Part shown: positions 1 through 57,341 of the stretch, piece after piece
Numbering within the stretch: position 1 is the first letter of the stretch
How the letters are laid out: every line of letters begins with the position of its first letter
Assembly: GCA_021849505.1 (NCBI GenBank)
Contig: JAJZSW010000005.1
Location: forward strand, 1 to 57,341
Length of the DNA stretch: 57,341 bases
Reading direction: 5' to 3'
DNA from: Pseudomonadota bacterium
Lineage (GTDB): Bacteria > Pseudomonadota > Gammaproteobacteria > Burkholderiales > Rhodocyclaceae
Made by a program: the position numbers and the translations under genes
The notes under the pieces: model-generated
What the model saw: the letters and a program-made list of their open reading frames with translations, nothing else
What the model was told of the DNA's origin: nothing
Database searches by the model: none

Positions 1-1
1 T

Positions 2-565
2 TCCCAAACTGCGGTCGACGCAGACGCGACCGGTGGGGTGATCGGCACTGGCCTCACCACTACGAGCGCAGGCCTGAACAACAGCAACAACGATGCATTA
101 ACCGCCGCTACTGCCGCCAGCGGCACCGCGGTATCCAACGTTTTTGGCGGCACGATCCGCCTGACCTCCACCGAAGCCATTACTTTAGGCGGAAATAATG
201 AAACTTACATCGGCTATGCCGATGGGAGTTCCATGGCGCTGGGTGCTTCCGCACTCAACTCCGTTTCCGTAACTTCGGTTGCCAACGCCAACGTCGCCAT
301 CACTCGTGTAGATGCCGCCCTTACTTCGGTAACAAATCTCCGAGCAACCTTCGGCTCTATCCAGAACCGCTTCGAAACCGTCATCGCCAACCTAGCGGCA
401 ACAGCGGAAAACCTGACCGCCTCCCGCTCTCGAATCCAAGACGCCGACTTCGCCCAGGAAACCGCCAACCTGACCCGCGCCCAGATCCTCCAGCAGGCCG
501 GCGTGGCGATGCTGGCCCAGGCCAACGCACTGCCCAACAACGTGCTCACGCTGCTGCAGCGCTGA
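2..565 (+). CDS. fliC: flagellin, C-terminal part (5' end outside window)
   Basis: Structural subunit of the flagellar filament, exported by the flagellar type III system. The frame is open from base 2, so the start lies upstream of the window. The last 60 or so residues form the typical D0/D1 C-terminal helix: the SRIQDADFAQETANLTR motif followed by a QAGVAMLAQANALPNNVLTLLQR-like tail. The preceding Ala/Thr/Asn-rich part is the variable domain. A terminator-like hairpin follows directly. FliD, FliS and FliT genes come after two toxin-antitoxin pairs; no flaG is seen between. Identity is sure; whether it is the only flagellin cannot be seen. Confidence 0.95.
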   Translation, partial: SQTAVDADATGGVIGTGLTTTSAGLNNSNNDALTAATAASGTAVSNVFGGTIRLTSTEAITLGGNNETYIGYADGSSMALGASALNSVSVTSVANANVAITRVDAALTSVTNLRATFGSIQNRFETVIANLAATAENLTASRSRIQDADFAQETANLTRAQILQQAGVAMLAQANALPNNVLTLLQR

Positions 566-584
566 TTCCAGCCACCCCGGGAAG

Positions 585-617
585 GCCCGCCCGACGCAAG
601 TCGGCGCGGGCTTTCTT
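585..617 (+). terminator. Rho-independent terminator after flagellin
   Basis: Stem GCCCGCCCGAC pairs with GTCGGCGCGGGC (one bulge) around a GCAA loop, followed by TTTCTTC. It starts 20 bases after the flagellin stop codon. The right arm contains AAGTCGGCGC, the same 10 bases as the core of the interspersed 24-bp repeat, possibly by chance. Confidence 0.75.
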
Positions 618-621
618 CATC

Positions 622-649
622 TTGACATTTTCGATCACCATACTAGACT
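622..649 (+). promoter_or_regulatory. sigma-70-like promoter of first toxin-antitoxin pair
   Basis: TTGACA at 622-627, 16-base spacer, TAGACT at 644-649, about 30 bases before the antitoxin start. Short direct repeats (CTAAG twice) between the -10 and the start codon could be an autoregulatory operator. Seen by eye only. Confidence 0.5.
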
Positions 650-680
650 AGACCTGACTAAGTTCTAAGTAAGGCTGATC

Positions 681-917
681 ATGGAGCAAGTGAATATCTA
701 CGAGGCAAAGACGCATTTTTCACGCTACGTGGAAAAAGCCGAGGCCGGCGAGGAAATTGTCATCGCACGCGGCGGCAAGCAGGTGGCCCGCCTGTTGCCT
801 ATTTCCTCTCCACGACAACCGGTGCGCTTTGGCCTGCTCAAGGGCAAACTTCGGGTAGCAGAAGATTTCGACGCTCCGCTGCCGGATGAAATCCTGGCGG
901 GTTTCGGAGCATCCTGA
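681..917 (+). CDS. Phd/YefM-family antitoxin
   Basis: Predicted DNA-binding antitoxin that neutralises the PIN toxin encoded next. The 78-residue protein has the classic Phd/YefM N-terminus (VNIYEAKTHFSRYVEKAEAG followed by EEIVIARGGKQVARLLPI), in which a short beta-alpha fold makes the DNA-binding dimer; the C-terminal third would wrap the toxin. Its last base overlaps the first base of the toxin gene, the tight coupling usual for such modules. It likely represses its own promoter at 622-649. It separates flagellin from fliD and looks like an accessory insertion. Confidence 0.88.
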   Translation: MEQVNIYEAKTHFSRYVEKAEAGEEIVIARGGKQVARLLPISSPRQPVRFGLLKGKLRVAEDFDAPLPDEILAGFGAS

Positions 918-1300
918 TGCGCCTGCTGCTCGACACGCACGTCTTTCTCTGGGTGGTCGAGGACAGTGCACGCCTTTCCGACGCTGCCCGGAAACTGATC
1001 GCCCAGGCAAGCGAGGTGTACGTCTCGACCGCGTCCCTTTGGGAAATATCGATCAAGGCGTCCGCCGGAAAGATCGTTGCGGATATCGACAGCCTGGCAG
1101 CGGCGATCGAAGGCAGCGGCATGATCCCCCTTCCCGTGAGCCTGGCCCATGCGGTGCAGGTGGCTCATCTGCCCCTGCGCGACGGCCACAAGGATCCCTT
1201 CGATCGATTGCTGGTGGCCCAGTCGATGTCAGAACCGCTCGTGCTGCTGACCGCCGACAGGAAACTCGAAGCCTACGGGGGGCCACTCCGCGTCGCCTGA
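917..1300 (+). CDS. PIN-domain toxin (VapC-like ribonuclease)
   Basis: Predicted metal-dependent endoribonuclease of a type II toxin-antitoxin pair. The 127-residue PIN domain keeps the acidic residues of the active site: D6 (LLLDTHVFLW), E43 (LWEISIK), D93/D96 (KDPFDRLLVAQ) and D114 (LTADRKLE), so it appears intact. It belongs to the VapC branch paired with Phd/YefM antitoxins. The stop codon is immediately fused to a copy of the 24-bp interspersed repeat (TGA followed by AAGTCGGCGC). The target RNA cannot be told from sequence. Confidence 0.88.
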   Translation: MRLLLDTHVFLWVVEDSARLSDAARKLIAQASEVYVSTASLWEISIKASAGKIVADIDSLAAAIEGSGMIPLPVSLAHAVQVAHLPLRDGHKDPFDRLLVAQSMSEPLVLLTADRKLEAYGGPLRVA

Positions 1301-1323
1301 AAGTCGGCGCTGGCTAGACGGCA
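1300..1323 (+). repeat. 24-bp interspersed repeat, copy 1
   Basis: 22 of 24 match to the consensus that begins AAAGTCGGCGCTGG and ends GGGACGGCA. Begins on the last base of the vapC-like stop codon. Together with copy 2 in the same orientation it brackets the second toxin-antitoxin pair. Confidence 0.85.
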
Positions 1324-1332
1324 CCATATAGC

Positions 1333-1344
1333 ATCACCAGTGAT
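1333..1344 (+). promoter_or_regulatory. candidate operator of second toxin-antitoxin pair
   Basis: Perfect palindrome ATCAC-CA-GTGAT located 12 bases before the toxin start codon. Ribbon-helix-helix antitoxins commonly bind short palindromes of this kind; assignment is inferred from position. Confidence 0.4.
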
Positions 1345-1355
1345 ATCATGCGACC

Positions 1356-1790
1356 ATGAAGATCGTACTGGATACCGACGTGGTCGTGGCAGCCATGCGT
1401 AGCCCTTCCGGGGCGTCGGCAGAACTGGTTCGCCTGGCGCGCAGGAATCAAATCCGGTTGGCCGCGAGCGTGAGCCTGTTTATCGAGTACGAGTCTGTCT
1501 GCGGCCGACAAGAGCACATCGAGGCCGCCGGTCTCGCGGCAGAAGACATACCGGTTTTCCTCGATGCGCTTGCAAGCCTGGTGGAGCCGGTTCCCATCCA
1601 TTTTCTTTGGCGCCCGCAGTGTCGCGACCCGGCCGATGAACTTGTACTCGAAGCCGCAGTCAATGCCCAGGCGGACGCGCTGATCAGCTTCAATCTGAAA
1701 CACTTCACGGCGGCAGCCCATCGTTTCGGTCTGCGGCTATCGCAACCCGGCCCATTCCTGCAGGATTTCATGCGAGGTATTGCATCATGA
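1356..1790 (+). CDS. PIN-domain toxin, COG1569 type
   Basis: Predicted ribonuclease toxin of a type II module. The 144-residue protein starts MKIVLDTDVVVAAMRSPSG, the signature of the COG1569 'putative toxin PIN' group, with D6/D8, E44 and D91/D94 (CRDPADELVLEAA) as likely metal ligands and a C-terminal ISFNLKHF strand in place of the more usual TGDxxH. Gene order is toxin first, antitoxin second, with a 4-base ATGA overlap, opposite to the pair before it. Flanked by direct copies of the 24-bp repeat. Activity is inferred. Confidence 0.82.
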   Translation: MKIVLDTDVVVAAMRSPSGASAELVRLARRNQIRLAASVSLFIEYESVCGRQEHIEAAGLAAEDIPVFLDALASLVEPVPIHFLWRPQCRDPADELVLEAAVNAQADALISFNLKHFTAAAHRFGLRLSQPGPFLQDFMRGIAS

Positions 1791-2032
1791 GCGAGCTTAG
1801 TATTTATCCATTGCGTTTGCCGCGCTCCATTCGCGCCGGTGTCGATCGCGTCAGCAAGCGCGAGGGGGTCAGCATCAACCAGTTTGTCAGCATCGCCGTG
1901 GCTGAAAAGCTCGCCATGCTTGAGGCCGAAACCTATTTCGCCGAGCGTCAGGCACGTGCCGATCTGCAGGCTTTAGACAAACTGATGGACAGGGCAACGG
2001 GAGAGCCACCTCGCGAAGGCGACCAGCGCTAA
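1787..2032 (+). CDS. ribbon-helix-helix antitoxin (CopG/Arc-like)
   Basis: An 81-residue protein with a single RHH fold: the strand IYPLRLPRSIRAGVDRVS followed by KREGVSINQFVSIAVAEKL, typical of CopG/Arc/HicB-C-terminal DNA-binding domains. The hydrophilic C-terminal tail would hold the partner PIN toxin. It overlaps the toxin gene by four bases (ATGA), so the two are translationally coupled. It probably binds the palindrome at 1333-1344. Family is clear; pairing is inferred from the arrangement. Confidence 0.82.
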   Translation: MSELSIYPLRLPRSIRAGVDRVSKREGVSINQFVSIAVAEKLAMLEAETYFAERQARADLQALDKLMDRATGEPPREGDQR

Positions 2033-2081
2033 ACAACCTGAAGGCAATATGGGAACCGATCACGACACGCCGGGTTGCCTG

Positions 2082-2105
2082 AAAGTCGGCGCTGGCGGAA
2101 CGGCA
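2082..2105 (+). repeat. 24-bp interspersed repeat, copy 2
   Basis: 23 of 24 to the consensus. Preceded by CGGGTTGCCTGA, which resembles the CGCGTCGCCTGA before copy 1 (codons for R-V-A-stop of the VapC-like toxin), so the similarity extends about 12 bases upstream. It ends one base before the sigma-54 promoter of fliD. Confidence 0.85.
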
Positions 2106-2121
2106 TGGAACACGACTTGCT
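2106..2121 (+). promoter_or_regulatory. sigma-54 promoter of fliD-fliS-fliT
   Basis: TGGAACACGACTTGCT has GG and GC separated by ten bases, the -24/-12 pattern of RpoN promoters, about 59 bases before the fliD start codon. Confidence 0.75.
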
Positions 2122-2179
2122 ATTGGCTTTAGTATTGATTGCAAACGCCGTTAACTGATTACCCACACAGGACAAGCAC

Positions 2180-3574
2180 ATGGCAAGCATCTCCTCTCCC
2201 GGCCTCGGTTCCGGCCTCGACATCAACGGCATCATCGCCAAGCTGATGCAGGTCGAGGCTCAGCCGCTGAAGGCGATGGCCAGCAAGGAGGCCAGCTATC
2301 AGGCCAAGCTTTCCGCGTTCGGCAGCCTGAAGGGAGCGCTGGCCGGACTGCAGACCGCCGCCCAGACGCTCAAGAACGCCAGCACCTTTACCGGCATGTC
2401 CGCGACGTCCTCGGACAGTAGCCTGTTTTCTGTCTCGGCCACCAGTGCGGCAACGGCGGGAAGCTACGACATCGGCGTCACCACGCTGGCCAAGGCGAAC
2501 AGCCTCCGCACCAACGTTGATTACGGTACGGACACTTTCGACAGCGGCATTCTGCGCATCACAGTCGGTACCGGTACGCCCAAGGACATCAGCTTGACCG
2601 GTACCAATTCACTGTCCGGCATTCGTGATGCAGTCAACAACGCCAACGCCGGCGTGACGGCAACGATCATCAACGATGGCACGGCGGAACGCCTGGTGCT
2701 GACCTCGAACACGACCGGCGCCGCCGGCGCCATCACGGTGGCGGCGCCGACAACCAACAACGACGGCACCCGCCGCCTCGCCGACCTGATCGGTGGCAAT
2801 CTGACCACCACGCAGGCGGCGACGGATGCCGTGCTGACCATCAACGGCATCACCATCACCCGGTCGTCGAATACCATTGACGATGCCATCGGCGGCGTCA
2901 CGCTCAAACTGCAGAAGGAGCCTGCGCAGACCCTGCCCATCACCCCGCTCACGGCCAAGCTGACGGTGGCGCAGAACACCGGCTCCATCACCACGGCAAT
3001 CAATGCCTTCGTCAAGGCTTACAACGATGCCATGGGTCAGATCAAGTCGATGACCGCATACGATGCCGCCAACAAGAAGGCTTCGGTTCTCACCGGCGAC
3101 AGCACTGCACGCAGCGTTCAGTCGCAGTTATCTGGCTTGCTGGGAACCAGCGTCGGCGGACTCGCCGGCGGGATATCACGACTGTCGGATATCGGGATCA
3201 GCGTTCAAACCGATGGCACCCTCGCATTCAATGCCAGCAAGCTGACGACAGCGCTGAGCGACAAGAAGGATGTCGCCTCGCTGTTCACGCAAACCACAAG
3301 CGGTAATCAGGGCATTGCCGTACGTTTCAGCAATTTGCTTGATGGCATTGTCGGCTCTTCCGGACTCATCGCCAGCCGCACCGATGGCATCAACGCCAGC
3401 ATCAAGGACATCCAAAGGCGGGGAGAAGCTTTTCAGAATCGGCTTGTCCAAATTGAAAGCCGTTACCGCAAACAGTTCTCGGCACTCGACTCGCTGATTT
3501 CGAGCATGAATCAGACAAGCACTTATCTCGCGCAGCAACTCGCCAATTTGCCGGGCGCCACGCCCAACAAATAA
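2180..3574 (+). CDS. fliD: flagellar filament cap protein FliD (HAP2)
   Basis: Forms the pentameric cap at the filament tip that helps exported flagellin fold. The 464-residue protein has the FliD N-terminus (SSPGLGSGLDINGIIAKLMQVEAQPLKAM), a Thr/Ala-rich central part with the FliD D2-D3 pattern (LVLTSNTTGAAGAI), and a C-terminal coiled helix (RYRKQFSALDSLISSMNQTSTYLAQQLANL). Length is normal for the family. A sigma-54 promoter lies just upstream and an AGGACA ribosome site precedes the ATG. fliS and fliT follow with short spacing, so the three form the filament-cap/chaperone operon. Confidence 0.97.
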   Translation: MASISSPGLGSGLDINGIIAKLMQVEAQPLKAMASKEASYQAKLSAFGSLKGALAGLQTAAQTLKNASTFTGMSATSSDSSLFSVSATSAATAGSYDIGVTTLAKANSLRTNVDYGTDTFDSGILRITVGTGTPKDISLTGTNSLSGIRDAVNNANAGVTATIINDGTAERLVLTSNTTGAAGAITVAAPTTNNDGTRRLADLIGGNLTTTQAATDAVLTINGITITRSSNTIDDAIGGVTLKLQKEPAQTLPITPLTAKLTVAQNTGSITTAINAFVKAYNDAMGQIKSMTAYDAANKKASVLTGDSTARSVQSQLSGLLGTSVGGLAGGISRLSDIGISVQTDGTLAFNASKLTTALSDKKDVASLFTQTTSGNQGIAVRFSNLLDGIVGSSGLIASRTDGINASIKDIQRRGEAFQNRLVQIESRYRKQFSALDSLISSMNQTSTYLAQQLANLPGATPNK

Positions 3575-3589
3575 CGTTTGAGGATACCC

Positions 3590-4015
3590 ATGTTCTCGAC
3601 AACCCAGTCTCCCAGCGATGCATACGCCCTCGTCGGCGTCGAAACCGGCGTCATGTCGGCAAGCCCGCACAAGCTGGTACTCATGCTGTTCGACGGCGCC
3701 CTGCTCGCGATCGCCATGGCCAGGCAGGCGATGGCGACCAACAAGATTGCCGAAAAGGGCGAGGAGATCTCCCGGGCGATCAATATCATCTCCAACGGCC
3801 TCAAGGTCAGCCTCGACACACAGGCGGGCGGCGAACTCGCCGCACGCCTTGGCGCGCTCTACGACTACATGTGCAACCGCTTGCTGCAGGCCAATCTGCG
3901 CAACGAGGCGGCGGCGCTCAACGAGGTTGACGCCCTGCTGCGCGAACTGAAAACCGCCTGGGAGGAAATAGCCAGCGATCCGGCCGTTGTTTCCAACAGC
4001 AGAAAGCTCGCGTGA
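3590..4015 (+). CDS. fliS: flagellin chaperone FliS
   Basis: Cytoplasmic export chaperone that binds the flagellin C-terminus and prevents premature polymerisation. The 141-residue product is all-helical with the family hallmark YALVGVETGVMSASPHKLVLMLFDGAL near the N-terminus. I chose the ATG at 3590 because GAGG sits six bases ahead of it; an in-frame TTG at 3578 would add four residues. It begins 15 bases after fliD and overlaps the fliT start, consistent with one transcript. Confidence 0.95.
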   Translation: MFSTTQSPSDAYALVGVETGVMSASPHKLVLMLFDGALLAIAMARQAMATNKIAEKGEEISRAINIISNGLKVSLDTQAGGELAARLGALYDYMCNRLLQANLRNEAAALNEVDALLRELKTAWEEIASDPAVVSNSRKLA

Positions 4016-4365
4016 TCGCTACCATGCTGCTGATGCCTGCCCAGATCGAGATCTACGAACAGATGTGCGCGCTGTCCACCCGCATGGTGGAAGCGGCCCG
4101 TGCCAACGACTGGGAACAGTTGATCGATCTCGAGCGTTCCGTTGCCAGCTTGCGCGAGACTCTTGTCAATGAGTCCGAGGGCGGCACGATCGATGCCTTC
4201 GAAGCCGAAAAGAAACGCGCCCTGATCCAGCAGATTCTCAGGGACGACGCCGAGGTGCGCCGCCATACCGAGCCCTGGATGGAGCAGGTGCGGCAGTTCC
4301 TGACCGGCAGCGTCCGCAAGCGTCAGGTCGACCAGGCCTACGGTACCGGTAGCGCCGGACTCTGA
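4012..4365 (+). CDS. fliT: FliT-like flagellar export chaperone
   Basis: Small helical protein of 117 residues that in other bacteria is the chaperone for FliD. Sequence conservation in this family is low; the call rests on position after fliS, length, and the pattern IEIYEQMCALSTRMVEAARANDWEQLIDLE, which is the usual FliT first helix. The GTG at 4012 overlaps the fliS stop codon; an ATG at 4024 is an alternative start. In enterobacteria FliT also restrains the master regulator, but there is no FlhDC here, so only the chaperone role is assumed. Confidence 0.8.
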   Translation: MIATMLLMPAQIEIYEQMCALSTRMVEAARANDWEQLIDLERSVASLRETLVNESEGGTIDAFEAEKKRALIQQILRDDAEVRRHTEPWMEQVRQFLTGSVRKRQVDQAYGTGSAGL

Positions 4366-4417
4366 TCCGGAAACCGGGTTCCGCCAATCGCGCTAGCGAT
4401 TCCCCGGCCGAAAACTC

Positions 4418-5563
4418 ATGGTACTCGTTCCTCCCGATGCCGCCATCCGCATGCGCGCGCAGGTGGAAAGCGAATTGCGCTCGCCGGTGCAGCAACTGCA
4501 GCCGCTGCGCGGAATTCCCGCCGAATTGCCGGCCATGCAGCGCGGCCAGACGTTTACGGCGCAGATCCGCGAAGTCCTGCCGGACAACACCTATCGCGCG
4601 CTGGTCGCCGGCAAGCAGCTGACGCTGCAGCTGCCCGAAGGCGCCAAGGCCGGCGACGAACTCGAACTGGTCGTCGTGGATCGCTCCGGCAGGGTGATCA
4701 TCGCCCGGCAGGCCGAAGGCGGCAATGCCCCGGCGGGCAGTTCCGCCCCCTACCCTTTCGCGAAATTCAGCGCGGCCGCGCGCCTGATCGGGCAGCTGTT
4801 GCCGGCCGAAGGCGAAGCGCCGCCGCCGGCGCAATTGAACCGCGGCCAGCCGCTGTTGGCGCAGCCGCCCCAGGCGCAGAATGCCGCGGCGCTGCTCGCC
4901 CCCGCGCTGGGCAAGGCCGTGGCGCAGAGCGGCCTGTTCTACGAAGCACACCAGGCCCAATGGGTTAGCGGCAGGCTGCCGCTCGCCCAGTTGCTGCAGG
5001 AGCCGCAGGGCCAGCATTCAGCCCCTGCCGCCTTCCAGCACGCCGCAGCCGAGAAAGTCGGCGCTGGCGGGACGGCACTCGCCGGCGCGCCGCGTGATAT
5101 CGAGACGCCACCCGCCGGCTCGCCGCGTAACATGGAGACGGCATCAGCGCAATCGCCCGGCCTGGCCCAGCGCGTCGCCGACGACTTGCGCCCGCTGGTG
5201 CAGCAGCAGCTCGAAGCGGCGGCGGCGAACCGGATGGCCTGGCATGGCGAAGTCTGGCCGCGGCAAACCATGGACTGGCAAATCGAGTGGGAGGGCGAAC
5301 GCGCGGCCGACGGCAGCAGCGACGAGGAAGCCCGGTGGCGCACCGCGCTGTCGCTGACGACGCCGCGGCTCGGGCGCATCGATGCCCAGCTGCAATTGTC
5401 GGCCAGGGGCGTCAGCATCGCATTGGCGACCCCTTCGGACAGCAGCGCCAACGACCTGCGCGCCGCCGCGCCAGCTCTGGTCGAAGCGCTCTCCGCCGCG
5501 GGTGTTCCGCTCCTCGACATCAAAGTGAGATTCGAGAATGAGTACCCTGCCGGGGAAGGATAA
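4418..5563 (+). CDS. second FliK-like protein with Flg_hook domain
   Basis: Flagellar hook-length-control-like protein, 381 residues, distinct from the FliK at 15538. The N-terminal 100 residues form a beta-rich part (FTAQIREVLPDNTYRALVAG); the middle is Ala/Pro/Gln-rich linker; the C-terminal 100 residues match the Flg_hook (FliK C-terminal) fold, with PRLGRIDAQLQLSARGVSIAL resembling the FliK 'PxxLGxVEVxL' core. The linker contains the 24-bp repeat in frame (KVGAGGTA, about residue 213) and two tandem 11-residue units (AGAPRDIETPP, AGSPRNMETAS). It overlaps by 26 bases the gene for a lone FlhB C-terminal domain, the natural partner of FliK. Role as an accessory substrate-switch factor is inferred. 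Confidence 0.75.
   Translation: MVLVPPDAAIRMRAQVESELRSPVQQLQPLRGIPAELPAMQRGQTFTAQIREVLPDNTYRALVAGKQLTLQLPEGAKAGDELELVVVDRSGRVIIARQAEGGNAPAGSSAPYPFAKFSAAARLIGQLLPAEGEAPPPAQLNRGQPLLAQPPQAQNAAALLAPALGKAVAQSGLFYEAHQAQWVSGRLPLAQLLQEPQGQHSAPAAFQHAAAEKVGAGGTALAGAPRDIETPPAGSPRNMETASAQSPGLAQRVADDLRPLVQQQLEAAAANRMAWHGEVWPRQTMDWQIEWEGERAADGSSDEEARWRTALSLTTPRLGRIDAQLQLSARGVSIALATPSDSSANDLRAAAPALVEALSAAGVPLLDIKVRFENEYPAGEG
5054..5077 (+). repeat. 24-bp interspersed repeat, copy 3 (in coding sequence)
   Basis: Exact match to the consensus. Read in frame by the FliK-like gene as Lys-Val-Gly-Ala-Gly-Gly-Thr-Ala. Confidence 0.9.
5081..5146 (+). repeat. tandem 33-bp in-frame repeat (two units)
   Basis: Units 5081-5113 and 5114-5146 encode AGAPRDIETPP and AGSPRNMETAS. 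They lie three bases after the 24-bp repeat in the linker of the FliK-like protein. Confidence 0.8.
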
Positions 5564-5846
5564 ACAGGGACTGGCCGTCGCCCTCAAGTACGCGCCGGGC
5601 GACCAGGCGCCACGCGTCGTCGCCAAGGGCCGCGGCTTGATCGCCGAGGAGATCATCGCGCGCGCCAAGGCCCATGGGGTGTACGTGCACGAATCGCCGG
5701 AACTCGTCACCCTGCTCTCGCAGGTCGACCTCGACGATCGCATCCCCCCGGCGCTCTACATCGCCGTGGCCGAACTGCTGGCCTGGCTCTATCGCGTCGA
5801 GCAGCAAGGCAGCAGCGAAGCTCTCCCGCCACTGACGCTGCCGTAA
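5538..5846 (+). CDS. stand-alone FlhB C-terminal-domain protein
   Basis: A 102-residue protein aligning with the cytoplasmic C-terminal domain of FlhB/EscU-type export switch proteins: LAVALKYAPGDQAPRVVAKG and IPPALYIAVAELLAWLYRV mirror AVALKYDNTKMGAPMVVAKG and IPATLYTAVAEVMAYIYQI in the full-length FlhB encoded at 40300-41466. It has no membrane segments and begins just after the point where FlhB carries its self-cleaving NPTH loop, so it resembles the released C-terminal fragment. It overlaps the preceding FliK-like gene by 26 bases. A role in export gating together with that protein is inferred; similar small FlhB homologues are known in other flagellar systems. Confidence 0.85.
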   Translation: MSTLPGKDKQGLAVALKYAPGDQAPRVVAKGRGLIAEEIIARAKAHGVYVHESPELVTLLSQVDLDDRIPPALYIAVAELLAWLYRVEQQGSSEALPPLTLP

Positions 5847-5877
5847 TGTCATAAAATCGGTCGCGCCGAACCCAGCC

Positions 5878-6681
5878 ATGACGATGACCGAAACCCCGCC
5901 CACTCCGCCAGACCAGACGACCCGGCAGACCCTGCCGCCCCTCGAACCCGGCGAATACGACAAGTACATGCTGCGCACGCCCGGCGAAGTGCTGATGGTG
6001 CTGCGCGGCTTGCGGGACCGCAAGGCGCAGATCACCGTCTTCTTCAACGAAGGCCAGGACATGCTGCTGACGATGCTGGTGGAGGTCTTGCAGGATCGCC
6101 TGATTTTCGACGTGGGGCCGGACGATGAGATCAACCGCCGGGCGGCGGCTGCCGGCAGGCATTACTGCGTCGCCCTGCTCGACAAGGTGCGCATCCAGTT
6201 CCTGCTCGGCGACTTCACGCCGATCAGCCACGACAACCGCCCTGCATTTCGCTGCGACTTGCCTCAGGAATTGCTGCGGCTGCAGCGGCGGGAGTTCTAC
6301 CGGCTCACCACGCCAGTCGCCCGTCCTCTCAAATGTCGCATGCCCCTGCCACTGGCGGGAGGCGGCGTAATTCCGTACGAGGCGACCGTCTTCGACCTCA
6401 GCGGGGGCGGCATCGGCATTGCCGCGCCGCCCGATGATGTGCCCTTCGCCCCGCAACTGCAGGTGCCGGACTGCCGCATCGAACTCCCCGAAGTCGGCAT
6501 CGTCACCTGCACGATCAAGGTATGCAGCGTTTTCGAGGTCACGCTGAAAAGCGGCGCCCGCGTCAGGCGCGCGGGTTGCGCATTCGTCGATCTGCCCGGG
6601 CCGCAGGCGACGCTGATCCAGCGTTACATCATCAAGGTGGAGCGCGCACGGAAGGCGCGGGAATCCGGTCTCGGCTTCTAG
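5878..6681 (+). CDS. ycgR: flagellar brake protein YcgR (PilZ domain)
   Basis: Cyclic-di-GMP receptor that slows or biases the motor when the second messenger is high. 267 residues: an N-terminal YcgR-type beta domain (LRTPGEVLMVLRGLRDRKAQITVFF) to about residue 130, then a PilZ domain with both ligand motifs, RREFYR and DLSGGGIGI. The start ATG at 5878 is close to the preceding FlhB-like gene. It is convergent with the toxin-antitoxin cassette and, before that insertion, would have been convergent with fliE only about ten bases away. Confidence 0.92.
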   Translation: MTMTETPPTPPDQTTRQTLPPLEPGEYDKYMLRTPGEVLMVLRGLRDRKAQITVFFNEGQDMLLTMLVEVLQDRLIFDVGPDDEINRRAAAAGRHYCVALLDKVRIQFLLGDFTPISHDNRPAFRCDLPQELLRLQRREFYRLTTPVARPLKCRMPLPLAGGGVIPYEATVFDLSGGGIGIAAPPDDVPFAPQLQVPDCRIELPEVGIVTCTIKVCSVFEVTLKSGARVRRAGCAFVDLPGPQATLIQRYIIKVERARKARESGLGF

Positions 6682-6692
6682 CCGGCCGTCAG

Positions 6693-6715
6693 ACCGGCAT
6701 GTTCATCACGTCCTG
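6693..6715. repeat. 23-bp direct repeat, left copy (relic fliE 3' end)
   Basis: Identical to 7380-7402. On the minus strand, 6689-6715 encodes Q-D-V-M-N-M-P-V followed by TGA, exactly the last eight residues of FliE, but detached from the gene by the toxin-antitoxin cassette. Confidence 0.9.
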
Positions 6716-6733
6716 GGATGCCTTATTCAGTCA

Positions 6734-7087
6734 TCAGCCATGAAGGGTGAGTTCATGGCGGCCGATCTCGACAAAGCGGCCGGATTGCAAAGCCTGCTCG
6801 ATGCGGGCGAGGTTGTTCCGCAGCAGGGTTTCCAGTTCGACGTTGCCGATGTTGCCGGTGGCGATGAGTAGCAACTTCTCGGGACGACCGGCAATCAGGT
6901 GCGACTGGACGAAATCGTCGTCCTTCGTCACGACGATGCGTTGCTCGTTCATGGCAATGGTCAGCACCACCGAATCAGGCGTTGCATTGCCCGACGGCAG
7001 ATCGAGGGTATGAACCACATCGTGCCCCGCTTCGCGCAGCCACTTGCACAGCTTGCGCGGCAGCTGCGCATCGACGAGAAACTTCAT
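6734..7087 (-). CDS. DUF5615 PIN-like toxin
   Basis: Predicted toxin of a DUF433/DUF5615 module. The 117-residue protein starts MKFLVDAQLPRKLCKWLREAGHDV, the usual DUF5615 (Mut7-C/PIN-like) opening with an Asp at position 6, and has the second acidic cluster TKDDDF typical of the family. The start ATG overlaps the antitoxin stop by four bases (ATGA). An upstream in-frame extension is possible but would run through the antitoxin gene and has no family similarity. Nuclease activity is inferred from the fold family. Confidence 0.85.
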   Translation of the reverse strand: MKFLVDAQLPRKLCKWLREAGHDVVHTLDLPSGNATPDSVVLTIAMNEQRIVVTKDDDFVQSHLIAGRPEKLLLIATGNIGNVELETLLRNNLARIEQALQSGRFVEIGRHELTLHG

Positions 7088-7314
7088 GCAGCCAGAGGCT
7101 CCATCCGTTTCACTTGGGCCAGCCGGGCGGCATAGGACAGGGCGGCAAGAATGTCCTCGCGCTGCAAGTCTTCGTAATCTTCGAGCACCTGCTCGATGCT
7201 CATGCCACCCGCCAGCAATTCGAGCAGATTTTCCACCGGATAGCGCAGGCCGCGTATGCAGGGCTTGCCATGGCAAATGGCCGGGTCGATGGTAATGCGT
7301 TCGCTAATGATCAT
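7084..7314 (-). CDS. DUF433 antitoxin
   Basis: A 76-residue protein with the DUF433 signature: ITIDPAICHGKPCIRGLRYPVENLLELLAGG and EQVLEDYEDLQREDILAALSYAA, a MerR/winged-helix-like DNA-binding fold. It is the partner of the DUF5615 protein encoded immediately downstream with a 4-base overlap. The pair is read in the same direction as fliE and sits between fliE and ycgR, inside a 23-bp direct repeat taken from the fliE 3' end. Confidence 0.88.
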   Translation of the reverse strand: MIISERITIDPAICHGKPCIRGLRYPVENLLELLAGGMSIEQVLEDYEDLQREDILAALSYAARLAQVKRMEPLAA

Positions 7315-7375
7315 CTCGCGCCCTTGTCAATGCGGGCAAGTGTAAGTCTGAAACCAAGGTCTTGGAAGAGATGCT

Positions 7376-7702
7376 TTAAACCGGCATGTTCATCACGTCC
7401 TGATAGGCCGTGACGAGCTTGTTCCTGACCTGCACCATCTGCTGGAACGAAAGGCTGGCTTTCTGCAGGTTGATCATCACGTCCTGCAGATTGACGTTCT
7501 CGTTGCCGACGACGAACTCGTTCTGGATCTGCCGCGCCTGCTGTTGCGCCGCATTCACCTGGTCGATGGCGGCCTTGAGCGCCTGGCCGAAGTCGGCACC
7601 GCCGGCAGCCGGCGCAGCGGTCGGCGACTTGCCCTGCGCGACCGCACTGGCAGCACGCAGTTCGGTGAGCATCTGTTCGAGATTGCCGGTGTCAATAGCC
7701 AT
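7376..7702 (-). CDS. fliE: hook-basal body protein FliE
   Basis: Connects the MS ring (FliF) to the proximal rod. 108 residues; the C-terminal half is strongly conserved (NVNLQDVMINLQKASLSFQQ, then QVRNKLVTAYQDVMNMPV). A good sigma-54 promoter at 7714-7729 would place transcription start about one base before the ATG, so either the mRNA is nearly leaderless or translation starts at an internal Met (M11). The last 23 coding bases are duplicated on the far side of the toxin-antitoxin cassette, and the stop codon is now TAA, supplied by the inserted side. Confidence 0.95.
   Translation of the reverse strand: MAIDTGNLEQMLTELRAASAVAQGKSPTAAPAAGGADFGQALKAAIDQVNAAQQQARQIQNEFVVGNENVNLQDVMINLQKASLSFQQMVQVRNKLVTAYQDVMNMPV
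7380..7402. repeat. 23-bp direct repeat, right copy (fliE 3' end)
   Basis: Identical to 6693-6715 and part of the present fliE gene. The two copies bound a 687-bp unit carrying the DUF433/DUF5615 pair. Confidence 0.9.
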
Positions 7703-7713
7703 GCGAGGTTTAT

Positions 7714-7729
7714 AGCAAAGCCTGTGCCG
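7714..7729 (-). promoter_or_regulatory. sigma-54 promoter of fliE
   Basis: Minus strand reads CGGCACAGGCTTTGCT: GG and GC separated by ten bases. Expected start of transcription near 7703, next to the fliE ATG at 7702. Confidence 0.65.
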
Positions 7730-7734
7730 GCTTG

Positions 7735-9152
<1,418 letters not shown>

Positions 9153-9153
<1 letters not shown>

Positions 9154-10046
9154 CAGGAGGACTCCGGGGGGGGTGCGTCAGCGCTGCCGCGACTGACGGT
9201 AAGAATGAATTCGGTGCCGGCACCGGGTTCGGATGTCACGTCGATGCCGCCGCCGTGCGCGCGCGCCACGCCGCGCGCGATCGCCAGCCCGAGGCCGGTG
9301 CCCTCGGCACGCGTGGTGAAGAAGGGCTCGAACAGGCGGGCGACGACATCCTGGGCCATGCCGCGGCCGTTGTCGCGAATGCCGAAAGCCAGTTGCTCGG
9401 CAGATGCCGTCACGCCAAGGCTGACTTTCGGAGAAGGAGATTCCGCCACTGCCTGCAGCGCATTCTCGATCAGGTTGGTCAGCGCCCCGGCGATGGCCTT
9501 GCGGTTGCCGATGATCACCAGACCCGCCGGCTCGGCCGTCAGTTCGAACGAGACCCCGCGCGCGCGCGCGAGCGGCTCGAAGGTATGCGCGAGCTCGCCG
9601 AGCAGGTCGGCGACCTCGAAGGGTTCGCGCCCGAGCACTTCGCCGCGCGCGAACAGCAACATGTCCTGGATCAGGCGCTCGAGGTGCTTGAGCCGGCCGA
9701 CGGTTTTCTGCGCGATGCCGACGCGGCTTGCTTCCGGCAAATCGGGGTTTTCGAGATTACCGGCATAGAGCAGCGCGGCGGCCAGCGGCGTGCGCAGCTG
9801 ATGGGCGAGCTGCGCGGCCATTTCGCCCATCGCCGTCAGGCGCTTGTTGCGCTCGGCTTCCTCGCGCAGGCGCTGCGTCTCGGCATTCGCGGCGGCCAGC
9901 TCGGCCGTCAGCGCCTCGACCTGCCGTTCCAGCGCGCCATAGGCCGTCGACAACTCCTCCGAAACCTGATTGAACAGGCGGAAAGCCTCGGCGAGACGCG
10001 CGGGATCCAGCGGGATTTCGGTGGCGGCGGGTGAGGTGTGATTCAT
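9153..10046 (-). CDS. flrB: flagellar sensor histidine kinase FlrB
   Basis: Soluble kinase that phosphorylates FlrC. With the ATG at 10046 it has 297 residues: a coiled-coil N-terminal region (EELSTAYGALERQVEALTAELAA), dimerisation/phospho-acceptor segment MAAQLAHQLRTPLAAAL with the active His, and an ATPase domain with N box NLIENALQA, G1 DNGRGM and G2 GTGLGLAIA. No membrane segment, as in FlrB/FleS. The frame stays open to 10166, but that extension is not family-like and runs through a decayed 24-bp repeat, so I prefer 10046; the ribosome site there is weak. Divergent from fliF. Confidence 0.92.
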
Positions 10047-10063
10047 CGGGAGGATGTTCGCAA

Positions 10064-10085
10064 AAAGTCGGCTCCGGCAATCCGG
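10064..10085 (+). repeat. decayed 24-bp repeat between flrB and fliF
   Basis: AAAGTCGGCTCCGGCAATCC resembles the consensus in its first half only. Listed as a possible remnant. Confidence 0.35.
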
Positions 10086-10115
10086 AGAATAGGGCCAGAA
10101 CAATAACCGAATTGG

Positions 10116-10130
10116 CGGCAATTTTTGCCG
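10116..10130. promoter_or_regulatory. CGGCAA-N3-TTGCCG palindrome (candidate FlrC site) at flrB/fliF
   Basis: CGGCAATTTTTGCCG, perfect 6-base arms, extended to GCGGCAA/TTGCCGC. It ends nine bases before the sigma-54 promoter of fliF and lies in the divergent region, so it could control both directions. Confidence 0.6.
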
Positions 10131-10138
10131 CTGCTTGC

Positions 10139-10154
10139 TGGAACCCGTCTTGCT
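10139..10154 (+). promoter_or_regulatory. sigma-54 promoter of the fliF operon
   Basis: TGGAACCCGTCTTGCT with GG-N10-GC, about 50 bases before the fliF ATG. Confidence 0.75.
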
Positions 10155-10202
10155 AGCCCAAGCCACAATCCGACAGCGTTCAACGGAGAACTTTTAGCGC
10201 AT

Positions 10203-11858
10203 ATGGCAAATCAGGCAAGCGCATCGCCGCCCCTCCCCTTCAGCCTGGGTGCTCTTTCCCAGCTCAACGCCCGCCAGAAGCTGATGGCGATGGCGATGGT
10301 CGCGTTCGCGATCGCGCTGCTCGTCGGCGCGTGGCTGTGGTCCAAGGAACCGCCCTACGGCGTGCTGTTCTCCAACCTCTCGGACCAGGATGGCGGCCAG
10401 ATCGTCGCCGCACTGCAACAGCAGAACGTCCCCTACAAGTTTTCCGAGGGCGGCGGTGCGATCCTCGTGCCGGTCAGCAAGGTACATGACGCCCGCCTCA
10501 AACTCGCGTCGCAGGGATTGCCCAAGGGCGGGCTGGTCGGCTTCGAACTGATGGAAAACCAGAAGCTCGGCACCAGCCAGTTCGCCGAACAGGTGAATTA
10601 CCAGCGCGGCCTCGAAGGCGAACTTGCGCGCTCGATCCAGACGCTCGGCGCGGTACGCGCCGCGCGCGTGCATCTGGCCATCCCCAAGCAGACCGCCTTC
10701 CTGCGCGACGAACTGAAGCCTTCGGCATCGGTATTGGTGAGCCTGCAGCCGGGCCGCACGCTCGATCCCGCGCAGGTCGCCGGCATCGTCCACTTGGTAT
10801 CGTCTTCAGTCCCGCAACTCGCACCTGGCAACGTCAGCGTGATCGACCAGGACGGCAAGCTGGTCTCCCAGCAACAGGACGGCCTCAGGAGCGACAACCT
10901 CAACCCGAGCCAGCTCGGCTACATAAAGGAAGTCGAGGCGCAATACGTCAAGCGCGTCGAGACGATTCTCGAACCGCTGCTCGGCAAGGGCAATTTCCGC
11001 ACCCAGGTCACGGCCGAGGTCGATTTCAACCAGGTCGATCAGGTCGAGGAAAGCTACCTCCCAAACCCGGCCCCCGATACCGCCATCCGCAGCCAGCAGA
11101 CCGCCGAAACCGGCGCGGGCTCCCCGCCGGCTCTGGGCGTGCCCGGCGCGCTGACGAATCAGGCGCCCGTCCCGGCCACCGCCCCGCTCACCAACCCGCA
11201 GGTCGGTGGCGTCGCGGGTGCAGGGGGTGGCGTGGGCCAGACCGGCAACTTTACACGCAACGCCACGATCAACTACGAGCTCGACAAGACCGTGCGCCAC
11301 ACGCGCGGCACGCCGGGCGGCGTCAAGCGCCTGTCGGTGGCCGTCGCCGTCAATCACAAGCGTCCGCCCGGCAACGATGGCAAGCCCGGCAAGGCGGTGC
11401 CGCCGACCGCCGAGGAACTGAGGCGCGTCAATGACCTCGTGCGCGAATCGGTCGGCTTCAGCGCAAAGCGCGGCGACACGATCAATGTCGCAGCCGCCAG
11501 CTTCGTGCAGAGCGAGGCCGAAGCCATCCCCGCTACGCCGCTCTGGAAAGACGCCTCGGTCATCGCTTTCGCCAAGGAAGCCGCGCAATACCTGATCTTC
11601 GCGCTCATCGCCTGGCTGGTCTGGAGCAAGCTGCTCAAACCCGTGTTCGAAATGTTCGCCGCTGCCGCCCAGCGCGCCGAAGCCGCGCGGAAAGCAGCTG
11701 CCGAAGCCGCCGGTGTCAGCGAAATCGCCCACCCCGGCGGCATCCATAACGGCCGCAACTTCGACGACAGGCTCAAGGGAGCGCGCGACACCGCGCACCA
11801 GGAACCCAAGCTCGTCGCCGAACTGATCAAGGAGTGGATGGGTGGCAGCGGGACCTGA
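10203..11858 (+). CDS. fliF: flagellar MS-ring protein FliF
   Basis: Inner-membrane ring that anchors the rotor and houses the export gate. 551 residues from the ATG at 10203 (GGAGAA upstream; an in-frame start at 10125 overlaps the promoter and is rejected). Membrane segment about 30-50 (LMAMAMVAFAIALLVGAWLW), then the ring-building motifs (PYGVLFSNLSDQDGGQIVAAL; VHLAIPKQTAFLRDELKPSA), a Pro/Ala/Gly-rich insert about 295-355, a second membrane segment (YLIFALIAWLVWSKLL) and a cytoplasmic C-terminus ending KEWMGGSGT that binds FliG. The last 17 bases overlap fliG. Confidence 0.97.
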   Translation: MANQASASPPLPFSLGALSQLNARQKLMAMAMVAFAIALLVGAWLWSKEPPYGVLFSNLSDQDGGQIVAALQQQNVPYKFSEGGGAILVPVSKVHDARLKLASQGLPKGGLVGFELMENQKLGTSQFAEQVNYQRGLEGELARSIQTLGAVRAARVHLAIPKQTAFLRDELKPSASVLVSLQPGRTLDPAQVAGIVHLVSSSVPQLAPGNVSVIDQDGKLVSQQQDGLRSDNLNPSQLGYIKEVEAQYVKRVETILEPLLGKGNFRTQVTAEVDFNQVDQVEESYLPNPAPDTAIRSQQTAETGAGSPPALGVPGALTNQAPVPATAPLTNPQVGGVAGAGGGVGQTGNFTRNATINYELDKTVRHTRGTPGGVKRLSVAVAVNHKRPPGNDGKPGKAVPPTAEELRRVNDLVRESVGFSAKRGDTINVAAASFVQSEAEAIPATPLWKDASVIAFAKEAAQYLIFALIAWLVWSKLLKPVFEMFAAAAQRAEAARKAAAEAAGVSEIAHPGGIHNGRNFDDRLKGARDTAHQEPKLVAELIKEWMGGSGT

Positions 11859-12849
11859 GGAAGGCCTCGAAAAGAGCGCGATGCTGCTGCTCTCGCTCGG
11901 CGAGGATGCGGCGGCGGAAGTGCTCAAGCACCTCGGCCCCAAGGAGGTGCAGAAACTCGGTCATGCCATGGCGCGCATCAAGTCGGTGCCGCGCGACAAG
12001 ATCGAGCAGCTGGTCGAGGAGGTCGAAGCGTATTCCATCAAAGGCGCCGGGCTCACGGCCGACGAAAACATGATCCGCGCCATGCTGACGAAGGCGCTCG
12101 GCGACGACAAGGCGGCCAACCTGATCGGCCGCATCCTGCAGGGCGGCGACACGGCCGGCATCGAGAGCCTGAAGTGGATGGATGCCGCGACGGTGGCCGA
12201 CCTGATCAAGAACGAGCATCCGCAGATCATCGCCACGATCCTCGTGCACCTCGAGTTCGACCATGCCGGGGAGATCCTCAAGCTGTTCACGGAACGGCTG
12301 CGCAACGACGTGCTGCTACGCATCGCCACGCTCGACGGCGTGCAGCCGGTCGCCCTACGCGAACTCAACGAAGCGATGATGCGCATGATGGCCGGCGCTT
12401 CCGCCAGCGTGAAGAAGGCCGCGATGGGCGGCATCCGCCACGCGGCGGAGATCCTCAACTTCGTCGGCCAGGCTGCCGAAACCTCGATCGTCGACAACGT
12501 GCGCGAATACGATCCCGATCTCGCGCAGAAGATCCTCGACGAGATGTTCGTCTTCGAGAACCTGATGGATGTCGATGATCGCGGCATCCAGCTGCTGTTG
12601 CGCGAAATCCAGTCCGATTCGCTGATCCTCGCGCTCAAGGGATCCTCGCCCGAACTGCGCGAGAAGATCTTCAAGAACATGTCGCAGCGCGCCGCCGAGA
12701 TGCTCAAGGAAGACCTCGAATCGAAAGGGCCGGTGCGGCTTTCCGAGGTCGAGGCCGAGCAGAAGGAGATCATCAAGATCGCGCGCCGCCTCGCCGACGA
12801 AGGCCAGATACAGCTCGGCGGCAAGGGTGCCGAAGACCAGATGATATGA
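11842..12849 (+). CDS. fliG: flagellar motor switch protein FliG
   Basis: Rotor protein that receives torque from the stators. 335 residues, GTG start at 11842 inside the end of fliF. The middle domain has the EHPQ motif (IKNEHPQIIATILVHL); the C-terminal torque helix carries the conserved charges (FENLMDVDDRGIQLLLREI, then ALKGSSPELREKIFKNMS). All parts of the family are present. Followed by fliH with a 4-base overlap. Confidence 0.97.
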   Translation: MAAGPEEGLEKSAMLLLSLGEDAAAEVLKHLGPKEVQKLGHAMARIKSVPRDKIEQLVEEVEAYSIKGAGLTADENMIRAMLTKALGDDKAANLIGRILQGGDTAGIESLKWMDAATVADLIKNEHPQIIATILVHLEFDHAGEILKLFTERLRNDVLLRIATLDGVQPVALRELNEAMMRMMAGASASVKKAAMGGIRHAAEILNFVGQAAETSIVDNVREYDPDLAQKILDEMFVFENLMDVDDRGIQLLLREIQSDSLILALKGSSPELREKIFKNMSQRAAEMLKEDLESKGPVRLSEVEAEQKEIIKIARRLADEGQIQLGGKGAEDQMI

Positions 12850-13502
12850 GCAAGCTTACCGCCTGGGAACGCTGGGAACTCGCCAGCTTCGACAACGGCA
12901 CGGCGGTCGCAGCCAACGGCGCGGCCATGCACGCCGCCGCTGCCGAAAAGACGAACGTACCGCTGGACCGCGCCGAGATCGAGCGCATCTGCGCGCAAGC
13001 GCGCGAAGACGGTTATCAGGCGGGTTACCAGGCCGGCCTGCAGATGGGCAAGCGCGATGGCTATGCTGCCGGACAGACTGCGGCAAAGGAAGAGGCAGCC
13101 CGCATCGGGAAGGCGGCGAACGAGCTCGACCAGGCCCTGCAGGAATTCGATCAGCAGGTCGCCGACGAACTGCTCGCCCTGGCCGTGGAAATCGCCCGCC
13201 AGGTCGTGCGCAAGGAAATTGCCGCGCGTCCGGAGACGATCCTCGGGATCGTCAACGAGGCGCTCACCTACCTGCCGCACCAGCATGCGGCGATCCACCT
13301 CAACCCCGAAGACGCCTCCCTCGTGCGTTCCTATCTGGGGGATGTCCTCACCCATGCCGGTCACCGGATTCTCGAAGAACCCACGCTCAAACGCGGCGAC
13401 TGCCTGCTGGAAGCCGGCGGCAGCCAGATCGATGCCAGCACCGCCACGCGCTGGCGCCGCGTGGTGGAGAGTCTCGGCAGCAACGCGCCCTGGGACAAGT
13501 AA
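12846..13502 (+). CDS. fliH: flagellar export ATPase regulator FliH
   Basis: Binds and restrains the FliI ATPase and docks it at FliN. 218 residues with an N-terminal coiled region containing GxxxG-like repeats (EDGYQAGYQAGLQMGKRDGYAAGQ), the hallmark of FliH, and a C-terminal domain (LLALAVEIARQVVRKEI) that contacts FliI. Overlaps fliG by four bases. A hairpin-rich element of about 85 bases separates it from fliI. Confidence 0.95.
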   Translation: MSKLTAWERWELASFDNGTAVAANGAAMHAAAAEKTNVPLDRAEIERICAQAREDGYQAGYQAGLQMGKRDGYAAGQTAAKEEAARIGKAANELDQALQEFDQQVADELLALAVEIARQVVRKEIAARPETILGIVNEALTYLPHQHAAIHLNPEDASLVRSYLGDVLTHAGHRILEEPTLKRGDCLLEAGGSQIDASTATRWRRVVESLGSNAPWDK

Positions 13503-13533
13503 TGGCCCCCCACGCTCATAAATTCAATTCACT

Positions 13534-13585
13534 GCCCCCCACCGGGGGGCGCCGCCTCTCTTGGGAGCGGCCCGTCGAGAGGCGG
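13534..13585. repeat. double-hairpin intergenic element (REP-like)
   Basis: Two perfect inverted repeats follow each other between fliH and fliI: GCCCCCC-ACC-GGGGGGC at 13534-13550 and CCGCCTCTC / GAGAGGCGG at 13552-13560 and 13577-13585. The second stem ends just before the fliI ATG. Similar C/G-rich intergenic elements are familiar from betaproteobacterial genomes; it may stabilise or attenuate the mRNA or affect fliI translation. Confidence 0.7.
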
Positions 13586-13587
13586 TA

Positions 13588-14997
13588 ATGGCTCCGTCGC
13601 CGCACTGCCAGGCATGGCGCGACCTGCTCGCCAACACCCGCACCCAACTGGCCGAGGTCGTGCCCTTCCAGACCAGCGGGCGGCTGACCCGCATCAGCGG
13701 CCTGGTGATGGAAGCCTCGGGCCTCAAGCTGCCGCTGGGTTCGAGCTGCCGCGTCCACGTACCGGGCGACGGCATGATTGAGGCCGAGGTGGTCGGTTTC
13801 GCCGGCGAGCGTCTCTACATGATGCCGACCGAGGATGTGTACGGCCTCGCGCCGGGTTCGCATGTCACGCCGCTGGAGATTCCCCCGCCGCCACCGAAGA
13901 TCGGCCAGGGTCCGCAACCTTTTCGCCGGGCCTTCGACCGGGCCAAGCACCTGCCCGTCGGCGAGCAATTGCTGGGACGTGTCGTGGATGGCAACGGCCG
14001 GCCGCTCGACAAACTCGGTCCGCTCGACAGCAAGCCGGCCCGCTCGCTCATCAGCCGGCCGTTCAACCCCCTGCAGCGCGCCCCGATCGCCCAGACGCTC
14101 GATGTCGGCATCCGCAGCATCAATACGCTGCTGACGATCGGCCGCGGGCAGCGGATGGGTCTGTTCGCCGGTTCCGGCGTCGGCAAGAGCGTGCTGCTGG
14201 GCATGATGGCGCGCTATACCGCCGCGGACATCATCGTGGTCGGGCTGATCGGCGAGCGCGGCCGCGAAGTCAAGGAATTCATCGAGCATAACCTCGGCGA
14301 CGCGGGACTCAAGCGCTCGGTCGTCGTCGCCGCGCCGGCAGACGTCAGTCCGCTGATGCGCCTGCAGGGCGCGTCCTACGCCACCTCGATCGCCGAATAC
14401 TTCCGCGATCAGGGCAAGCATGTGCTGCTGATCATGGACTCGCTGACCCGCTACGCGATGGCCCAGCGCGAGATCTCCCTCGCCGTCGGCGAGCCTCCGG
14501 TCACGCGCGGCTACCCGCCGAGCGTGTTCGCGCGCCTGCCGCAACTGGTCGAACGCGCCGGCAACGGACTGACGGGCGGCGGCTCGATCACCGCCTTCTA
14601 TACCGTGCTGACCGAGGGCGACGACCAGCAGGATCCGATCGCCGATGCCGCGCGGGCGATCCTCGATGGCCATATCGTGCTGAATCGCGCCCTGGCAGAT
14701 GCCGGCCACTATCCGGCCATCGACATCGAGCAATCGATCTCGCGCGCGATGACCAGCCTGATCACGCCCGTCCATCTCGACCGGGTGCGCCGCTTCAAGC
14801 AGCTGTATTCGCGTTATCAGCGCGCCCGCGACCTGTTGTCGGTCGGCGCCTACGTGCCGGGTTCCGATCCGGTCCTCGATCGCGCCATCGAGGTCCATGC
14901 GCCGATGGAAGCATTCTTGCAGCAAGGCATCGAGGAGCACGCCGATGTCAGACAAAGCCTGATCGACCTCAACACCCTGCTGCCGGAGGCTGCGTAA
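13588..14997 (+). CDS. fliI: flagellum-specific export ATPase FliI
   Basis: Hexameric ATPase energising substrate unloading at the export gate. 469 residues from the ATG at 13588; an in-frame TTG at 13561 would start inside a hairpin and is less likely. F1-beta-like core with P-loop [17 protein letters not shown], Walker [10 protein letters not shown], the arginine-rich [18 protein letters not shown] segment and the catalytic Glu of [10 protein letters not shown]. Full length. Confidence 0.96.
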
Positions 14998-15025
14998 GCG
15001 CCGCCTGGCTGGCTATACTTGGCCA

Positions 15026-15475
15026 ATGAACAAGCGCTTCAATCTGCAATCCCTGCAGGATCTTTCCAGCCTGCGCCTCGATCAGGCCACGCGTCAGCTG
15101 GGGCAGTTGATCGCCGGAGAAAAGCAAGATGAAGCGCGCCTCCAACTGCTCGTCCAGTATCGCCAGGAATATCAAGCACTGTTTCTGGAAGCCGCCGGCA
15201 AAGGACTGGCTCCCGGCAGCTGGCGCAACTATCAGACCTTTCTCGCCAAGCTCGACGAGGCGGTCGAGCAGGCGCGCACGATGGCAAACTCGGCAAAACA
15301 ACGCACCGCAGTCGGCCAGAAAAACTGGCTCGACAAGCGTGGCAAGCTCAAGGCCTACGATACGCTGGCACAACGTTTCCGTGCGCGCGTCGCCTATGAG
15401 GAATCGCGCCACGAGCAGAAGCAGGCGGATGAACACGCGGCCAGGTTTCTCGACAGGAGCACAAAGGAAGAATAG
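15026..15475 (+). CDS. fliJ: flagellar export chaperone escort FliJ
   Basis: Central-stalk protein of the FliI ring that also cycles export chaperones. 149 residues, entirely helical with long coiled-coil heptads (LDQATRQLGQLIAGEKQDEARLQ; ESRHEQKQADEHAAR). Sequence identity in this family is low; position directly after fliI, length and coiled-coil content support the call. It starts 28 bases after fliI. Confidence 0.92.
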   Translation: MNKRFNLQSLQDLSSLRLDQATRQLGQLIAGEKQDEARLQLLVQYRQEYQALFLEAAGKGLAPGSWRNYQTFLAKLDEAVEQARTMANSAKQRTAVGQKNWLDKRGKLKAYDTLAQRFRARVAYEESRHEQKQADEHAARFLDRSTKEE

Positions 15476-15481
15476 ATGCTT

Positions 15482-15496
15482 TGGCACGGTCCTTGC
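15482..15496 (+). promoter_or_regulatory. sigma-54 promoter of fliK and downstream genes
   Basis: TGGCACGGTCCTTGC, the best match to the RpoN consensus in the window, immediately after the fliJ stop. Expected start of transcription near 15508, 30 bases before fliK, so fliK-fliR can be transcribed apart from fliF-fliJ. Confidence 0.85.
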
Positions 15497-15537
15497 GTTG
15501 ATCGCCAGCAAACCATCACAACGCAAGGAATACCCCG

Positions 15538-16671
15538 ATGCCAGCCATGCCCCCCTCTGCCAGTGCGATTCCAGGTTTGGCCGCGCTTGCGGCCAAAGCC
15601 AACATCGGTGGAAAAGAGACCGGCCCTGCCGCTGTCGATCACGACAGCAATGATCGTTTTTCGGCCCATTTCCAGCGCCTGCTCGGCAAGCAGGCGGGCG
15701 GGCAGCCCCCGGCGGAAGCGCAGACCAGCCAGCCAAACCCGGGCACGCCTGGGGAGACGGTCGCCCCCGAACTCGCTGCGCTGCTACCTTTCATCGAGGC
15801 CCTGGGGCTGAACCCGGCAAGCGTTGCTGCACCGGCGACCGACATGCCGACGGCCATCCCGGAAACGTCTACGCACCTTGCTGTCATCGCCGCGGAAAAC
15901 AGCCTGCATGGCGCTCCGGCAATATCTGCCGCCAACCCGGGACCGCAAGGGGAGACGCGCGGACTCCCGTTCAACCTGGCGGTCCAGACAACCGGCGCCG
16001 CTGCGCCAAACGAGGCCCAGACCGTCCCCGGCAGCATCCTTCCCGTCCAGGGCGCCCCGGAGGATGATTTGTCTGCCGGTCGCGAGTTTTCCGCGCAACT
16101 GGTTGCCGCCATCGGCGCCAGCAAGGAGCAGGCGCTTACCCCGGGCAACATGGCTGCCGCGGTACAACAGGTGATCTCAAACCACTCCCCGGCGGCCAGC
16201 ACAGCCGCGTCCCATGCCGACCCGGTGGTCGCCAGGCCGGTCGGGTCGTCCGGCTGGGCCGAAGAAATCGGCAATCATGTCGTGTGGCTCGCCAACCGTT
16301 CGGAAAGCCGCGCCGAACTGGTGCTGACCCCGCCGCAGATGGGCCGCGTCGAAATCAGCCTCACCGTCAAGGGCGATCAGGCCGTGGCCAGTTTCGTGTC
16401 GAGCAACCCGGTAGTCCGCGAAGCACTGGAAGCGGCCCTGCCCAGGCTGCGCGAAGTCCTCGCCGATGCCGGCATCCAGCTGGGGCAAGCCCAGGTCGGC
16501 GCCGAAAACGCCCGACAATGGGCGCAGCAGGACAAACACGGGGATAATTCGGCTTCTGACCCTGCCCGCGCTGACCTTGGGGATACGGCAATATCTCCGG
16601 TTAGCTCAGGCAGCTTGTCAACATCACCGGGCCTCAAGGGAGGACGCGGACTTGTCGATGTATTTGCCTGA
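15538..16671 (+). CDS. fliK: flagellar hook-length control protein FliK
   Basis: Secreted ruler that triggers the export switch through FlhB when the hook is complete. 377 residues: a low-complexity Ala/Pro/Gly-rich N-terminal two-thirds and a C-terminal Flg_hook domain (ELVLTPPQMGRVEISLTVKGDQAVASF, then VREALEAALPRLREVLADAGIQL), the diagnostic FliK core. AAGGAA precedes the ATG. It has its own sigma-54 promoter. A second FliK-like gene lies at 4418. Confidence 0.94.
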   Translation: MPAMPPSASAIPGLAALAAKANIGGKETGPAAVDHDSNDRFSAHFQRLLGKQAGGQPPAEAQTSQPNPGTPGETVAPELAALLPFIEALGLNPASVAAPATDMPTAIPETSTHLAVIAAENSLHGAPAISAANPGPQGETRGLPFNLAVQTTGAAAPNEAQTVPGSILPVQGAPEDDLSAGREFSAQLVAAIGASKEQALTPGNMAAAVQQVISNHSPAASTAASHADPVVARPVGSSGWAEEIGNHVVWLANRSESRAELVLTPPQMGRVEISLTVKGDQAVASFVSSNPVVREALEAALPRLREVLADAGIQLGQAQVGAENARQWAQQDKHGDNSASDPARADLGDTAISPVSSGSLSTSPGLKGGRGLVDVFA

Positions 16672-16699
16672 ACCCGAATAATGCGGACAGGAGCGACCG

Positions 16700-17278
16700 A
16701 TGGCTGACGCCAAGAAGACCGAAGCACCCGCCGAAGGCGAAGTGCCGAAGAAAAAGAGCAAGCTGCTGCTGATCATCATCATTGCCGCGCTGGTGGTGGT
16801 GCTCGGCGGCGGCGCGACGGCCTTCCTGCTGATGAAGAAGAGTCCCGCCGACGAGGAGGCCGACGAGGGCGACGAACCGCCAGCCAAGACCGCCAAGGCG
16901 AAGAAGAAGAAAAAGGACGAGAAGGCGACGCCCCCGGTATTCACCAAGCTCGAGCCCTTCGTCGTCAAGCTGCAGGCCGACCAGCAGGAGGCCTATGTGC
17001 AGGCGGTGCCCGAACTCAAGCTGATCGAAGCACCGGTTGCCGACCAGGTCAAGAACTACATGCCCGAGATCCGCCACAAGGTGCTGCTGATCCTCGCCAG
17101 CAAGAAGCCTTCCGACCTGGGCAACCCGCAGGGCATGCAGGTGCTGGCCAACCAAATTCGCGAGTCGATCAATGCGACGCTGACCGGGACCGATCCCGAT
17201 CCGGCCAATGAAAAGCACGATGCCAACGAAGAAGGCCCCGTGGTTTCGGTATTCTTCTCCTCGCTGATCGTGCAGTAA
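16700..17278 (+). CDS. fliL: flagellar basal body-associated protein FliL
   Basis: Inner-membrane protein that surrounds and supports the stators. 192 residues: Lys/Glu-rich cytoplasmic N-terminus, one membrane helix (LLLIIIIAALVVVLGGGATAFLL), an acidic/Lys linker, and the periplasmic FliL domain (FTKLEPFVVKLQADQQEAYVQ; ...PEIRHKVLLILASKKPSDL). Slightly longer than usual owing to the charged linker. Followed by fliM after six bases. Confidence 0.95.
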   Translation: MADAKKTEAPAEGEVPKKKSKLLLIIIIAALVVVLGGGATAFLLMKKSPADEEADEGDEPPAKTAKAKKKKKDEKATPPVFTKLEPFVVKLQADQQEAYVQAVPELKLIEAPVADQVKNYMPEIRHKVLLILASKKPSDLGNPQGMQVLANQIRESINATLTGTDPDPANEKHDANEEGPVVSVFFSSLIVQ

Positions 17279-17284
17279 TCCAGC

Positions 17285-18265
17285 ATGAGCCAGGACTTTC
17301 TCTCCCAGGAAGAGGTCGATGCCCTGCTCAAGGGCGTCACGGGAGAGGTCGACGAAGCGCCGCCCGAAGAAGAGGCCGGCGGTGTCAAGTCATACGATCT
17401 GGGCCGGCAGGAGCGCATTGTGCGCGGCCGCATGCCGACGATGGAGCTCATCAACGAGCGCTTCGCCCGCTACCTGCGCATCGGCCTGTTCAACTACATG
17501 CACCGCAACACCGAGATCTCGGTCGGTCCGGTGCGCGTGCAGAAATACAGCGACTTCATCCGCAACCTGGTCGTGCCGACCAACCTCAACCTCGTACAGG
17601 TCAAGCCGCTGCGCGGCACCGGCCTCGTCGTGTTCGACCCGAACCTGGTGTTTCTCGTCGTCGACAACATGTTTGGCAGCGACGGGCGCTTCCATACGCG
17701 CGTCGAGGGGCGCGACTTCACGCCGACCGAGCAGCGCATCATCATGGGCATGCTCGACGTCGTGTTCACCGAATACGAGAAAGCCTGGAAGCCGGTGTTC
17801 GAAATCGATTTCGAATACGTACGCTCGGAAATGAACACCCAGTTCGCAAATATCGCCACGCCGTCGGAAATCGTCGTCGCCTTCACCTTCACCATCGAAC
17901 TCTCGGGCAACTCCGCCGAGATGCACCTCTGCCTGCCCTACTCGATGATCGAACCGATCCGCGACGTGCTCTACAGCACGATGCACAGCGAACAGGCCGG
18001 CAACGACCAGCGCTGGACCAGCATGCTGCGCAAGCAGTTGCTGACGGCGGAAGTGGAGCTGGTCGCTCCGCTCGGCAGCACCGAACTGGCGCTCGGGGAG
18101 GTGGCGAAGCTCAAGGTCGGCGACATCGTGCCGATCGACATCGGCGCAGTCGTCAGCGTCAAGGTCGATGACGTCCCGCTGATGAGTTGCCGCTACGGCA
18201 TCAACCACGGACAGTACGCCCTCAAGGTGGAAAAATTTCTGACGCCGGAAACGGCCACGGAGTAA
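17285..18265 (+). CDS. fliM: flagellar motor switch protein FliM
   Basis: C-ring protein that binds CheY-phosphate. 326 residues: the N-terminal CheY-binding peptide DFLSQEEVDALLKGV, a CheC-like middle domain (TNLNLVQVKPLRGTGLVVFDP; DGRFHTRVEGRDFTPTEQRI) and a C-terminal SpoA domain (LGSTELALGEVAKLKVGDIVPID). Complete and normal in length; fliN follows six bases later. Confidence 0.97.
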   Translation: MSQDFLSQEEVDALLKGVTGEVDEAPPEEEAGGVKSYDLGRQERIVRGRMPTMELINERFARYLRIGLFNYMHRNTEISVGPVRVQKYSDFIRNLVVPTNLNLVQVKPLRGTGLVVFDPNLVFLVVDNMFGSDGRFHTRVEGRDFTPTEQRIIMGMLDVVFTEYEKAWKPVFEIDFEYVRSEMNTQFANIATPSEIVVAFTFTIELSGNSAEMHLCLPYSMIEPIRDVLYSTMHSEQAGNDQRWTSMLRKQLLTAEVELVAPLGSTELALGEVAKLKVGDIVPIDIGAVVSVKVDDVPLMSCRYGINHGQYALKVEKFLTPETATE

Positions 18266-18271
18266 AGCATC

Positions 18272-18754
18272 ATGGCAGAGACAGACAACCCGACCGACAA
18301 TCAGGTGAACGACGACGACTGGGCCGCGGCGATGTCCGAACAGGCGACGGTCGAAGGTGGCGGCGCAAGCACGGCCGAGGATGACTGGGCGGCCGCGATG
18401 AGCGAACAGGCCGCGCAGGACAAGGCCGCGGCCGCGGCGGCAACCGCCAAGCTCTTCGAACCGCTGGGCGCCGGCGCAGCCGCCAATGCCAATCAGGGCC
18501 TCGAACTGATCCTCGACATTCCGGTGCATTTGACGGTGGAACTGGGCCGCACGAAGATTTCGATCCGCAACCTGCTCCAGCTCGCGCACGGTTCGGTGGT
18601 CGAACTCGACGGCCTCGCCGGCGAACCGATGGACGTGCTGGTGAATGGCACGCTGATCGCGCAGGGCGAGGTGGTCGTGGTCAACGACAAGTTCGGCATC
18701 CGCCTGACCGACATCATCACGCCGCAGGAACGCATGCGCAAGCTGAACAAGTAA
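18272..18754 (+). CDS. fliN: flagellar motor switch protein FliN
   Basis: Lower C-ring component that docks FliH. 160 residues: the C-terminal SpoA domain (LILDIPVHLTVELGRTKISI; LAGEPMDVLVNGTLIAQGEV) is full length. The N-terminus carries a tandem duplication of DDWAAAMSEQA (about residues 14-24 and 37-47), making the protein longer than the usual single-copy acidic tail of beta-proteobacterial FliN. A comparable duplication is seen in CheZ here. Confidence 0.96.
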   Translation: MAETDNPTDNQVNDDDWAAAMSEQATVEGGGASTAEDDWAAAMSEQAAQDKAAAAAATAKLFEPLGAGAAANANQGLELILDIPVHLTVELGRTKISIRNLLQLAHGSVVELDGLAGEPMDVLVNGTLIAQGEVVVVNDKFGIRLTDIITPQERMRKLNK

Positions 18755-18811
18755 AGCGCCACTTTTCCCGCTTAATTCGGCCATCGTCGCGGCGCACGAG
18801 GCATAAGCTTC

Positions 18812-19267
18812 GTGGCCATGCCGTCACGTCTCCTCTTTTGTGTTTCCATGCTCGTCGCGCCGTTCGCCGGCGCGGCCGATGCCGTCCCGTCAGCGCCGAC
18901 TTTGCCGGCTGCCGCGCCCGATCTCGGCAGCAGCGCACTGCAGATGGTGTTCGGGCTGATCGTCGTGCTGGGTTTGCTGCTCGGCGCCCTGTGGCTGCTC
19001 AAGCGCCTGAGCCAGCCGCGCGGCGCGGTCGCCGGACTGATGCGCGTGGTGGCCGGCGTGGCCATCGGTCCGCGCGAGCGCGTGGTCATCCTCGAACTCG
19101 GCAACAGCTGGCTGGTGCTCGGCGTCGCGCCGGGCCAGGTCACCACGCTGGCCGAGATTCCGCGCCAGGAATTGCCGCCGAGCGCAAAGCTGCCGGCGGC
19201 TGGCGAGTTACCCGCCTGGCTCAAGCACATCGTCGAAGCCCGTGCGAAGAACCGTGCAAAAAAGTAA
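18812..19267 (+). CDS. fliO: flagellar export protein FliO
   Basis: Accessory membrane protein that assists FliP ring assembly. 151 residues: signal-like N-terminus ending AGAADA, one membrane helix ([21 protein letters not shown]) and the cytoplasmic FliO domain ([23 protein letters not shown]). The first residues after the signal come from a 24-bp repeat on the minus strand (AVPSAPTL). GTG at 18812 or ATG at 18818 are both possible starts. Overlaps fliP. Confidence 0.92.
18880..18903 (-). repeat. 24-bp interspersed repeat, copy 5 (in fliO)
   Basis: 23 of 24 on the minus strand. Translated in fliO as Ala-Val-Pro-Ser-Ala-Pro-Thr-Leu at the predicted N-terminus of the mature protein. Confidence 0.88.
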
Positions 19268-20003
19268 GCGCATTCTCGTTCCGCTGCTGGCAGGCCTGGC
19301 GGGCACGCTGCCCGAACTGGCCCTCGCGCAAGCCATGCCGGCCATCACCAGCACGCCGTCCGCCGGGGGCGCCACGCAGTGGTCGCTGTCGATCCAGACG
19401 CTGCTGCTGATCACCAGCCTCACCTTCCTGCCCGCCATGATTCTGATGATGACGAGCTTCACGCGCATCATCATCGTCTTCTCGCTGCTGCGCCACGCGC
19501 TGGGCACGCAGACCTCGCCGCCCAACCAGGTGCTGGTCGGCCTCGCCCTGTTCCTCACCTTCTTCATCATGGCGCCGGTGGGCGAAAAGATCTACACCGA
19601 CGCCTACCTGCCGCTCTCAGAGAACAAGATCAGCTTCCAGCAGGCGCTCGAACGCGGCGCCGTGCCGCTGCGCAGCTTCATGCTCAAGCAGACGCGCGAT
19701 GCCGATCTCGCGCTGTTCACGAAAATCGCACAGGCGCCGAAGCCGGAGAAAGTCGAGGACGTGCCGATGCGCGTGCTGATTCCCGCCTTCGTCACCTCCG
19801 AGCTCAAGACCGCCTTCCAGATCGGCTTCATCGTCTTCATTCCCTTCCTGATCATCGACATGGTGGTCGCCTCGGTGCTGATGGCGATGGGCATGATGAT
19901 GATGTCGCCAGTGATCGTCGCCCTGCCGTTCAAGATCATGCTGTTCGTTCTGGTCGATGGCTGGCAGTTGCTGATCGGCTCGCTGGTGACCAGCTTCGGA
20001 TAA
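19242..20003 (+). CDS. fliP: flagellar export gate protein FliP
   Basis: Core of the FliP5-FliQ4-FliR1 export gate. 253 residues: cleavable signal region ([19 protein letters not shown]), then FliP membrane helices with the family signatures [20 protein letters not shown] and [20 protein letters not shown], and the C-terminal [22 protein letters not shown]. Starts at a GTG inside fliO (19242); GTG 19254 is an alternative. Full length. Confidence 0.96.
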
Positions 20004-20015
20004 AGGGAACCGTTC

Positions 20016-20285
20016 ATGACCCCGTCCACCGTCATCGATATCGGCCGTCAGGCCGTCGAAGTCATGCTGCTGGTTTCCGCGCCGCTGTTCATCGCCGCGC
20101 TGGCCACCGGCCTGCTGATTTCCATCTTTCAGGCCGCGACGCAGATCAACGAGGCGACGCTGTCCTTCGTGCCGAAGCTGATCGTCGTCTTCGTCACCCT
20201 GATCGTCGCCGGCCCGTGGATGCTTACAGTGCTGACCGACTTCATGCAGCGCCTCTACGGATCGATCCCGGGCATCATCGGATAG
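20016..20285 (+). CDS. fliQ: flagellar export gate protein FliQ
   Basis: Small gate subunit, 89 residues, with two membrane helices (VMLLVSAPLFIAALATGLLI; IVVFVTLIVAGPWMLTVL) around the conserved loop SIFQAATQINEATLSFVPK. Twelve bases after fliP and four before fliR, all in one operon. Confidence 0.97.
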   Translation: MTPSTVIDIGRQAVEVMLLVSAPLFIAALATGLLISIFQAATQINEATLSFVPKLIVVFVTLIVAGPWMLTVLTDFMQRLYGSIPGIIG

Positions 20286-20289
20286 CCGG

Positions 20290-21075
20290 ATGCTTTCCTT
20301 CACCAGCGCCCAGCTCGACGCCTGGATCACCGCTTTCCTGTTTCCGCTGGCGCGCATCTTCGGCCTGCTGGCGAGCGCACCGATCTTCAACAATGCCGCG
20401 CAACCGCAGCGCATCCGGCTGGGCGTCGGACTCGTCATCACCCTTGCCATCGTGCCGGTGCTGCCGCCCATGCCGGCGGTACCGCCCGGCTCCTGGCTCG
20501 GCTTCGTCATCCTCGCCCAGCAGATCCTCATCGGCGTGCTGCTCGGCTTCACGCTGCGCATCGCCTTCGCCGCGATCGACGTCGCCGGCGACCTGATCGG
20601 CATGCAGATGAGCCTGTCCTTCGCGGTGTTCTACGATCCGCAGAACGCCGGCCAGACTCCGGTCCTCTCCGAATTTCTCGGCCTGCTGGCGATGCTGATC
20701 TTTCTGGCCATGAACGGCCACCTGTTGACGCTGCAGGTGCTGGTGGAAAGCTTCCGGCTGCTGCCGATCACCGCGACGCCCTTCAGCGCCGGCAGCTTCG
20801 CCAGCATGCTCGCCTGGTCCTCGGTGCTGTTTTCCGCCGGCCTGCTGCTGGCGCTGCCGCTGATCACCGCCTTGTTGATCGCCAACCTCGCGATGGGCGT
20901 GCTGGCCCGCGTCGCCCCGCAACTGAACATCTTCGCGGTCGGGTTTCCGGTCACGCTGACCGCCGGCTTCATCGTGCTGATGTTTTCGATCCCTTACTTC
21001 GGCACGGCCATGGAACGCTTGTTCGACAGCGCCTTTCGCGCCATGGATGCCGTGCTGCGCGCAGCTGCGGTCTGA
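20290..21075 (+). CDS. fliR: flagellar export gate protein FliR
   Basis: Single-copy gate subunit, 261 residues, with the expected membrane segments and the family patterns FPLARIFGLLASAPIFNN, DLIGMQMSLSFAVFYDP and LLALPLITALLIANLAMGVLAR. Last gene of the fliF-fliR block. Its stop codon abuts the stop codon of the convergent lipoprotein gene with no base between and no visible terminator. Confidence 0.96.
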   Translation: MLSFTSAQLDAWITAFLFPLARIFGLLASAPIFNNAAQPQRIRLGVGLVITLAIVPVLPPMPAVPPGSWLGFVILAQQILIGVLLGFTLRIAFAAIDVAGDLIGMQMSLSFAVFYDPQNAGQTPVLSEFLGLLAMLIFLAMNGHLLTLQVLVESFRLLPITATPFSAGSFASMLAWSSVLFSAGLLLALPLITALLIANLAMGVLARVAPQLNIFAVGFPVTLTAGFIVLMFSIPYFGTAMERLFDSAFRAMDAVLRAAAV

Positions 21076-21609
21076 TCAGCCAGCCGACTTGGTCAGGCGA
21101 ATCACGCCCTCGGCAGTACGCTTCGAGCCGAGCACCGACGAATCGAGCGCCTCCGAATACTCGACGATCTCGTAGCCGCTATAGCCGCCCTCGCGCATCA
21201 GCGTCCTGGCGCGCCGGTTGAACACGACCCGCGCCTCGCCGGCGCCACCCGTGTAATAGCGCTTCATCGACATCTGGAAATGCACATGATTCTCCGGCAG
21301 GCGCGCCTCTTCGATGTCCCAGTTCGGCGCGAGCGGGTCGAGGATCAAATACGCAGCCCCCACCCAGATGCCCCAGTAGACGAGCTTTTCGAGCGGGTAG
21401 GAAACCGAGGGTCCCAAGTGCACGGTGGTGTCCGGGATCAGCGGACCGCCAATGACCTTGGTCGTGACCTTGGCAAGCGCCTCGCTGGTCTTGCCGCCCA
21501 CCCCCTTGGCGTCGACCGCCGTCGGGTTCTGGGCGCAACCGGACAACAGAACGCCGATCATTGCGGCTTGCAACAGCCGGCGCTGACAGGACGGCACGCT
21601 GATCGCCAT
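21076..21609 (-). CDS. putative lipoprotein of unknown function
   Basis: 177 residues with a lipoprotein signal: a helix ending LLSGC (about residues 21-25), so the product should be lipid-anchored in the envelope. Beyond that: a hydrophobic segment (VYWGIWVGAAYLILDPLAP) and a C-terminal beta-rich part (VHFQMSMKRYYTGGAGEARVVF). I do not recognise a characterised family. Its start overlaps the flgL stop by one base, so it belongs to the flgK-flgL transcript and may be a flagellum-associated envelope protein; function unknown. Confidence 0.75.
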   Translation of the reverse strand: MAISVPSCQRRLLQAAMIGVLLSGCAQNPTAVDAKGVGGKTSEALAKVTTKVIGGPLIPDTTVHLGPSVSYPLEKLVYWGIWVGAAYLILDPLAPNWDIEEARLPENHVHFQMSMKRYYTGGAGEARVVFNRRARTLMREGGYSGYEIVEYSEALDSSVLGSKRTAEGVIRLTKSAG

Positions 21610-22871
21610 TACAGGTAGTTGAACAGGGAGAGTTGGGAGATCCGCGCGAAGGACTGCTGCGCGGCCTGCAGGTCGGTCTGCTTACGCGTCAGGTCGGAAA
21701 TCGCTTTCGCATAGTCGAGATCCTGCAGGTTCGACAAGGTTTGCTGATACTGGAGCTGCAGGTCCTGATTCACGTTGCCGAGGGATTCCAGCTCGTTCAT
21801 GCGGCTGCCGATCATCGAGCGCACGCGCAGGAAGTTGTCGTTGGCCTGATCGAGGTTGATGAGGGCGCTGCCGATCTCCATCTGGTAGCGCGCCTGATCC
21901 GCGGGCGTGGCGAGATCGTCCTCCATGGCGAGAATCAGGTTGCCCAGCGAAGCAAATACGGATTGACTGGAGCTCGGGGTGATCGTGAAACCGTCGCCAT
22001 CCGCTGGCGCGCCGGTGATCACCACCTGGCTGCCGTAATCGGCAGCGGGCGCGGTGGTCTTCTCCAGCCGGATCGTCTGGCCGCTCGTGTAGTTGGCCGG
22101 CGCGGCCAGCAGGGCGGTTGCGCCATCGTAGATTTGATAGGTCGTGACACCTGCCGTCACGGAGAAGCGGATCGTGTAAGCCCCGCTCGTCGGTGCGACC
22201 CAAGCCGCAGGGTTCGTGACGGTACCCGCATCGATGACGCCGCTGCCAAGGTTGGGACCGACGACAACGTTGTTGGTGCCATAGGTCGCGGCAAACGTGC
22301 CGTTGCCGCTGCGGATGCGCTGGAAAATATCGCGCCCGGAGTCGCTGACCTCGAGCATGCGCGTGGCCGACACTTGCAATTTGCGCTGGCCGTCGTCTCC
22401 GGCATACGTGACGCCGCCTTCGACCGTGCCGGCGAAGGGCTTGGTCGCGCCCATGAAGCCGGAGAACAGGTATTGCCCCTGTCCGTCGGCGGCATTGGCG
22501 ATGCTGAGCAGTTCGTCGAAGCGCGCACGCAGTTCGAAGGCGATCGACTTGCGGTCCTTCTCGGTCAGTGTCGCGTTGCCGGCCTGCACGGTCAGCTCCT
22601 TGAGGCGCGCAAACATGCCGTTGAGGCTGCTCATCTGGGATTCCGCAAGCCCGAGCGCGGAATTGGCATTCTGCTGGTTGGTGGCGTACTGGGTCAGGAT
22701 GTCCCGCGATTGCGTCACTTCGAGTGCGCGCGCGGCTGCGACCGGATCATCCGATGGCGCGAGGAGACGTCGGCCGGAAGCGACCTGTTGCTGCAAATGC
22801 TGCAACTGGGACCATTGCCTGTTGATGCTGGCGACGCCCGCATCAAAGATCATGCTGGTGGCGATTCTCAT
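21609..22871 (-). CDS. flgL: hook-filament junction protein FlgL (HAP3)
   Basis: Second junction protein between hook and filament. 420 residues with flagellin-like ends: N-terminal MRIATSMIFDAGVASINRQW and a C-terminal helix (LDYAKAISDLTRKQTDLQAAQQSFARISQLSLFNYL). The central part holds a variable domain of about 150 residues that is larger than in enteric FlgL. Three bases after flgK. Confidence 0.95.
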   Translation of the reverse strand: MRIATSMIFDAGVASINRQWSQLQHLQQQVASGRRLLAPSDDPVAAARALEVTQSRDILTQYATNQQNANSALGLAESQMSSLNGMFARLKELTVQAGNATLTEKDRKSIAFELRARFDELLSIANAADGQGQYLFSGFMGATKPFAGTVEGGVTYAGDDGQRKLQVSATRMLEVSDSGRDIFQRIRSGNGTFAATYGTNNVVVGPNLGSGVIDAGTVTNPAAWVAPTSGAYTIRFSVTAGVTTYQIYDGATALLAAPANYTSGQTIRLEKTTAPAADYGSQVVITGAPADGDGFTITPSSSQSVFASLGNLILAMEDDLATPADQARYQMEIGSALINLDQANDNFLRVRSMIGSRMNELESLGNVNQDLQLQYQQTLSNLQDLDYAKAISDLTRKQTDLQAAQQSFARISQLSLFNYL

Positions 22872-22874
22872 GGC

Positions 22875-24767
22875 TTACCTTCCCAAGGCGAGGATTTCGT
22901 CGAACAGGGTGCCGGCGATGCCGATCACCTTGGCGGCCGCCTGATAGGCCTGCTGAAAGCGCAGCAGGTTGGCGGCCTCTTCGTCGAGATTCACGCCCGA
23001 CAATTGAGCGCGTGTGGATTGGGCCTGCTCGAGCAGGCTTTGCTGGGCCTGGCCGGTAATCTCGACCTCGCGCGCCTTGTTGCCGATCCGCGAGACGATG
23101 CTCGAATAGGCGGACAGATAGGTGGCCGTGCCACCCTCCATCGTATTTTTCGTCTGCAGCGCTCCCAGCTGGACTGCGTTGCGATTGTCCGAAACGCCAG
23201 AGGAATTGCGTTCGATGGTGAATGAATCGCCCACTGCCGGTGTACCGGATACTACAACCCGCCAGCCGTTGAGGTCGATGTTCGCACCCGGCGTATAGGG
23301 GATAACAGGGCCAGCTCCGTTGATCTGATAGCCGCCGGCAACGAAGTTGAGTGTCGTCGTGGTCCACAAATTGGGATTGGTTGTGTCCAAAGCGATGCCC
23401 GCGCTGATACTGCCCGTACCCGTATTAGCCAGCGGCGTTTCCGTACGGATCGGCGCCGCTGCCGCGATGTCCCGGGCATTGCCGATGGCGAGCTGCAGCT
23501 CCGACGCGCCACCGCGTGTCGGCTGGATCAGGATGTTGTCGCCGGAAACGGGGCTCCAGCCCGAGATATCGATGGACAAGCCGTCGACGACCTGCGGCAC
23601 CGCAGTGATCGGCGTCGCCACATTGTCGGACAGGCGCAGCAAGGTATAGCTGCCGTTCGCATAGGTCAGACGATAATCGCTGGACTCAAGTTGATCGAAC
23701 GTTGCCGCATCGAATGCAACCGCAATGGTGCCGCTGCCCGCGTTATTGGTATTCACCCCCACCATCGGCATCATCTGGCTCATGTCGAAATAGTCGCCCC
23801 CCAGATCTCCGTCCAGATCCTGGCCGAGCCGATGTTGCGCATTGAAGTTCTGCGCCAGCGTCAATGCGATACGGCCGAGTGCGTTCTGGGCTTCGTCGAG
23901 CGACTGGCTGCGGAAGGCGATCAGGCCGCCGAGCGATCCGCCGGACAGCATCGATTCCGGCATATAGATGGTGCCGCCGTTGGGCGATGACAACGCCACC
24001 ACGATGCGTTCGATATCGTCAGGGGCTGCCACCGCCTTCAGGGAATAAGGCAGGTTGCCAATCACCAGCGGCTGGCCGTTGCCGATGAACACGCTGTAGG
24101 TGCCGTCGTTCTGGATGATCGTCGTGGCGCGGATCTTCGTATTCAGGTCGGCCACGAGTTGGTCGCGCTGATCGAGCAGATCGTTCGGGGGCTGGTTCGG
24201 TCCGGCCGCCTGGGCCATGATGATGCGCTGGTTGATCGCGGCGATCTGTTGGGCATAGGAATTGATCGCCGCGACTTCGCTGGTCACCATCGCGTTCACG
24301 CCGCTGCGGATCTCGTTCATGCGCTGGTCGAGGGACTGGAAACGCGCGACCAGCGCCTGGCTGGCCGACAACATGCCTTGCCGTGCCGGTATGGATGAAG
24401 GATTCGCCGCCATCTCCTGGACGCCCTTGAAAAATGCCGACAGCGCGGGCGTCAGGCCGGCGCTCGGATCGGCGAGCAGGTTGTCGATCTGGCCGATCTG
24501 GGCGAGGTAACTGTCCATCTCGGCGGCGCCGGTACTGGCCGCCAGGACCTGCTCGTTCAGTTGCTGGTCATAAATGCGCCGCACCGTCAGGACGTTGGTT
24601 CCCTGGCCGAGATAGCCGGCGCCGGTAAACATCGGCGTGTTCGTTGTCTGGATGATCCGCTGGCGGTTGTAGCCCTCGGTCGACGCATTGGCGATGTTGT
24701 GGCTGGTGGTCAGGACGCCCACCTGCGCTGCGTTCAAACCCGTGACTGCGACGTTTAATAGGCCCAT
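22875..24767 (-). CDS. flgK: hook-filament junction protein FlgK (HAP1)
   Basis: First junction protein. 630 residues: N-terminal rod-family helix (NVAVTGLNAAQVGVLTTSHN, then IANASTEGYNRQR) and the C-terminal FlgK helix (VNLDEEAANLLRFQQAYQAAAKVIGIAGTLFDEILAL), with a variable middle. The upstream 110 bases contain a sigma-54 promoter and a CGGCAA-N3-type palindrome in the leader, arguing for FlrC control of flgK-flgL. Confidence 0.96.
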   Translation of the reverse strand: MGLLNVAVTGLNAAQVGVLTTSHNIANASTEGYNRQRIIQTTNTPMFTGAGYLGQGTNVLTVRRIYDQQLNEQVLAASTGAAEMDSYLAQIGQIDNLLADPSAGLTPALSAFFKGVQEMAANPSSIPARQGMLSASQALVARFQSLDQRMNEIRSGVNAMVTSEVAAINSYAQQIAAINQRIIMAQAAGPNQPPNDLLDQRDQLVADLNTKIRATTIIQNDGTYSVFIGNGQPLVIGNLPYSLKAVAAPDDIERIVVALSSPNGGTIYMPESMLSGGSLGGLIAFRSQSLDEAQNALGRIALTLAQNFNAQHRLGQDLDGDLGGDYFDMSQMMPMVGVNTNNAGSGTIAVAFDAATFDQLESSDYRLTYANGSYTLLRLSDNVATPITAVPQVVDGLSIDISGWSPVSGDNILIQPTRGGASELQLAIGNARDIAAAAPIRTETPLANTGTGSISAGIALDTTNPNLWTTTTLNFVAGGYQINGAGPVIPYTPGANIDLNGWRVVVSGTPAVGDSFTIERNSSGVSDNRNAVQLGALQTKNTMEGGTATYLSAYSSIVSRIGNKAREVEITGQAQQSLLEQAQSTRAQLSGVNLDEEAANLLRFQQAYQAAAKVIGIAGTLFDEILALGR

Positions 24768-24795
24768 GTTCTGGCTCCGGAAGATGGATCATTAA

Positions 24796-24810
24796 CGGCA
24801 AAAACTGCCG
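24796..24810. promoter_or_regulatory. CGGCAA-N3-type palindrome in the flgK leader
   Basis: CGGCAAAAACTGCCG, one mismatch in the 6-base arms. It lies 29 bases before the flgK start and, if the promoter at 24838-24853 is used, about 17-31 bases downstream of the transcription start, the placement reported for FlrC sites in Vibrio. Confidence 0.55.
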
Positions 24811-24837
24811 TTGATTGAGCGTTTGCCAGAGAAGTAC

Positions 24838-24853
24838 AGCAACCGCCATGCCA
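24838..24853 (-). promoter_or_regulatory. sigma-54 promoter of flgK-flgL
   Basis: Minus strand reads TGGCATGGCGGTTGCT, GG-N10-GC, about 60 bases before the flgK start site of translation. Confidence 0.7.
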
Positions 24854-24875
24854 GGGGCGGCCGGAGGGCTAAAAA

Positions 24876-25829
24876 TCAGGATCTCGGCGCGCCAGCCAAG
24901 GTCAGGGCAAGGCTGCCGATCACGCGTTCGAGCTTGCTGGCATAGGCCGGGTCGGTGGCGTAGCCGGCGCGCTGGAGCCCTTGCGCGAAGCTGGCGGCAT
25001 CGCGGCTGCCGACGACCGCGGCATAGCGCGGCGACTGGGCGAGGAGTTGCGCGTAGTCCTGGAACGCTTCGGCATGGGAGCCGTAGGCCCGGAAGCGCTC
25101 GATGCGTTTTTCGGGAATGCCATTCACGTATTCGGTGGTACTCGCTTCGACGACCGCGCCGGTCCAGCTGGCGCCGGCCTTGATGCCGAACAGGTTGTGG
25201 CTCGGCCGGCCGTCGGCAAAGCGGGGTTCGAACTTGCCCCAGCCGCTTTCGAGCGCGGCATGCCCAACCAGGAACTGCGCCGGGATGCCGGTCGTGCGAC
25301 TGGCTGCGACCGCATGTGGCCAGACGCCAGCCAGAAAAGTCGGCGCTGGCGGGACGGCACTTGCGGCACCCTCGATCAGGCTGGGGCGGACAGGGCTACC
25401 TTCGAGCGGAATTGCGGGCGGCGGTTTACCGCCATCCGGCAACGGGTAAGCACGCGGAACATTAAACGGCATCGAGCGCAGGGGCGGCGCCAGCGGAAAG
25501 CCTTCTTCCCCACTCAGTGACTGCGGCGCAGCAGCACGCGACAACTGCCTTTCGATCACCGCGGCCAGGCCGGTACCTCCCTTGGCCGCCATCGCCTGGG
25601 CCAGTTGGGAATCGAGTAATTCCTGGTAGAAGCGGGTCTGGTCGCTGTCGAATGGTCCGGTCTGGGGCGTCGCGGCGCGCATCGACTTGAGCACCATCTG
25701 CAGGAACACCGCCTCGAACTGCCGGGCGGTAGCCTTCAGGGCTTCCGGATCGTCCTTGCGCAGATCGGTCTTGATCTTCGCGAGTGCCTGGACATCGAAA
25801 ACGGAGGGGGTCGGCGTGCCGGATATCAT
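24876..25829 (-). CDS. flgJ: rod-scaffold and peptidoglycan hydrolase FlgJ
   Basis: Caps the growing rod and cuts peptidoglycan to let it pass. 317 residues from the ATG at 25829 (an in-frame start at 25883 adds a non-conserved stretch). Domain 1 (about 1-105) is the rod-binding domain (ARQFEAVFLQMVLKSMRAATP; FYQELLDSQLAQAMA). A linker of about 60 residues contains the 24-bp repeat as AVPPAPTF. Domain 2 (about 170-310) is the glucosaminidase domain (TGIPAQFLVGHAALESGWGK, with the catalytic Glu). Both activities look intact. Confidence 0.95.
   Translation of the reverse strand: MISGTPTPSVFDVQALAKIKTDLRKDDPEALKATARQFEAVFLQMVLKSMRAATPQTGPFDSDQTRFYQELLDSQLAQAMAAKGGTGLAAVIERQLSRAAAPQSLSGEEGFPLAPPLRSMPFNVPRAYPLPDGGKPPPAIPLEGSPVRPSLIEGAASAVPPAPTFLAGVWPHAVAASRTTGIPAQFLVGHAALESGWGKFEPRFADGRPSHNLFGIKAGASWTGAVVEASTTEYVNGIPEKRIERFRAYGSHAEAFQDYAQLLAQSPRYAAVVGSRDAASFAQGLQRAGYATDPAYASKLERVIGSLALTLAGAPRS
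25336..25359 (+). repeat. 24-bp interspersed repeat, copy 6 (in flgJ)
   Basis: Exact match to the consensus. Read on the minus strand as Ala-Val-Pro-Pro-Ala-Pro-Thr-Phe in the inter-domain linker of FlgJ. Confidence 0.9.
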
Positions 25830-25895
25830 GACCCGATAGACTGCCTTGTCAGTGCCACGCAGGTCGGCGGAACATGCCGGCAATTCATGCCGTAA

Positions 25896-27014
25896 TCAGA
25901 TGATCTCCAGTTCGGCGCGCAGCGAACCGGACATCTTCATCGCCTGCAGGATGGCAATCAGGTCCTGCGGATTGGCGCCGATGGCATTCAGCGCCTTGAC
26001 CACGTCGGCCAGGTTGGCACCGGCCTGCAGCGCCACCAGGGCGCGTTCTTCCTGCCTGATGTCGATCGTTGCGTTCGTCACGCCTGCGGTCTGGCCGCCC
26101 GAGAAGGGGCCGGGCTGACTCACCCGGTTGTCGGCACTCACCGAAACGGACAGATTGCCATGAGCGACGGCGCAGGCATCAATGGTCACAGCCTGGTTCA
26201 TCACGATCGATCCGGTACGCGCATTGACGATCACTTTCGCGGGCATCTGCATCGGCGTCACGGTGAGATTTTCGACCGCGCCGAGGAAAGCGACGCGGGC
26301 GTCGGGGGAGGCAGGCAAGCGCACATGCACCTGACGGCCGTCGACCGCGCTGGCCGTGCCGGCACCCATCGCATTATTGATGGCCATCACCAGGCGCTGC
26401 GCCGTGCCGAAATCGCTGCGATGCAATTCGAAGCTGGCGATATCGCCCTGTCCAACCGTCATCGGTACTTCGCGCTCGACCGTGGCGCCATTGACGATGC
26501 GTCCGGCCGACAGGTGATTGACCGTGGTCTTCGAACCAGCGCCGGCAGCGCCGGCGCCCACCACCACGACGTTGCCTTGCGCCAGCGCATAGACGTTGCC
26601 GTCGGCGCCTTTCAGGGGCGTCATCACCAGCGTGCCGCCGCGCAGCGACTTGGCGTTGCCGATCGAGGAAACGGTCACGTCGAGCGGCTGGCCGGTACGG
26701 GCGAAGGGCGGCAGGTCGGCCGTCACCATCACCGCAGCGACGTTCTTGAGCTGCAGCGACTGGCCAGGCGGGAGCGTCACGCCGAGGCGCGACAGCATGT
26801 TGATCATGCTCTGCACCGTGAAGGGTGTCTGCGTCGTCTGGTCGCCCGTGCCGTCGAGGCCGACCACCACCCCGTAGCCGACCAGCTGGTTGCTGCGCAC
26901 GCCGGCGATCGATGCGATCTCCTTGATGCGCTGCTCGGCGCGCGCGGCGTCCGAGACCAGCAGGGCTGCGAACAGCCACATCATGCCGATCAGGATTTTG
27001 TGTACGGTGCTCAT
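25896..27014 (-). CDS. flgI: flagellar P-ring protein FlgI
   Basis: Periplasmic ring around the rod. 372 residues with a signal peptide (ILIGMMWLFAALLVSDAARA), the conserved start of the mature protein (QRIKEIASIAGVRSNQLVGYG), VVGLDGTGDQTTQTPFT, and the C-terminal LQAGANLADVVKALNAIGANPQDLIAILQ. Normal length. Part of the flgB-flgJ minus-strand operon. Confidence 0.97.
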   Translation of the reverse strand: MSTVHKILIGMMWLFAALLVSDAARAEQRIKEIASIAGVRSNQLVGYGVVVGLDGTGDQTTQTPFTVQSMINMLSRLGVTLPPGQSLQLKNVAAVMVTADLPPFARTGQPLDVTVSSIGNAKSLRGGTLVMTPLKGADGNVYALAQGNVVVVGAGAAGAGSKTTVNHLSAGRIVNGATVEREVPMTVGQGDIASFELHRSDFGTAQRLVMAINNAMGAGTASAVDGRQVHVRLPASPDARVAFLGAVENLTVTPMQMPAKVIVNARTGSIVMNQAVTIDACAVAHGNLSVSVSADNRVSQPGPFSGGQTAGVTNATIDIRQEERALVALQAGANLADVVKALNAIGANPQDLIAILQAMKMSGSLRAELEII

Positions 27015-27026
27015 GTCAATGCTTTT

Positions 27027-27692
27027 TCAGAATGGCAGGAAACTGAGGAAGAATCGCCCAAGCCAGCCCATGACCTGGGCCGAATCAAGAAAGCCATTGG
27101 CCTTGTATTCGATGCGCGCATCCGCCACTTGCGTGGACGCCACCGTGTTCGCAGCCGTGATCGTCATTGGATTCACCACGCCGGAGAAGCGGATGAATTC
27201 CTCGCCCTCCTTCAGGCCGATCTGCTTCTCGCCCGAGACCAGCAGGTTGCCGTTGGGATAAACCTCGATCACCGTCACCGTCAGCGTGCCGATGAAATTG
27301 TTCGAAGAAGTGTTTTCCCCCTTGCCCTCGAAGGCCGTACTGCTGTTGGCCGCGAGCGTCGTGCCCTGGAAGCTCTTCAGCGGCAGGCCGGCAATGGTCG
27401 GGACGCCGAGCGACATGTCGCTGCTGCGATCCGCCTTGGTGTCCGACTTTTTCGCCGCCGCGGTCTTTTCCGTGATGTTGATGGTGATCGTGTCACCGAC
27501 GAGGCGCGCGCGCCGGTCCTCGAACAGCGGCCGCGCGGTGGCGACGTTGTAGATGCTGCCGTTGGCCGGGGCTGCAGCCTGGCGGGCTTCCGGCCGGACG
27601 GTCATGGGTTGGTGTACCGCGGTCGCGGGCGTCGTCGTGACGCACCCGGAGAGCAGGGACACGGACGACAGCAGCAGCAGGAAGGTCTTCAT
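27027..27692 (-). CDS. flgH: flagellar L-ring lipoprotein FlgH
   Basis: Outer-membrane ring. 221 residues from the ATG at 27692 (TTG/GTG-type extension to 27707 possible). Lipoprotein signal MKTFLLLLSSVSLLSGC, lipobox LLSGC. Mature part has family motifs: GSIYNVATARPLFEDRRARLVGD and FIGTLTVTVIEVYPNGNLLV, VSGEKQIGLKEGEEFIRFSG. Complete. Confidence 0.96.
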   Translation of the reverse strand: MKTFLLLLSSVSLLSGCVTTTPATAVHQPMTVRPEARQAAAPANGSIYNVATARPLFEDRRARLVGDTITINITEKTAAAKKSDTKADRSSDMSLGVPTIAGLPLKSFQGTTLAANSSTAFEGKGENTSSNNFIGTLTVTVIEVYPNGNLLVSGEKQIGLKEGEEFIRFSGVVNPMTITAANTVASTQVADARIEYKANGFLDSAQVMGWLGRFFLSFLPF

Positions 27693-27711
27693 GGCCAGTC
27701 TCACCATTGCA

Positions 27712-28494
27712 TTAGAGTTGCGTCAGACGGCCGAGCATGGCATCGGAGGTCTGCACCGCCTTCGAATTCATCTCGTAGGCGCGTTGGGTCTGGATCATGG
27801 TCACCAGCTCTTCCGCGACATTGACGTTGGAGGTTTCGACCATGCCCTGGTTGATCAGTCCGGCGCCGTTGCTGCCCGGCGTGTTCGGCGTCGGCGTGCC
27901 GCTCGATGCCGTTTCGACATACAGATTTTCGCCGACGCTTTGCAGGCCGCCGTTGTTGATGAAGGTCGCGAGCTGGACATTGCCGATCGTGGTGGGCGCG
28001 GGCTGGCCGGCCAGGGTGATCGACACGATGCCGTCGCGGCTGACGGTCACGCTGACCGCATCGGACGGGATCGTGATCGCCGGCGAGAGCGGATACCCGC
28101 TGGAGGTGACGATCTGGCCGGTGCTGTCGCGCTGGAAGGCGCCGTCCCGCGTATAGGCGAGCGTGCCGTCCGGCATCTGGATCTGGAAGAAGCCCTGGCC
28201 GTTGATCGCCATGTCGAGCGGATTCTCGGTGCGCTGCAGGCTGCCCTGGGTATGGATGTGCTCGGTGGCGACGGTGCGCACGCCCACGCCCAGCAACAGC
28301 CCCGAGGGAATCTGCGTCTGCTGCGTCGACTGCGCGCCGGGCTGGCGCATGTTCTGGTAGAGCAGATCCTCGAACACCGCGCGCTGGCGCTTGTAGCCGT
28401 TGGTGCTGACGTTGGCCAGGTTGTGAGAAATGACATCGAGGTTGGTCTGCTGGGCGTCGAGGCCGGTCTTGGCAATCCAGAGGGAGCGGATCAT
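27712..28494 (-). CDS. flgG: distal rod protein FlgG
   Basis: Major distal-rod subunit, 260 residues. N-terminal [20 protein letters not shown] followed by [20 protein letters not shown], and C-terminal [20 protein letters not shown] with [20 protein letters not shown], both diagnostic. The FlgG-specific stretch ([15 protein letters not shown]-like loop) that straightens the rod relative to the hook is present as [18 protein letters not shown]. Twelve bases after flgF. Confidence 0.97.
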
Positions 28495-28506
28495 TTTTCT
28501 GTCCTT

Positions 28507-29262
28507 TTATCGCGGCGCGAGCACCTGGGTGGCGGCGCGGTCGTTGGCTTCGGCGGTGGTGATCATGCGCATCTGCATCTCGAACTGGCGGGCCAGCGCG
28601 ATCATCGCCACCATCTGCTCGACCGGGTTGACGTTGCTGTTTTCGAGATAGCCGGCGGCGATCTTCACGTTGTCGTCCTGCGCGGCCGGGTCGCCGGTAT
28701 TCAGGCGGAACAGGCCGTCCGGCCCGCGCACGAGATCGGCTTCCGGCGGATTCACCAGCTTGATGCGGCCGACCGCATTGACGGTGTTCTGCGCGCCGGT
28801 CTCCGGCACCACCGAAACCGTGCCGTCGCGCTCGATGGTCACGCGCGAGTCGGGCGGAATCGTGATCGGGCCGCCGTCACCCTGCACCGGGATGCCATTC
28901 TTGGTCTGCAGGATGCCATTTTCGGAGGTCTCGAAACTACCCGCCCGCGTGTAGGCTTCGCTGCCATCGGGGAGCGCCAGCGCGACCCAGCCCTTGCCCT
29001 TGACCGCCACATCGAACTGCCCGCCGGTGTACATCAGCGCGCCTTCGCTGAAATCCGAGTGCGTGCTGGCATCGACGGCGAAGGCGCGTGTCGGCAGGGC
29101 CGTCTGCGGCGCGTTGTGGGTCAGCACCTGCGCGGCACGCAGCCGATGCTCCTCGGCGCGATAGCCCTGCGTCGTGACATTGGCAAGGTTGTGCGCCACG
29201 GCGGCCTGGCGCGAGAGCGTGCCGCTGGCGCCGGTCATCGCGGTGTAGATCAGTCGATCCAT
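28507..29262 (-). CDS. flgF: proximal rod protein FlgF
   Basis: Rod subunit, 251 residues: N-terminal DRLIYTAMTGASGTLSRQAAV then AHNLANVTTQGYRAEEH; C-terminal ENSNVNPVEQMVAMIALARQ. Shorter than FlgG and lacking its loop, as expected. Upstream, between flgE and flgF, lies a decayed copy of the 24-bp repeat. Confidence 0.96.
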   Translation of the reverse strand: MDRLIYTAMTGASGTLSRQAAVAHNLANVTTQGYRAEEHRLRAAQVLTHNAPQTALPTRAFAVDASTHSDFSEGALMYTGGQFDVAVKGKGWVALALPDGSEAYTRAGSFETSENGILQTKNGIPVQGDGGPITIPPDSRVTIERDGTVSVVPETGAQNTVNAVGRIKLVNPPEADLVRGPDGLFRLNTGDPAAQDDNVKIAAGYLENSNVNPVEQMVAMIALARQFEMQMRMITTAEANDRAATQVLAPR

Positions 29263-29279
29263 TTATCTGCCGCTCATCT

Positions 29280-29303
29280 AGCCGTGTTATCAGCGCCGAC
29301 TAT
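29280..29303 (-). repeat. decayed 24-bp repeat between flgE and flgF
   Basis: About 17 of 24: the core AGTCGGCGCTG and the end ACGGC are kept. It begins at the flgE stop codon region, like other copies that sit on stop codons. Confidence 0.5.
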
Positions 29304-30865
29304 CAGCGCAGGTTGACCAGCGTCTGCAGGATCGAATCCTGCGTCTTGATGGTCTGGGCGTTGGCCTGGTACTGGCGCTGGTAGGTGATCATGTCCACCA
29401 GCTCCTTGGTCAGGTCGACGTTCGATTCCTCGACCGCCGCCGACTGGATCACGCCCAGCGAACCCGAACCCGGCACGCCGACCAGCGGCTGGCCCGAATC
29501 GGCTGTCTCCCCCCACTGGTTGTTGCCGAGCGAGGTCAGGCCGTTCGGATTGTTGAAATTGCCGAGCACGACCTGCGCGAGGTCGCGTGTCTGGCCATTG
29601 CTGTAACGGCCCTGTACGGTTCCGTCGGCGGCAACGCTCAGTCCGGACAGCCGGCCTGATGTATAGCCGTCCTGGGCGATGCTATTGACGCCGAAAATGT
29701 TGCCGTACTGTGTCGAGCCCGTCAGGTTCAGGTTGAAAATCAGCGGCGATACGGCCCCCGTGTTGATGACATGGGACTGCGGGATGCTGCCCGCGGCCGG
29801 CGCGATCAATGCACCGGTGGTACTGAAGCTCAGCACCGTCGGACCCACTGCGGCCCCGCCATCCATGTTGGTGTAAAGATCCCAGGTGTTGCCGGCGGTC
29901 TTGCGGAAATACAGCGAGAGCAGATGCGGGTTGCCCAGTGAATCGAACACCGTCGCGGAAGTCGAACTGGTATACGTGGTTGGGTCTCCGACGTTGAAGG
30001 CGGACGCGCCGGCGACAGTGACCGGCGCCGAGCCGAGCAGGTCGGTCGCACCGTTGCCGCCCGTCACCGCCACGGTCGAGGTCGCACCGGTGCTGTTCGA
30101 AGTGATCACGAGCGTGCCGGTGGCCGCGCTGACGGTCACGGATCTGCCGGCAGCGCTGATCGTTCCATTGGTATTGATGGCGGTCTGCACTGCCGTGGCG
30201 AGTGCTGCGGCACTTCCATAGGGAGCACCTGGTGGAATGGTTACCGCGGCAGCCGTGCCATCGACCACGATATTGATCGTGTCGTTGGTACCGGCGGCGA
30301 TCGTCAGGTTCGGCGCGGATGACCCGGTCAGGGTGCCGTTCGGCGCAAATACCGGTTTTCGCGAATCCAGGTTCAAACCGATCTCGAGCCCGGTTCCCCC
30401 CACACTCCCTCCCGTCGCCTGGGGCTGGAGGTCGGACGTATTGATGAAAATCTCGGCAGGTGTGGAGGGAACGATGACGTTGTTGGCGTTGGCCAGATAG
30501 CCGGTCAGCCGGGCGCCGTTCGCATTCACGATGTAGCCATCCTTGTCGACATTGAACTGGCCATTGCGCGTCCAGGTGATCGCCCCGTTGTTGCTGAGCC
30601 GATAGAAGCCGGCGCCGTTGATCGCCAGATCCAGCGCATTGTTGGTCACCGTGATGTTGCCCTGGGTGAATTGCTGGTTGATGCCGGCAACCGCGGTGCC
30701 GATGCCGATCTGGCTGCCGCTGCCGAGCGACGCGGCAAACACGTCGGCAAAAGCCGCATTGGCGGACTTGAAACCGACCGTGCCGGAGTTGGCGATGTTG
30801 TTGCCGACCGAGTCGAGCGCCTTCGATGATGCGCTCAGTCCGCTCAAGCCCTGTTGAAAACTCAT
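29303..30865 (-). CDS. flgE: flagellar hook protein FlgE
   Basis: Hook subunit. 520 residues from the ATG at 30865 (MSFQQGLSGLSASSKALDSV); a longer frame to 30928 lacks family similarity. N-terminal GNNIANSGTVGFKSANAAFADV and C-terminal VEESNVDLTKELVDMITYQR, QYQANAQTIKTQDSILQTLV are diagnostic. The middle is Thr/Ala/Asn-rich and about 120 residues longer than in enteric FlgE, a variable surface domain. Confidence 0.97.
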   Translation of the reverse strand: MSFQQGLSGLSASSKALDSVGNNIANSGTVGFKSANAAFADVFAASLGSGSQIGIGTAVAGINQQFTQGNITVTNNALDLAINGAGFYRLSNNGAITWTRNGQFNVDKDGYIVNANGARLTGYLANANNVIVPSTPAEIFINTSDLQPQATGGSVGGTGLEIGLNLDSRKPVFAPNGTLTGSSAPNLTIAAGTNDTINIVVDGTAAAVTIPPGAPYGSAAALATAVQTAINTNGTISAAGRSVTVSAATGTLVITSNSTGATSTVAVTGGNGATDLLGSAPVTVAGASAFNVGDPTTYTSSTSATVFDSLGNPHLLSLYFRKTAGNTWDLYTNMDGGAAVGPTVLSFSTTGALIAPAAGSIPQSHVINTGAVSPLIFNLNLTGSTQYGNIFGVNSIAQDGYTSGRLSGLSVAADGTVQGRYSNGQTRDLAQVVLGNFNNPNGLTSLGNNQWGETADSGQPLVGVPGSGSLGVIQSAAVEESNVDLTKELVDMITYQRQYQANAQTIKTQDSILQTLVNLR

Positions 30866-30878
30866 TGCGTCACTCCTG

Positions 30879-31550
30879 TCAAAGAATTTGTTTGACGTCG
30901 GCCATGGTGAATGCACCAAGCGTGCCAACGTCGAGAGTCAATCCATTCGTATTGCGGGTTACCGACTGGACAAGGCCATAAGCCAACGCATTCGCTGACG
31001 ATGTATTCGCTCCGCTCTTGGCGCTGATGCTATAGCTGTAGTTGCCGGTGGCCGCCTGGGCGCCGCTGTCGGCCTTGCCGTCCCAGACGAAAGGATGGAT
31101 GCCGGCGGCCAGCGCGCCGAGATTCAGCGTACGCACGACCAGACCGCTGCCGTCCTTGATCGTGACCGTCGCCTCGTCCGCCGCCGTGGCCAGCTCGAAA
31201 CCACCGATGCCGCCCTGCTCGCCGAGCGTCATGCTGGAGCCCGGCACCAGCACACCGCGGTTGACGAGTGCCGCCGCTTCCATCGCCTGCGAGTCGTCCA
31301 TTCCGGAGAGCAGCTTCTGCAGCGTGGCGTTGAGCTTTTCGATGCCATTGACGGTGCTGATCTGCGCGAGCTGCGAGGTCAGTTGCGCGTTGTCGAGCGG
31401 GTTGAGCGGATCCTGGTTCTTCAGTTGCGTCGTCAGCAGGGTCAGGAAGCGGTTCTCCGCCTCGTTCATGACGGAGGTGCTCTTCTTGTCCGTCCGGGTG
31501 CCCAGGGCGGCGTAGATCGATTCGGCGGGATTGGCGGCGACTGTCGTCAT
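30879..31550 (-). CDS. flgD: hook-cap protein FlgD
   Basis: Scaffold at the tip of the growing hook. 223 residues: N-terminal EAENRFLTLLTTQLKNQDPLNPLDNAQLTSQLAQIST motif region, a FLN-type beta domain (VTIKDGSGLVVRTLNLGALAAGIHPFVWDG) and a Tudor-like strand pair at the C-terminus. Thirteen bases before flgE. Confidence 0.96.
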   Translation of the reverse strand: MTTVAANPAESIYAALGTRTDKKSTSVMNEAENRFLTLLTTQLKNQDPLNPLDNAQLTSQLAQISTVNGIEKLNATLQKLLSGMDDSQAMEAAALVNRGVLVPGSSMTLGEQGGIGGFELATAADEATVTIKDGSGLVVRTLNLGALAAGIHPFVWDGKADSGAQAATGNYSYSISAKSGANTSSANALAYGLVQSVTRNTNGLTLDVGTLGAFTMADVKQIL

Positions 31551-31565
31551 GGTGGGTTACCTCTC

Positions 31566-31967
31566 TTATTGTCCGATCGCCAGCGTTTTCATCATCAGTT
31601 GCTTGGCGGTATTCATCACTTCGGCGTTGGTCTGGTAGGCACGCGAGGCGGAAATCATGTTGACCATTTCCTCGACCACATTCACGTTGGGCAACGATAC
31701 ATAGCCCTTCTCGTCGGCGGCCGGGTTCGCCGGGTCGTACTGCATGCGCAAGGGCGCGGCGCTTTCGACCACCTGCGTGACGCGCACGCCGACACCGCCG
31801 CCTTCCACCGGCATCGCCTTGAACACGACCTGCTTGGCGCGATAGGGCTGGCCATCCGACCCGACGACACTGTCGGCGTTGGCCAGGTTGCTCGCCACCG
31901 CATTGAGGCGGGCGGATTGCGCGGTCAGCGCGGAACCGGCGATGGCAAAGATTCTGAAGTCGCTCAT
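31566..31967 (-). CDS. flgC: proximal rod protein FlgC
   Basis: Rod subunit, 133 residues: [40 protein letters not shown], and the C-terminal [20 protein letters not shown] are family signatures. Five bases after flgB. Confidence 0.97.
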
Positions 31968-31972
31968 ATTTT

Positions 31973-32389
31973 TTACTGACCCTGGATGGCGCGTTGCAAG
32001 CCTTCGAAGCGCTTGTTGACGAACAAGATCAGCGCTTCGAGCTGGAGGGCATTTTCGGCGAAGGCAGCACGCTCGACATCCATGTTCACCGTGTTGCCAT
32101 CGACGGCGCCCTGATATTCGGTCCGGTGCTTCACCGCGCCACTGTGCGCCGGCTCGCCATTGCCGCCGAAATGTCCGGCCTGCGTGCGCGCCAGCGTGAC
32201 CGGCTGGACCGTCGGAACACCGCGCCCGCCCATGGCGGCTTGCAGCGCCCCCTTGAAATCGACGTCGCGGGCCTTGTAGTGCGGCGTGTCCGCGTTGGCG
32301 ATGTTCGAGGCCAGCAGCTCCTGCCGGTAGCCACGGATATTCATGGCATTGCGGAGAGCGCTCAGGTCCTGGTCAAGTCGGTCGATCAT
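31973..32389 (-). CDS. flgB: proximal rod protein FlgB
   Basis: Innermost rod subunit, 138 residues, with the FlgB pattern [20 protein letters not shown] and [10 protein letters not shown]. First gene of the flgB-flgJ operon; a sigma-54 promoter lies about 40-55 bases upstream. Divergent from flgA across 202 bases that hold the promoter and a cluster of CGGCAA/TTGCC half-sites. Confidence 0.97.
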
Positions 32390-32425
32390 GTCGGTTGGCG
32401 AAAAGAAGGTTCGGCAGCATGTTTA

Positions 32426-32441
32426 TGCAGCATCCGTGCCA
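32426..32441 (-). promoter_or_regulatory. sigma-54 promoter of flgBCDEFGHIJ
   Basis: Minus strand reads TGGCACGGATGCTGCA: perfect TGGCAC and GG-N10-GC. Expected start of transcription near 32415, about 25 bases before flgB. Confidence 0.75.
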
Positions 32442-32491
32442 TGCCCGTTTTTCCTCGATTTGCCTTGCGACACGGCAGTCTGACGACACTC

Positions 32492-32519
32492 TTGCCGGCA
32501 GAAGCGGCAATTCTTGCCA
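32492..32519. promoter_or_regulatory. cluster of CGGCAA/TTGCCG half-sites between flgB and flgA
   Basis: TTGCCGG at 32492-32498 followed by CGGCAATTCTTGCCA at 32505-32519 (one mismatch in the 6-base arms). Same motif as at fliF, flgK and flhB. About 64 bases upstream of the flgB promoter and 73 bases before the flgA start. Confidence 0.55.
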
Positions 32520-32591
32520 CGGGTGGAAATGAACCGATAAAGCGCCGATACATGGTCGAACCAGAGCAGGGAATCGTGCTCCAATGCCTTC

Positions 32592-33272
32592 ATGCGTACT
32601 TTGCTATTTCTGTTGACTGGCATCCTTCTGATCCTCCCTGTACATGCCCGGCAGGATCCCGCCCCGGTAAAGAAAGCGATCGAGAACTGGCTGAAGGTCC
32701 AGACCAAGGGTCTGCCCGGTCAGGTCAGCTGGGAGGTCGGCGGACTCGATCCCGGCAACCAGCTCGGTCCCTGCGGCAGCTTCGACATCTCACGGCCGGC
32801 CGGCGCGCGGCCCTGGGGGCGTACCAACGTCGTCGTGCGCTGCCTCGGCGAAGCCGGCTGGCGCGTCCATGTACCGGTGCATGTCCGCGTCAAGGCCGAC
32901 TACCTGATCAGCGCCCGACCGATCCCGCAGGGACAGGTGGTATCCGCCGACGATCTCGCCACCGAGCTGGGAGACCTTTCCGAACTCCCCGGCAGCATCC
33001 TGACCGATGCCGTCCTAGCCGTCGGCAAGGTCGCGGCCTCATCGATACCGGCGGGACGACCGCTGCGCGCCGACATGCTCAAATCCCAGACCGTGATCCG
33101 GCAGGGGCAGACCGTCAAGGTTGTTTCGCGCGGACCGGGTTTCGCCGTCGCCAACGAAGGTCGGGCGCTCGCCAATGCTCAGGAAGGCCAGGTCGCCCAG
33201 GTCAGGCTGGGTAGCGGCCAAGTCGCCAGCGGCGTGGCAAAGCCGGATGGGACCGTTGAGGTCTCTTACTGA
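32592..33272 (+). CDS. flgA: P-ring assembly chaperone FlgA
   Basis: Periplasmic chaperone for FlgI. 226 residues: signal peptide (MRTLLFLLTGILLILPVHA), an N-terminal part (APVKKAIENWLKVQTKGLPG), then a SAF domain (LISARPIPQGQVVSADDLAT; DAVLAVGKVAASSIPAGRPL) and the C-terminal VRLGSGQVASGVAKPDGTVEV. I find no convincing sigma-54 box on this strand; GCCGATAC at 32544 is a weak sigma-28-like -10. Confidence 0.95.
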   Translation: MRTLLFLLTGILLILPVHARQDPAPVKKAIENWLKVQTKGLPGQVSWEVGGLDPGNQLGPCGSFDISRPAGARPWGRTNVVVRCLGEAGWRVHVPVHVRVKADYLISARPIPQGQVVSADDLATELGDLSELPGSILTDAVLAVGKVAASSIPAGRPLRADMLKSQTVIRQGQTVKVVSRGPGFAVANEGRALANAQEGQVAQVRLGSGQVASGVAKPDGTVEVSY

Positions 33273-33336
33273 TTTATGCCTATAATCATGCATCTATGAA
33301 TTCACGGCCGACATGTTCCAATTTGCGATGTCTGCC

Positions 33337-33363
33337 TCAGGTTTTTGCCCGGACTGCCGTAAA
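33337..33363 (+). promoter_or_regulatory. candidate sigma-28 (FliA) promoter of flgM-flgN
   Basis: TCAGGTTT, 11 bases, GCCGTAAA: six of eight matches in each half to the TAAAGTTT / GCCGATAA consensus with correct spacing, 34 bases before flgM. A sigma-70-like TATAAT also occurs near 33283. Confidence 0.45.
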
Positions 33364-33396
33364 TGATGCAAAGAAAGCCGCCAAAGGATCATTAAC

Positions 33397-33696
33397 GTGA
33401 AAATTACCAGCACCCTCCCCGCCGTCGGCTCTGCCGGCGGCAACGGTTCCGTCCGGGGACCCAATTCCGCCGCGGCAAGCGAGAAAGCCGCAGGTACCGC
33501 TTCAGGCGAACGTGTCGACATCTCCTCCCTGTCGGCCCGGCTGCAGGAAGTCGGTGCCGGCGAAGCCCCCGTCGATGCCCAGAAAGTCGCTGAAATCAAG
33601 CAGGCCATCGCCGCAGGTCGCTTCCAGATCAATCCGGAACGCATTGCCGACGGTTTGCTGAACAGCGTGCGGGAAATGCTGACCGCCAAGCGCTAG
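33397..33696 (+). CDS. flgM: anti-sigma-28 factor FlgM
   Basis: Binds FliA until the hook is finished and FlgM is exported. 99 residues: an unstructured N-terminus with the usual SSAAASEKAAGTASGERVDISSLSARLQ-like segment and the conserved FliA-binding helices VAEIKQAIAAGRFQINPERI, ADGLLNSVREMLTAK. The linker VGAGEAP resembles the peptide of the 24-bp repeat, but the DNA match is poor. The stop codon overlaps the flgN start by one base. Confidence 0.95.
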   Translation: MKITSTLPAVGSAGGNGSVRGPNSAAASEKAAGTASGERVDISSLSARLQEVGAGEAPVDAQKVAEIKQAIAAGRFQINPERIADGLLNSVREMLTAKR

Positions 33697-34040
33697 TGTC
33701 CGCCAAAGAATCGCTGCAAGTCTTTGTCGATATCCTGCGCCGCGAGCAGGACGCGCTCGCCAGGGGCGATATCGATGCCCTGCCGCCCCTGATCGCCGAA
33801 AAAACCGCGCTTGCCGAGCGACTGAACCAGATTTCTGCTACCGAAGCCGCTCAGTACCGCGATCTAGTCAGCGAAGCCAGCGCCCTGAACGAGGCCAATG
33901 GCAAGCTCATCGCCTTGCGCCTCCAGCATAACCAGCAGGCGCTGAATGTCCTGCTGGCCGCGGCGAACACCGTCGCAACCTACGGTCCCGACGGCCAGCA
34001 GCAGTCCGGCGTCGGCAGCCGGATCCTGGGCAAAGCCTAA
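33696..34040 (+). CDS. flgN: FlgK/FlgL export chaperone FlgN
   Basis: Cytoplasmic chaperone for the two junction proteins. 114 residues, helical, with the FlgN pattern LQVFVDILRREQDALARGDI and LPPLIAEKTALAERLNQI. GTG start overlapping the flgM stop. Convergent with motD, 14 bases apart, with no clear terminator. Confidence 0.93.
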   Translation: MSAKESLQVFVDILRREQDALARGDIDALPPLIAEKTALAERLNQISATEAAQYRDLVSEASALNEANGKLIALRLQHNQQALNVLLAAANTVATYGPDGQQQSGVGSRILGKA

Positions 34041-34054
34041 ACCCGCTTTGACGC

Positions 34055-34837
34055 TCATTCCGGAATAGCCACTTCCACCGGCGTGTCCGGCGTCCGCGAT
34101 TCCATGGTGATCGCAACACGCCGGTTGCGCTGGCGCCCTTCGAGCGTGGCATTGTCGGCGACCGGGCGCTGCTCGGCATAGCCGGTTGCCGTCAGGCGCC
34201 GCGGGTCGACACCGGTTTCGATGAAGAGCCGCACCACGCTGGCCGCCCGCGCGCCGGAAAGCTCCCAGTTCGAGGGGAACAGCAGCGTGCTGATCGGTGC
34301 ATTGTCGGTATGGCCCTCGACGGTGATCGGAAAATCGGTGGTCGCCAGGATCTGCCCGACCGCGGTCAGCGCGCGCACCGCCGGCAATTGCAGCCGCGCC
34401 TCGCCGGAATCGAACAGCACGCTGGCATTGATCTCGACCGTGATGCCCAGCGCCCCTTCGGTGATGCGCACCTGGCCCGACTGGACCAGCGGCGCGAGCG
34501 CTTCGGTGATTTCCTTGGCCTTGCTGCGCAGCAGTTCCTTGTTCCTCTCGCGGTTGCTGTCGGTTTTGATGTTGGTAACCTGCGCCTTCTTTAGCGGGAT
34601 CGTTACCGGCATCGGCGCATTCGGATTGACCTCCACCATCGCGCCGACGCTGCTGCCGGGAATGTTCCGGAAGGCGGACGAAATCGAATCCGACAGCACG
34701 CGGTACTTGCCTTCATTCACCGAGGAAACGGCATACATCACGACGAAGAAGGCAAACAGCAGCGTGATGAAGTCAGCGTAGGAGACGAGCCAGCGTTCGT
34801 GGTTCTCGTGCTCCTCTTCCTTGCGCTTTCTGGCCAT
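34055..34837 (-). CDS. motD: stator protein MotD (MotB-type)
   Basis: Peptidoglycan-anchoring half of a stator. 260 residues: single membrane helix with the proton-channel Asp at position 22 (WLVSYADFITLLFAFFVVMYA), a plug/linker, and an OmpA-like domain (ASVLFDSGEARLQLPAVRAL; TVEGHTDNAPIST; NWELSGARAASVVRLFIETG). Named MotD rather than MotB from its linkage to motC and fliA, as in Pseudomonas. Two bases separate it from motC. Confidence 0.93.
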   Translation of the reverse strand: MARKRKEEEHENHERWLVSYADFITLLFAFFVVMYAVSSVNEGKYRVLSDSISSAFRNIPGSSVGAMVEVNPNAPMPVTIPLKKAQVTNIKTDSNRERNKELLRSKAKEITEALAPLVQSGQVRITEGALGITVEINASVLFDSGEARLQLPAVRALTAVGQILATTDFPITVEGHTDNAPISTLLFPSNWELSGARAASVVRLFIETGVDPRRLTATGYAEQRPVADNATLEGRQRNRRVAITMESRTPDTPVEVAIPE

Positions 34838-34839
34838 GT

Positions 34840-35580
34840 TCAGGCGAAGTAGCCCTGCAGGCGGGACTCGATGATGCGCGGGTTGTCGCCGTTGGCGATG
34901 CCGACCAGCCCATCGACGAACATCTCGCGCAGGGTGACCAGACGCGCGATGTTGGCGAGCAGCTTCTTCGCGACCGGCAGGAAGATCAGGTTGGCCGCGC
35001 CGACGCCGTAGATCGTCGCGACGAAGGCCACGGCGATGCCGGCGCCGAGCTTGGACGGATCGCTGAGGTTTTCCATCACGTGGATCAGGCCCATCACCGC
35101 GCCGAGAATGCCGATGGTCGGCGAGTAGCCGCCGGCGGCTTCCCAGATCTTCGCCGCCTGTTTCATCTGCTCCTCGTAGGCGCCGATCTCGACCTCAAGC
35201 ACTTCGCGCAGGCGCTCCGGCTCGACGCCGTCGACGAGATGCTGCAAGCCCTTGCGCATGAAGGGATCCGGCACCTGCGGGATCTGCGCTTCGAGCGCGA
35301 GCAGTCCTTCCTTGCGTGCGACGTGACTCCACCTGGCCACTTGCTCGATCAGTTTCCCGGGATCGGTATCCGGCGGCAGGAACACCCACCTGCTTATCCT
35401 GACGCCGGTCATGAAAATTGGCAACGGGCTTTGCAGCATCACGGCGCCGAGCGTCCCGCCGATGACGATGAGGAAGGCGGTCGGCTGGATCAGGGAGGCG
35501 ATGTGTCCGCCCTCGAGCACCTGTCCGACGAGGATGGCGGCGATGCCCAGTGCGAGGCCGACGATGCTGATCTTGTCCAT
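34840..35580 (-). CDS. motC: stator protein MotC (MotA-type)
   Basis: Torque-generating half of the stator, 246 residues from the ATG at 35580. Four membrane helices; the N-terminus MDKISIVGLALGIAAILVGQ with VLEGGH matches MotC/MotA of polar-flagellate bacteria; cytoplasmic loop contains the charged region (VEPERLREVLEVEIGAYEEQ) that contacts FliG, and the channel-lining PTIGILGAVMGLIHVM. Five bases after fliA, so co-transcribed. A separate motAB pair may exist elsewhere. Confidence 0.93.
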   Translation of the reverse strand: MDKISIVGLALGIAAILVGQVLEGGHIASLIQPTAFLIVIGGTLGAVMLQSPLPIFMTGVRISRWVFLPPDTDPGKLIEQVARWSHVARKEGLLALEAQIPQVPDPFMRKGLQHLVDGVEPERLREVLEVEIGAYEEQMKQAAKIWEAAGGYSPTIGILGAVMGLIHVMENLSDPSKLGAGIAVAFVATIYGVGAANLIFLPVAKKLLANIARLVTLREMFVDGLVGIANGDNPRIIESRLQGYFA

Positions 35581-35585
35581 GGTGG

Positions 35586-36362
35586 TCAGGCGGATGGGTT
35601 TGCGGCGTTCTTCGGCTTGCGGCCGCGCCGTTTCGCCGCTGGCTTGATGGCACCCTGCTCGCCGAGCATCGCGGCGCGCAGGCGCGCCACGGCCTGGGAA
35701 TGCAACTGGCACACCCGCGACTCGGTCACGCCCATCACCGCGCCGATCTCGCGGAGGTTGAGGTCCTGCTCGTAATAAAGCGCCATCATCATCTTCTCGC
35801 GCTCGGGAAGCCTGGCGATCGCGGCGACCAGCGCGGTGCGGGTATCGCTTTCCTCGAGCAGGGCGAGCGGGTCGGGCGCGGCTCCGGCGGCGTGGTGTTC
35901 GAGATAATCCTCGTTGTCGCCGGCCAGGTCCTCGATGTAGACGAGCTGGTGGCCGCGCGCTTCCTGCAGCAGGTGCTGGTAATCGGCGAGCGGCATACCC
36001 AGCGCTGCCGCGAGTTCGCCCTCGGCGGGCGGGCGGCCGTGCTCGTGCTCGAGCTTCTGCAGCACCGCCTCGACGCGCCGCATTTCCTTGCGGATGCCGC
36101 GCGGCATCCAGTCGTTCTCGCGCAGGCCGTCGAGCATGGCGCCGCGCACCCGCTGCACTGCATAGGTTTCGAACTGGGCACCCATGCCTTCCTCGAAGCG
36201 TCCCAGCGCATCGAGCAGGCCGATCATGCCGTTCTGGATGAGGTCATCGACCTGGACGCTGGCCGGCAGCTTCGCCATCAGATGATAGGCGATGCGCTTG
36301 ACCAGCGGAGCATATTGATCGACGAGCCGCTCTTTCTCGAGCGTACCCTGGGCGGTGTACAT
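35586..36362 (-). CDS. fliA: flagellar sigma factor FliA (sigma-28)
   Basis: Directs RNA polymerase to late flagellar and chemotaxis genes. 258 residues from the ATG at 36362 (extension to 36398 not conserved). Region 2 (YAPLVKRIAYHLMAKLPASV; FETYAVQRVRGAMLDGLREN), region 3 and region 4 helix-turn-helix (LNLREIGAVMGVTESRVCQL). The Lys/Arg-rich tail (AKRRGRKPKNAANPSA) is longer than usual. Controlled by FlgM encoded 2 kb away on the other strand. Confidence 0.96.
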   Translation of the reverse strand: MYTAQGTLEKERLVDQYAPLVKRIAYHLMAKLPASVQVDDLIQNGMIGLLDALGRFEEGMGAQFETYAVQRVRGAMLDGLRENDWMPRGIRKEMRRVEAVLQKLEHEHGRPPAEGELAAALGMPLADYQHLLQEARGHQLVYIEDLAGDNEDYLEHHAAGAAPDPLALLEESDTRTALVAAIARLPEREKMMMALYYEQDLNLREIGAVMGVTESRVCQLHSQAVARLRAAMLGEQGAIKPAAKRRGRKPKNAANPSA

Positions 36363-36375
36363 GGATGGCGCGGGC

Positions 36376-36639
36376 TCAAGGCAGCGGGATGTCTGCATAT
36401 TCTAGCCGGACCCCCAGATACTCGCGCGCCACGCGTTGCAGGTTGTCGAACACGGTACGCGCCTCTTCCTCCGAGCGGGCATGCGTCACGGCAATGCGGA
36501 AACAGCCGCAGTTCTGTTCGCGCGCGATGCGTTTGATGCGCGCATAGGCGTCGATCAGGTCGGTCTCGCGCGCCGCCACGGTCAGCGTCACGGCCTGCGT
36601 GCCGAACAGGCGGCGCAGGCCGTCGGCCTGGTCCCCCAT
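36376..36639 (-). CDS. truncated FlhG/FleN-like protein lacking the ATPase core
   Basis: Lies where flhG normally does, between flhF and fliA. The 87-residue product keeps the FlhF-activating N-terminal motif (MGDQADGLRRLF; compare DQAxGLRRL of FlhG) and then jumps to the region after the ATPase core: AVTLTVAARETDLIDAYARI parallels VLLVVCDEPTSITDAYALIK of FleN, and FRIAVTHARSEEEARTVFDN parallels the following FleN segment. The P-loop, switch motifs and C-terminal membrane-targeting helix are absent. TTG at 36666, with GGGAG ahead, could be the true start. It is an intact reading frame, not frameshifted. Likely retains the FlhF contact only; this is inference. Confidence 0.75.
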   Translation of the reverse strand: MGDQADGLRRLFGTQAVTLTVAARETDLIDAYARIKRIAREQNCGCFRIAVTHARSEEEARTVFDNLQRVAREYLGVRLEYADIPLP

Positions 36640-36658
36640 GGCGGGCGCGGCATGCCGT

Positions 36659-38185
36659 TCAGACAAGCGCGGCTCCCTGCGCCGCGGCCTGCGCCGGCAC
36701 CACCAGGCCGACTTCCTCGTCGCGCAGGCGATGCACCGAACCGGCCGCCGGCTGCTTGAAGGCCCGATGCAGCAGGTAGTTGCGGTTCGGCAGGTGCAAG
36801 TCTTCCGGCACGCGCTGGCCGTTGGCGACATAGGCCAGCAGCAGGCCGTGGCGCACCACGGCGTCGAGGGCCGGCGCCAGCGCCGCCGTCTCGTCCACCT
36901 TCGAGAGGATGCAGCCGGCGATGTCCTCGCCGGCATAGCTGCGGATTACGTCATCGAGCGTGTCGCCGCGGCTGGTGGCATTGAGCAGCAGGAGGCGCTT
37001 GACGTCGCCGGCGCGCATCAGCATCGCCGCCTGTTCCGCCACCATGCGATCGCGCTGGCTCATGCCGACGGTGTCGATGAGCACCATGTGCTTGCCGCGC
37101 AACTCGGCGAGCGTGCGGCGCAAATCCTCGCTGTCGCGCACCACATGCACCGGCACGCCGAGGATGCGGCCGTAGATGCGCAACTGCTCGTGCGCGCCGA
37201 TCCGGTAGCCGTCCGTTGTCAGCAAGGCCAGCTTGTCGGCACCGTAGCGCACGACGCAGCGCGCGGCAAGCTTGGCGGTGGTCGTCGTCTTGCCGACGCC
37301 GGTCGGCCCGACCAGTGCGAAGACGCCGCCGCGGTCGATCAGGTCGTTCTCGGCGGTCAGTGCGCGCAGGCGCCGATTCACCGCGCCGGCGAGCCATTTG
37401 CGGGCCTCGGGTGCCTCCATGCCCTCGGGCAAGTCCTCCACCAGCCGGCGCGCGAGTTGGCCGGAGAAGCCGGACTCGATCATCTCGCCGAGTAGCTGCG
37501 CGCGCAGCGGGGAGTGGCGCGTCATGTCGCCCCAGGCGAAGCCGGCCAGCTGGCGCTCGAGCAGGGACTTGATCGAGCGCATTTCCTCCATGAGCTGCTG
37601 GACCTGTGCCTCGCCATTCAGCATGCCCTGCGGCAGGGCGGGTTCGGCCGCTGCCCGGGCGAGCGAGGCGGCGACATGTTCCTGGCCGGGAACGCCGTGC
37701 GCCGCTGATTCGCGCGGGGGCAGCGGACGCAGCTTCGGCTTCTCCGCGACCGGCGCAGCCGGGGGAGCAGGCGCCTCCTGCCGGGGCGGCTGCCAGGCTT
37801 GCCACGGCTGGAACTGCTGCGGAGCCCGGGCCTTGGCGGAGAGCATCACCGCGTAGTCCGCGGTTTCGTCCGCGTCAGCAGTCGGCGCCGGGTCGCCCCA
37901 AGCCGCCGCCGCCGCGGGGGGCAGCGAGCCGGTGTTGCGTGCGTGGGGGGCCATCAAAGTCGGCGCTGGCGGGACGGCACGCGCTTGCGGCGCCGGCGCA
38001 GGGACGGCAACTGCCGGCTTGTTCTCGCCCTGCAGGGCTTCGAGGCTGTCGGCGGACATGGCCATGATTTCGACGCCGCCCGGCACCGACTTGTTCGAGA
38101 TCACGATGGCCTCGGAACCCAGGGCCGCCTTGACCTTCCTCAGGGCTTCGCGGGCACTCTCACCGAAGAAGCGTTTCACCGTCAT
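36659..38185 (-). CDS. flhF: flagellar placement GTPase FlhF
   Basis: SRP-type GTPase that sets the polar site and number of flagella. 508 residues: N-terminal B domain (VKRFFGESAREALRKVKAAL), a long Pro/Ala-rich linker about 60-200 holding the 24-bp repeat (AVPPAPTL), and an NG domain with G1 GPTGVGKTTTTAKLAAR, G3 DTVGMSQRD and the SKVDETAALAPALDA region. Longer than typical because of the linker. Its usual partner FlhG is reduced here to a short protein. Confidence 0.95.
   Translation of the reverse strand: MTVKRFFGESAREALRKVKAALGSEAIVISNKSVPGGVEIMAMSADSLEALQGENKPAVAVPAPAPQARAVPPAPTLMAPHARNTGSLPPAAAAAWGDPAPTADADETADYAVMLSAKARAPQQFQPWQAWQPPRQEAPAPPAAPVAEKPKLRPLPPRESAAHGVPGQEHVAASLARAAAEPALPQGMLNGEAQVQQLMEEMRSIKSLLERQLAGFAWGDMTRHSPLRAQLLGEMIESGFSGQLARRLVEDLPEGMEAPEARKWLAGAVNRRLRALTAENDLIDRGGVFALVGPTGVGKTTTTAKLAARCVVRYGADKLALLTTDGYRIGAHEQLRIYGRILGVPVHVVRDSEDLRRTLAELRGKHMVLIDTVGMSQRDRMVAEQAAMLMRAGDVKRLLLLNATSRGDTLDDVIRSYAGEDIAGCILSKVDETAALAPALDAVVRHGLLLAYVANGQRVPEDLHLPNRNYLLHRAFKQPAAGSVHRLRDEEVGLVVPAQAAAQGAALV
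37956..37979 (+). repeat. 24-bp interspersed repeat, copy 7 (in flhF)
   Basis: Exact match to the consensus. Read on the minus strand as Ala-Val-Pro-Pro-Ala-Pro-Thr-Leu in the FlhF linker, around residue 70. Confidence 0.9.
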
Positions 38186-38203
38186 GACTGTTCCTTTTCC
38201 TTA

Positions 38204-40300
38204 TCAACTCTTGATGCCGACGACCGAGGTCACCCTGATCGTCTTGGTCTCGGGGATTTCGCTGTTCGACAGCACTTTCAGATTCGGCCAGGCGCGCCGC
38301 AGGAAGCGCGACAGCAGCCAGCGCAGGTTGCCGGAGACCAGCAGCACCGGCAGCAGTCCGAGCTTCTCCTGCTTCTTCGCGGCCTCGACGGTTTCGCGCA
38401 GCAACGTGTCGGCCAGCCCCGGCTCGATGCCGGAACCATCCGCGCCGCCGCCCTGCAGCGCCTGGCCGAGCACGCGCTCGAGGCCGGGGTCGAGCGCGAT
38501 GACCTGCAACTCGTCATTGCTGCCGAAGATCTGCTGGACGATTGCGCGACCGAGCGCGACACGCACCAGCGCAGTCAATTCACCAGCATCCTGAACGCGT
38601 ACGGCGTTGGTCGCCATGACTTCGATGATGGTACGCATGTCGCGGATATTGACGCTCTCCTCGAGCAGGTTCTGCAGCACGCGCTGCACGGTCGCGAGCG
38701 GCAGGGTCTTGGGCACCAGATCCTCGATGAGCTTCGGCGCATCCTTGGCCAGATGATCAAGGAGCGCCTGCGTTTCCTGGCGGCCGAGCAGGTCGGCGGC
38801 ATGGGTGAGAATCAGGTGGTTGAGATGGGTGGCGATCACCGTGCCGGCATCGACCACCGTGTAGCCCATGATGTGCGCCTGGTCGCGCAACCCTTGCTCG
38901 ATCCAGACGGCCGGCAGGCCGAAGGCCGGATCCTTGGTTTGCGTGCCCGTCAGCGGGCCGCTGACGCGGCCGGGATTGATCGCCAGATACATGCCCGGAT
39001 AGGCCTCGCCGGCGCCGACCTCGACCCCCTTGAGGGTGATCCGGTAGCCGTTCGGCTTGAGTTCCAGATTGTCGCGGATATGCACCGGCGCCGAGAGGAA
39101 GCCGACTTCCTGGGCGAACTTCTTGCGCAGCCCGCGGATGCGTTTCAGCAACTCGCCTTCCTGGCTGCGATCGACCAGCGGGATCAGTCGGTAGCCGACT
39201 TCGAGCCCAAGCACATCCACCGGCGCGACATCGGCCCAACTCGCCTCGGCCGCTTCTTCGGCAACCGCCGTCGCCGGGACCGGCTTGGCGGTTTCCTCAG
39301 CAAGCTGCTCCTGCTGCTGCCTCATCTTCCACCAGGCCAATGTCCCGAAGGCGCTACCGAGCAGCAGGAACACGAAGTGCGGCATGCCGGGAATGATGCC
39401 GAGCACGCCGAGGATGCCCGCAACCAGGGCCAGCACCATCGGGTTGCCGAACATCTGCCCCATGAACGAGGTGGTGATGTCCTTTTCGTCATTGACGCGC
39501 GAGACCACGAGGCCCGCCGCGACGGAAACCACCAGCGCCGGAATCTGGGCGACCAGACCATCGCCGATGGTCAAGAGGGTATAGACCTTCGCCGCTTCGC
39601 CGGCCGGCATGTCGTGCTGGAGCATGCCGACGATCAGGCCGCCGATGATGTTGATCAGCAGGATCAGTATGCCGGCGATCGCATCGCCGCGCACGAACTT
39701 CGAGGCGCCATCCATCGAGCCGTAGAAGTCGGACTCCTGCGAGATTTCCTTACGGCGGCGGCGCGCCTCGTCCTCGCCGATCAGGCCGGCATTGAGGTCG
39801 GCGTCGATCGCCATCTGCTTGCCCGGCATCGCATCGAGCGTGAAGCGCGCCGAGACTTCGGCGATGCGCCCCGCGCCCTTGGTGATGACCACGAAGTTGA
39901 TCACCGTGAGAATCACGAACACGATGATGCCGACCGCGTAGTTGCCGCCGACCAGGAAGTGGCCGAAGGCCTCGATCACCTTGCCGGCCGCGTCCGGACC
40001 GGTATGACCTTCGAGCAGCACGATGCGCGTCGAGGCGACGTTCAGGCTCAGGCGCAGCAGGGTCGTCACCAGCAGCACCGTGGGGAAGACCGAAAAGTCG
40101 AGCGGTTTGAGCGTGTACAGCGCGACCAGCATCACCATCACCGACAGCGCGATGTTGAAGGTGAAGAACAGGTCGAGCATGAACGGCGGCAATGGCAGCA
40201 CCAGCATCGCCAGGATCAGGACGATCAGGATCGGCGCCGCCAGCGCCTTGAGATTTTCGGGCCGGGCGAGCGCCTGCCAGCCGAGGGTTTGCGCAGCCAT
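38204..40300 (-). CDS. flhA: flagellar export gate protein FlhA
   Basis: Largest export-gate protein. 698 residues: about eight membrane helices, the FHIPEP-region (GAGRIAEVSARFTLDAMPGK QMAIDADLNAGLI) and the cytoplasmic substrate-docking domain (LEVGYRLIPLVDRSQEGELL; GYTVVDAGTVIATHLNHLIL). Full length. Overlaps flhB by one base; flhF follows after 18 bases. Confidence 0.97.
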   Translation of the reverse strand: MAAQTLGWQALARPENLKALAAPILIVLILAMLVLPLPPFMLDLFFTFNIALSVMVMLVALYTLKPLDFSVFPTVLLVTTLLRLSLNVASTRIVLLEGHTGPDAAGKVIEAFGHFLVGGNYAVGIIVFVILTVINFVVITKGAGRIAEVSARFTLDAMPGKQMAIDADLNAGLIGEDEARRRRKEISQESDFYGSMDGASKFVRGDAIAGILILLINIIGGLIVGMLQHDMPAGEAAKVYTLLTIGDGLVAQIPALVVSVAAGLVVSRVNDEKDITTSFMGQMFGNPMVLALVAGILGVLGIIPGMPHFVFLLLGSAFGTLAWWKMRQQQEQLAEETAKPVPATAVAEEAAEASWADVAPVDVLGLEVGYRLIPLVDRSQEGELLKRIRGLRKKFAQEVGFLSAPVHIRDNLELKPNGYRITLKGVEVGAGEAYPGMYLAINPGRVSGPLTGTQTKDPAFGLPAVWIEQGLRDQAHIMGYTVVDAGTVIATHLNHLILTHAADLLGRQETQALLDHLAKDAPKLIEDLVPKTLPLATVQRVLQNLLEESVNIRDMRTIIEVMATNAVRVQDAGELTALVRVALGRAIVQQIFGSNDELQVIALDPGLERVLGQALQGGGADGSGIEPGLADTLLRETVEAAKKQEKLGLLPVLLVSGNLRWLLSRFLRRAWPNLKVLSNSEIPETKTIRVTSVVGIKS

Positions 40301-41466
40301 TATTCAGCGGCTCCCGGGTCAAGGCCTGCGGGCAGCGCCACGGCCACGGGCGGCGTCGGCGGCAGCAGGCCACCCGTCCCTCCCTGCGCGCCGCCTTGCG
40401 CCATGAAGGCGTTGATCTGGTAAATGTAGGCCATCACCTCGGCAACCGCCGTGTAGAGCGTCGCCGGAATCGCCGCACCCACTTCGACATGGCGATGCAG
40501 CGCGCGCGCCAGCGGCGGCAATTCGAGCACTGGCACCTTGTTTTCGACGGCAAGTTCGCGGATCTTCTGCGCCACGAGGTTCATGCCCTTCGCCACGACC
40601 ATCGGCGCACCCATCTTCGTGTTGTCGTACTTGAGCGCCACCGCGAAGTGCGTCGGGTTGGTCACCACGACGTCGGCCTTCGGCACCTCGGACATCATGC
40701 GTCGCCGCGCGATCTCGCGCTGCTGGCTCTTGATGCGGGCCTTCAGGTAGGGATCTCCCTCCAGTTCCTTCAGTTCCTGCTTGAGTTCTTCCTTGGTCAT
40801 GCGCAGGCCGACGTAGTAGCGCCAGAGCTGGAAGGGCACGTCGATCAGCGCGATCACGGCCAGGCCGGCGACGAAGCCGATGAAGGCATACAGCAACATG
40901 CGTCCGAAGGACGGCAAGGCCGATTCGATCGGCTGACCGAGCAACGCGAAGAGATTGTCGCGCTCGTTCAGAATGACCCAGAACACGATGCCGCCAAGCA
41001 GCAGCGTCTTGAGCACGCCCTTGACCATCTCGGCGATGCTCTGCCACGAAAACATCCGCTTCATGCCCTGGAGGGGGTCGATGCGTTCCGGCTTCAGGCT
41101 CAGCGCGTTGGGCGAAAATACCCAGCCGCCGGTCAGCAGGATGGGGGCCAGCAGCGCGGCGACGAGCGTGGCGATAAAGAACGGTGCCAGCGTGCCGACC
41201 GCCTCCGAACCCATCGTCAGGAGGCTCATCCCGACGGCATTCGGATCGAAGGCATCCTGACGATCGAACCGCAGGCCCATGCGCATGACATCCTCGCCGC
41301 GCCGCACGAACCAGCCGGACAGCGCCCACAGCCCGCCGGCGCCCGCCGCCATGACGAGAAACGCCGTCAGCTCGCGCGATTGCGGAACCTGGCCCTCTTC
41401 GCGCGCCTTTTCGAGACGGCGCGGTGACGGTGGTTCGGTCTTTTCGAGATCGCTGTCTTCAGCCAT
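40300..41466 (-). CDS. flhB: flagellar export switch protein FlhB
   Basis: Self-cleaving gate protein that switches export from rod/hook to filament substrates. 388 residues: N-terminal EKTEPPSPRRLEKAREEGQV, four membrane helices, then the NPTH autocleavage motif (VVVTNPTHFAVALKY) and a Pro/Gly-rich tail about 15-20 residues beyond the fold. The start codon lies two bases after a perfect CGGCAA-N3-TTGCCG palindrome that takes the place of a normal ribosome site. A lone homologue of its C-terminal domain is encoded at 5538. Confidence 0.97.
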   Translation of the reverse strand: MAEDSDLEKTEPPSPRRLEKAREEGQVPQSRELTAFLVMAAGAGGLWALSGWFVRRGEDVMRMGLRFDRQDAFDPNAVGMSLLTMGSEAVGTLAPFFIATLVAALLAPILLTGGWVFSPNALSLKPERIDPLQGMKRMFSWQSIAEMVKGVLKTLLLGGIVFWVILNERDNLFALLGQPIESALPSFGRMLLYAFIGFVAGLAVIALIDVPFQLWRYYVGLRMTKEELKQELKELEGDPYLKARIKSQQREIARRRMMSEVPKADVVVTNPTHFAVALKYDNTKMGAPMVVAKGMNLVAQKIRELAVENKVPVLELPPLARALHRHVEVGAAIPATLYTAVAEVMAYIYQINAFMAQGGAQGGTGGLLPPTPPVAVALPAGLDPGAAE

Positions 41467-41468
41467 GG

Positions 41469-41483
41469 CGGCAATTATTGCCG
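41469..41483. promoter_or_regulatory. CGGCAA-N3-TTGCCG palindrome at the flhB start
   Basis: CGGCAATTATTGCCG, perfect arms, two bases upstream of the flhB ATG. Same motif as in front of fliF, flgK and flgB/flgA. No sigma-54 box was found in the 110 bases upstream. Confidence 0.6.
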
Positions 41484-41553
41484 GCGGGGTGGCGAAGGAA
41501 CCCGGGAATAGACGGGGATTGGACGGTTATTCCTCTCGGGAGCCACACCCCGA

Positions 41554-41577
41554 TGTCGTCCTGCCGGCGCCGACCTT
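41554..41577 (-). repeat. 24-bp interspersed repeat, copy 8 (at mshP stop)
   Basis: 20 of 24 on the minus strand. Begins on the last base of the mshP-like stop codon (TGA followed by AGGTCGGCGC). Confidence 0.75.
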
Positions 41578-41999
41578 CAGAAAATGACTGTCAAGCGGCG
41601 CTCGACATAAAGCGCCCCGGGATTCACGGTATTCGGACAGACGCCGACGTCCGGCTGGCTGCAAGCCGTGGCGGTGAGCGTGCGCACGGTCGGCCCGCCC
41701 TGGGCATCGGCTACCGCCACGCACGTCACGCTCACCGTGAAGCCCCCCAGGGTGGCTGCCCCGGGAACGAAACTCCCGGCGGGACAGGCGACCCCGCCCT
41801 GCATCTGCTGGAAGAGCCCCCATTCGATCCCCGCGCGCGCTGCGTGATAGGCCCGCACGCCCTGCACGTCGAGGGCGGAACCGATTTGCTGACCTGACGA
41901 GATGTTGAGGATGAACGCACCCAGCGTCGCCAGCACGACGAGGATGAAGATCGCCGAGAAGATGGCGAAACCGCCGCATTTCCGTGCCAGATTCCTCAT
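41577..41999 (-). CDS. mshP: MshP-like pilus assembly protein
   Basis: Small membrane protein of MSHA-type pilus clusters, 140 residues. N-terminus GFAIFSAIFILVVLATLGAF then ILNISSGQQIGSALDVQGVRAYHAARAGIEWG is the MshP pattern (PilX-like: one hydrophobic helix and a conserved AxxAARAGIEW stretch); the remainder is a Cys-containing periplasmic domain. Four-base ATGA overlap with mshO. Last gene of the operon, followed by the 24-bp repeat and flhB. Confidence 0.82.
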   Translation of the reverse strand: MRNLARKCGGFAIFSAIFILVVLATLGAFILNISSGQQIGSALDVQGVRAYHAARAGIEWGLFQQMQGGVACPAGSFVPGAATLGGFTVSVTCVAVADAQGGPTVRTLTATACSQPDVGVCPNTVNPGALYVERRLTVIF

Positions 42000-42817
42000 G
42001 GCGAGTTATCCACATGGATCTGGTTGAACAGCGTCACTGTCTCGCCGCCGCTGGTTAGCGCCAGGCTGATGTAAAGCAGCCCGTTGCGACCGGTGGCATT
42101 GCCGCTGTAGTCGACCTCGCAGGTGACGTTGCCCGCCAGCAGGGCGGTGCTGCCCCCCGCCGGCACGGCCTGCGCGGGATTGAAGCCGTAGTTCCAGTGG
42201 CGCGTCAGGTTGCCCGGAGGACTCACACCCGTCTGCGGACAGGCATAACTCACGGCACGCTCAACGCCGGGTACCACCTGGAAGCGCGCCCCCGGTGAGG
42301 GCAGCGGGGGCGCCTGGGCGGCGAAAGGGTTGGCAGTCAGCGTCACGGTATTGCCGGCGACCGCCTGGATCTGTGCGCGGTTGTTGCCGATATACGCATC
42401 CGAGCCCGGCACGCCGAGGTTGTAGATGACGATGAAATCGTTCGCCGCCATCAACGGCAGAGTGCCGAGGACATCGAAGCTCGTGTCCGCGGCGTTCGTG
42501 AAGTCAAGGAAATTGCCTCCAGTGGAGCCATCGGTCGGATCGCGGTAGCGCCCCCCGCTTTGCGTGATGATGAACTCGACGTAGTGGATGCCGCCGGCCG
42601 TCATCACGCGCAGGCTGTTGGGCAAGGCCAGCCGCACGTCGCGCGCGATGCGGCGCAGGGCGACGTCGGCTGCATCGGTCAGTTCGGCGCGCCGCACCGC
42701 GTCGCCATAGCCTTCCACCGGATAGCGGATGAACACCGCGACCGCGGCCGCGATGATCCCGGTGATGGCGATCACCACGATCATCTCGACCAGCGTGAAG
42801 CCGAATACTCGTCTCAT
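41996..42817 (-). CDS. mshO: MshO-like pseudopilin
   Basis: Minor pilin-like protein, 273 residues. Class III signal: a short leader then GFTLVEMIVVIAITGIIAAA, cleaved before Phe by a prepilin peptidase. The mature part has the MshO/PilW pattern RRAELTDAADVALRRIARDVRLALPNS and two Cys-flanked beta regions. Coupled to mshD (before) and mshP (after) by ATGA overlaps. Confidence 0.85.
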   Translation of the reverse strand: MRRVFGFTLVEMIVVIAITGIIAAAVAVFIRYPVEGYGDAVRRAELTDAADVALRRIARDVRLALPNSLRVMTAGGIHYVEFIITQSGGRYRDPTDGSTGGNFLDFTNAADTSFDVLGTLPLMAANDFIVIYNLGVPGSDAYIGNNRAQIQAVAGNTVTLTANPFAAQAPPLPSPGARFQVVPGVERAVSYACPQTGVSPPGNLTRHWNYGFNPAQAVPAGGSTALLAGNVTCEVDYSGNATGRNGLLYISLALTSGGETVTLFNQIHVDNSP

Positions 42818-43344
42818 GGCAGGGTATTAGGTGAATAGCGGGTGCGGTAGCCCTGCAACTGGATCGTCTCGCCCCCTGCGGTGACGGATACCGTGATCAG
42901 CAGCGAGGCATCGGCCGCAATGCCGTTCAAGCTGCTTTGCGCGACAGTGACGTTTGCTGCGAAAGTCGCCGCGCCGCCACCGGCGATGTTGGTATTCGTC
43001 GTCACACCGTTGTAGTCGTTCACGTTGTCCAGCGGCGTCGCGCTGGCACGCGCCTCGCCGGCCTCGGCGGCGAGGTTGCTCTCGGCCGTCGTGCAGCCGG
43101 CGTAGGTGGTAGCCGTCGCCGCGTTCGCGTCGTCGGGATCGCACCAGGTGAAGGGCTGCAGCATCACCTCTTCCAGCAGCGCCTCGGCGATCGTCAGCGC
43201 CTGCTTCCTGATCAGCGGGTCGGCGCTGTGGCGCGTCGTGTGATTGAGCACCGTCAGCACGCCCGCCAGCGCCACGCCGACGATGACGATGAAGACGATC
43301 AGCTCGATGAGCGTCAGGCCGCGCTGTAAACGGTCAGCGCACAT
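42814..43344 (-). CDS. mshD: MshD-like pseudopilin
   Basis: Minor pilin-like protein, 176 residues from the ATG at 43344. Prepilin leader then GLTLIELIVFIVIVGVALAG (cleavage before the first hydrophobic residue), followed by the MshD pattern SADPLIRKQALTIAEALLEEVMLQPFTWCDPDD. Start overlaps the end of the mshC-like gene by 11 bases. Confidence 0.82.
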   Translation of the reverse strand: MCADRLQRGLTLIELIVFIVIVGVALAGVLTVLNHTTRHSADPLIRKQALTIAEALLEEVMLQPFTWCDPDDANAATATTYAGCTTAESNLAAEAGEARASATPLDNVNDYNGVTTNTNIAGGGAATFAANVTVAQSSLNGIAADASLLITVSVTAGGETIQLQGYRTRYSPNTLP

Positions 43345-43783
43345 GGCCGGTCTCCGCTTCGACAGTGATGGTCCCGACCCCACCGGACACTGTGAACACC
43401 CTGCCGGCATCGGGCCGCCCCAGCGCGGAAAACGTCACGACATCATCAGCCGGTGCAAGACTCACTCCGCCGGGTGCAGCAAAGGCATTGTTGTTGCCGC
43501 CCGGCAGGTTGAGCGGCGCCCAGGCGGACCCGCCTTCCCCTTCCGGCGTCTGCCGCTGCACTTCGACCGTCAGCCCGCTGCCGACGATCGTCACGCGCAC
43601 CGTGCGCCGTTGCGCGACCGCCGCCTTGCGGGCGTATTCCAGGGTCGCCCTGACGCGGTCGCGGTAGCCGATCTCGTCCCAGCCGCGCAGCAGGTCCAGG
43701 CGCGGCAGCGCGACGATAGCCAGAATGCCGATGATCATCAGCGTCATGACCAGTTCGACGAGGGTGAAGCCGCGCTGGGCCAT
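43334..43783 (-). CDS. mshC: MshC-like (GspH/FimT-type) pseudopilin
   Basis: Minor pilin-like protein, 149 residues from the ATG at 43783 (longer frame upstream is not conserved). Leader MAQR, then GFTLVELVMTLMIIGILAIV and the GspH/FimT core (YRDRVRATLEYARKAAVAQR; VRVTIVGSGLTVEVQ), ending in a glycine-rich beta region. Five bases after mshQ. Confidence 0.8.
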   Translation of the reverse strand: MAQRGFTLVELVMTLMIIGILAIVALPRLDLLRGWDEIGYRDRVRATLEYARKAAVAQRRTVRVTIVGSGLTVEVQRQTPEGEGGSAWAPLNLPGGNNNAFAAPGGVSLAPADDVVTFSALGRPDAGRVFTVSGGVGTITVEAETGHVR

Positions 43784-43787
43784 GCGC

Positions 43788-46700
43788 TCAATACCGCTCG
43801 CGCAGGAAGATGTAGGGCGCGCGGGGCGAGCCGAGCCGGATGCGGGCGCCCGGATCCTGCGCCCAGGCCGCCACACCGCCGCAGTTGGCGGGCGCCGACC
43901 AGTGACCCTGCAGCCAGGGCTTGTTCGCCCCTGTGCCGCCATGTGACGCATTGCAGGAAGTGTCGCTGCCGGCCGAGTTCAAATTCAGCGCGATGTCGTA
44001 GCTCCCTGCCGCAGCGGAGTTGAAGGTGATGAAACCGCTGCCGTTCGTCAGCGCGGTTAGGCCATTCACCGTCAAGCCCCCCGTGGCGATATTGCCCGCG
44101 ACGATCGGATTCGATGAATCGAGCGTGTTCCTCGCCCAGCGGCTGCCGTCCCAATACTCGGAACGGTATTCGACGCGCGGCTTCACGAGTTCGGAACCGT
44201 GGTAATTGAGCAGTCGCAGGCGTCCGGCGTGGATCGGCGTGGTGCCTTCCGCGTGGCCGTTCGAGGTCACGCCATCGGTATCCGTCGCCCGCAGCTTGAG
44301 GGGGGCGGACGCCACCGCATCGAGCGGCGCGGTGATCTTCGTGGTGAACGTGTAGGTCGGCGTCGCCACCGTGGCCACGCCGTTGCCGTAACTCGCCGCG
44401 GCGATGGTGGCGTTGGCGAAGCTGCCCAGCGCGCCGCTGTTGTTGGTGGCGCTGTTGGCGTCGGTCAGGGTCGTCGCCTTGGCATAGGCGCCCTTGTAGT
44501 TCTGCGTCGTCGTCCCGGCGGAATTCTTCGCCGTCACCGTCACGCCGAATGGCTGGCCGGAATAGGTCGTGCCCCCCGCCCCGGGCGTCACGGCGGTCTC
44601 GAAATAGGCCGGCTTGAACGGACCCGCGGCACCCGAGCCGGTCGCCGTCAGGCCGGTGCCGAGATAGTCGCCGCTGGCGAGCGTGACGGTGACGGCGATG
44701 TCGCCGACCTCGCCCCAGGACACGGCATTGGTCGCTGCCACGCCGTTGCCAGCCTGGAATGCCGCATCGGCAAGGTTCGTCGTGCCGCCCAGCAGGGGAT
44801 TGTTGCCGCCTGCCGGCCCGGTCAGCGTGCGGCCGAGCGTTACGTTCTCGGTGGAGCTTTCCTTGCCGAAGCTCCGCGCGATACCGCCGAGTGCATTCGT
44901 CGCGCTGACGGTGACCGTGAACGGGTCGCCGGCCACGAAGGGGCCGGTCGTCGTCACGGCGAAGCCGGCCGGCGCGACGATGAAGCTGCTGCTGCCGGTG
45001 AATGCAATCGGCGTCGCGCCGCTGAACGGCGTGAAGGTCTTGCTGAGATTCATCGTGATCTGTCCGACATCGTCATAGCGCACGGTGAAGGGTGCCGAGC
45101 CGTTGGCGTCGAAGTTCAGGTTGGCGCTGCCGCCGGCGGCTGGCACGGCGGACCCGTTGACCGTCATCAGGTTGCCGGCCTGACAGGTCGCCGGATCTGT
45201 GCAGGCATAGCCGAACGTCACCGGGACGTTCGTCGCGTTGATGACGGCCGGCGTGCACACCGCCGGATTCGTGGTCGCCGCCTGCAGGGCACGCAGGTAG
45301 GCCGTTCCCGAGGGAACACCGGAAACCTGGTTGGGCAGCGTGTAAGTGGTCGTGCCGGTGCTCGAATTCGTGAGCAGGAAGCCGGCTGTACTTGCGTTAA
45401 AGGTACACAACGGACTGCCGAAATTACAGGTGGTCGGGTTCGTCACCGGCGGATCGACGCCCGTGATGCCGATCACCACGCTGCCTGCCGCGGACAACTG
45501 GATGTTCTTGGTTGTCGAACTCGCGCCCGTGCCGATGGCGAAACCGCTGCCGGGGAACCCGCCGGAGCCGCCATCCCAGTTCGCCGTCGTTGTTCCGGTC
45601 GCCGTCATTGTGCCGCTGATGCCGCCGGTATAGAGCGCCGAACAGGTGGCGTCTAGGCAGGCGCGGATGGAGATTGGGCTGGCGGCGCAGGTCAATCCGC
45701 TGCCGCTGCTCTGGATTTCGAGGTGGTGGATATTGTAGTTCGGGCAGGCGTGCGTGCTGACCATGTCGGCGCTGACCTGCGCCGTGCTGAGCACCGAATT
45801 GTAGATCTTCGCTTCGTCGATCACGCCGTTGGCGGAATTGACCGTGCCGTTGGCATCCGCGATGCCCAACGGGTTGTCGCCGAAATGGAGGAAGCCCGTC
45901 TGCGTGGACACCGTACCGTTGCTGGTAAAGGAAGACGTGGTCGGCGCCGCGCCATTGACATGGATTTTCAACTGGTCGGAATTGGCGGCCGCCAGTGCGT
46001 TGAAGTTCCAGCTCACGGCCACATGCACCCAGGTATTGGCAGCGAAAGTCTGCACCGGGCTTTCCAGCGAGCGGAACGTGCCTGTGCTGTCCATCACCCC
46101 GAAGTAGAGGGCGCCATTCGCCTTCTTCGCAAGGTAGAACCATTGCCCATTGACGTTGGTCGCGTCGAGCAATTGCGCCGCCTGGGCGCCTGCCCCGCTC
46201 CATGGCACATTCGACTTGTACCAGAAGGTGACGGTACCCGTGCCGAGCAGATTGAGGGACGGCGCGGCGAGATTCACGGTGCGCACGGCATCCACTTCGC
46301 CGCCGGCCGCGTTGGCAGGAATGTTCGCGCCGCGGCAGAGGTAGCCGCCGGCGGTGGTCTGCGCCCGCCCGACCGACATGCCGTGCCGGGCGCCGGCCGT
46401 GCTGTCGAGAACCTGTCCGCTGGAACCGGAAGCCCAGGCCCCTTCGTCGAAGCGATAGTTGGCGATGGCCGAAGGCTTGAAAAAGACGATCGAGGTATTC
46501 GGTGGCGGTTCGCTCGACGCACCGAAGGTCAACACCGCATAGTCGGTCGTGGTCAGCTGCCAGCCGATCTGCGCCGTTCCGGTCCCGCCATGAACGATGT
46601 TGCCGTATTGATAGATGAAGCTGCCATCTTCGTTGAGCACGACCTGCAGGTCGAACGATCCGCTCGTCCTATTGCTGTTGACCCATTCCGGAACCTGAAA

Positions 46701-47255
46701 CCAGGTCACGACGAATTGCCGGTTGGGCGCGGTGCCGATCGATGCCCATTTGATGTAGCAGGTCGCGTGATCGGCGCAATTGGTCCTATTCGCGGCGTTC
46801 GGATAGTTGGCCCGGTCCAGAAGGTTGGTCGGATCGAGGTCGACGCCGAACACCTTCATGGTGTTGTTCATGCTGCCATTCGGATAAGTGTACGGATAGG
46901 TCTGCGGCGGTCCAATGCTCGCCGTGCCCGCCCCGCAGGTCGGGTTGTTGAACTGGAGGCGGCCATTCGTCATGATCCGCAACTGGGTATGGGTGGTCGT
47001 GCCGAACACGAAATTGAAGCCGATCGGGATCAGGTCGCTCAGCGTGTCGTCGAGCACCGGTGGCGTGGTGCCGCAACCGCCGCCGCCGTTGAATTTGTAG
47101 GGTGCGGTGTTGTGGCCGATGCGCGTGTGGGTCGAGGTATCGATCCAGTTGAACGGCGTGGATGCGCTGAGGTAGGTCTGCGCATGAACGGAAAAAGCCA
47201 GCCAGCCGCCGAGCATGGCCAGCAGCGAAGCAACCCAAACGAGCTTCGATTTCAT
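43788..47255 (-). CDS. mshQ: MshQ-like large secreted protein (LamG and DUF6701)
   Basis: Probable pilus-tip or surface protein of the MSHA system, 1155 residues. Signal peptide (VWVASLLAMLGGWLAFSVHA); an N-terminal beta domain (ITMNGRLQFNN-like stretch RIMTNGRLQFNNPTCG); a LamG/concanavalin-like domain about 270-500 (TVTFWYKSNVPWSGAGAQAA; GVIDEAKIYNSVLSTAQVSA); and the long DUF6701 C-terminal region typical of MshQ (GRLRLLNYHGSELVKPRVEY; CGGVAAWAQDPGARIRLG; ending YIFLRERY). First gene of a five-gene operon here, whereas mshQ is last in Vibrio. Binding target unknown. Confidence 0.85.
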   Translation of the reverse strand: MKSKLVWVASLLAMLGGWLAFSVHAQTYLSASTPFNWIDTSTHTRIGHNTAPYKFNGGGGCGTTPPVLDDTLSDLIPIGFNFVFGTTTHTQLRIMTNGRLQFNNPTCGAGTASIGPPQTYPYTYPNGSMNNTMKVFGVDLDPTNLLDRANYPNAANRTNCADHATCYIKWASIGTAPNRQFVVTWFQVPEWVNSNRTSGSFDLQVVLNEDGSFIYQYGNIVHGGTGTAQIGWQLTTTDYAVLTFGASSEPPPNTSIVFFKPSAIANYRFDEGAWASGSSGQVLDSTAGARHGMSVGRAQTTAGGYLCRGANIPANAAGGEVDAVRTVNLAAPSLNLLGTGTVTFWYKSNVPWSGAGAQAAQLLDATNVNGQWFYLAKKANGALYFGVMDSTGTFRSLESPVQTFAANTWVHVAVSWNFNALAAANSDQLKIHVNGAAPTTSSFTSNGTVSTQTGFLHFGDNPLGIADANGTVNSANGVIDEAKIYNSVLSTAQVSADMVSTHACPNYNIHHLEIQSSGSGLTCAASPISIRACLDATCSALYTGGISGTMTATGTTTANWDGGSGGFPGSGFAIGTGASSTTKNIQLSAAGSVVIGITGVDPPVTNPTTCNFGSPLCTFNASTAGFLLTNSSTGTTTYTLPNQVSGVPSGTAYLRALQAATTNPAVCTPAVINATNVPVTFGYACTDPATCQAGNLMTVNGSAVPAAGGSANLNFDANGSAPFTVRYDDVGQITMNLSKTFTPFSGATPIAFTGSSSFIVAPAGFAVTTTGPFVAGDPFTVTVSATNALGGIARSFGKESSTENVTLGRTLTGPAGGNNPLLGGTTNLADAAFQAGNGVAATNAVSWGEVGDIAVTVTLASGDYLGTGLTATGSGAAGPFKPAYFETAVTPGAGGTTYSGQPFGVTVTAKNSAGTTTQNYKGAYAKATTLTDANSATNNSGALGSFANATIAAASYGNGVATVATPTYTFTTKITAPLDAVASAPLKLRATDTDGVTSNGHAEGTTPIHAGRLRLLNYHGSELVKPRVEYRSEYWDGSRWARNTLDSSNPIVAGNIATGGLTVNGLTALTNGSGFITFNSAAAGSYDIALNLNSAGSDTSCNASHGGTGANKPWLQGHWSAPANCGGVAAWAQDPGARIRLGSPRAPYIFLRERY

Positions 47256-47291
47256 GGCAGCTTCCAGCGCACCGTACCCGCGACTGGCAAC

Positions 47292-47315
47292 GAACTCGGC
47301 GCTGCCAGGACGGCG
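47292..47315 (+). repeat. decayed 24-bp repeat between cheA and mshQ
   Basis: 19 of 24 to the consensus; lies in the 76-base gap between the cheA stop codon and the mshQ start. The gap holds nothing else that I can identify. Confidence 0.5.
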
Positions 47316-47331
47316 CCGCTGACCATCGGAC

Positions 47332-49263
47332 TTACGCCGCGGCCTGCTCCGCTGGCAGCAAGGCGGAGCGCGGCACGCCGCGATGTTCCCCGAGGTCGGC
47401 GAGCAGCTCCTTCATGTCGAGGATCAACACGATCTGGCCGTTGGACAGCGTCGTGACGCCGGCCACGCCCTTCGGGCGGAAGCCTTCGAGCGACTTGATG
47501 ACCGCATCCTCGCGGCCCATGAAGCCGTCGATGGCCAGGATGAAGGTCTGGTCGGAAGTTTGCATCAGCACGCCGTATTCGGGCACCTTCTCTGGCGTCC
47601 AGCCGAGCAGGTGGGCTATCGGGAAGATCGGCATGACTTCGCCACGCACGACCATCGTCGCGCGACCGCCAACCTCCTGCACCTGATCGACGTCAATCGG
47701 CAGGATTTCGCGCACCATCGAGAGCGGCACTGCAAAGGGCTGCGCGCCGAGCTGCACCAGCAGCACGGGCAGGATCGCCAGCGTGAGTGGCAGCGAGATG
47801 ACGAAGGTGGTGCCCTTGCCCGGCTCGGACTTGATATCGATCGAGCCGTTGAGCTTCTGGATATTGGTCTTGACGACGTCCATGCCGACGCCGCGACCGG
47901 ACACGTCGGACGCCACGTCCTTGGTCGAGAAACCGGGCAGGAAGACGAGCGCGAGACTCTGGCGCTCGTCCATCGTGTTGGCTTCCTCGTCGCTGATGAG
48001 GCCCTTCTGGAGCGCCTTGGCGCGCAGTCGTTCGGCGTTCATGCCCTTGCCGTCGTCGGCGACGAGCAGCACGATATGGTCGCCTTCCTGGCGCGCCTCG
48101 AGCCGCACCTGAGATTTTTCCGGCTTGCCGGCGGCGCGCCGTTCCTCCGGGCTTTCGACACCGTGATCGACGGCATTGCGGATCAGGTGGATGATCGGAT
48201 CGGAGAGATCCTCGATCATCGTCTTGTCGATCTCGGTCTCTTCGCCGACCAGCAGCAGTTCGACATCCTTGCCGAGGTTGCGCGCCAGGTCGCGCGCGAT
48301 GCGCGGATACTTCTGGAACAGGCGACCGATCGGCTGCATGCGCGTCTTCATCACGGCGTTCTGCAGGTCCGAGACGAGCAGGTCGAGCTGGCTGACCGAC
48401 TGGTCGAGCGAGTGCAGCGTGTCGGTGTCGGTGCGGCCATTGAGGATGTCGCTGCGCAGCGCGTTCAGGCGGTTCTTGGTCAGGCCGATTTCGCCCGACA
48501 GGTTGAGTACCTGGTCGAGGCGGGTGGTATCGACGCGGATGGTGTTGTCGCGCGACTTCTCGTCTGCGCGCCGGCCGGCCGGCACGCTCATCGCACCCGG
48601 CTTGTCAGTGGCGCGCCGGCCGATGGCGTGCTGGATGATCTGCTCGGGTGTCTGCTGCGTAACGTCGAGGGTAGCAGCAGCCGGTGCGGAAGTCGGCTCT
48701 GGCTGTACGGCAGCTGCAACAGCTGACGCCGCAGCACCGGTGACGGCGCCGAAGAGTTGGTTCCAGTCGGGACTGGCTGCGGGCACCGCTGCGGTTGTGG
48801 CGGCTGGCGTGGCCGGCACGGCAACGGGGGCGGCAGCGGCAGGTGCCGGCGCAGCGGCGGGTGCGACCAATTCACCCGCCAGGGCGGCCTTGAGGCTGGC
48901 GATCAGGCCGGGTTCTGCGGGCGAGGGCTGCACGCCGCCTTCCAGCTGGCCGAACATGTCGCGCACCGTCGCCGTGGCCGCCATGATGACATCCATGAGT
49001 TCCCCGGTCACCGTCATTTCGCCATTGCGCAGCTTGTCGAACAGATTCTCCGTCAGGTGGCAGAGCGTCACGAGTTCGGCGGCGTTGAGGAAGCCGGCCC
49101 CGCCTTTGATGGTGTGGAAGCCGCGGAAGATGTCGTTGAGCAGCCCGAGGTCCTGCGGGTTTTTTTCGAGATCGACAAGCTTGTTGTCGACCCCCGAAAG
49201 AAGATCGGTGGCCTCGACCAAAAAGTCCTGCAGAAGATCTTCCATTCCGGCAAAGTCGCTCAT
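47332..49263 (-). CDS. cheA: chemotaxis histidine kinase CheA
   Basis: Central kinase of the chemosensory array. 643 residues: P1 HPt domain with phospho-His 50 (RGFHTIKGGAGFLN); an Ala/Pro-rich stretch about 130-230 containing a divergent 24-bp repeat (AVQPEPTS) and little recognisable P2; P3 dimer helices (RVDTTRLDQVLNLSGEIGLT); P4 with N box HLIRNAVDHGVE, G1 ADDGKGMN, G2 GRGVGMDVVK; and a P5 CheW-like domain (GATTFVIS onward). Ten bases after cheZ. Confidence 0.97.
   Translation of the reverse strand: MSDFAGMEDLLQDFLVEATDLLSGVDNKLVDLEKNPQDLGLLNDIFRGFHTIKGGAGFLNAAELVTLCHLTENLFDKLRNGEMTVTGELMDVIMAATATVRDMFGQLEGGVQPSPAEPGLIASLKAALAGELVAPAAAPAPAAAAPVAVPATPAATTAAVPAASPDWNQLFGAVTGAAASAVAAAVQPEPTSAPAAATLDVTQQTPEQIIQHAIGRRATDKPGAMSVPAGRRADEKSRDNTIRVDTTRLDQVLNLSGEIGLTKNRLNALRSDILNGRTDTDTLHSLDQSVSQLDLLVSDLQNAVMKTRMQPIGRLFQKYPRIARDLARNLGKDVELLLVGEETEIDKTMIEDLSDPIIHLIRNAVDHGVESPEERRAAGKPEKSQVRLEARQEGDHIVLLVADDGKGMNAERLRAKALQKGLISDEEANTMDERQSLALVFLPGFSTKDVASDVSGRGVGMDVVKTNIQKLNGSIDIKSEPGKGTTFVISLPLTLAILPVLLVQLGAQPFAVPLSMVREILPIDVDQVQEVGGRATMVVRGEVMPIFPIAHLLGWTPEKVPEYGVLMQTSDQTFILAIDGFMGREDAVIKSLEGFRPKGVAGVTTLSNGQIVLILDMKELLADLGEHRGVPRSALLPAEQAAA
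48689..48712 (+). repeat. 24-bp interspersed repeat, copy 9 (in cheA)
   Basis: 20 of 24. Read on the minus strand as Ala-Val-Gln-Pro-Glu-Pro-Thr-Ser in the Ala/Pro-rich region of CheA, around residue 185. Confidence 0.7.
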
Positions 49264-49272
49264 TGCTTTCTC

Positions 49273-50109
49273 CTAGAAACCCAGGCTCTCCAGCAGGTCG
49301 TCCACCTGCTCCTGACTGGTCACCACGTCGGAACGCCCGGCGGCGTTGATCACCGGGCCGTTCATGAGTCCGCCCGAGGCTGCGGCCTTCTTTTCTTCGG
49401 GCATCGCTTCGATCAGCACCTGCAGCAGCTGTGCCTCGAAATTCTGCACCATGTCGACCACGCGCTTGATCACCTGGCCGGTCAGGTCCTGGAAATCCTG
49501 CGCCAGCATGATCTCGTTCAGTTGGGCATTGGTAATGGCGATCCGGGCGGGTGCGGCGGCGAAAAAGACGCGCGTATCGGCCGCCAGTTGCTTGAACTCA
49601 TCCACCGACAGCTGGTTGGCGAACATCCGCTCCCAGCGCGCGCCGAGTACCTTGACGACGGCGTCAAGCTGGTCCTGCGCCGGCTTGGCGATGTCGCAGG
49701 CGTTCAAGACCTTGGAGGCCGCCTGCTCAGTCATCTGCGCGATGTAATTGAGGCGCTCGCGCGCATCGGGAATCTGCTGCGCGGTCTCCTGCAGGGACTT
49801 GTCGTAACCCAGTTCGCGCAGGCTGTCGTGCAGCTTGCGCGCCAGGTGGCCGATGCTGTTGAAGACGGCCTCCTGTCCCGCGGCTTCGCCGCTTCCGACC
49901 GCAGGGGGAACGGACTCGGCGGCGGTCGTCGAATCCGCCACCTGTTCGGAGACACTGTCGAAGAGCGCCTGCAGGTCGCTGGAATCGCCGGAGGGATCGG
50001 GTTCGGCTACGGCCGGCGCGGCGGGTTCCGCCCCGACGGCGATGCTGTCGAACAGGGCCTGCAGGTCGGCGGAGTCGCCGGTTTCGTCGAATTTGATCGG
50101 TTTGACCAT
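49273..50109 (-). CDS. cheZ: CheY phosphatase CheZ
   Basis: Removes phosphate from CheY. 278 residues: long helical hairpin with the catalytic segment MLAQDFQDLTGQVIKRVVDM (Asp and Gln of the active site) and the C-terminal CheY-docking peptide EQVDDLLESLGF. The N-terminal 55 residues carry a tandem duplication, GDSADLQALFDSIA and GDSSDLQALFDSVS (about residues 11-24 and 41-54). Starts directly after the cheY stop. Confidence 0.96.
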   Translation of the reverse strand: MVKPIKFDETGDSADLQALFDSIAVGAEPAAPAVAEPDPSGDSSDLQALFDSVSEQVADSTTAAESVPPAVGSGEAAGQEAVFNSIGHLARKLHDSLRELGYDKSLQETAQQIPDARERLNYIAQMTEQAASKVLNACDIAKPAQDQLDAVVKVLGARWERMFANQLSVDEFKQLAADTRVFFAAAPARIAITNAQLNEIMLAQDFQDLTGQVIKRVVDMVQNFEAQLLQVLIEAMPEEKKAAASGGLMNGPVINAAGRSDVVTSQEQVDDLLESLGF

Positions 50110-50505
50110 TTACCAGCCCAGTTTCTCGAAGATCTTGGTCAGCTTCTCGTTCAGCGTCGCCGCGGTGAAGGGCTTGACGATGTAGCCGGAGGCGCCCGCC
50201 TGGGCCGCCGCGATGATGTTTTCCTTCTTGGCCTCGGCCGTGATCATCAGCACCGGCAACGCCTTGTGGTTCGCGTCACCGCGGATCGTCTGCAGCAGCG
50301 TCAGGCCATCCATGTTCGGCATGTTCCAGTCGGTGATGACGAAATCGAAGCCGCCGCCCTGCAGCTTCTGCCAGGCCACCGCGCCATCCTCGGCCTCATC
50401 CACGTTGGTGAAGCCAAGTTCCTTGAGCAGGTTGCGGACGATGCGGCGCATCGTCGAGAAATCATCGACGACCAGGAACTTGATTTTGCTGGGATCTGCT
50501 GGCAT
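50110..50505 (-). CDS. cheY: chemotaxis response regulator CheY
   Basis: Diffusible signal from CheA to FliM. 131-residue single receiver domain: acidic pocket DD at 14-15, phospho-acceptor D59 ([12 protein letters not shown]), switch Thr ([10 protein letters not shown]) and Lys (YIVKPF). Very close to enterobacterial CheY. Stop codon abuts the cheZ start. Confidence 0.98.
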
Positions 50506-50544
50506 GAAACGGTCTCCGGTGAATCCTTGATGGCTAATCTACGA

Positions 50545-51516
50545 TCAATTGCGCTGCGACTTGAGCAGCAGGGGGCGCAGGGTATCGGCGAGTATCTCGG
50601 AATCGAATTTGGCAACGTAGGCATCGACGCCGACACTACGGCCCATCGAGCGGTTCGCCTCGGACGACAGCGATGAATGCATGACCACCGGGATGCCGTC
50701 GAAACGCTTGTCGGATTTGATGTTCTTGGTCAGCACATAGCCATCCATCTCGGGCATCTCGGCATCGACGAGAATCACGCTCACTTCGTCACGCAGGTTG
50801 CGGCCGATTTGCTGAGCATGCGCCGCCATGCCGGACAGGCGCGTCCAGGCTTCCATGCCGTTCTGCGCGTGCTTGTGCATGATGCCCATCTTGTCGAGCA
50901 CCTCGGCGATCTTCTTGCGCGCTACGGCGGAGTCGTCGACGAAGAACAGGTTGTATTCCTCGCCATCACCAATCCTGTCGACCTGGCCGATCACCGCCTC
51001 GCCGAAGGTATCGGCCATGATCTGCTCGACATCGACGATCGACACCAGCCGGCCGCTGTCAAGCTCGGTGATGGCGGTAATGTAGTTGTGGCCGCCGCCG
51101 GTGACCGTCTCGGGGGCGCGCACCCGATCCCACTCGACGCGGATGATGCGGTCGACGCCATGCACGAGGAAGCCGAGCGTGCGCTTGCTGTATTCGGTGA
51201 CCATCATCGAGCCGCCCAGTCCCGTCGGGGCATCCGCGAGGTGCATGGCCTTGGTCAGCGACACCACCGGAATGACGTTGCCGCGCAGGCTGATCAGCCC
51301 TTCGACGCCGGCGGGCATGTTCGGCGACTTGGTGATCGACGGCGTCTGGCAGACCTCGCGCACCTTGAAGACGTTGATGCCGAATGTCTCGTTGGTGCCG
51401 AGCGAGAACAGCAGGATCTCCATCCGGTTCGAACCCGCCAGCTTGGTGCGGGCATCGACGCTCTCGATCAGGGAACCCTGGTTCTGGCCGGTCGTCAGCG
51501 CAGCGGAATTGTCCAT
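50545..51516 (-). CDS. cheV: chemotaxis coupling protein CheV (downstream copy)
   Basis: CheW domain fused to a receiver domain, couples receptors to CheA with phospho-feedback. 323 residues: CheW part 1-170 (MEILLFSLGTNETFGINVFK; GLISLRGNVIPVVSL), receiver part with VILVDAEMPEMDGYVLTKNI. Forty bases before cheY. A second, similar gene lies directly upstream, clearly a tandem duplication. Confidence 0.95.
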   Translation of the reverse strand: MDNSAALTTGQNQGSLIESVDARTKLAGSNRMEILLFSLGTNETFGINVFKVREVCQTPSITKSPNMPAGVEGLISLRGNVIPVVSLTKAMHLADAPTGLGGSMMVTEYSKRTLGFLVHGVDRIIRVEWDRVRAPETVTGGGHNYITAITELDSGRLVSIVDVEQIMADTFGEAVIGQVDRIGDGEEYNLFFVDDSAVARKKIAEVLDKMGIMHKHAQNGMEAWTRLSGMAAHAQQIGRNLRDEVSVILVDAEMPEMDGYVLTKNIKSDKRFDGIPVVMHSSLSSEANRSMGRSVGVDAYVAKFDSEILADTLRPLLLKSQRN

Positions 51517-51529
51517 TTGCTCTCCCCTC

Positions 51530-52519
51530 TCAGTTCGCCGGCGCCGCGCTGCCCTGCAACAGCAGGCGGCTCAAGGTTTCGGCCAGTCGTTGCGCCTCGA
51601 ATTTCGACACGTATTCGTCGACCCCGACGGACCTGCCCAGCTGCTGGTTCGAGGTCGAGGACAAGGACGAGTGCATGACCACGGGAATGCCGGCGAAACG
51701 GGAGTCCGACTTGATGTTCTTGGTGAGGATGTAGCCGTCCATTTCGGGCATCTCGACATCGGTGAGCACCAGTTGCACCAGTTCCTTGACCGGGCGCCCG
51801 GTCGCATCCGCGTAGTTGGCGATCTTCAGCAGTTCCTGCCAGGCCTGCAAGCCGTTCATCGCCATCACGCCGCGGATGCCGAGCGCATTCAGCGTCCGCT
51901 CGATCTGCCCGCGCGCCACCGACGAGTCGTCGGCATAGACGATCGACAGGTCTTGCCGCTCGAGCGGCCGGATCTGGCTGTAAACCATGTCGTCTTCGTA
52001 CTTGGCGGTTTCCGAGAGAATCCGCTCGACGTCGAGCAGCATCACCAGCCGGCCATCCGCCAGCTCGGTGACCGCGGTCACCAAGCCACCCATGTTGGCG
52101 GTCAGCATCTCGGGGGGCACGCGCATTTTCGCCCAGTCGAGGCGCAGGATGGTATCGACGGATTCCACCAGGAAACCCTGGGTATGCCCGTTGTACTCGG
52201 TCACGATCATGATCTCGCGCGGGGTTTCGACCTGCATACCGATGAACTCGGAAAGATCGACGACCGGGACCAGCACGCCGCGCAGCGACACCATGCCCTT
52301 GACGGCGGACGGCATGTCGGGCGCCGCCGTGATCTGTGGCGTGCGCATCACCTCGCGCACCTTGAACACGTTGATGCCGAAGGTTTCCGTACGGCCGGTA
52401 CGCAGGTCGTTCCCCAGCGAAAACAGGAGGATCTCCAGCTTGTTGGTGCCGGCGAGACGGGTGCGGGCATCGATATTCTTCAGCAGTTCGGACATTGCGC
52501 AACCTCGCAGCGGGAACAA
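51530..52519 (-). CDS. cheV: chemotaxis coupling protein CheV (upstream copy)
   Basis: Paralogue of the following gene: 329 residues, CheW domain (LEILLFSLGNDLRTGRTETF; GMVSLRGVLVPVVDLSEFIG) and receiver (LVLTDVEMPEMDGYILTKNI). The CheW parts differ more than the receiver parts, suggesting different receptor partners but a shared phospho-input. There is no separate cheW in the window, so the two CheV proteins may serve as the couplers here. Confidence 0.95.
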   Translation of the reverse strand: MFPLRGCAMSELLKNIDARTRLAGTNKLEILLFSLGNDLRTGRTETFGINVFKVREVMRTPQITAAPDMPSAVKGMVSLRGVLVPVVDLSEFIGMQVETPREIMIVTEYNGHTQGFLVESVDTILRLDWAKMRVPPEMLTANMGGLVTAVTELADGRLVMLLDVERILSETAKYEDDMVYSQIRPLERQDLSIVYADDSSVARGQIERTLNALGIRGVMAMNGLQAWQELLKIANYADATGRPVKELVQLVLTDVEMPEMDGYILTKNIKSDSRFAGIPVVMHSSLSSTSNQQLGRSVGVDEYVSKFEAQRLAETLSRLLLQGSAAPAN

Positions 52520-52606
52520 AACGGATATGTCATCGAGTTTAGCGACCGGCTTTCGACGCCTTGGCTTGGATAACAGGGCCTTTCGGCGGGAATATTACGC
52601 GATTCT

Positions 52607-53833
52607 TCAATGCACGTCGCGGAAGCGCCGCAGGGTGGTCTCGAGCTCGGCAGCCAACTCTTCGAGCTGGCGTACCCGCTCCGCCACCTGGCCGGCGCGC
52701 GCATCGCCCGCGGCGGAAAGCGCGGCAATCCGCTCGACGTTGGCAGCGATGTCGGCGCTGGCGCGGTTCTGGTCATCCACAGCGGCATTGATGCGCCCCA
52801 TGCCAGCGGTCGTCGCGCCGACCGAGCAGTTGGTTTCCCCCAGCGCTTCGGCCACTGTCTCGAGATACTCCTGGGAAGTGGCGAGCGATTCCAGGCCCTT
52901 TTCAAGGGTCGTCCTGACCTTGGCGGCCAGCTGTTCGAGGTTGCGCGTCACGCCGTCGATCTCGCTCGCCGTGGTGGCCGACTTTTCAGCGAGCTTGCGC
53001 ACCTCGTCGGCCACCACCGCAAAGCCGCGGCCCTGCTCGCCGGCGCGCGCCGCCTCGATGGCGGCGTTCAGCGCCAGCAGGTTGGTCTGGTCGGCGATGT
53101 CGCGCACTTCGCGCGTCATGCCGGTAATCGAGGAGGCGCTGCTGATGAATTCGCGCGCGGTGTCGGTCATTGCGCTGACCGCGCTCTCGGCCTGGGTCAG
53201 TTCGCCGATCATGTGCGACAGGCTCTCGTTGCCCTTCTGGGTGCACTCGAGGCTCGTCGCGGCGAGCCGGTCGACTTCGGCCGTCTGGGCGGCGATATCC
53301 CCGATGCCCCCGGTCAGCTGGGAAACCGCGCCGCTGGCCACCTGGGCGGCGGAATTCTGTTCACTCGCCCCCGCCTGCATGCTCCGCGTGATGCCTTGAA
53401 ATTCTTGCGCCGTGGCATGCAGCCGGGCGGCGGTGGCGGTCAGTTGCCCCGCCAGTTCGCTCAGGTTGGCGCGCATGCCGGCGATGGCCGCCAGCAGACT
53501 GTGGTCGTCGCCCGCCTTCAGCTCGATGGGCACGCCCAGATCGCCACCGGCGATGCGCTTGACGACATCCGCCACGTACTGGGGTTCGCCGCCGAGCAGG
53601 CCGAGCAGGATGCGCGCCAGCTGAACGAAAGCGGTGAGGCCGATCACCGAGGCAAGGAGGGCCACACCGATCATCCAGTTGCGCCCCTCGCCGGCCTGGA
53701 CGAGCAGCTTCGGATCGAGCTGCCCGGCCGCATCCGCGAGGCGCAGGTACATCACGAAGGCAAAGCCGTTGGCGACGAGCGTCACCACGGCCAGGATGGC
53801 GAGTACCCAGTAAATGCGTTGCCGCAGTGTCAT
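52607..53833 (-). CDS. methyl-accepting chemotaxis-like receptor without a ligand domain
   Basis: 408 residues from the ATG at 53833. Membrane helix 1 ([20 protein letters not shown]), only about 30 residues outside, membrane helix 2 ([20 protein letters not shown]), a HAMP domain ([20 protein letters not shown]) and a signalling domain with the conserved tip ([38 protein letters not shown]). No periplasmic sensor domain and no C-terminal CheR-tethering peptide (ends RRFRDVH). It may sense membrane or cytoplasmic state. A STAS-domain gene is directly upstream. Confidence 0.9.
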
Positions 53834-53889
53834 GTTGCTCTTCCTCCCTCGATCGAGTTGGCCTGCCGGACGATCCCGGACAAGCGTAT

Positions 53890-54192
53890 TCAGGCCAGCG
53901 GAAACAGCTTGCCGAAATTCGCGATGTCGATGACCTGCCTGACAGCGCCGCGCGGGTTCGCGAGCGCGACCGTCTTCCCGGCGCCCTTCGCCTTGTCGCG
54001 CAACATCAGCAGCATGCCGAGCGCGGAGCTGTCGAGATACTCGACGCCGGCGAGATCGACCCGGATATCCGGCGCGGCTTCCTGCAGGGCGCGCTCCACG
54101 GCATCGCGGAACTCCCGGTGCGTGTTGAAATCGAACCGCCCCTGCAGGACGATGACGGTATTGCCGTCGCGGCTGGTCACGTTGGTTTGCAT
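53890..54192 (-). CDS. STAS-domain protein (anti-sigma-antagonist-like)
   Basis: 100-residue single STAS domain: [20 protein letters not shown] and the phospho-site loop [20 protein letters not shown], with the conserved Ser. Such proteins bind a partner kinase or phosphatase; here the neighbours are cheB and a receptor lacking a sensor domain, so a link to chemoreceptor or motor control is possible but inferred. 56 bases separate it from the receptor gene. Confidence 0.9.
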
Positions 54193-54246
54193 GCTTCCTT
54201 CCCCTTATCCCGAATGGCTCTTTTCTCTTCCAAAAGTATAACTGGA

Positions 54247-54270
54247 TGCCGGCCCGCCAGCGCCGACTTT
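54247..54270 (-). repeat. 24-bp interspersed repeat, copy 10 (at cheB stop)
   Basis: 23 of 24 on the minus strand; begins on the last base of the cheB stop codon (TGA followed by AAGTCGGCGC) and occupies the start of the cheB-STAS gap. Confidence 0.88.
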
Positions 54271-55319
54271 CATGGTTGGCGCAGGCGCGCCAGTATCCGC
54301 GCCGCAACATCGTTCAGGCTGGCCACCTCGGCGACGGCGCCGACCTGCGCCGCCTCGCGCGGCATCCCGTACACCACGCAGCTCTCCTGATCCTGGCCGA
54401 TGTTCCAAGCCCCGGCTTGGCGCATCGCCAGCATGCCCTGCGCGCCGTCCTTGCCCATGCCGGTCAGGATGACGCCGATGGCATGGCGGCCGGCTTCCCG
54501 CGCGACCGCATGGAACAGCACGTCGACCGACGGCCGATGGCGGTTCACCGGCTCGCTCCGCGCCAGTTCGGTCAGCCAGCCTGCCCCGCTCTTCCTGACC
54601 AGCAGGTGGGAATGCCCCGGCGCGAGATAGGCATGGCCCGGCTGGATGCGCTCGCCGCCTTTCGACTCGACGACGCGGATCGAGCCCAGGCTGTCGAGGC
54701 GCTTGGCGAAGGAAGGCGTGAAGGCTTCCGGCATGTGCTGCACGATCACGATGCCCGGCACTTCCGCCGGCAGGCGCGCGATCACTTCCTTGATCGCTTC
54801 GGTGCCGCCCGTCGATGCCCCGATGGCGATCAGCTTCTCGGCGAGCACCCGGCCCGGCACGCCGGCAGCCGCCTCGGGGCGCGCGGGCGCCGGTGTGGCT
54901 GCCACTTGCGGATGACGCAGATGGGCACTCTTGGCCGCGCGGATCTTCTCGCGGATCTCGTCGGCATAGCCTTGCAGCAGCGCGGCACTCTCGGCGCGGG
55001 GCTTGGCGATGAAGTCGACGGCACCCAGTTCAAGCGCACGCAGCGTGACTTCCGAGCCGCGCGCAGTCAACGCGGAAATCATCACCACCGGCATCGGCCG
55101 GAGCTTCATCAGCCGGCTCAGGAATTCGATGCCGTCCATCTTCGGCATCTCGACGTCGAGCGTCAGCACGTCCGGGTTGAGGGCCTTGATCATCTCGCGC
55201 GCGGCGAGCGGATCAGGCGCGCTGCCGACGACTTCGAGATCGGGCGCGCCGCCGATGATCTCGGTGAGCAGGCTGCGCATCAGCGCGGAGTCGTCGATGA
55301 TCAGAACCTTGATGGCCAC
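54270..55319 (-). CDS. cheB: receptor methylesterase/deamidase CheB
   Basis: Resets receptors by removing methyl groups. 349 residues: receiver domain with D55 ([12 protein letters not shown]), linker rich in Ala/Pro, and catalytic domain with the Ser-His-Asp set ([44 protein letters not shown]). Eight bases after cheD. Confidence 0.97.
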
Positions 55320-55327
55320 GGGTTTCC

Positions 55328-55936
55328 TCAGAACAGTTCGATTTCGCCGGCAACCGGCGCTTCGGCGAGGCGCGCCGCGTACTCCTTCTCGCGGCGGATC
55401 AGGGTGTCGTTATGCATGCGCAACAGCTTCTTCACCAGCACGCGGCCGGTCTCCGGAAAAAAGTACACCTTGCGCGGATAGCTGTCGAGCAGGTCTTCCG
55501 CAGCGGTCGGGATCCCCTCGGTCCTGAGAAACGTCCTCACGAAACGGGCGTTGCGTTCGCCCACCTGGGAGCTGGAGAGCGTCGCCATGACGCGCCCCCC
55601 GCCGAACACCTTGGCTTCGAGATTGTTGCGGCGCGCGCCCATCTTGAGCAGGTGGTTGATGAGGATTTCCATCGCGTAGGTGCCGTAGCGCGCCGAGGCC
55701 GACAGCGCGCTGGCTTCGCCGGCGTCGGCGAGCATGAAGTGGTTCATGCCGCCGATGCCCTTCTCGCGGTCGCGGATGCAGGCCGAGACGCAGGAGCCGA
55801 GCACCGTCACCATCAGCACGTTGGTCGCCGTGACGAAATATTCGCCAGGCAACACCTTGACCGCCTCCGCCGCGAACTTGCGGTCGAAATAGCGGTTGCT
55901 TGCCAGGTGCTCGACGAAGCCGGCTTCCTGGTTCAC
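55328..55936 (-). CDS. cheD: chemoreceptor deamidase CheD
   Basis: Deamidates Gln residues of receptors. 202 residues from a GTG at 55936; catalytic Cys and His are present ([23 protein letters not shown]), with the CheD core ([36 protein letters not shown]). The start overlaps the cheR stop by four bases (GTGA). Confidence 0.94.
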
Positions 55937-56874
55937 GCCCGCCCTCCGCGGCGATCGGCGCGCTCGTACACCGTGCGCCCCAGCGAGCGGAACAGGTCGG
56001 CGGCATGGAGGAAGCTTTCCGAATGCCCGGCATACAGCAGTCCGTCGGCATGCAGCAGCGGCACGAATTTCCTGAGTATCTGGTACTGCGTCGGCTTGTC
56101 GAAATAGATCATGACGTTGCGGCAGAACAATGCGTCGAGCGGACCCTTCACCGTCGGCCAGCTGGCATCGAGCAGGTTGACGCGGCTGTAGGTGATCAGT
56201 TTCTGCAGTTCGGGACGCACGCGCACGTGGCCGGCCTGCGTGCCGGTGCCCTTGAGGAAAAACTTGTGCAGTCGCTCGGGATGCAGCCGCTCGACGCGTT
56301 CGAGCGGATAGACGCCGCGCTCGGCCGTCTTCAGTACGTTGGTGTCGATGTCGCTGGCGTGTATCTGGACCGGGGGCGTCAGGCTCTCGAAGGCCTCGCA
56401 GGCGGTGATGGCCAGCGTGTAGGGCTCCTCGCCGGTCGAGGCGGCGGAACACCAGATGCGGAGCGGGCGGTGGCTCAGTCCGATCAGCTGTTTTTTCAGC
56501 AGGTCGAAATGATGCGCTTCGCGGAAGAACGAGGTGAGGTTGGTCGTCAGCGAGTTGACGAAGGTTTCCCATTCCTGCGCGTCGCCCCGCTCGAGATGTG
56601 CCAGGTACTGGTCGAAGCTGTTCATGCCCAGCGCCCGCAGCCGCCGCGCCAGCCGCGAGTAGACCATGTCCTGCTTGATCGGCGCGAGCGTGATGCCGGC
56701 ATGCTTGTAGATGAGCTGCCGCACGCGCTCGAAATCGGCCTGCGTGAAATGGAACTCGCGCTGCGGCAGCAGGCGGTCGGCTGCGCCAATGGCCTTCACG
56801 GTCTGCGCCAGCAGACCGGATGCCGTATTGCCGGCGCCGACTTTGGGGGGCGGGGCGATCAAAACTCCTCCCAT
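55933..56874 (-). CDS. cheR: chemoreceptor methyltransferase CheR
   Basis: Methylates receptor Glu residues with S-adenosylmethionine. 313 residues: N-terminal helical domain (FERVRQLIYKHAGITLAPIK), then the methyltransferase domain (RIWCSAASTGEEPYTLAITA; LDALFCRNVMIYFD). The first 25 residues are an extension carrying a divergent 24-bp repeat (PKVGAGNTA). The ATG at 56874 overlaps the receptor gene by 16 bases; the GGAGGAG just after it could instead serve a TTG at 56862. Confidence 0.95.
   Translation of the reverse strand: MGGVLIAPPPKVGAGNTASGLLAQTVKAIGAADRLLPQREFHFTQADFERVRQLIYKHAGITLAPIKQDMVYSRLARRLRALGMNSFDQYLAHLERGDAQEWETFVNSLTTNLTSFFREAHHFDLLKKQLIGLSHRPLRIWCSAASTGEEPYTLAITACEAFESLTPPVQIHASDIDTNVLKTAERGVYPLERVERLHPERLHKFFLKGTGTQAGHVRVRPELQKLITYSRVNLLDASWPTVKGPLDALFCRNVMIYFDKPTQYQILRKFVPLLHADGLLYAGHSESFLHAADLFRSLGRTVYERADRRGGRA
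56821..56844 (-). repeat. 24-bp interspersed repeat, copy 11 (in cheR)
   Basis: 20 of 24 on the minus strand. Read in frame as Lys-Val-Gly-Ala-Gly-Asn-Thr-Ala near the CheR N-terminus, the same frame as copy 3. Confidence 0.75.
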
Positions 56875-57341
56875 TCGTCTTCTTCGTTAACCAGGTGCGG
56901 CGGGGCGACCTTCCTGCCGGGGGCGGGCAGTTTGACGCCCGGCCGGCTGGCGGCCAGCCGCCGGGGCGTCGCGTCGCGTAGCGCCGGCCCGGGCAGGTTC
57001 GCCGCGCCGGCCTCGAGCTTGAACATGCCGACCGCCTGCACCAGGCCGTGCGCCTGCTCCTCGAGCGATTCGGCCGCCGCCGCGGCCTGCTCGACCAGCG
57101 CGGCATTCTGCTGGGTCACCTCGTCCATCTGCGAGACGGCCTGCGTCACCTGCTCGATGCCGCCGCTCTGTTCGCGGCTGGCATTGCTGATATCCACGAC
57201 CAGCCGCGCGACCTGCTGGAAACTGGTGACGACCTCGTCCATCGTCGTGCCGGCTTCATTGACGAGTTGGGCACCACCTTCGACCTTGTCGACGGATTCG
57301 GCGATCAGCGCCTTGATTTCCTTGGCCGCCGTCGCGCTGCG
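56859..57341 (-). CDS. methyl-accepting chemotaxis protein, C-terminal part (5' end outside window)
   Basis: Open to the right edge of the window; 160 residues visible. Signalling-domain helices (ATAAKEIKALIAESVDKVEG; VSQMDEVTQQNAALVEQAAA AAESLEEQA) then a Pro/Arg-rich flexible tail ending EEDEWEEF. The terminal xWxxF pentapeptide is the docking site for CheR and CheB in Tar/Tsr-type receptors, and cheR, cheD and cheB follow, so this receptor is likely the main adaptation substrate. Confidence 0.93.
   Translation of the reverse strand, partial: RSATAAKEIKALIAESVDKVEGGAQLVNEAGTTMDEVVTSFQQVARLVVDISNASREQSGGIEQVTQAVSQMDEVTQQNAALVEQAAAAAESLEEQAHGLVQAVGMFKLEAGAANLPGPALRDATPRRLAASRPGVKLPAPGRKVAPPHLVNEEDEWEEF

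What the first reader, a model, noticed from the sequence alone, without database searches (positions are those of the whole stretch)
1300..56844. A 24-bp interspersed repeat that is both intergenic and translated in seven flagellar/chemotaxis proteins
A sequence beginning AAAGTCGGCGCTGG and ending GGGACGGCA occurs at 1300, 2082, 5054, 7946, 18880, 25336, 37956, 41554, 48689, 54247 and 56821 (20 to 24 matches of 24, three exact) with decayed copies at 10064, 29280 and 47292. It lies in both orientations. Seven copies are inside genes (FliK-like, FlrC, FliO, FlgJ, FlhF, CheA, CheR); its length is a multiple of three and all six frames are stop-free, yet only two are used: KVGAGGTA forward and AVPPAPT reverse, always in linkers or terminal extensions. 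That looks like a mobile or selected element filtered for permissive sites, comparable in behaviour to Rickettsia palindromic elements or to Neisseria/Pasteurellaceae uptake sequences, but of unrelated sequence and without strong dyad symmetry.
Basis: partly seen in the sequence, partly recalled or inferred. Interest (0 to 1): 0.9.

Follow-up and report, generated by a model that had tools for sequence, protein, structure and literature searches.

The report
Probable new DNA uptake sequence
Hundreds of copies of one 24-letter DNA word, spelled slightly differently from genus to genus, are scattered through the genomes of some little-known betaproteobacteria, and they look like the "self" tags that a few other bacteria use to recognise their own kind's DNA when taking it up from outside.

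Summary
The repeat is real: 504 copies at ≤3 mismatches in the window's 2.75-Mb genome, 0 of the reversed control. It does not behave as a mobile insert. Between two relatives (~85% identical), 51 of 59 plain-copy comparisons are gap-free, 8 partly gapped, 0 cleanly absent. At the FlhF C-terminus, 5 of 17 sequences hold the motif (2-3 mismatches) in an ungapped block where the other 12 have unrelated codons (11-17 mismatches): it arose there by substitution. Gaps opposite coding copies show no peak at eight residues. Mismatches concentrate at positions 12, 16 and 17. All six frames and both orientations occur; spacing is more even than chance. Eight of 68 sampled genera have a genome with ≥20 copies, with different spellings at positions 8 and 24. 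This matches DNA uptake sequences (Neisseria DUS, Haemophilus USS) rather than Rickettsia palindromic elements. My searches found no report of one in this group. Uptake is inferred, not shown; competence genes do not discriminate. Separate hairpin modules stack on some copies, including the flhF copy.

The parts
1300..1323 (+). 24-mer copy, 2 mismatches, at the end of ORF 917-1300 / intergenic
2082..2105 (+). 24-mer copy, 1 mismatch, between larger ORFs
5054..5077 (+). exact 24-mer in fliK-like gene (4418-5563 +)
7946..7969 (+). 24-mer, 2 mismatches, in sigma-54 response regulator gene (FlrC-like, 7735-9153 -); G017 DNA aligns here without a gap at 3 differences
9405..9428 (-).
18880..18903 (-). 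24-mer, 1 mismatch, in fliO (18812-19267 +)
21573..21596 (+).
25336..25359 (+). exact 24-mer in flgJ-like gene (24876-25883 -)
37956..37979 (+). exact 24-mer in the N-terminal linker region of flhF (36659-38185 -)
37878..37955 (+). hairpin module E2 next to the flhF copy (78 bp, in frame); begins with a second partial copy of the motif (GCAGTCGGCGCCGG). G017 has the plain 24-mer without it at this place
41554..41577 (-). 24-mer, 4 mismatches, between ORFs 40300-41466 and 41577-41999; G017, G002 and G008 have differently changed versions aligned without a gap, G018 one with small gaps
47292..47315 (+). 24-mer, 5 mismatches (decayed), between ORFs 43788-47255 and 47332-49263
48689..48712 (+). 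24-mer, 4 mismatches, in cheA (47332-49263 -)
54247..54270 (-). 24-mer, 1 mismatch, at the 5' end of the MCP ORF (52607-54310 -)
56821..56844 (-). 24-mer, 4 mismatches, N-terminal extension of cheR (55933-56874 -)
29280..29303 (-). decayed copy (7 mismatches by my count) whose orthologous position is a good copy in G003, G017, G002 and G007

Best explanation
The 24-mer is most likely a DNA uptake sequence: a bipartite recognition word, about (R)AAAGTCG(G/A)CGCTGG-N4-ACGGC(A/G), read by a surface DNA receptor of the natural-transformation apparatus (perhaps a type IV minor pilin). Fragments carrying the word are taken up preferentially and recombined into the homologous place; that bias slowly turns near-matches into matches and restores decayed copies wherever proteins or intergenic DNA tolerate it. 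When receptor specificity shifts in a lineage, the set of copies drifts to a new spelling (dialect). Shown here: abundance, change in place by substitution at several sites, non-uniform constraint on the 24 positions, fast-evolving surroundings, even spacing, both orientations, spelling differences between genera, and presence of ComEC, DprA and a ComP_DUS-family pilin gene in the own genome. Inferred: that uptake or transformation is the force, and which protein reads the word.
For: 504 copies and 0 controls; 17 of 18 same-genus relatives have 122-661 copies. Plain copies align without a gap in 27 of 32 (G017 to G002) and 24 of 27 (G002 to G017), the rest partly gapped, 0 cleanly absent. FlhF C-terminus: 5 of 17 sequences have the motif at 2-3 mismatches in a gap-free block where the other 12 have 11-17. 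A second ungapped case: G017/G002 at 2-3 mismatches against G008 and G010 at 16 and 12, no gapped comparison. No peak at 8 missing residues (counts for 7, 8, 9: 24, 23, 24 of 664 gapped comparisons). Mismatches uneven among the 17 G/C positions, chi2 149, 16 df. 61 distinct sequences among 96 copies, 54 of them single, no evident subfamilies. Spacing CV 0.72 against 0.92 simulated, p 0.007. Flanks poorly alignable in 123 of 170 copy comparisons against 200 of 771 random ones. Exact whole-genome counts ...GGCA...GGCG: own 157:6, G017 133:1, G019 9:176, G026 8:136, G161 7:105, G149 23:173; A at position 8: 38 in G094, 0 in own. ComEC, DprA and a ComP_DUS-family pilin in own. The gap test is that applied to USS in PMC1626085, and the other properties are discussed in PMC1939737, PMC2397512 and PMC3630211 (passages seen).
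Against: No uptake or transformation data. Density (about 180 per Mb) is several times below Haemophilus influenzae (1,471 in 1.8 Mb), and 24 bp (34-39 bits, summed) is longer than the known words. Competence genes and ComP-like pilins do not discriminate: ComEC in 43 of 49, DprA in 47 of 49, ComP_DUS in 53 of 61 relatives, many of them without the motif; G006 (same genus, 0 copies) has all three, while some motif-bearing draft genomes lack a match to one of them (G018 ComEC, G014 DprA, G013 and G015 ComP_DUS; G019 only a below-cut-off DprA match). No core-genome enrichment: 44 of 59 copies against 300 of 400 random 24-mers have orthologous flanks. No neighbours within 150 bp in the own sample, so no inverted-pair terminators as in Neisseria. 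Ancestral insertions shared by both genomes would also align without a gap, and random 24-mers do so equally often (277 of 300, 294 of 323); the sites that show gain or loss by substitution in conserved surroundings are few, and some tblastn comparisons at the FlhF site are gapped (4, 22, 5, 22 and 8 for the five queries). Copy against flank identity in the G017/G002 pair differs only modestly (0.90-0.93 against 0.87). Missing-residue counts have a high value at 11 (42), unexplained.
Confidence: 0.72

Rival explanations
1. Binding site of an intracellular DNA-binding protein (nucleoid organisation, segregation or repair) kept by selection at hundreds of sites.
For: Even spacing, uneven positional constraint and sharp edges, change in place fit any selected protein-binding word.
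Against: Spelling shifts at many sites at once between genera and mixed spellings inside one genus (G001 136:38, G003 91:134); both strands in 272 kb of G017 (28 + / 31 -) and 270 kb of G002 (25 / 17) where GC skew keeps one sign (only a tenth of each chromosome); copies mostly inside genes with no clear 5' bias; none found in G006. None of these excludes it.
Confidence: 0.18
2. A 24-bp mobile element (small dispersed repeat, Rickettsia-palindromic-element-like or REP-like) filtered for tolerant sites.
For: Sharp 24-bp edges, multiple of three, in-frame copies in linkers; larger hairpin modules on some copies do come and go.
Against: 0 clean absences in 59 plain-copy comparisons; no 8-residue gap peak; gained by substitution in FlhF; no evident subfamilies; no Y1 transposase found in own, G002 or G017; not a strong palindrome; spelling shifts.
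Confidence: 0.05
3. The word is the end of the hairpin modules (E2, E2') and spreads with them; plain copies are remnants.
For: Modules in own, G002, G017 and G008 share the motif's first bases and often stack in tandem on 24-mers.
Against: Modules are few (E2 core 3 in the own sample against 96 copies; E2' core 12 in G017 and 16 in G002) and differ between genomes, while the 24-mer is shared across genera; most plain copies show no module remnant in the aligned flanks.
Confidence: 0.04

Closest known systems
Neisseriaceae DNA uptake sequence (DUS) and its dialects
   Same: Very many copies, both orientations, coding and non-coding, permissive sites, dialects by lineage, ComP_DUS-family pilin present (passages).
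   Different: The word is 24 bp and bipartite instead of 10-12 bp; lower density; no inverted-pair terminators seen. The reverse complement shares GCCGTC with GCCGTCTGAA, but 6.4% of shuffles do as well. PMC2397512 argues that many DUS appear by recombination, which I did not test.
Pasteurellaceae uptake signal sequence (USS)
   Same: Substitution rather than insertion by the same kind of protein-alignment gap test (PMC1626085 passages); strong consensus.
   Different: Core is 9 bp plus AT-rich flanks; different sequence (shared AAAGT is within chance, 20.7% of shuffles); about four times denser in H. influenzae.
CGTC- or GTAG-tagged REPs / Rickettsia palindromic elements / dRS3
   Same: Short, in places intragenic; the reverse complement contains CGTC; module E2' folds as a hairpin.
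   Different: The 24-mer is not palindromic, shows no insertion signature, and no RAYT-type gene was found in own.
Small dispersed repeats of cyanobacteria (recalled; only mentions in other papers' listing)
   Same: Unit of 21-27 bp (recalled), interspersed.
   Different: Those are described as mobile (recalled); this word changes in place.

Membership tests
DNA uptake sequence (functional class) | Motif strongly over-represented genome-wide, both strands | tested here: met
   504 against 0 controls; its sub-words head the over-represented 10-mers in the samples of own, G017 and G026; in G002 other words rank higher, and they do not head the list in the small G019 and G040 samples
DNA uptake sequence (functional class) | Copies arise by change of existing sequence, not insertion | tested here: met
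   few sites decide it
DNA uptake sequence (functional class) | Lineage dialects | tested here: met
   not all clean (G003 and G185 are mixed)
DNA uptake sequence (functional class) | Located in permissive DNA, evenly spaced, no replication polarity | tested here: met
   polarity examined in about a tenth of two chromosomes
[quoted passage not shown]
   44 of 59 copies against 300 of 400 random sites have orthologous flanks in one pair: no enrichment seen
DNA uptake sequence (functional class) | Competence machinery present | tested here: met
   ComEC and DprA in own; not discriminating, and absent from the held assembly of G018 (ComEC) and G014 (DprA)
DNA uptake sequence (functional class) | Word increases DNA uptake or transformation; cognate receptor | not testable with these tools
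   needs experiment
Neisseria DUS (same sequence family) | Contains the CTG core (+6 to +8) conserved in all DUS dialects | tested here: not met
   Only GCCGTC shared, within chance; core as given in PMC3630211 passages
REP / Rickettsia palindromic element | Palindromic stem | tested here: not met
   best self-complementarity 10 of 22 positions; weak fold, -5.5 kcal/mol
REP / Rickettsia palindromic element | Clean insertion relative to orthologues | tested here: not met
   0 of 59 plain-copy comparisons

The most novel reading that the evidence does not exclude
A third family-level DNA-uptake-sequence system, in environmental Rhodocyclaceae-group bacteria, with a 24-bp bipartite word (14 + 4-base spacer + 6) longer than those known to me, and spelling dialects across eight or more genera that mark who can exchange DNA with whom.
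Probability: 0.66. Interest if true: 0.86.

Novelty: new variant of a known kind. Interest (0 to 1): 0.78.

Why it matters
Uptake words are described for naturally competent Pasteurellaceae and Neisseriaceae (start of the PMC7811141 abstract, listing); that these are the only two families is recalled. A separate case with a different word architecture, in lineages known here from environmental assemblies (several titled groundwater), would allow comparative tests of whether such words exist for kin recognition, for repair, or as a by-product of receptor bias, and would predict which natural populations exchange DNA. The spelling set (A against G at 24, G against A at 8) is a natural experiment on receptor and word co-evolution, and G006 gives a relative without the word.

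Tried and rejected
Mobile 24-bp element: disfavoured. Protein-level conservation: disfavoured because all six frames and intergenic copies occur. Only two frames used: small-sample effect. KOPS/Chi-like polar site: no strand bias in 272 kb of G017 or 270 kb of G002. Regulatory site: no clear 5' bias. RNA family: in six sources searched, no Rfam hit at the repeats, only one tRNA. A different word in G006: none stood out in 142 kb. Competence-gene or ComP-like presence as discriminator: fails. Sequence kinship to Neisseria DUS or Haemophilus USS: within chance. Spelling of G016 (122 copies at up to 3 mismatches, 3 exact to the two main spellings) not determined. One scan of viral contigs found 13 contigs, each with a single exact copy; not followed.

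Full report
Observation. Two more at four mismatches, 9405 and 21573, were missed. The 'decayed copy' at 10064 is at chance level, while 29280 is a decayed copy by orthology. In the genome in which the window lies (2,749,208 bases, 161 contigs) the 24-mer occurs 504 times with up to three mismatches, 269 forward and 235 reverse, and the reversed pattern never. In 453,598 bases of that genome the mismatch counts fall from 25 exact and 29 with one mismatch to background at seven. The edges are sharp: the base before the motif is a purine in 82% of the 82 copies at up to three mismatches, and beyond that there is only a weak C preference after the motif.

Where it occurs. The best named matches to the window's FlhF are assemblies titled Rhodocyclaceae, Sterolibacterium and Sulfuritalea; NCBI taxonomy places Sulfuritalea in Sterolibacteriaceae. 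Nine of the 80 named loci (L039-L041, L046, L048-L052), all among the 14 best matches, held a copy at five or fewer mismatches; the reversed control occurred once in the 80 (L069). Three of the nine (L039-L041) lie on contigs of the same length as contigs of G001, G003 and G008 and are probably the same genomes. Seventeen of 18 same-genus genomes have 122 to 661 copies and one (G006) none; 2 of 32 genomes from other families of the order have any (4 and 1). In 297 genomes drawn from the family, eight of 68 genera have at least one genome with 20 or more copies (g1, the own genus; g2, g9, g23, g70, g77, g78, g96); within g2 eleven genomes have 89 to 333 and one has 12.

Insertion or substitution. 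This was the decisive question; the test is the kind used for Haemophilus uptake sequences in PMC1626085 (passages seen). Between G017 and G002 (84.6% identical over 53.5 kb), 44 of 59 G017 copies (up to four mismatches) have both flanks in G002. Of the 32 without a hairpin module nearby, 27 align without a gap, five with a partial gap, none is cleanly missing; of the 12 with a module, six, five and one. In the other direction 35 of 42 have flanks; of 27 plain copies 24, three and none; of eight with a module four, three and one. The two directions share sites. Random 24-mers behave alike (277 of 300 and 294 of 323 ungapped, 3 and 0 cleanly absent), so this shows absence of recent insertions, not origin. 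Origin is shown by deeper comparisons. At the FlhF C-terminus I compared the window and 16 of the 80 named loci (L039-L053 and L056 without L048-like exclusions; L054 and L055 were left out): five (L046, L048-L051; L048 and L050 are near-identical) have the motif at two or three mismatches in the eight codons after HRAF, and the other twelve have unrelated codons at 11 to 17 mismatches, with no gap in the multiple alignment. In the separate tblastn comparison some pairs at this site were gapped (4, 22, 5, 22 and 8 for the five queries). A second case is a G017/G002 copy at two and three mismatches against G008 and G010 at 16 and 12, none gapped. Across 147 coding copies, 1,359 comparisons gave 534 ungapped, 664 gapped and 161 not covering the copy; the counts of missing residues show no excess at eight (24, 23, 24 for 7, 8, 9), though 42 had eleven, which I did not explain. 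Many of these linkers are hypervariable, so individual alignments there are weak.

Constraint. If copies were neutral remnants, mismatches would fall evenly. They do not: among 96 own copies, positions 6, 21 and 23 have 0 mismatches, 12, 16 and 17 have 16, 26 and 23 (chi2 149 on 16 degrees of freedom for the G/C positions; transitions alone 153). Sixty-one of 96 sequences are distinct and 54 occur once. Copies sit in fast-changing DNA: flanks could not be aligned well in 123 of 170 copy comparisons against 200 of 771 random ones; among the 47 well-flanked, 27 were ungapped, 20 partly gapped, none cleanly absent. By a simple gene-calling rule 66 of 96 own copies are inside genes, six overlap a gene end and 24 are intergenic, where 11% of the DNA is non-coding. 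Neighbouring copies are more evenly spaced than random (CV 0.72 against 0.92, p 0.007; 2.7% closer than 500 bp against 12.4%, none of 1,000 simulations as low), also in G017 after merging copies closer than 120 bp (CV p 0.022).

Dialects. From sampled DNA, genera differ in consensus over a common bipartite core (6 to 102 copies per genome). Whole-genome exact counts for the spelling ending GGCA against GGCG are 157:6 in own, 136:38 in G001, 91:134 in G003, 133:1 in G017, 0:3 in G016, 0:0 in G006, 9:176 and 25:130 in two g2 genomes, 8:136 in G026, 42:272 in G087, 15:12 and 23:173 in two g78 genomes, 7:105 and 13:105 in two g96 genomes, 2:5 in G040, 0:0 in G094. G094 instead has A at position 8 (38 exact copies; G003 has 6, G087 and G040 one each, the other twelve genomes none). 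The split is thus clean between several genera but mixed in G003 (own genus) and G185. Such shifts at many sites are expected when a reader protein changes specificity and were described for the Neisseria DUS (PMC3630211, passages seen); they are not what neutral decay would give.

Mechanism. The properties match much of what the passages seen of PMC1939737 and PMC2397512 say of uptake sequences: gradual change rather than insertion of whole units, both orientations, no polarity, permissive sites, excess in non-coding DNA, and, as cited there, even spacing. PMC2397512 argues that many DUS appear by recombination, which I did not test. The own genome has ComEC and DprA and a minor-pilin cluster beside a LytB (IspH) gene with a ComP_DUS-family pilin, a GspH-type pilin and PilW. 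These genes are also present in many relatives without the motif, including G006, and one or another was not found in a few motif-bearing draft genomes, so they permit but do not prove the reading. Against it: lower density than known systems, longer word, no visible core-genome bias, no inverted-pair terminators in the own sample, and no experiment. A chromosomal binding protein is the main rival.

Hairpin modules. Some copies carry stacked modules: E2 (about 80 bp; own, G008 and others) and E2' (54 bp; G002 and G017). They share the motif's first bases, often abut a 24-mer, and occur in tandem, up to three units in the G018 stretch L156. In the window, E2 lies in frame in flhF at 37878-37955; G017 has the plain 24-mer there. 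They look like hitch-hikers on, or insertions into, the word and are a separate phenomenon.

Literature. Searches for uptake sequences with Rhodocyclaceae, Sulfuritalea, Burkholderiales, Betaproteobacteria, Rhodocyclales and Sterolibacterium, and for Rhodocyclaceae with natural transformation, listed no paper whose title or abstract start reports one (open-licence PubMed Central only, 20 of 95 papers were listed). Passages were seen for PMC1626085, PMC1939737, PMC2397512, PMC3630211 and PMC3733652; other papers only in listings.

Verdict. The finding is real and goes further than described: probably not a mobile repeat but a genome-wide recognition word with dialects, most likely a DNA uptake sequence of a lineage not known to me to have one.

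Noticed in passing
window 37878-37979; L149, L156, L157, L159, L160: About 80-bp hairpin repeat (E2), single or in tandem, often abutting the 24-mer and repeating its first 12-14 bases; in flhF it is translated in frame. No Rfam match in six sources.
   Followed up: partly
L164, L167 and neighbouring stretches of G017 and G002: A different 54-bp hairpin module (E2') with the same stacking habit on 24-mers; 12 core matches in 272 kb of G017 and 16 in 270 kb of G002, none in the own sample.
   Followed up: partly
G002 sample (L167, L173-L175, L219-L228): Another over-represented AT-rich word (AATGGACAATCTGGGTT-like; 10-mers seen 11-14 times against 0.2-0.7 expected), unrelated to the 24-mer.
   Followed up: no
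G016: Same-genus genome with 122 copies at up to 3 mismatches but only 3 exact to the two main spellings: a decaying set or its own spelling.
   Followed up: no
G006 (L229-L238): Same-genus genome without the motif and with no 10-mer that stands out in 142 kb, although ComEC, DprA and a ComP_DUS-family pilin are present.
   Followed up: partly
G285 (L275-L277): g2 genome with only 12 copies where its 11 sampled congeners have 89-333; in about 24 kb its top repeated word is CAGAGGCGCA-like.
   Followed up: no
L312-L324: Thirteen IMG/VR contigs carry one exact copy each.
   Followed up: no
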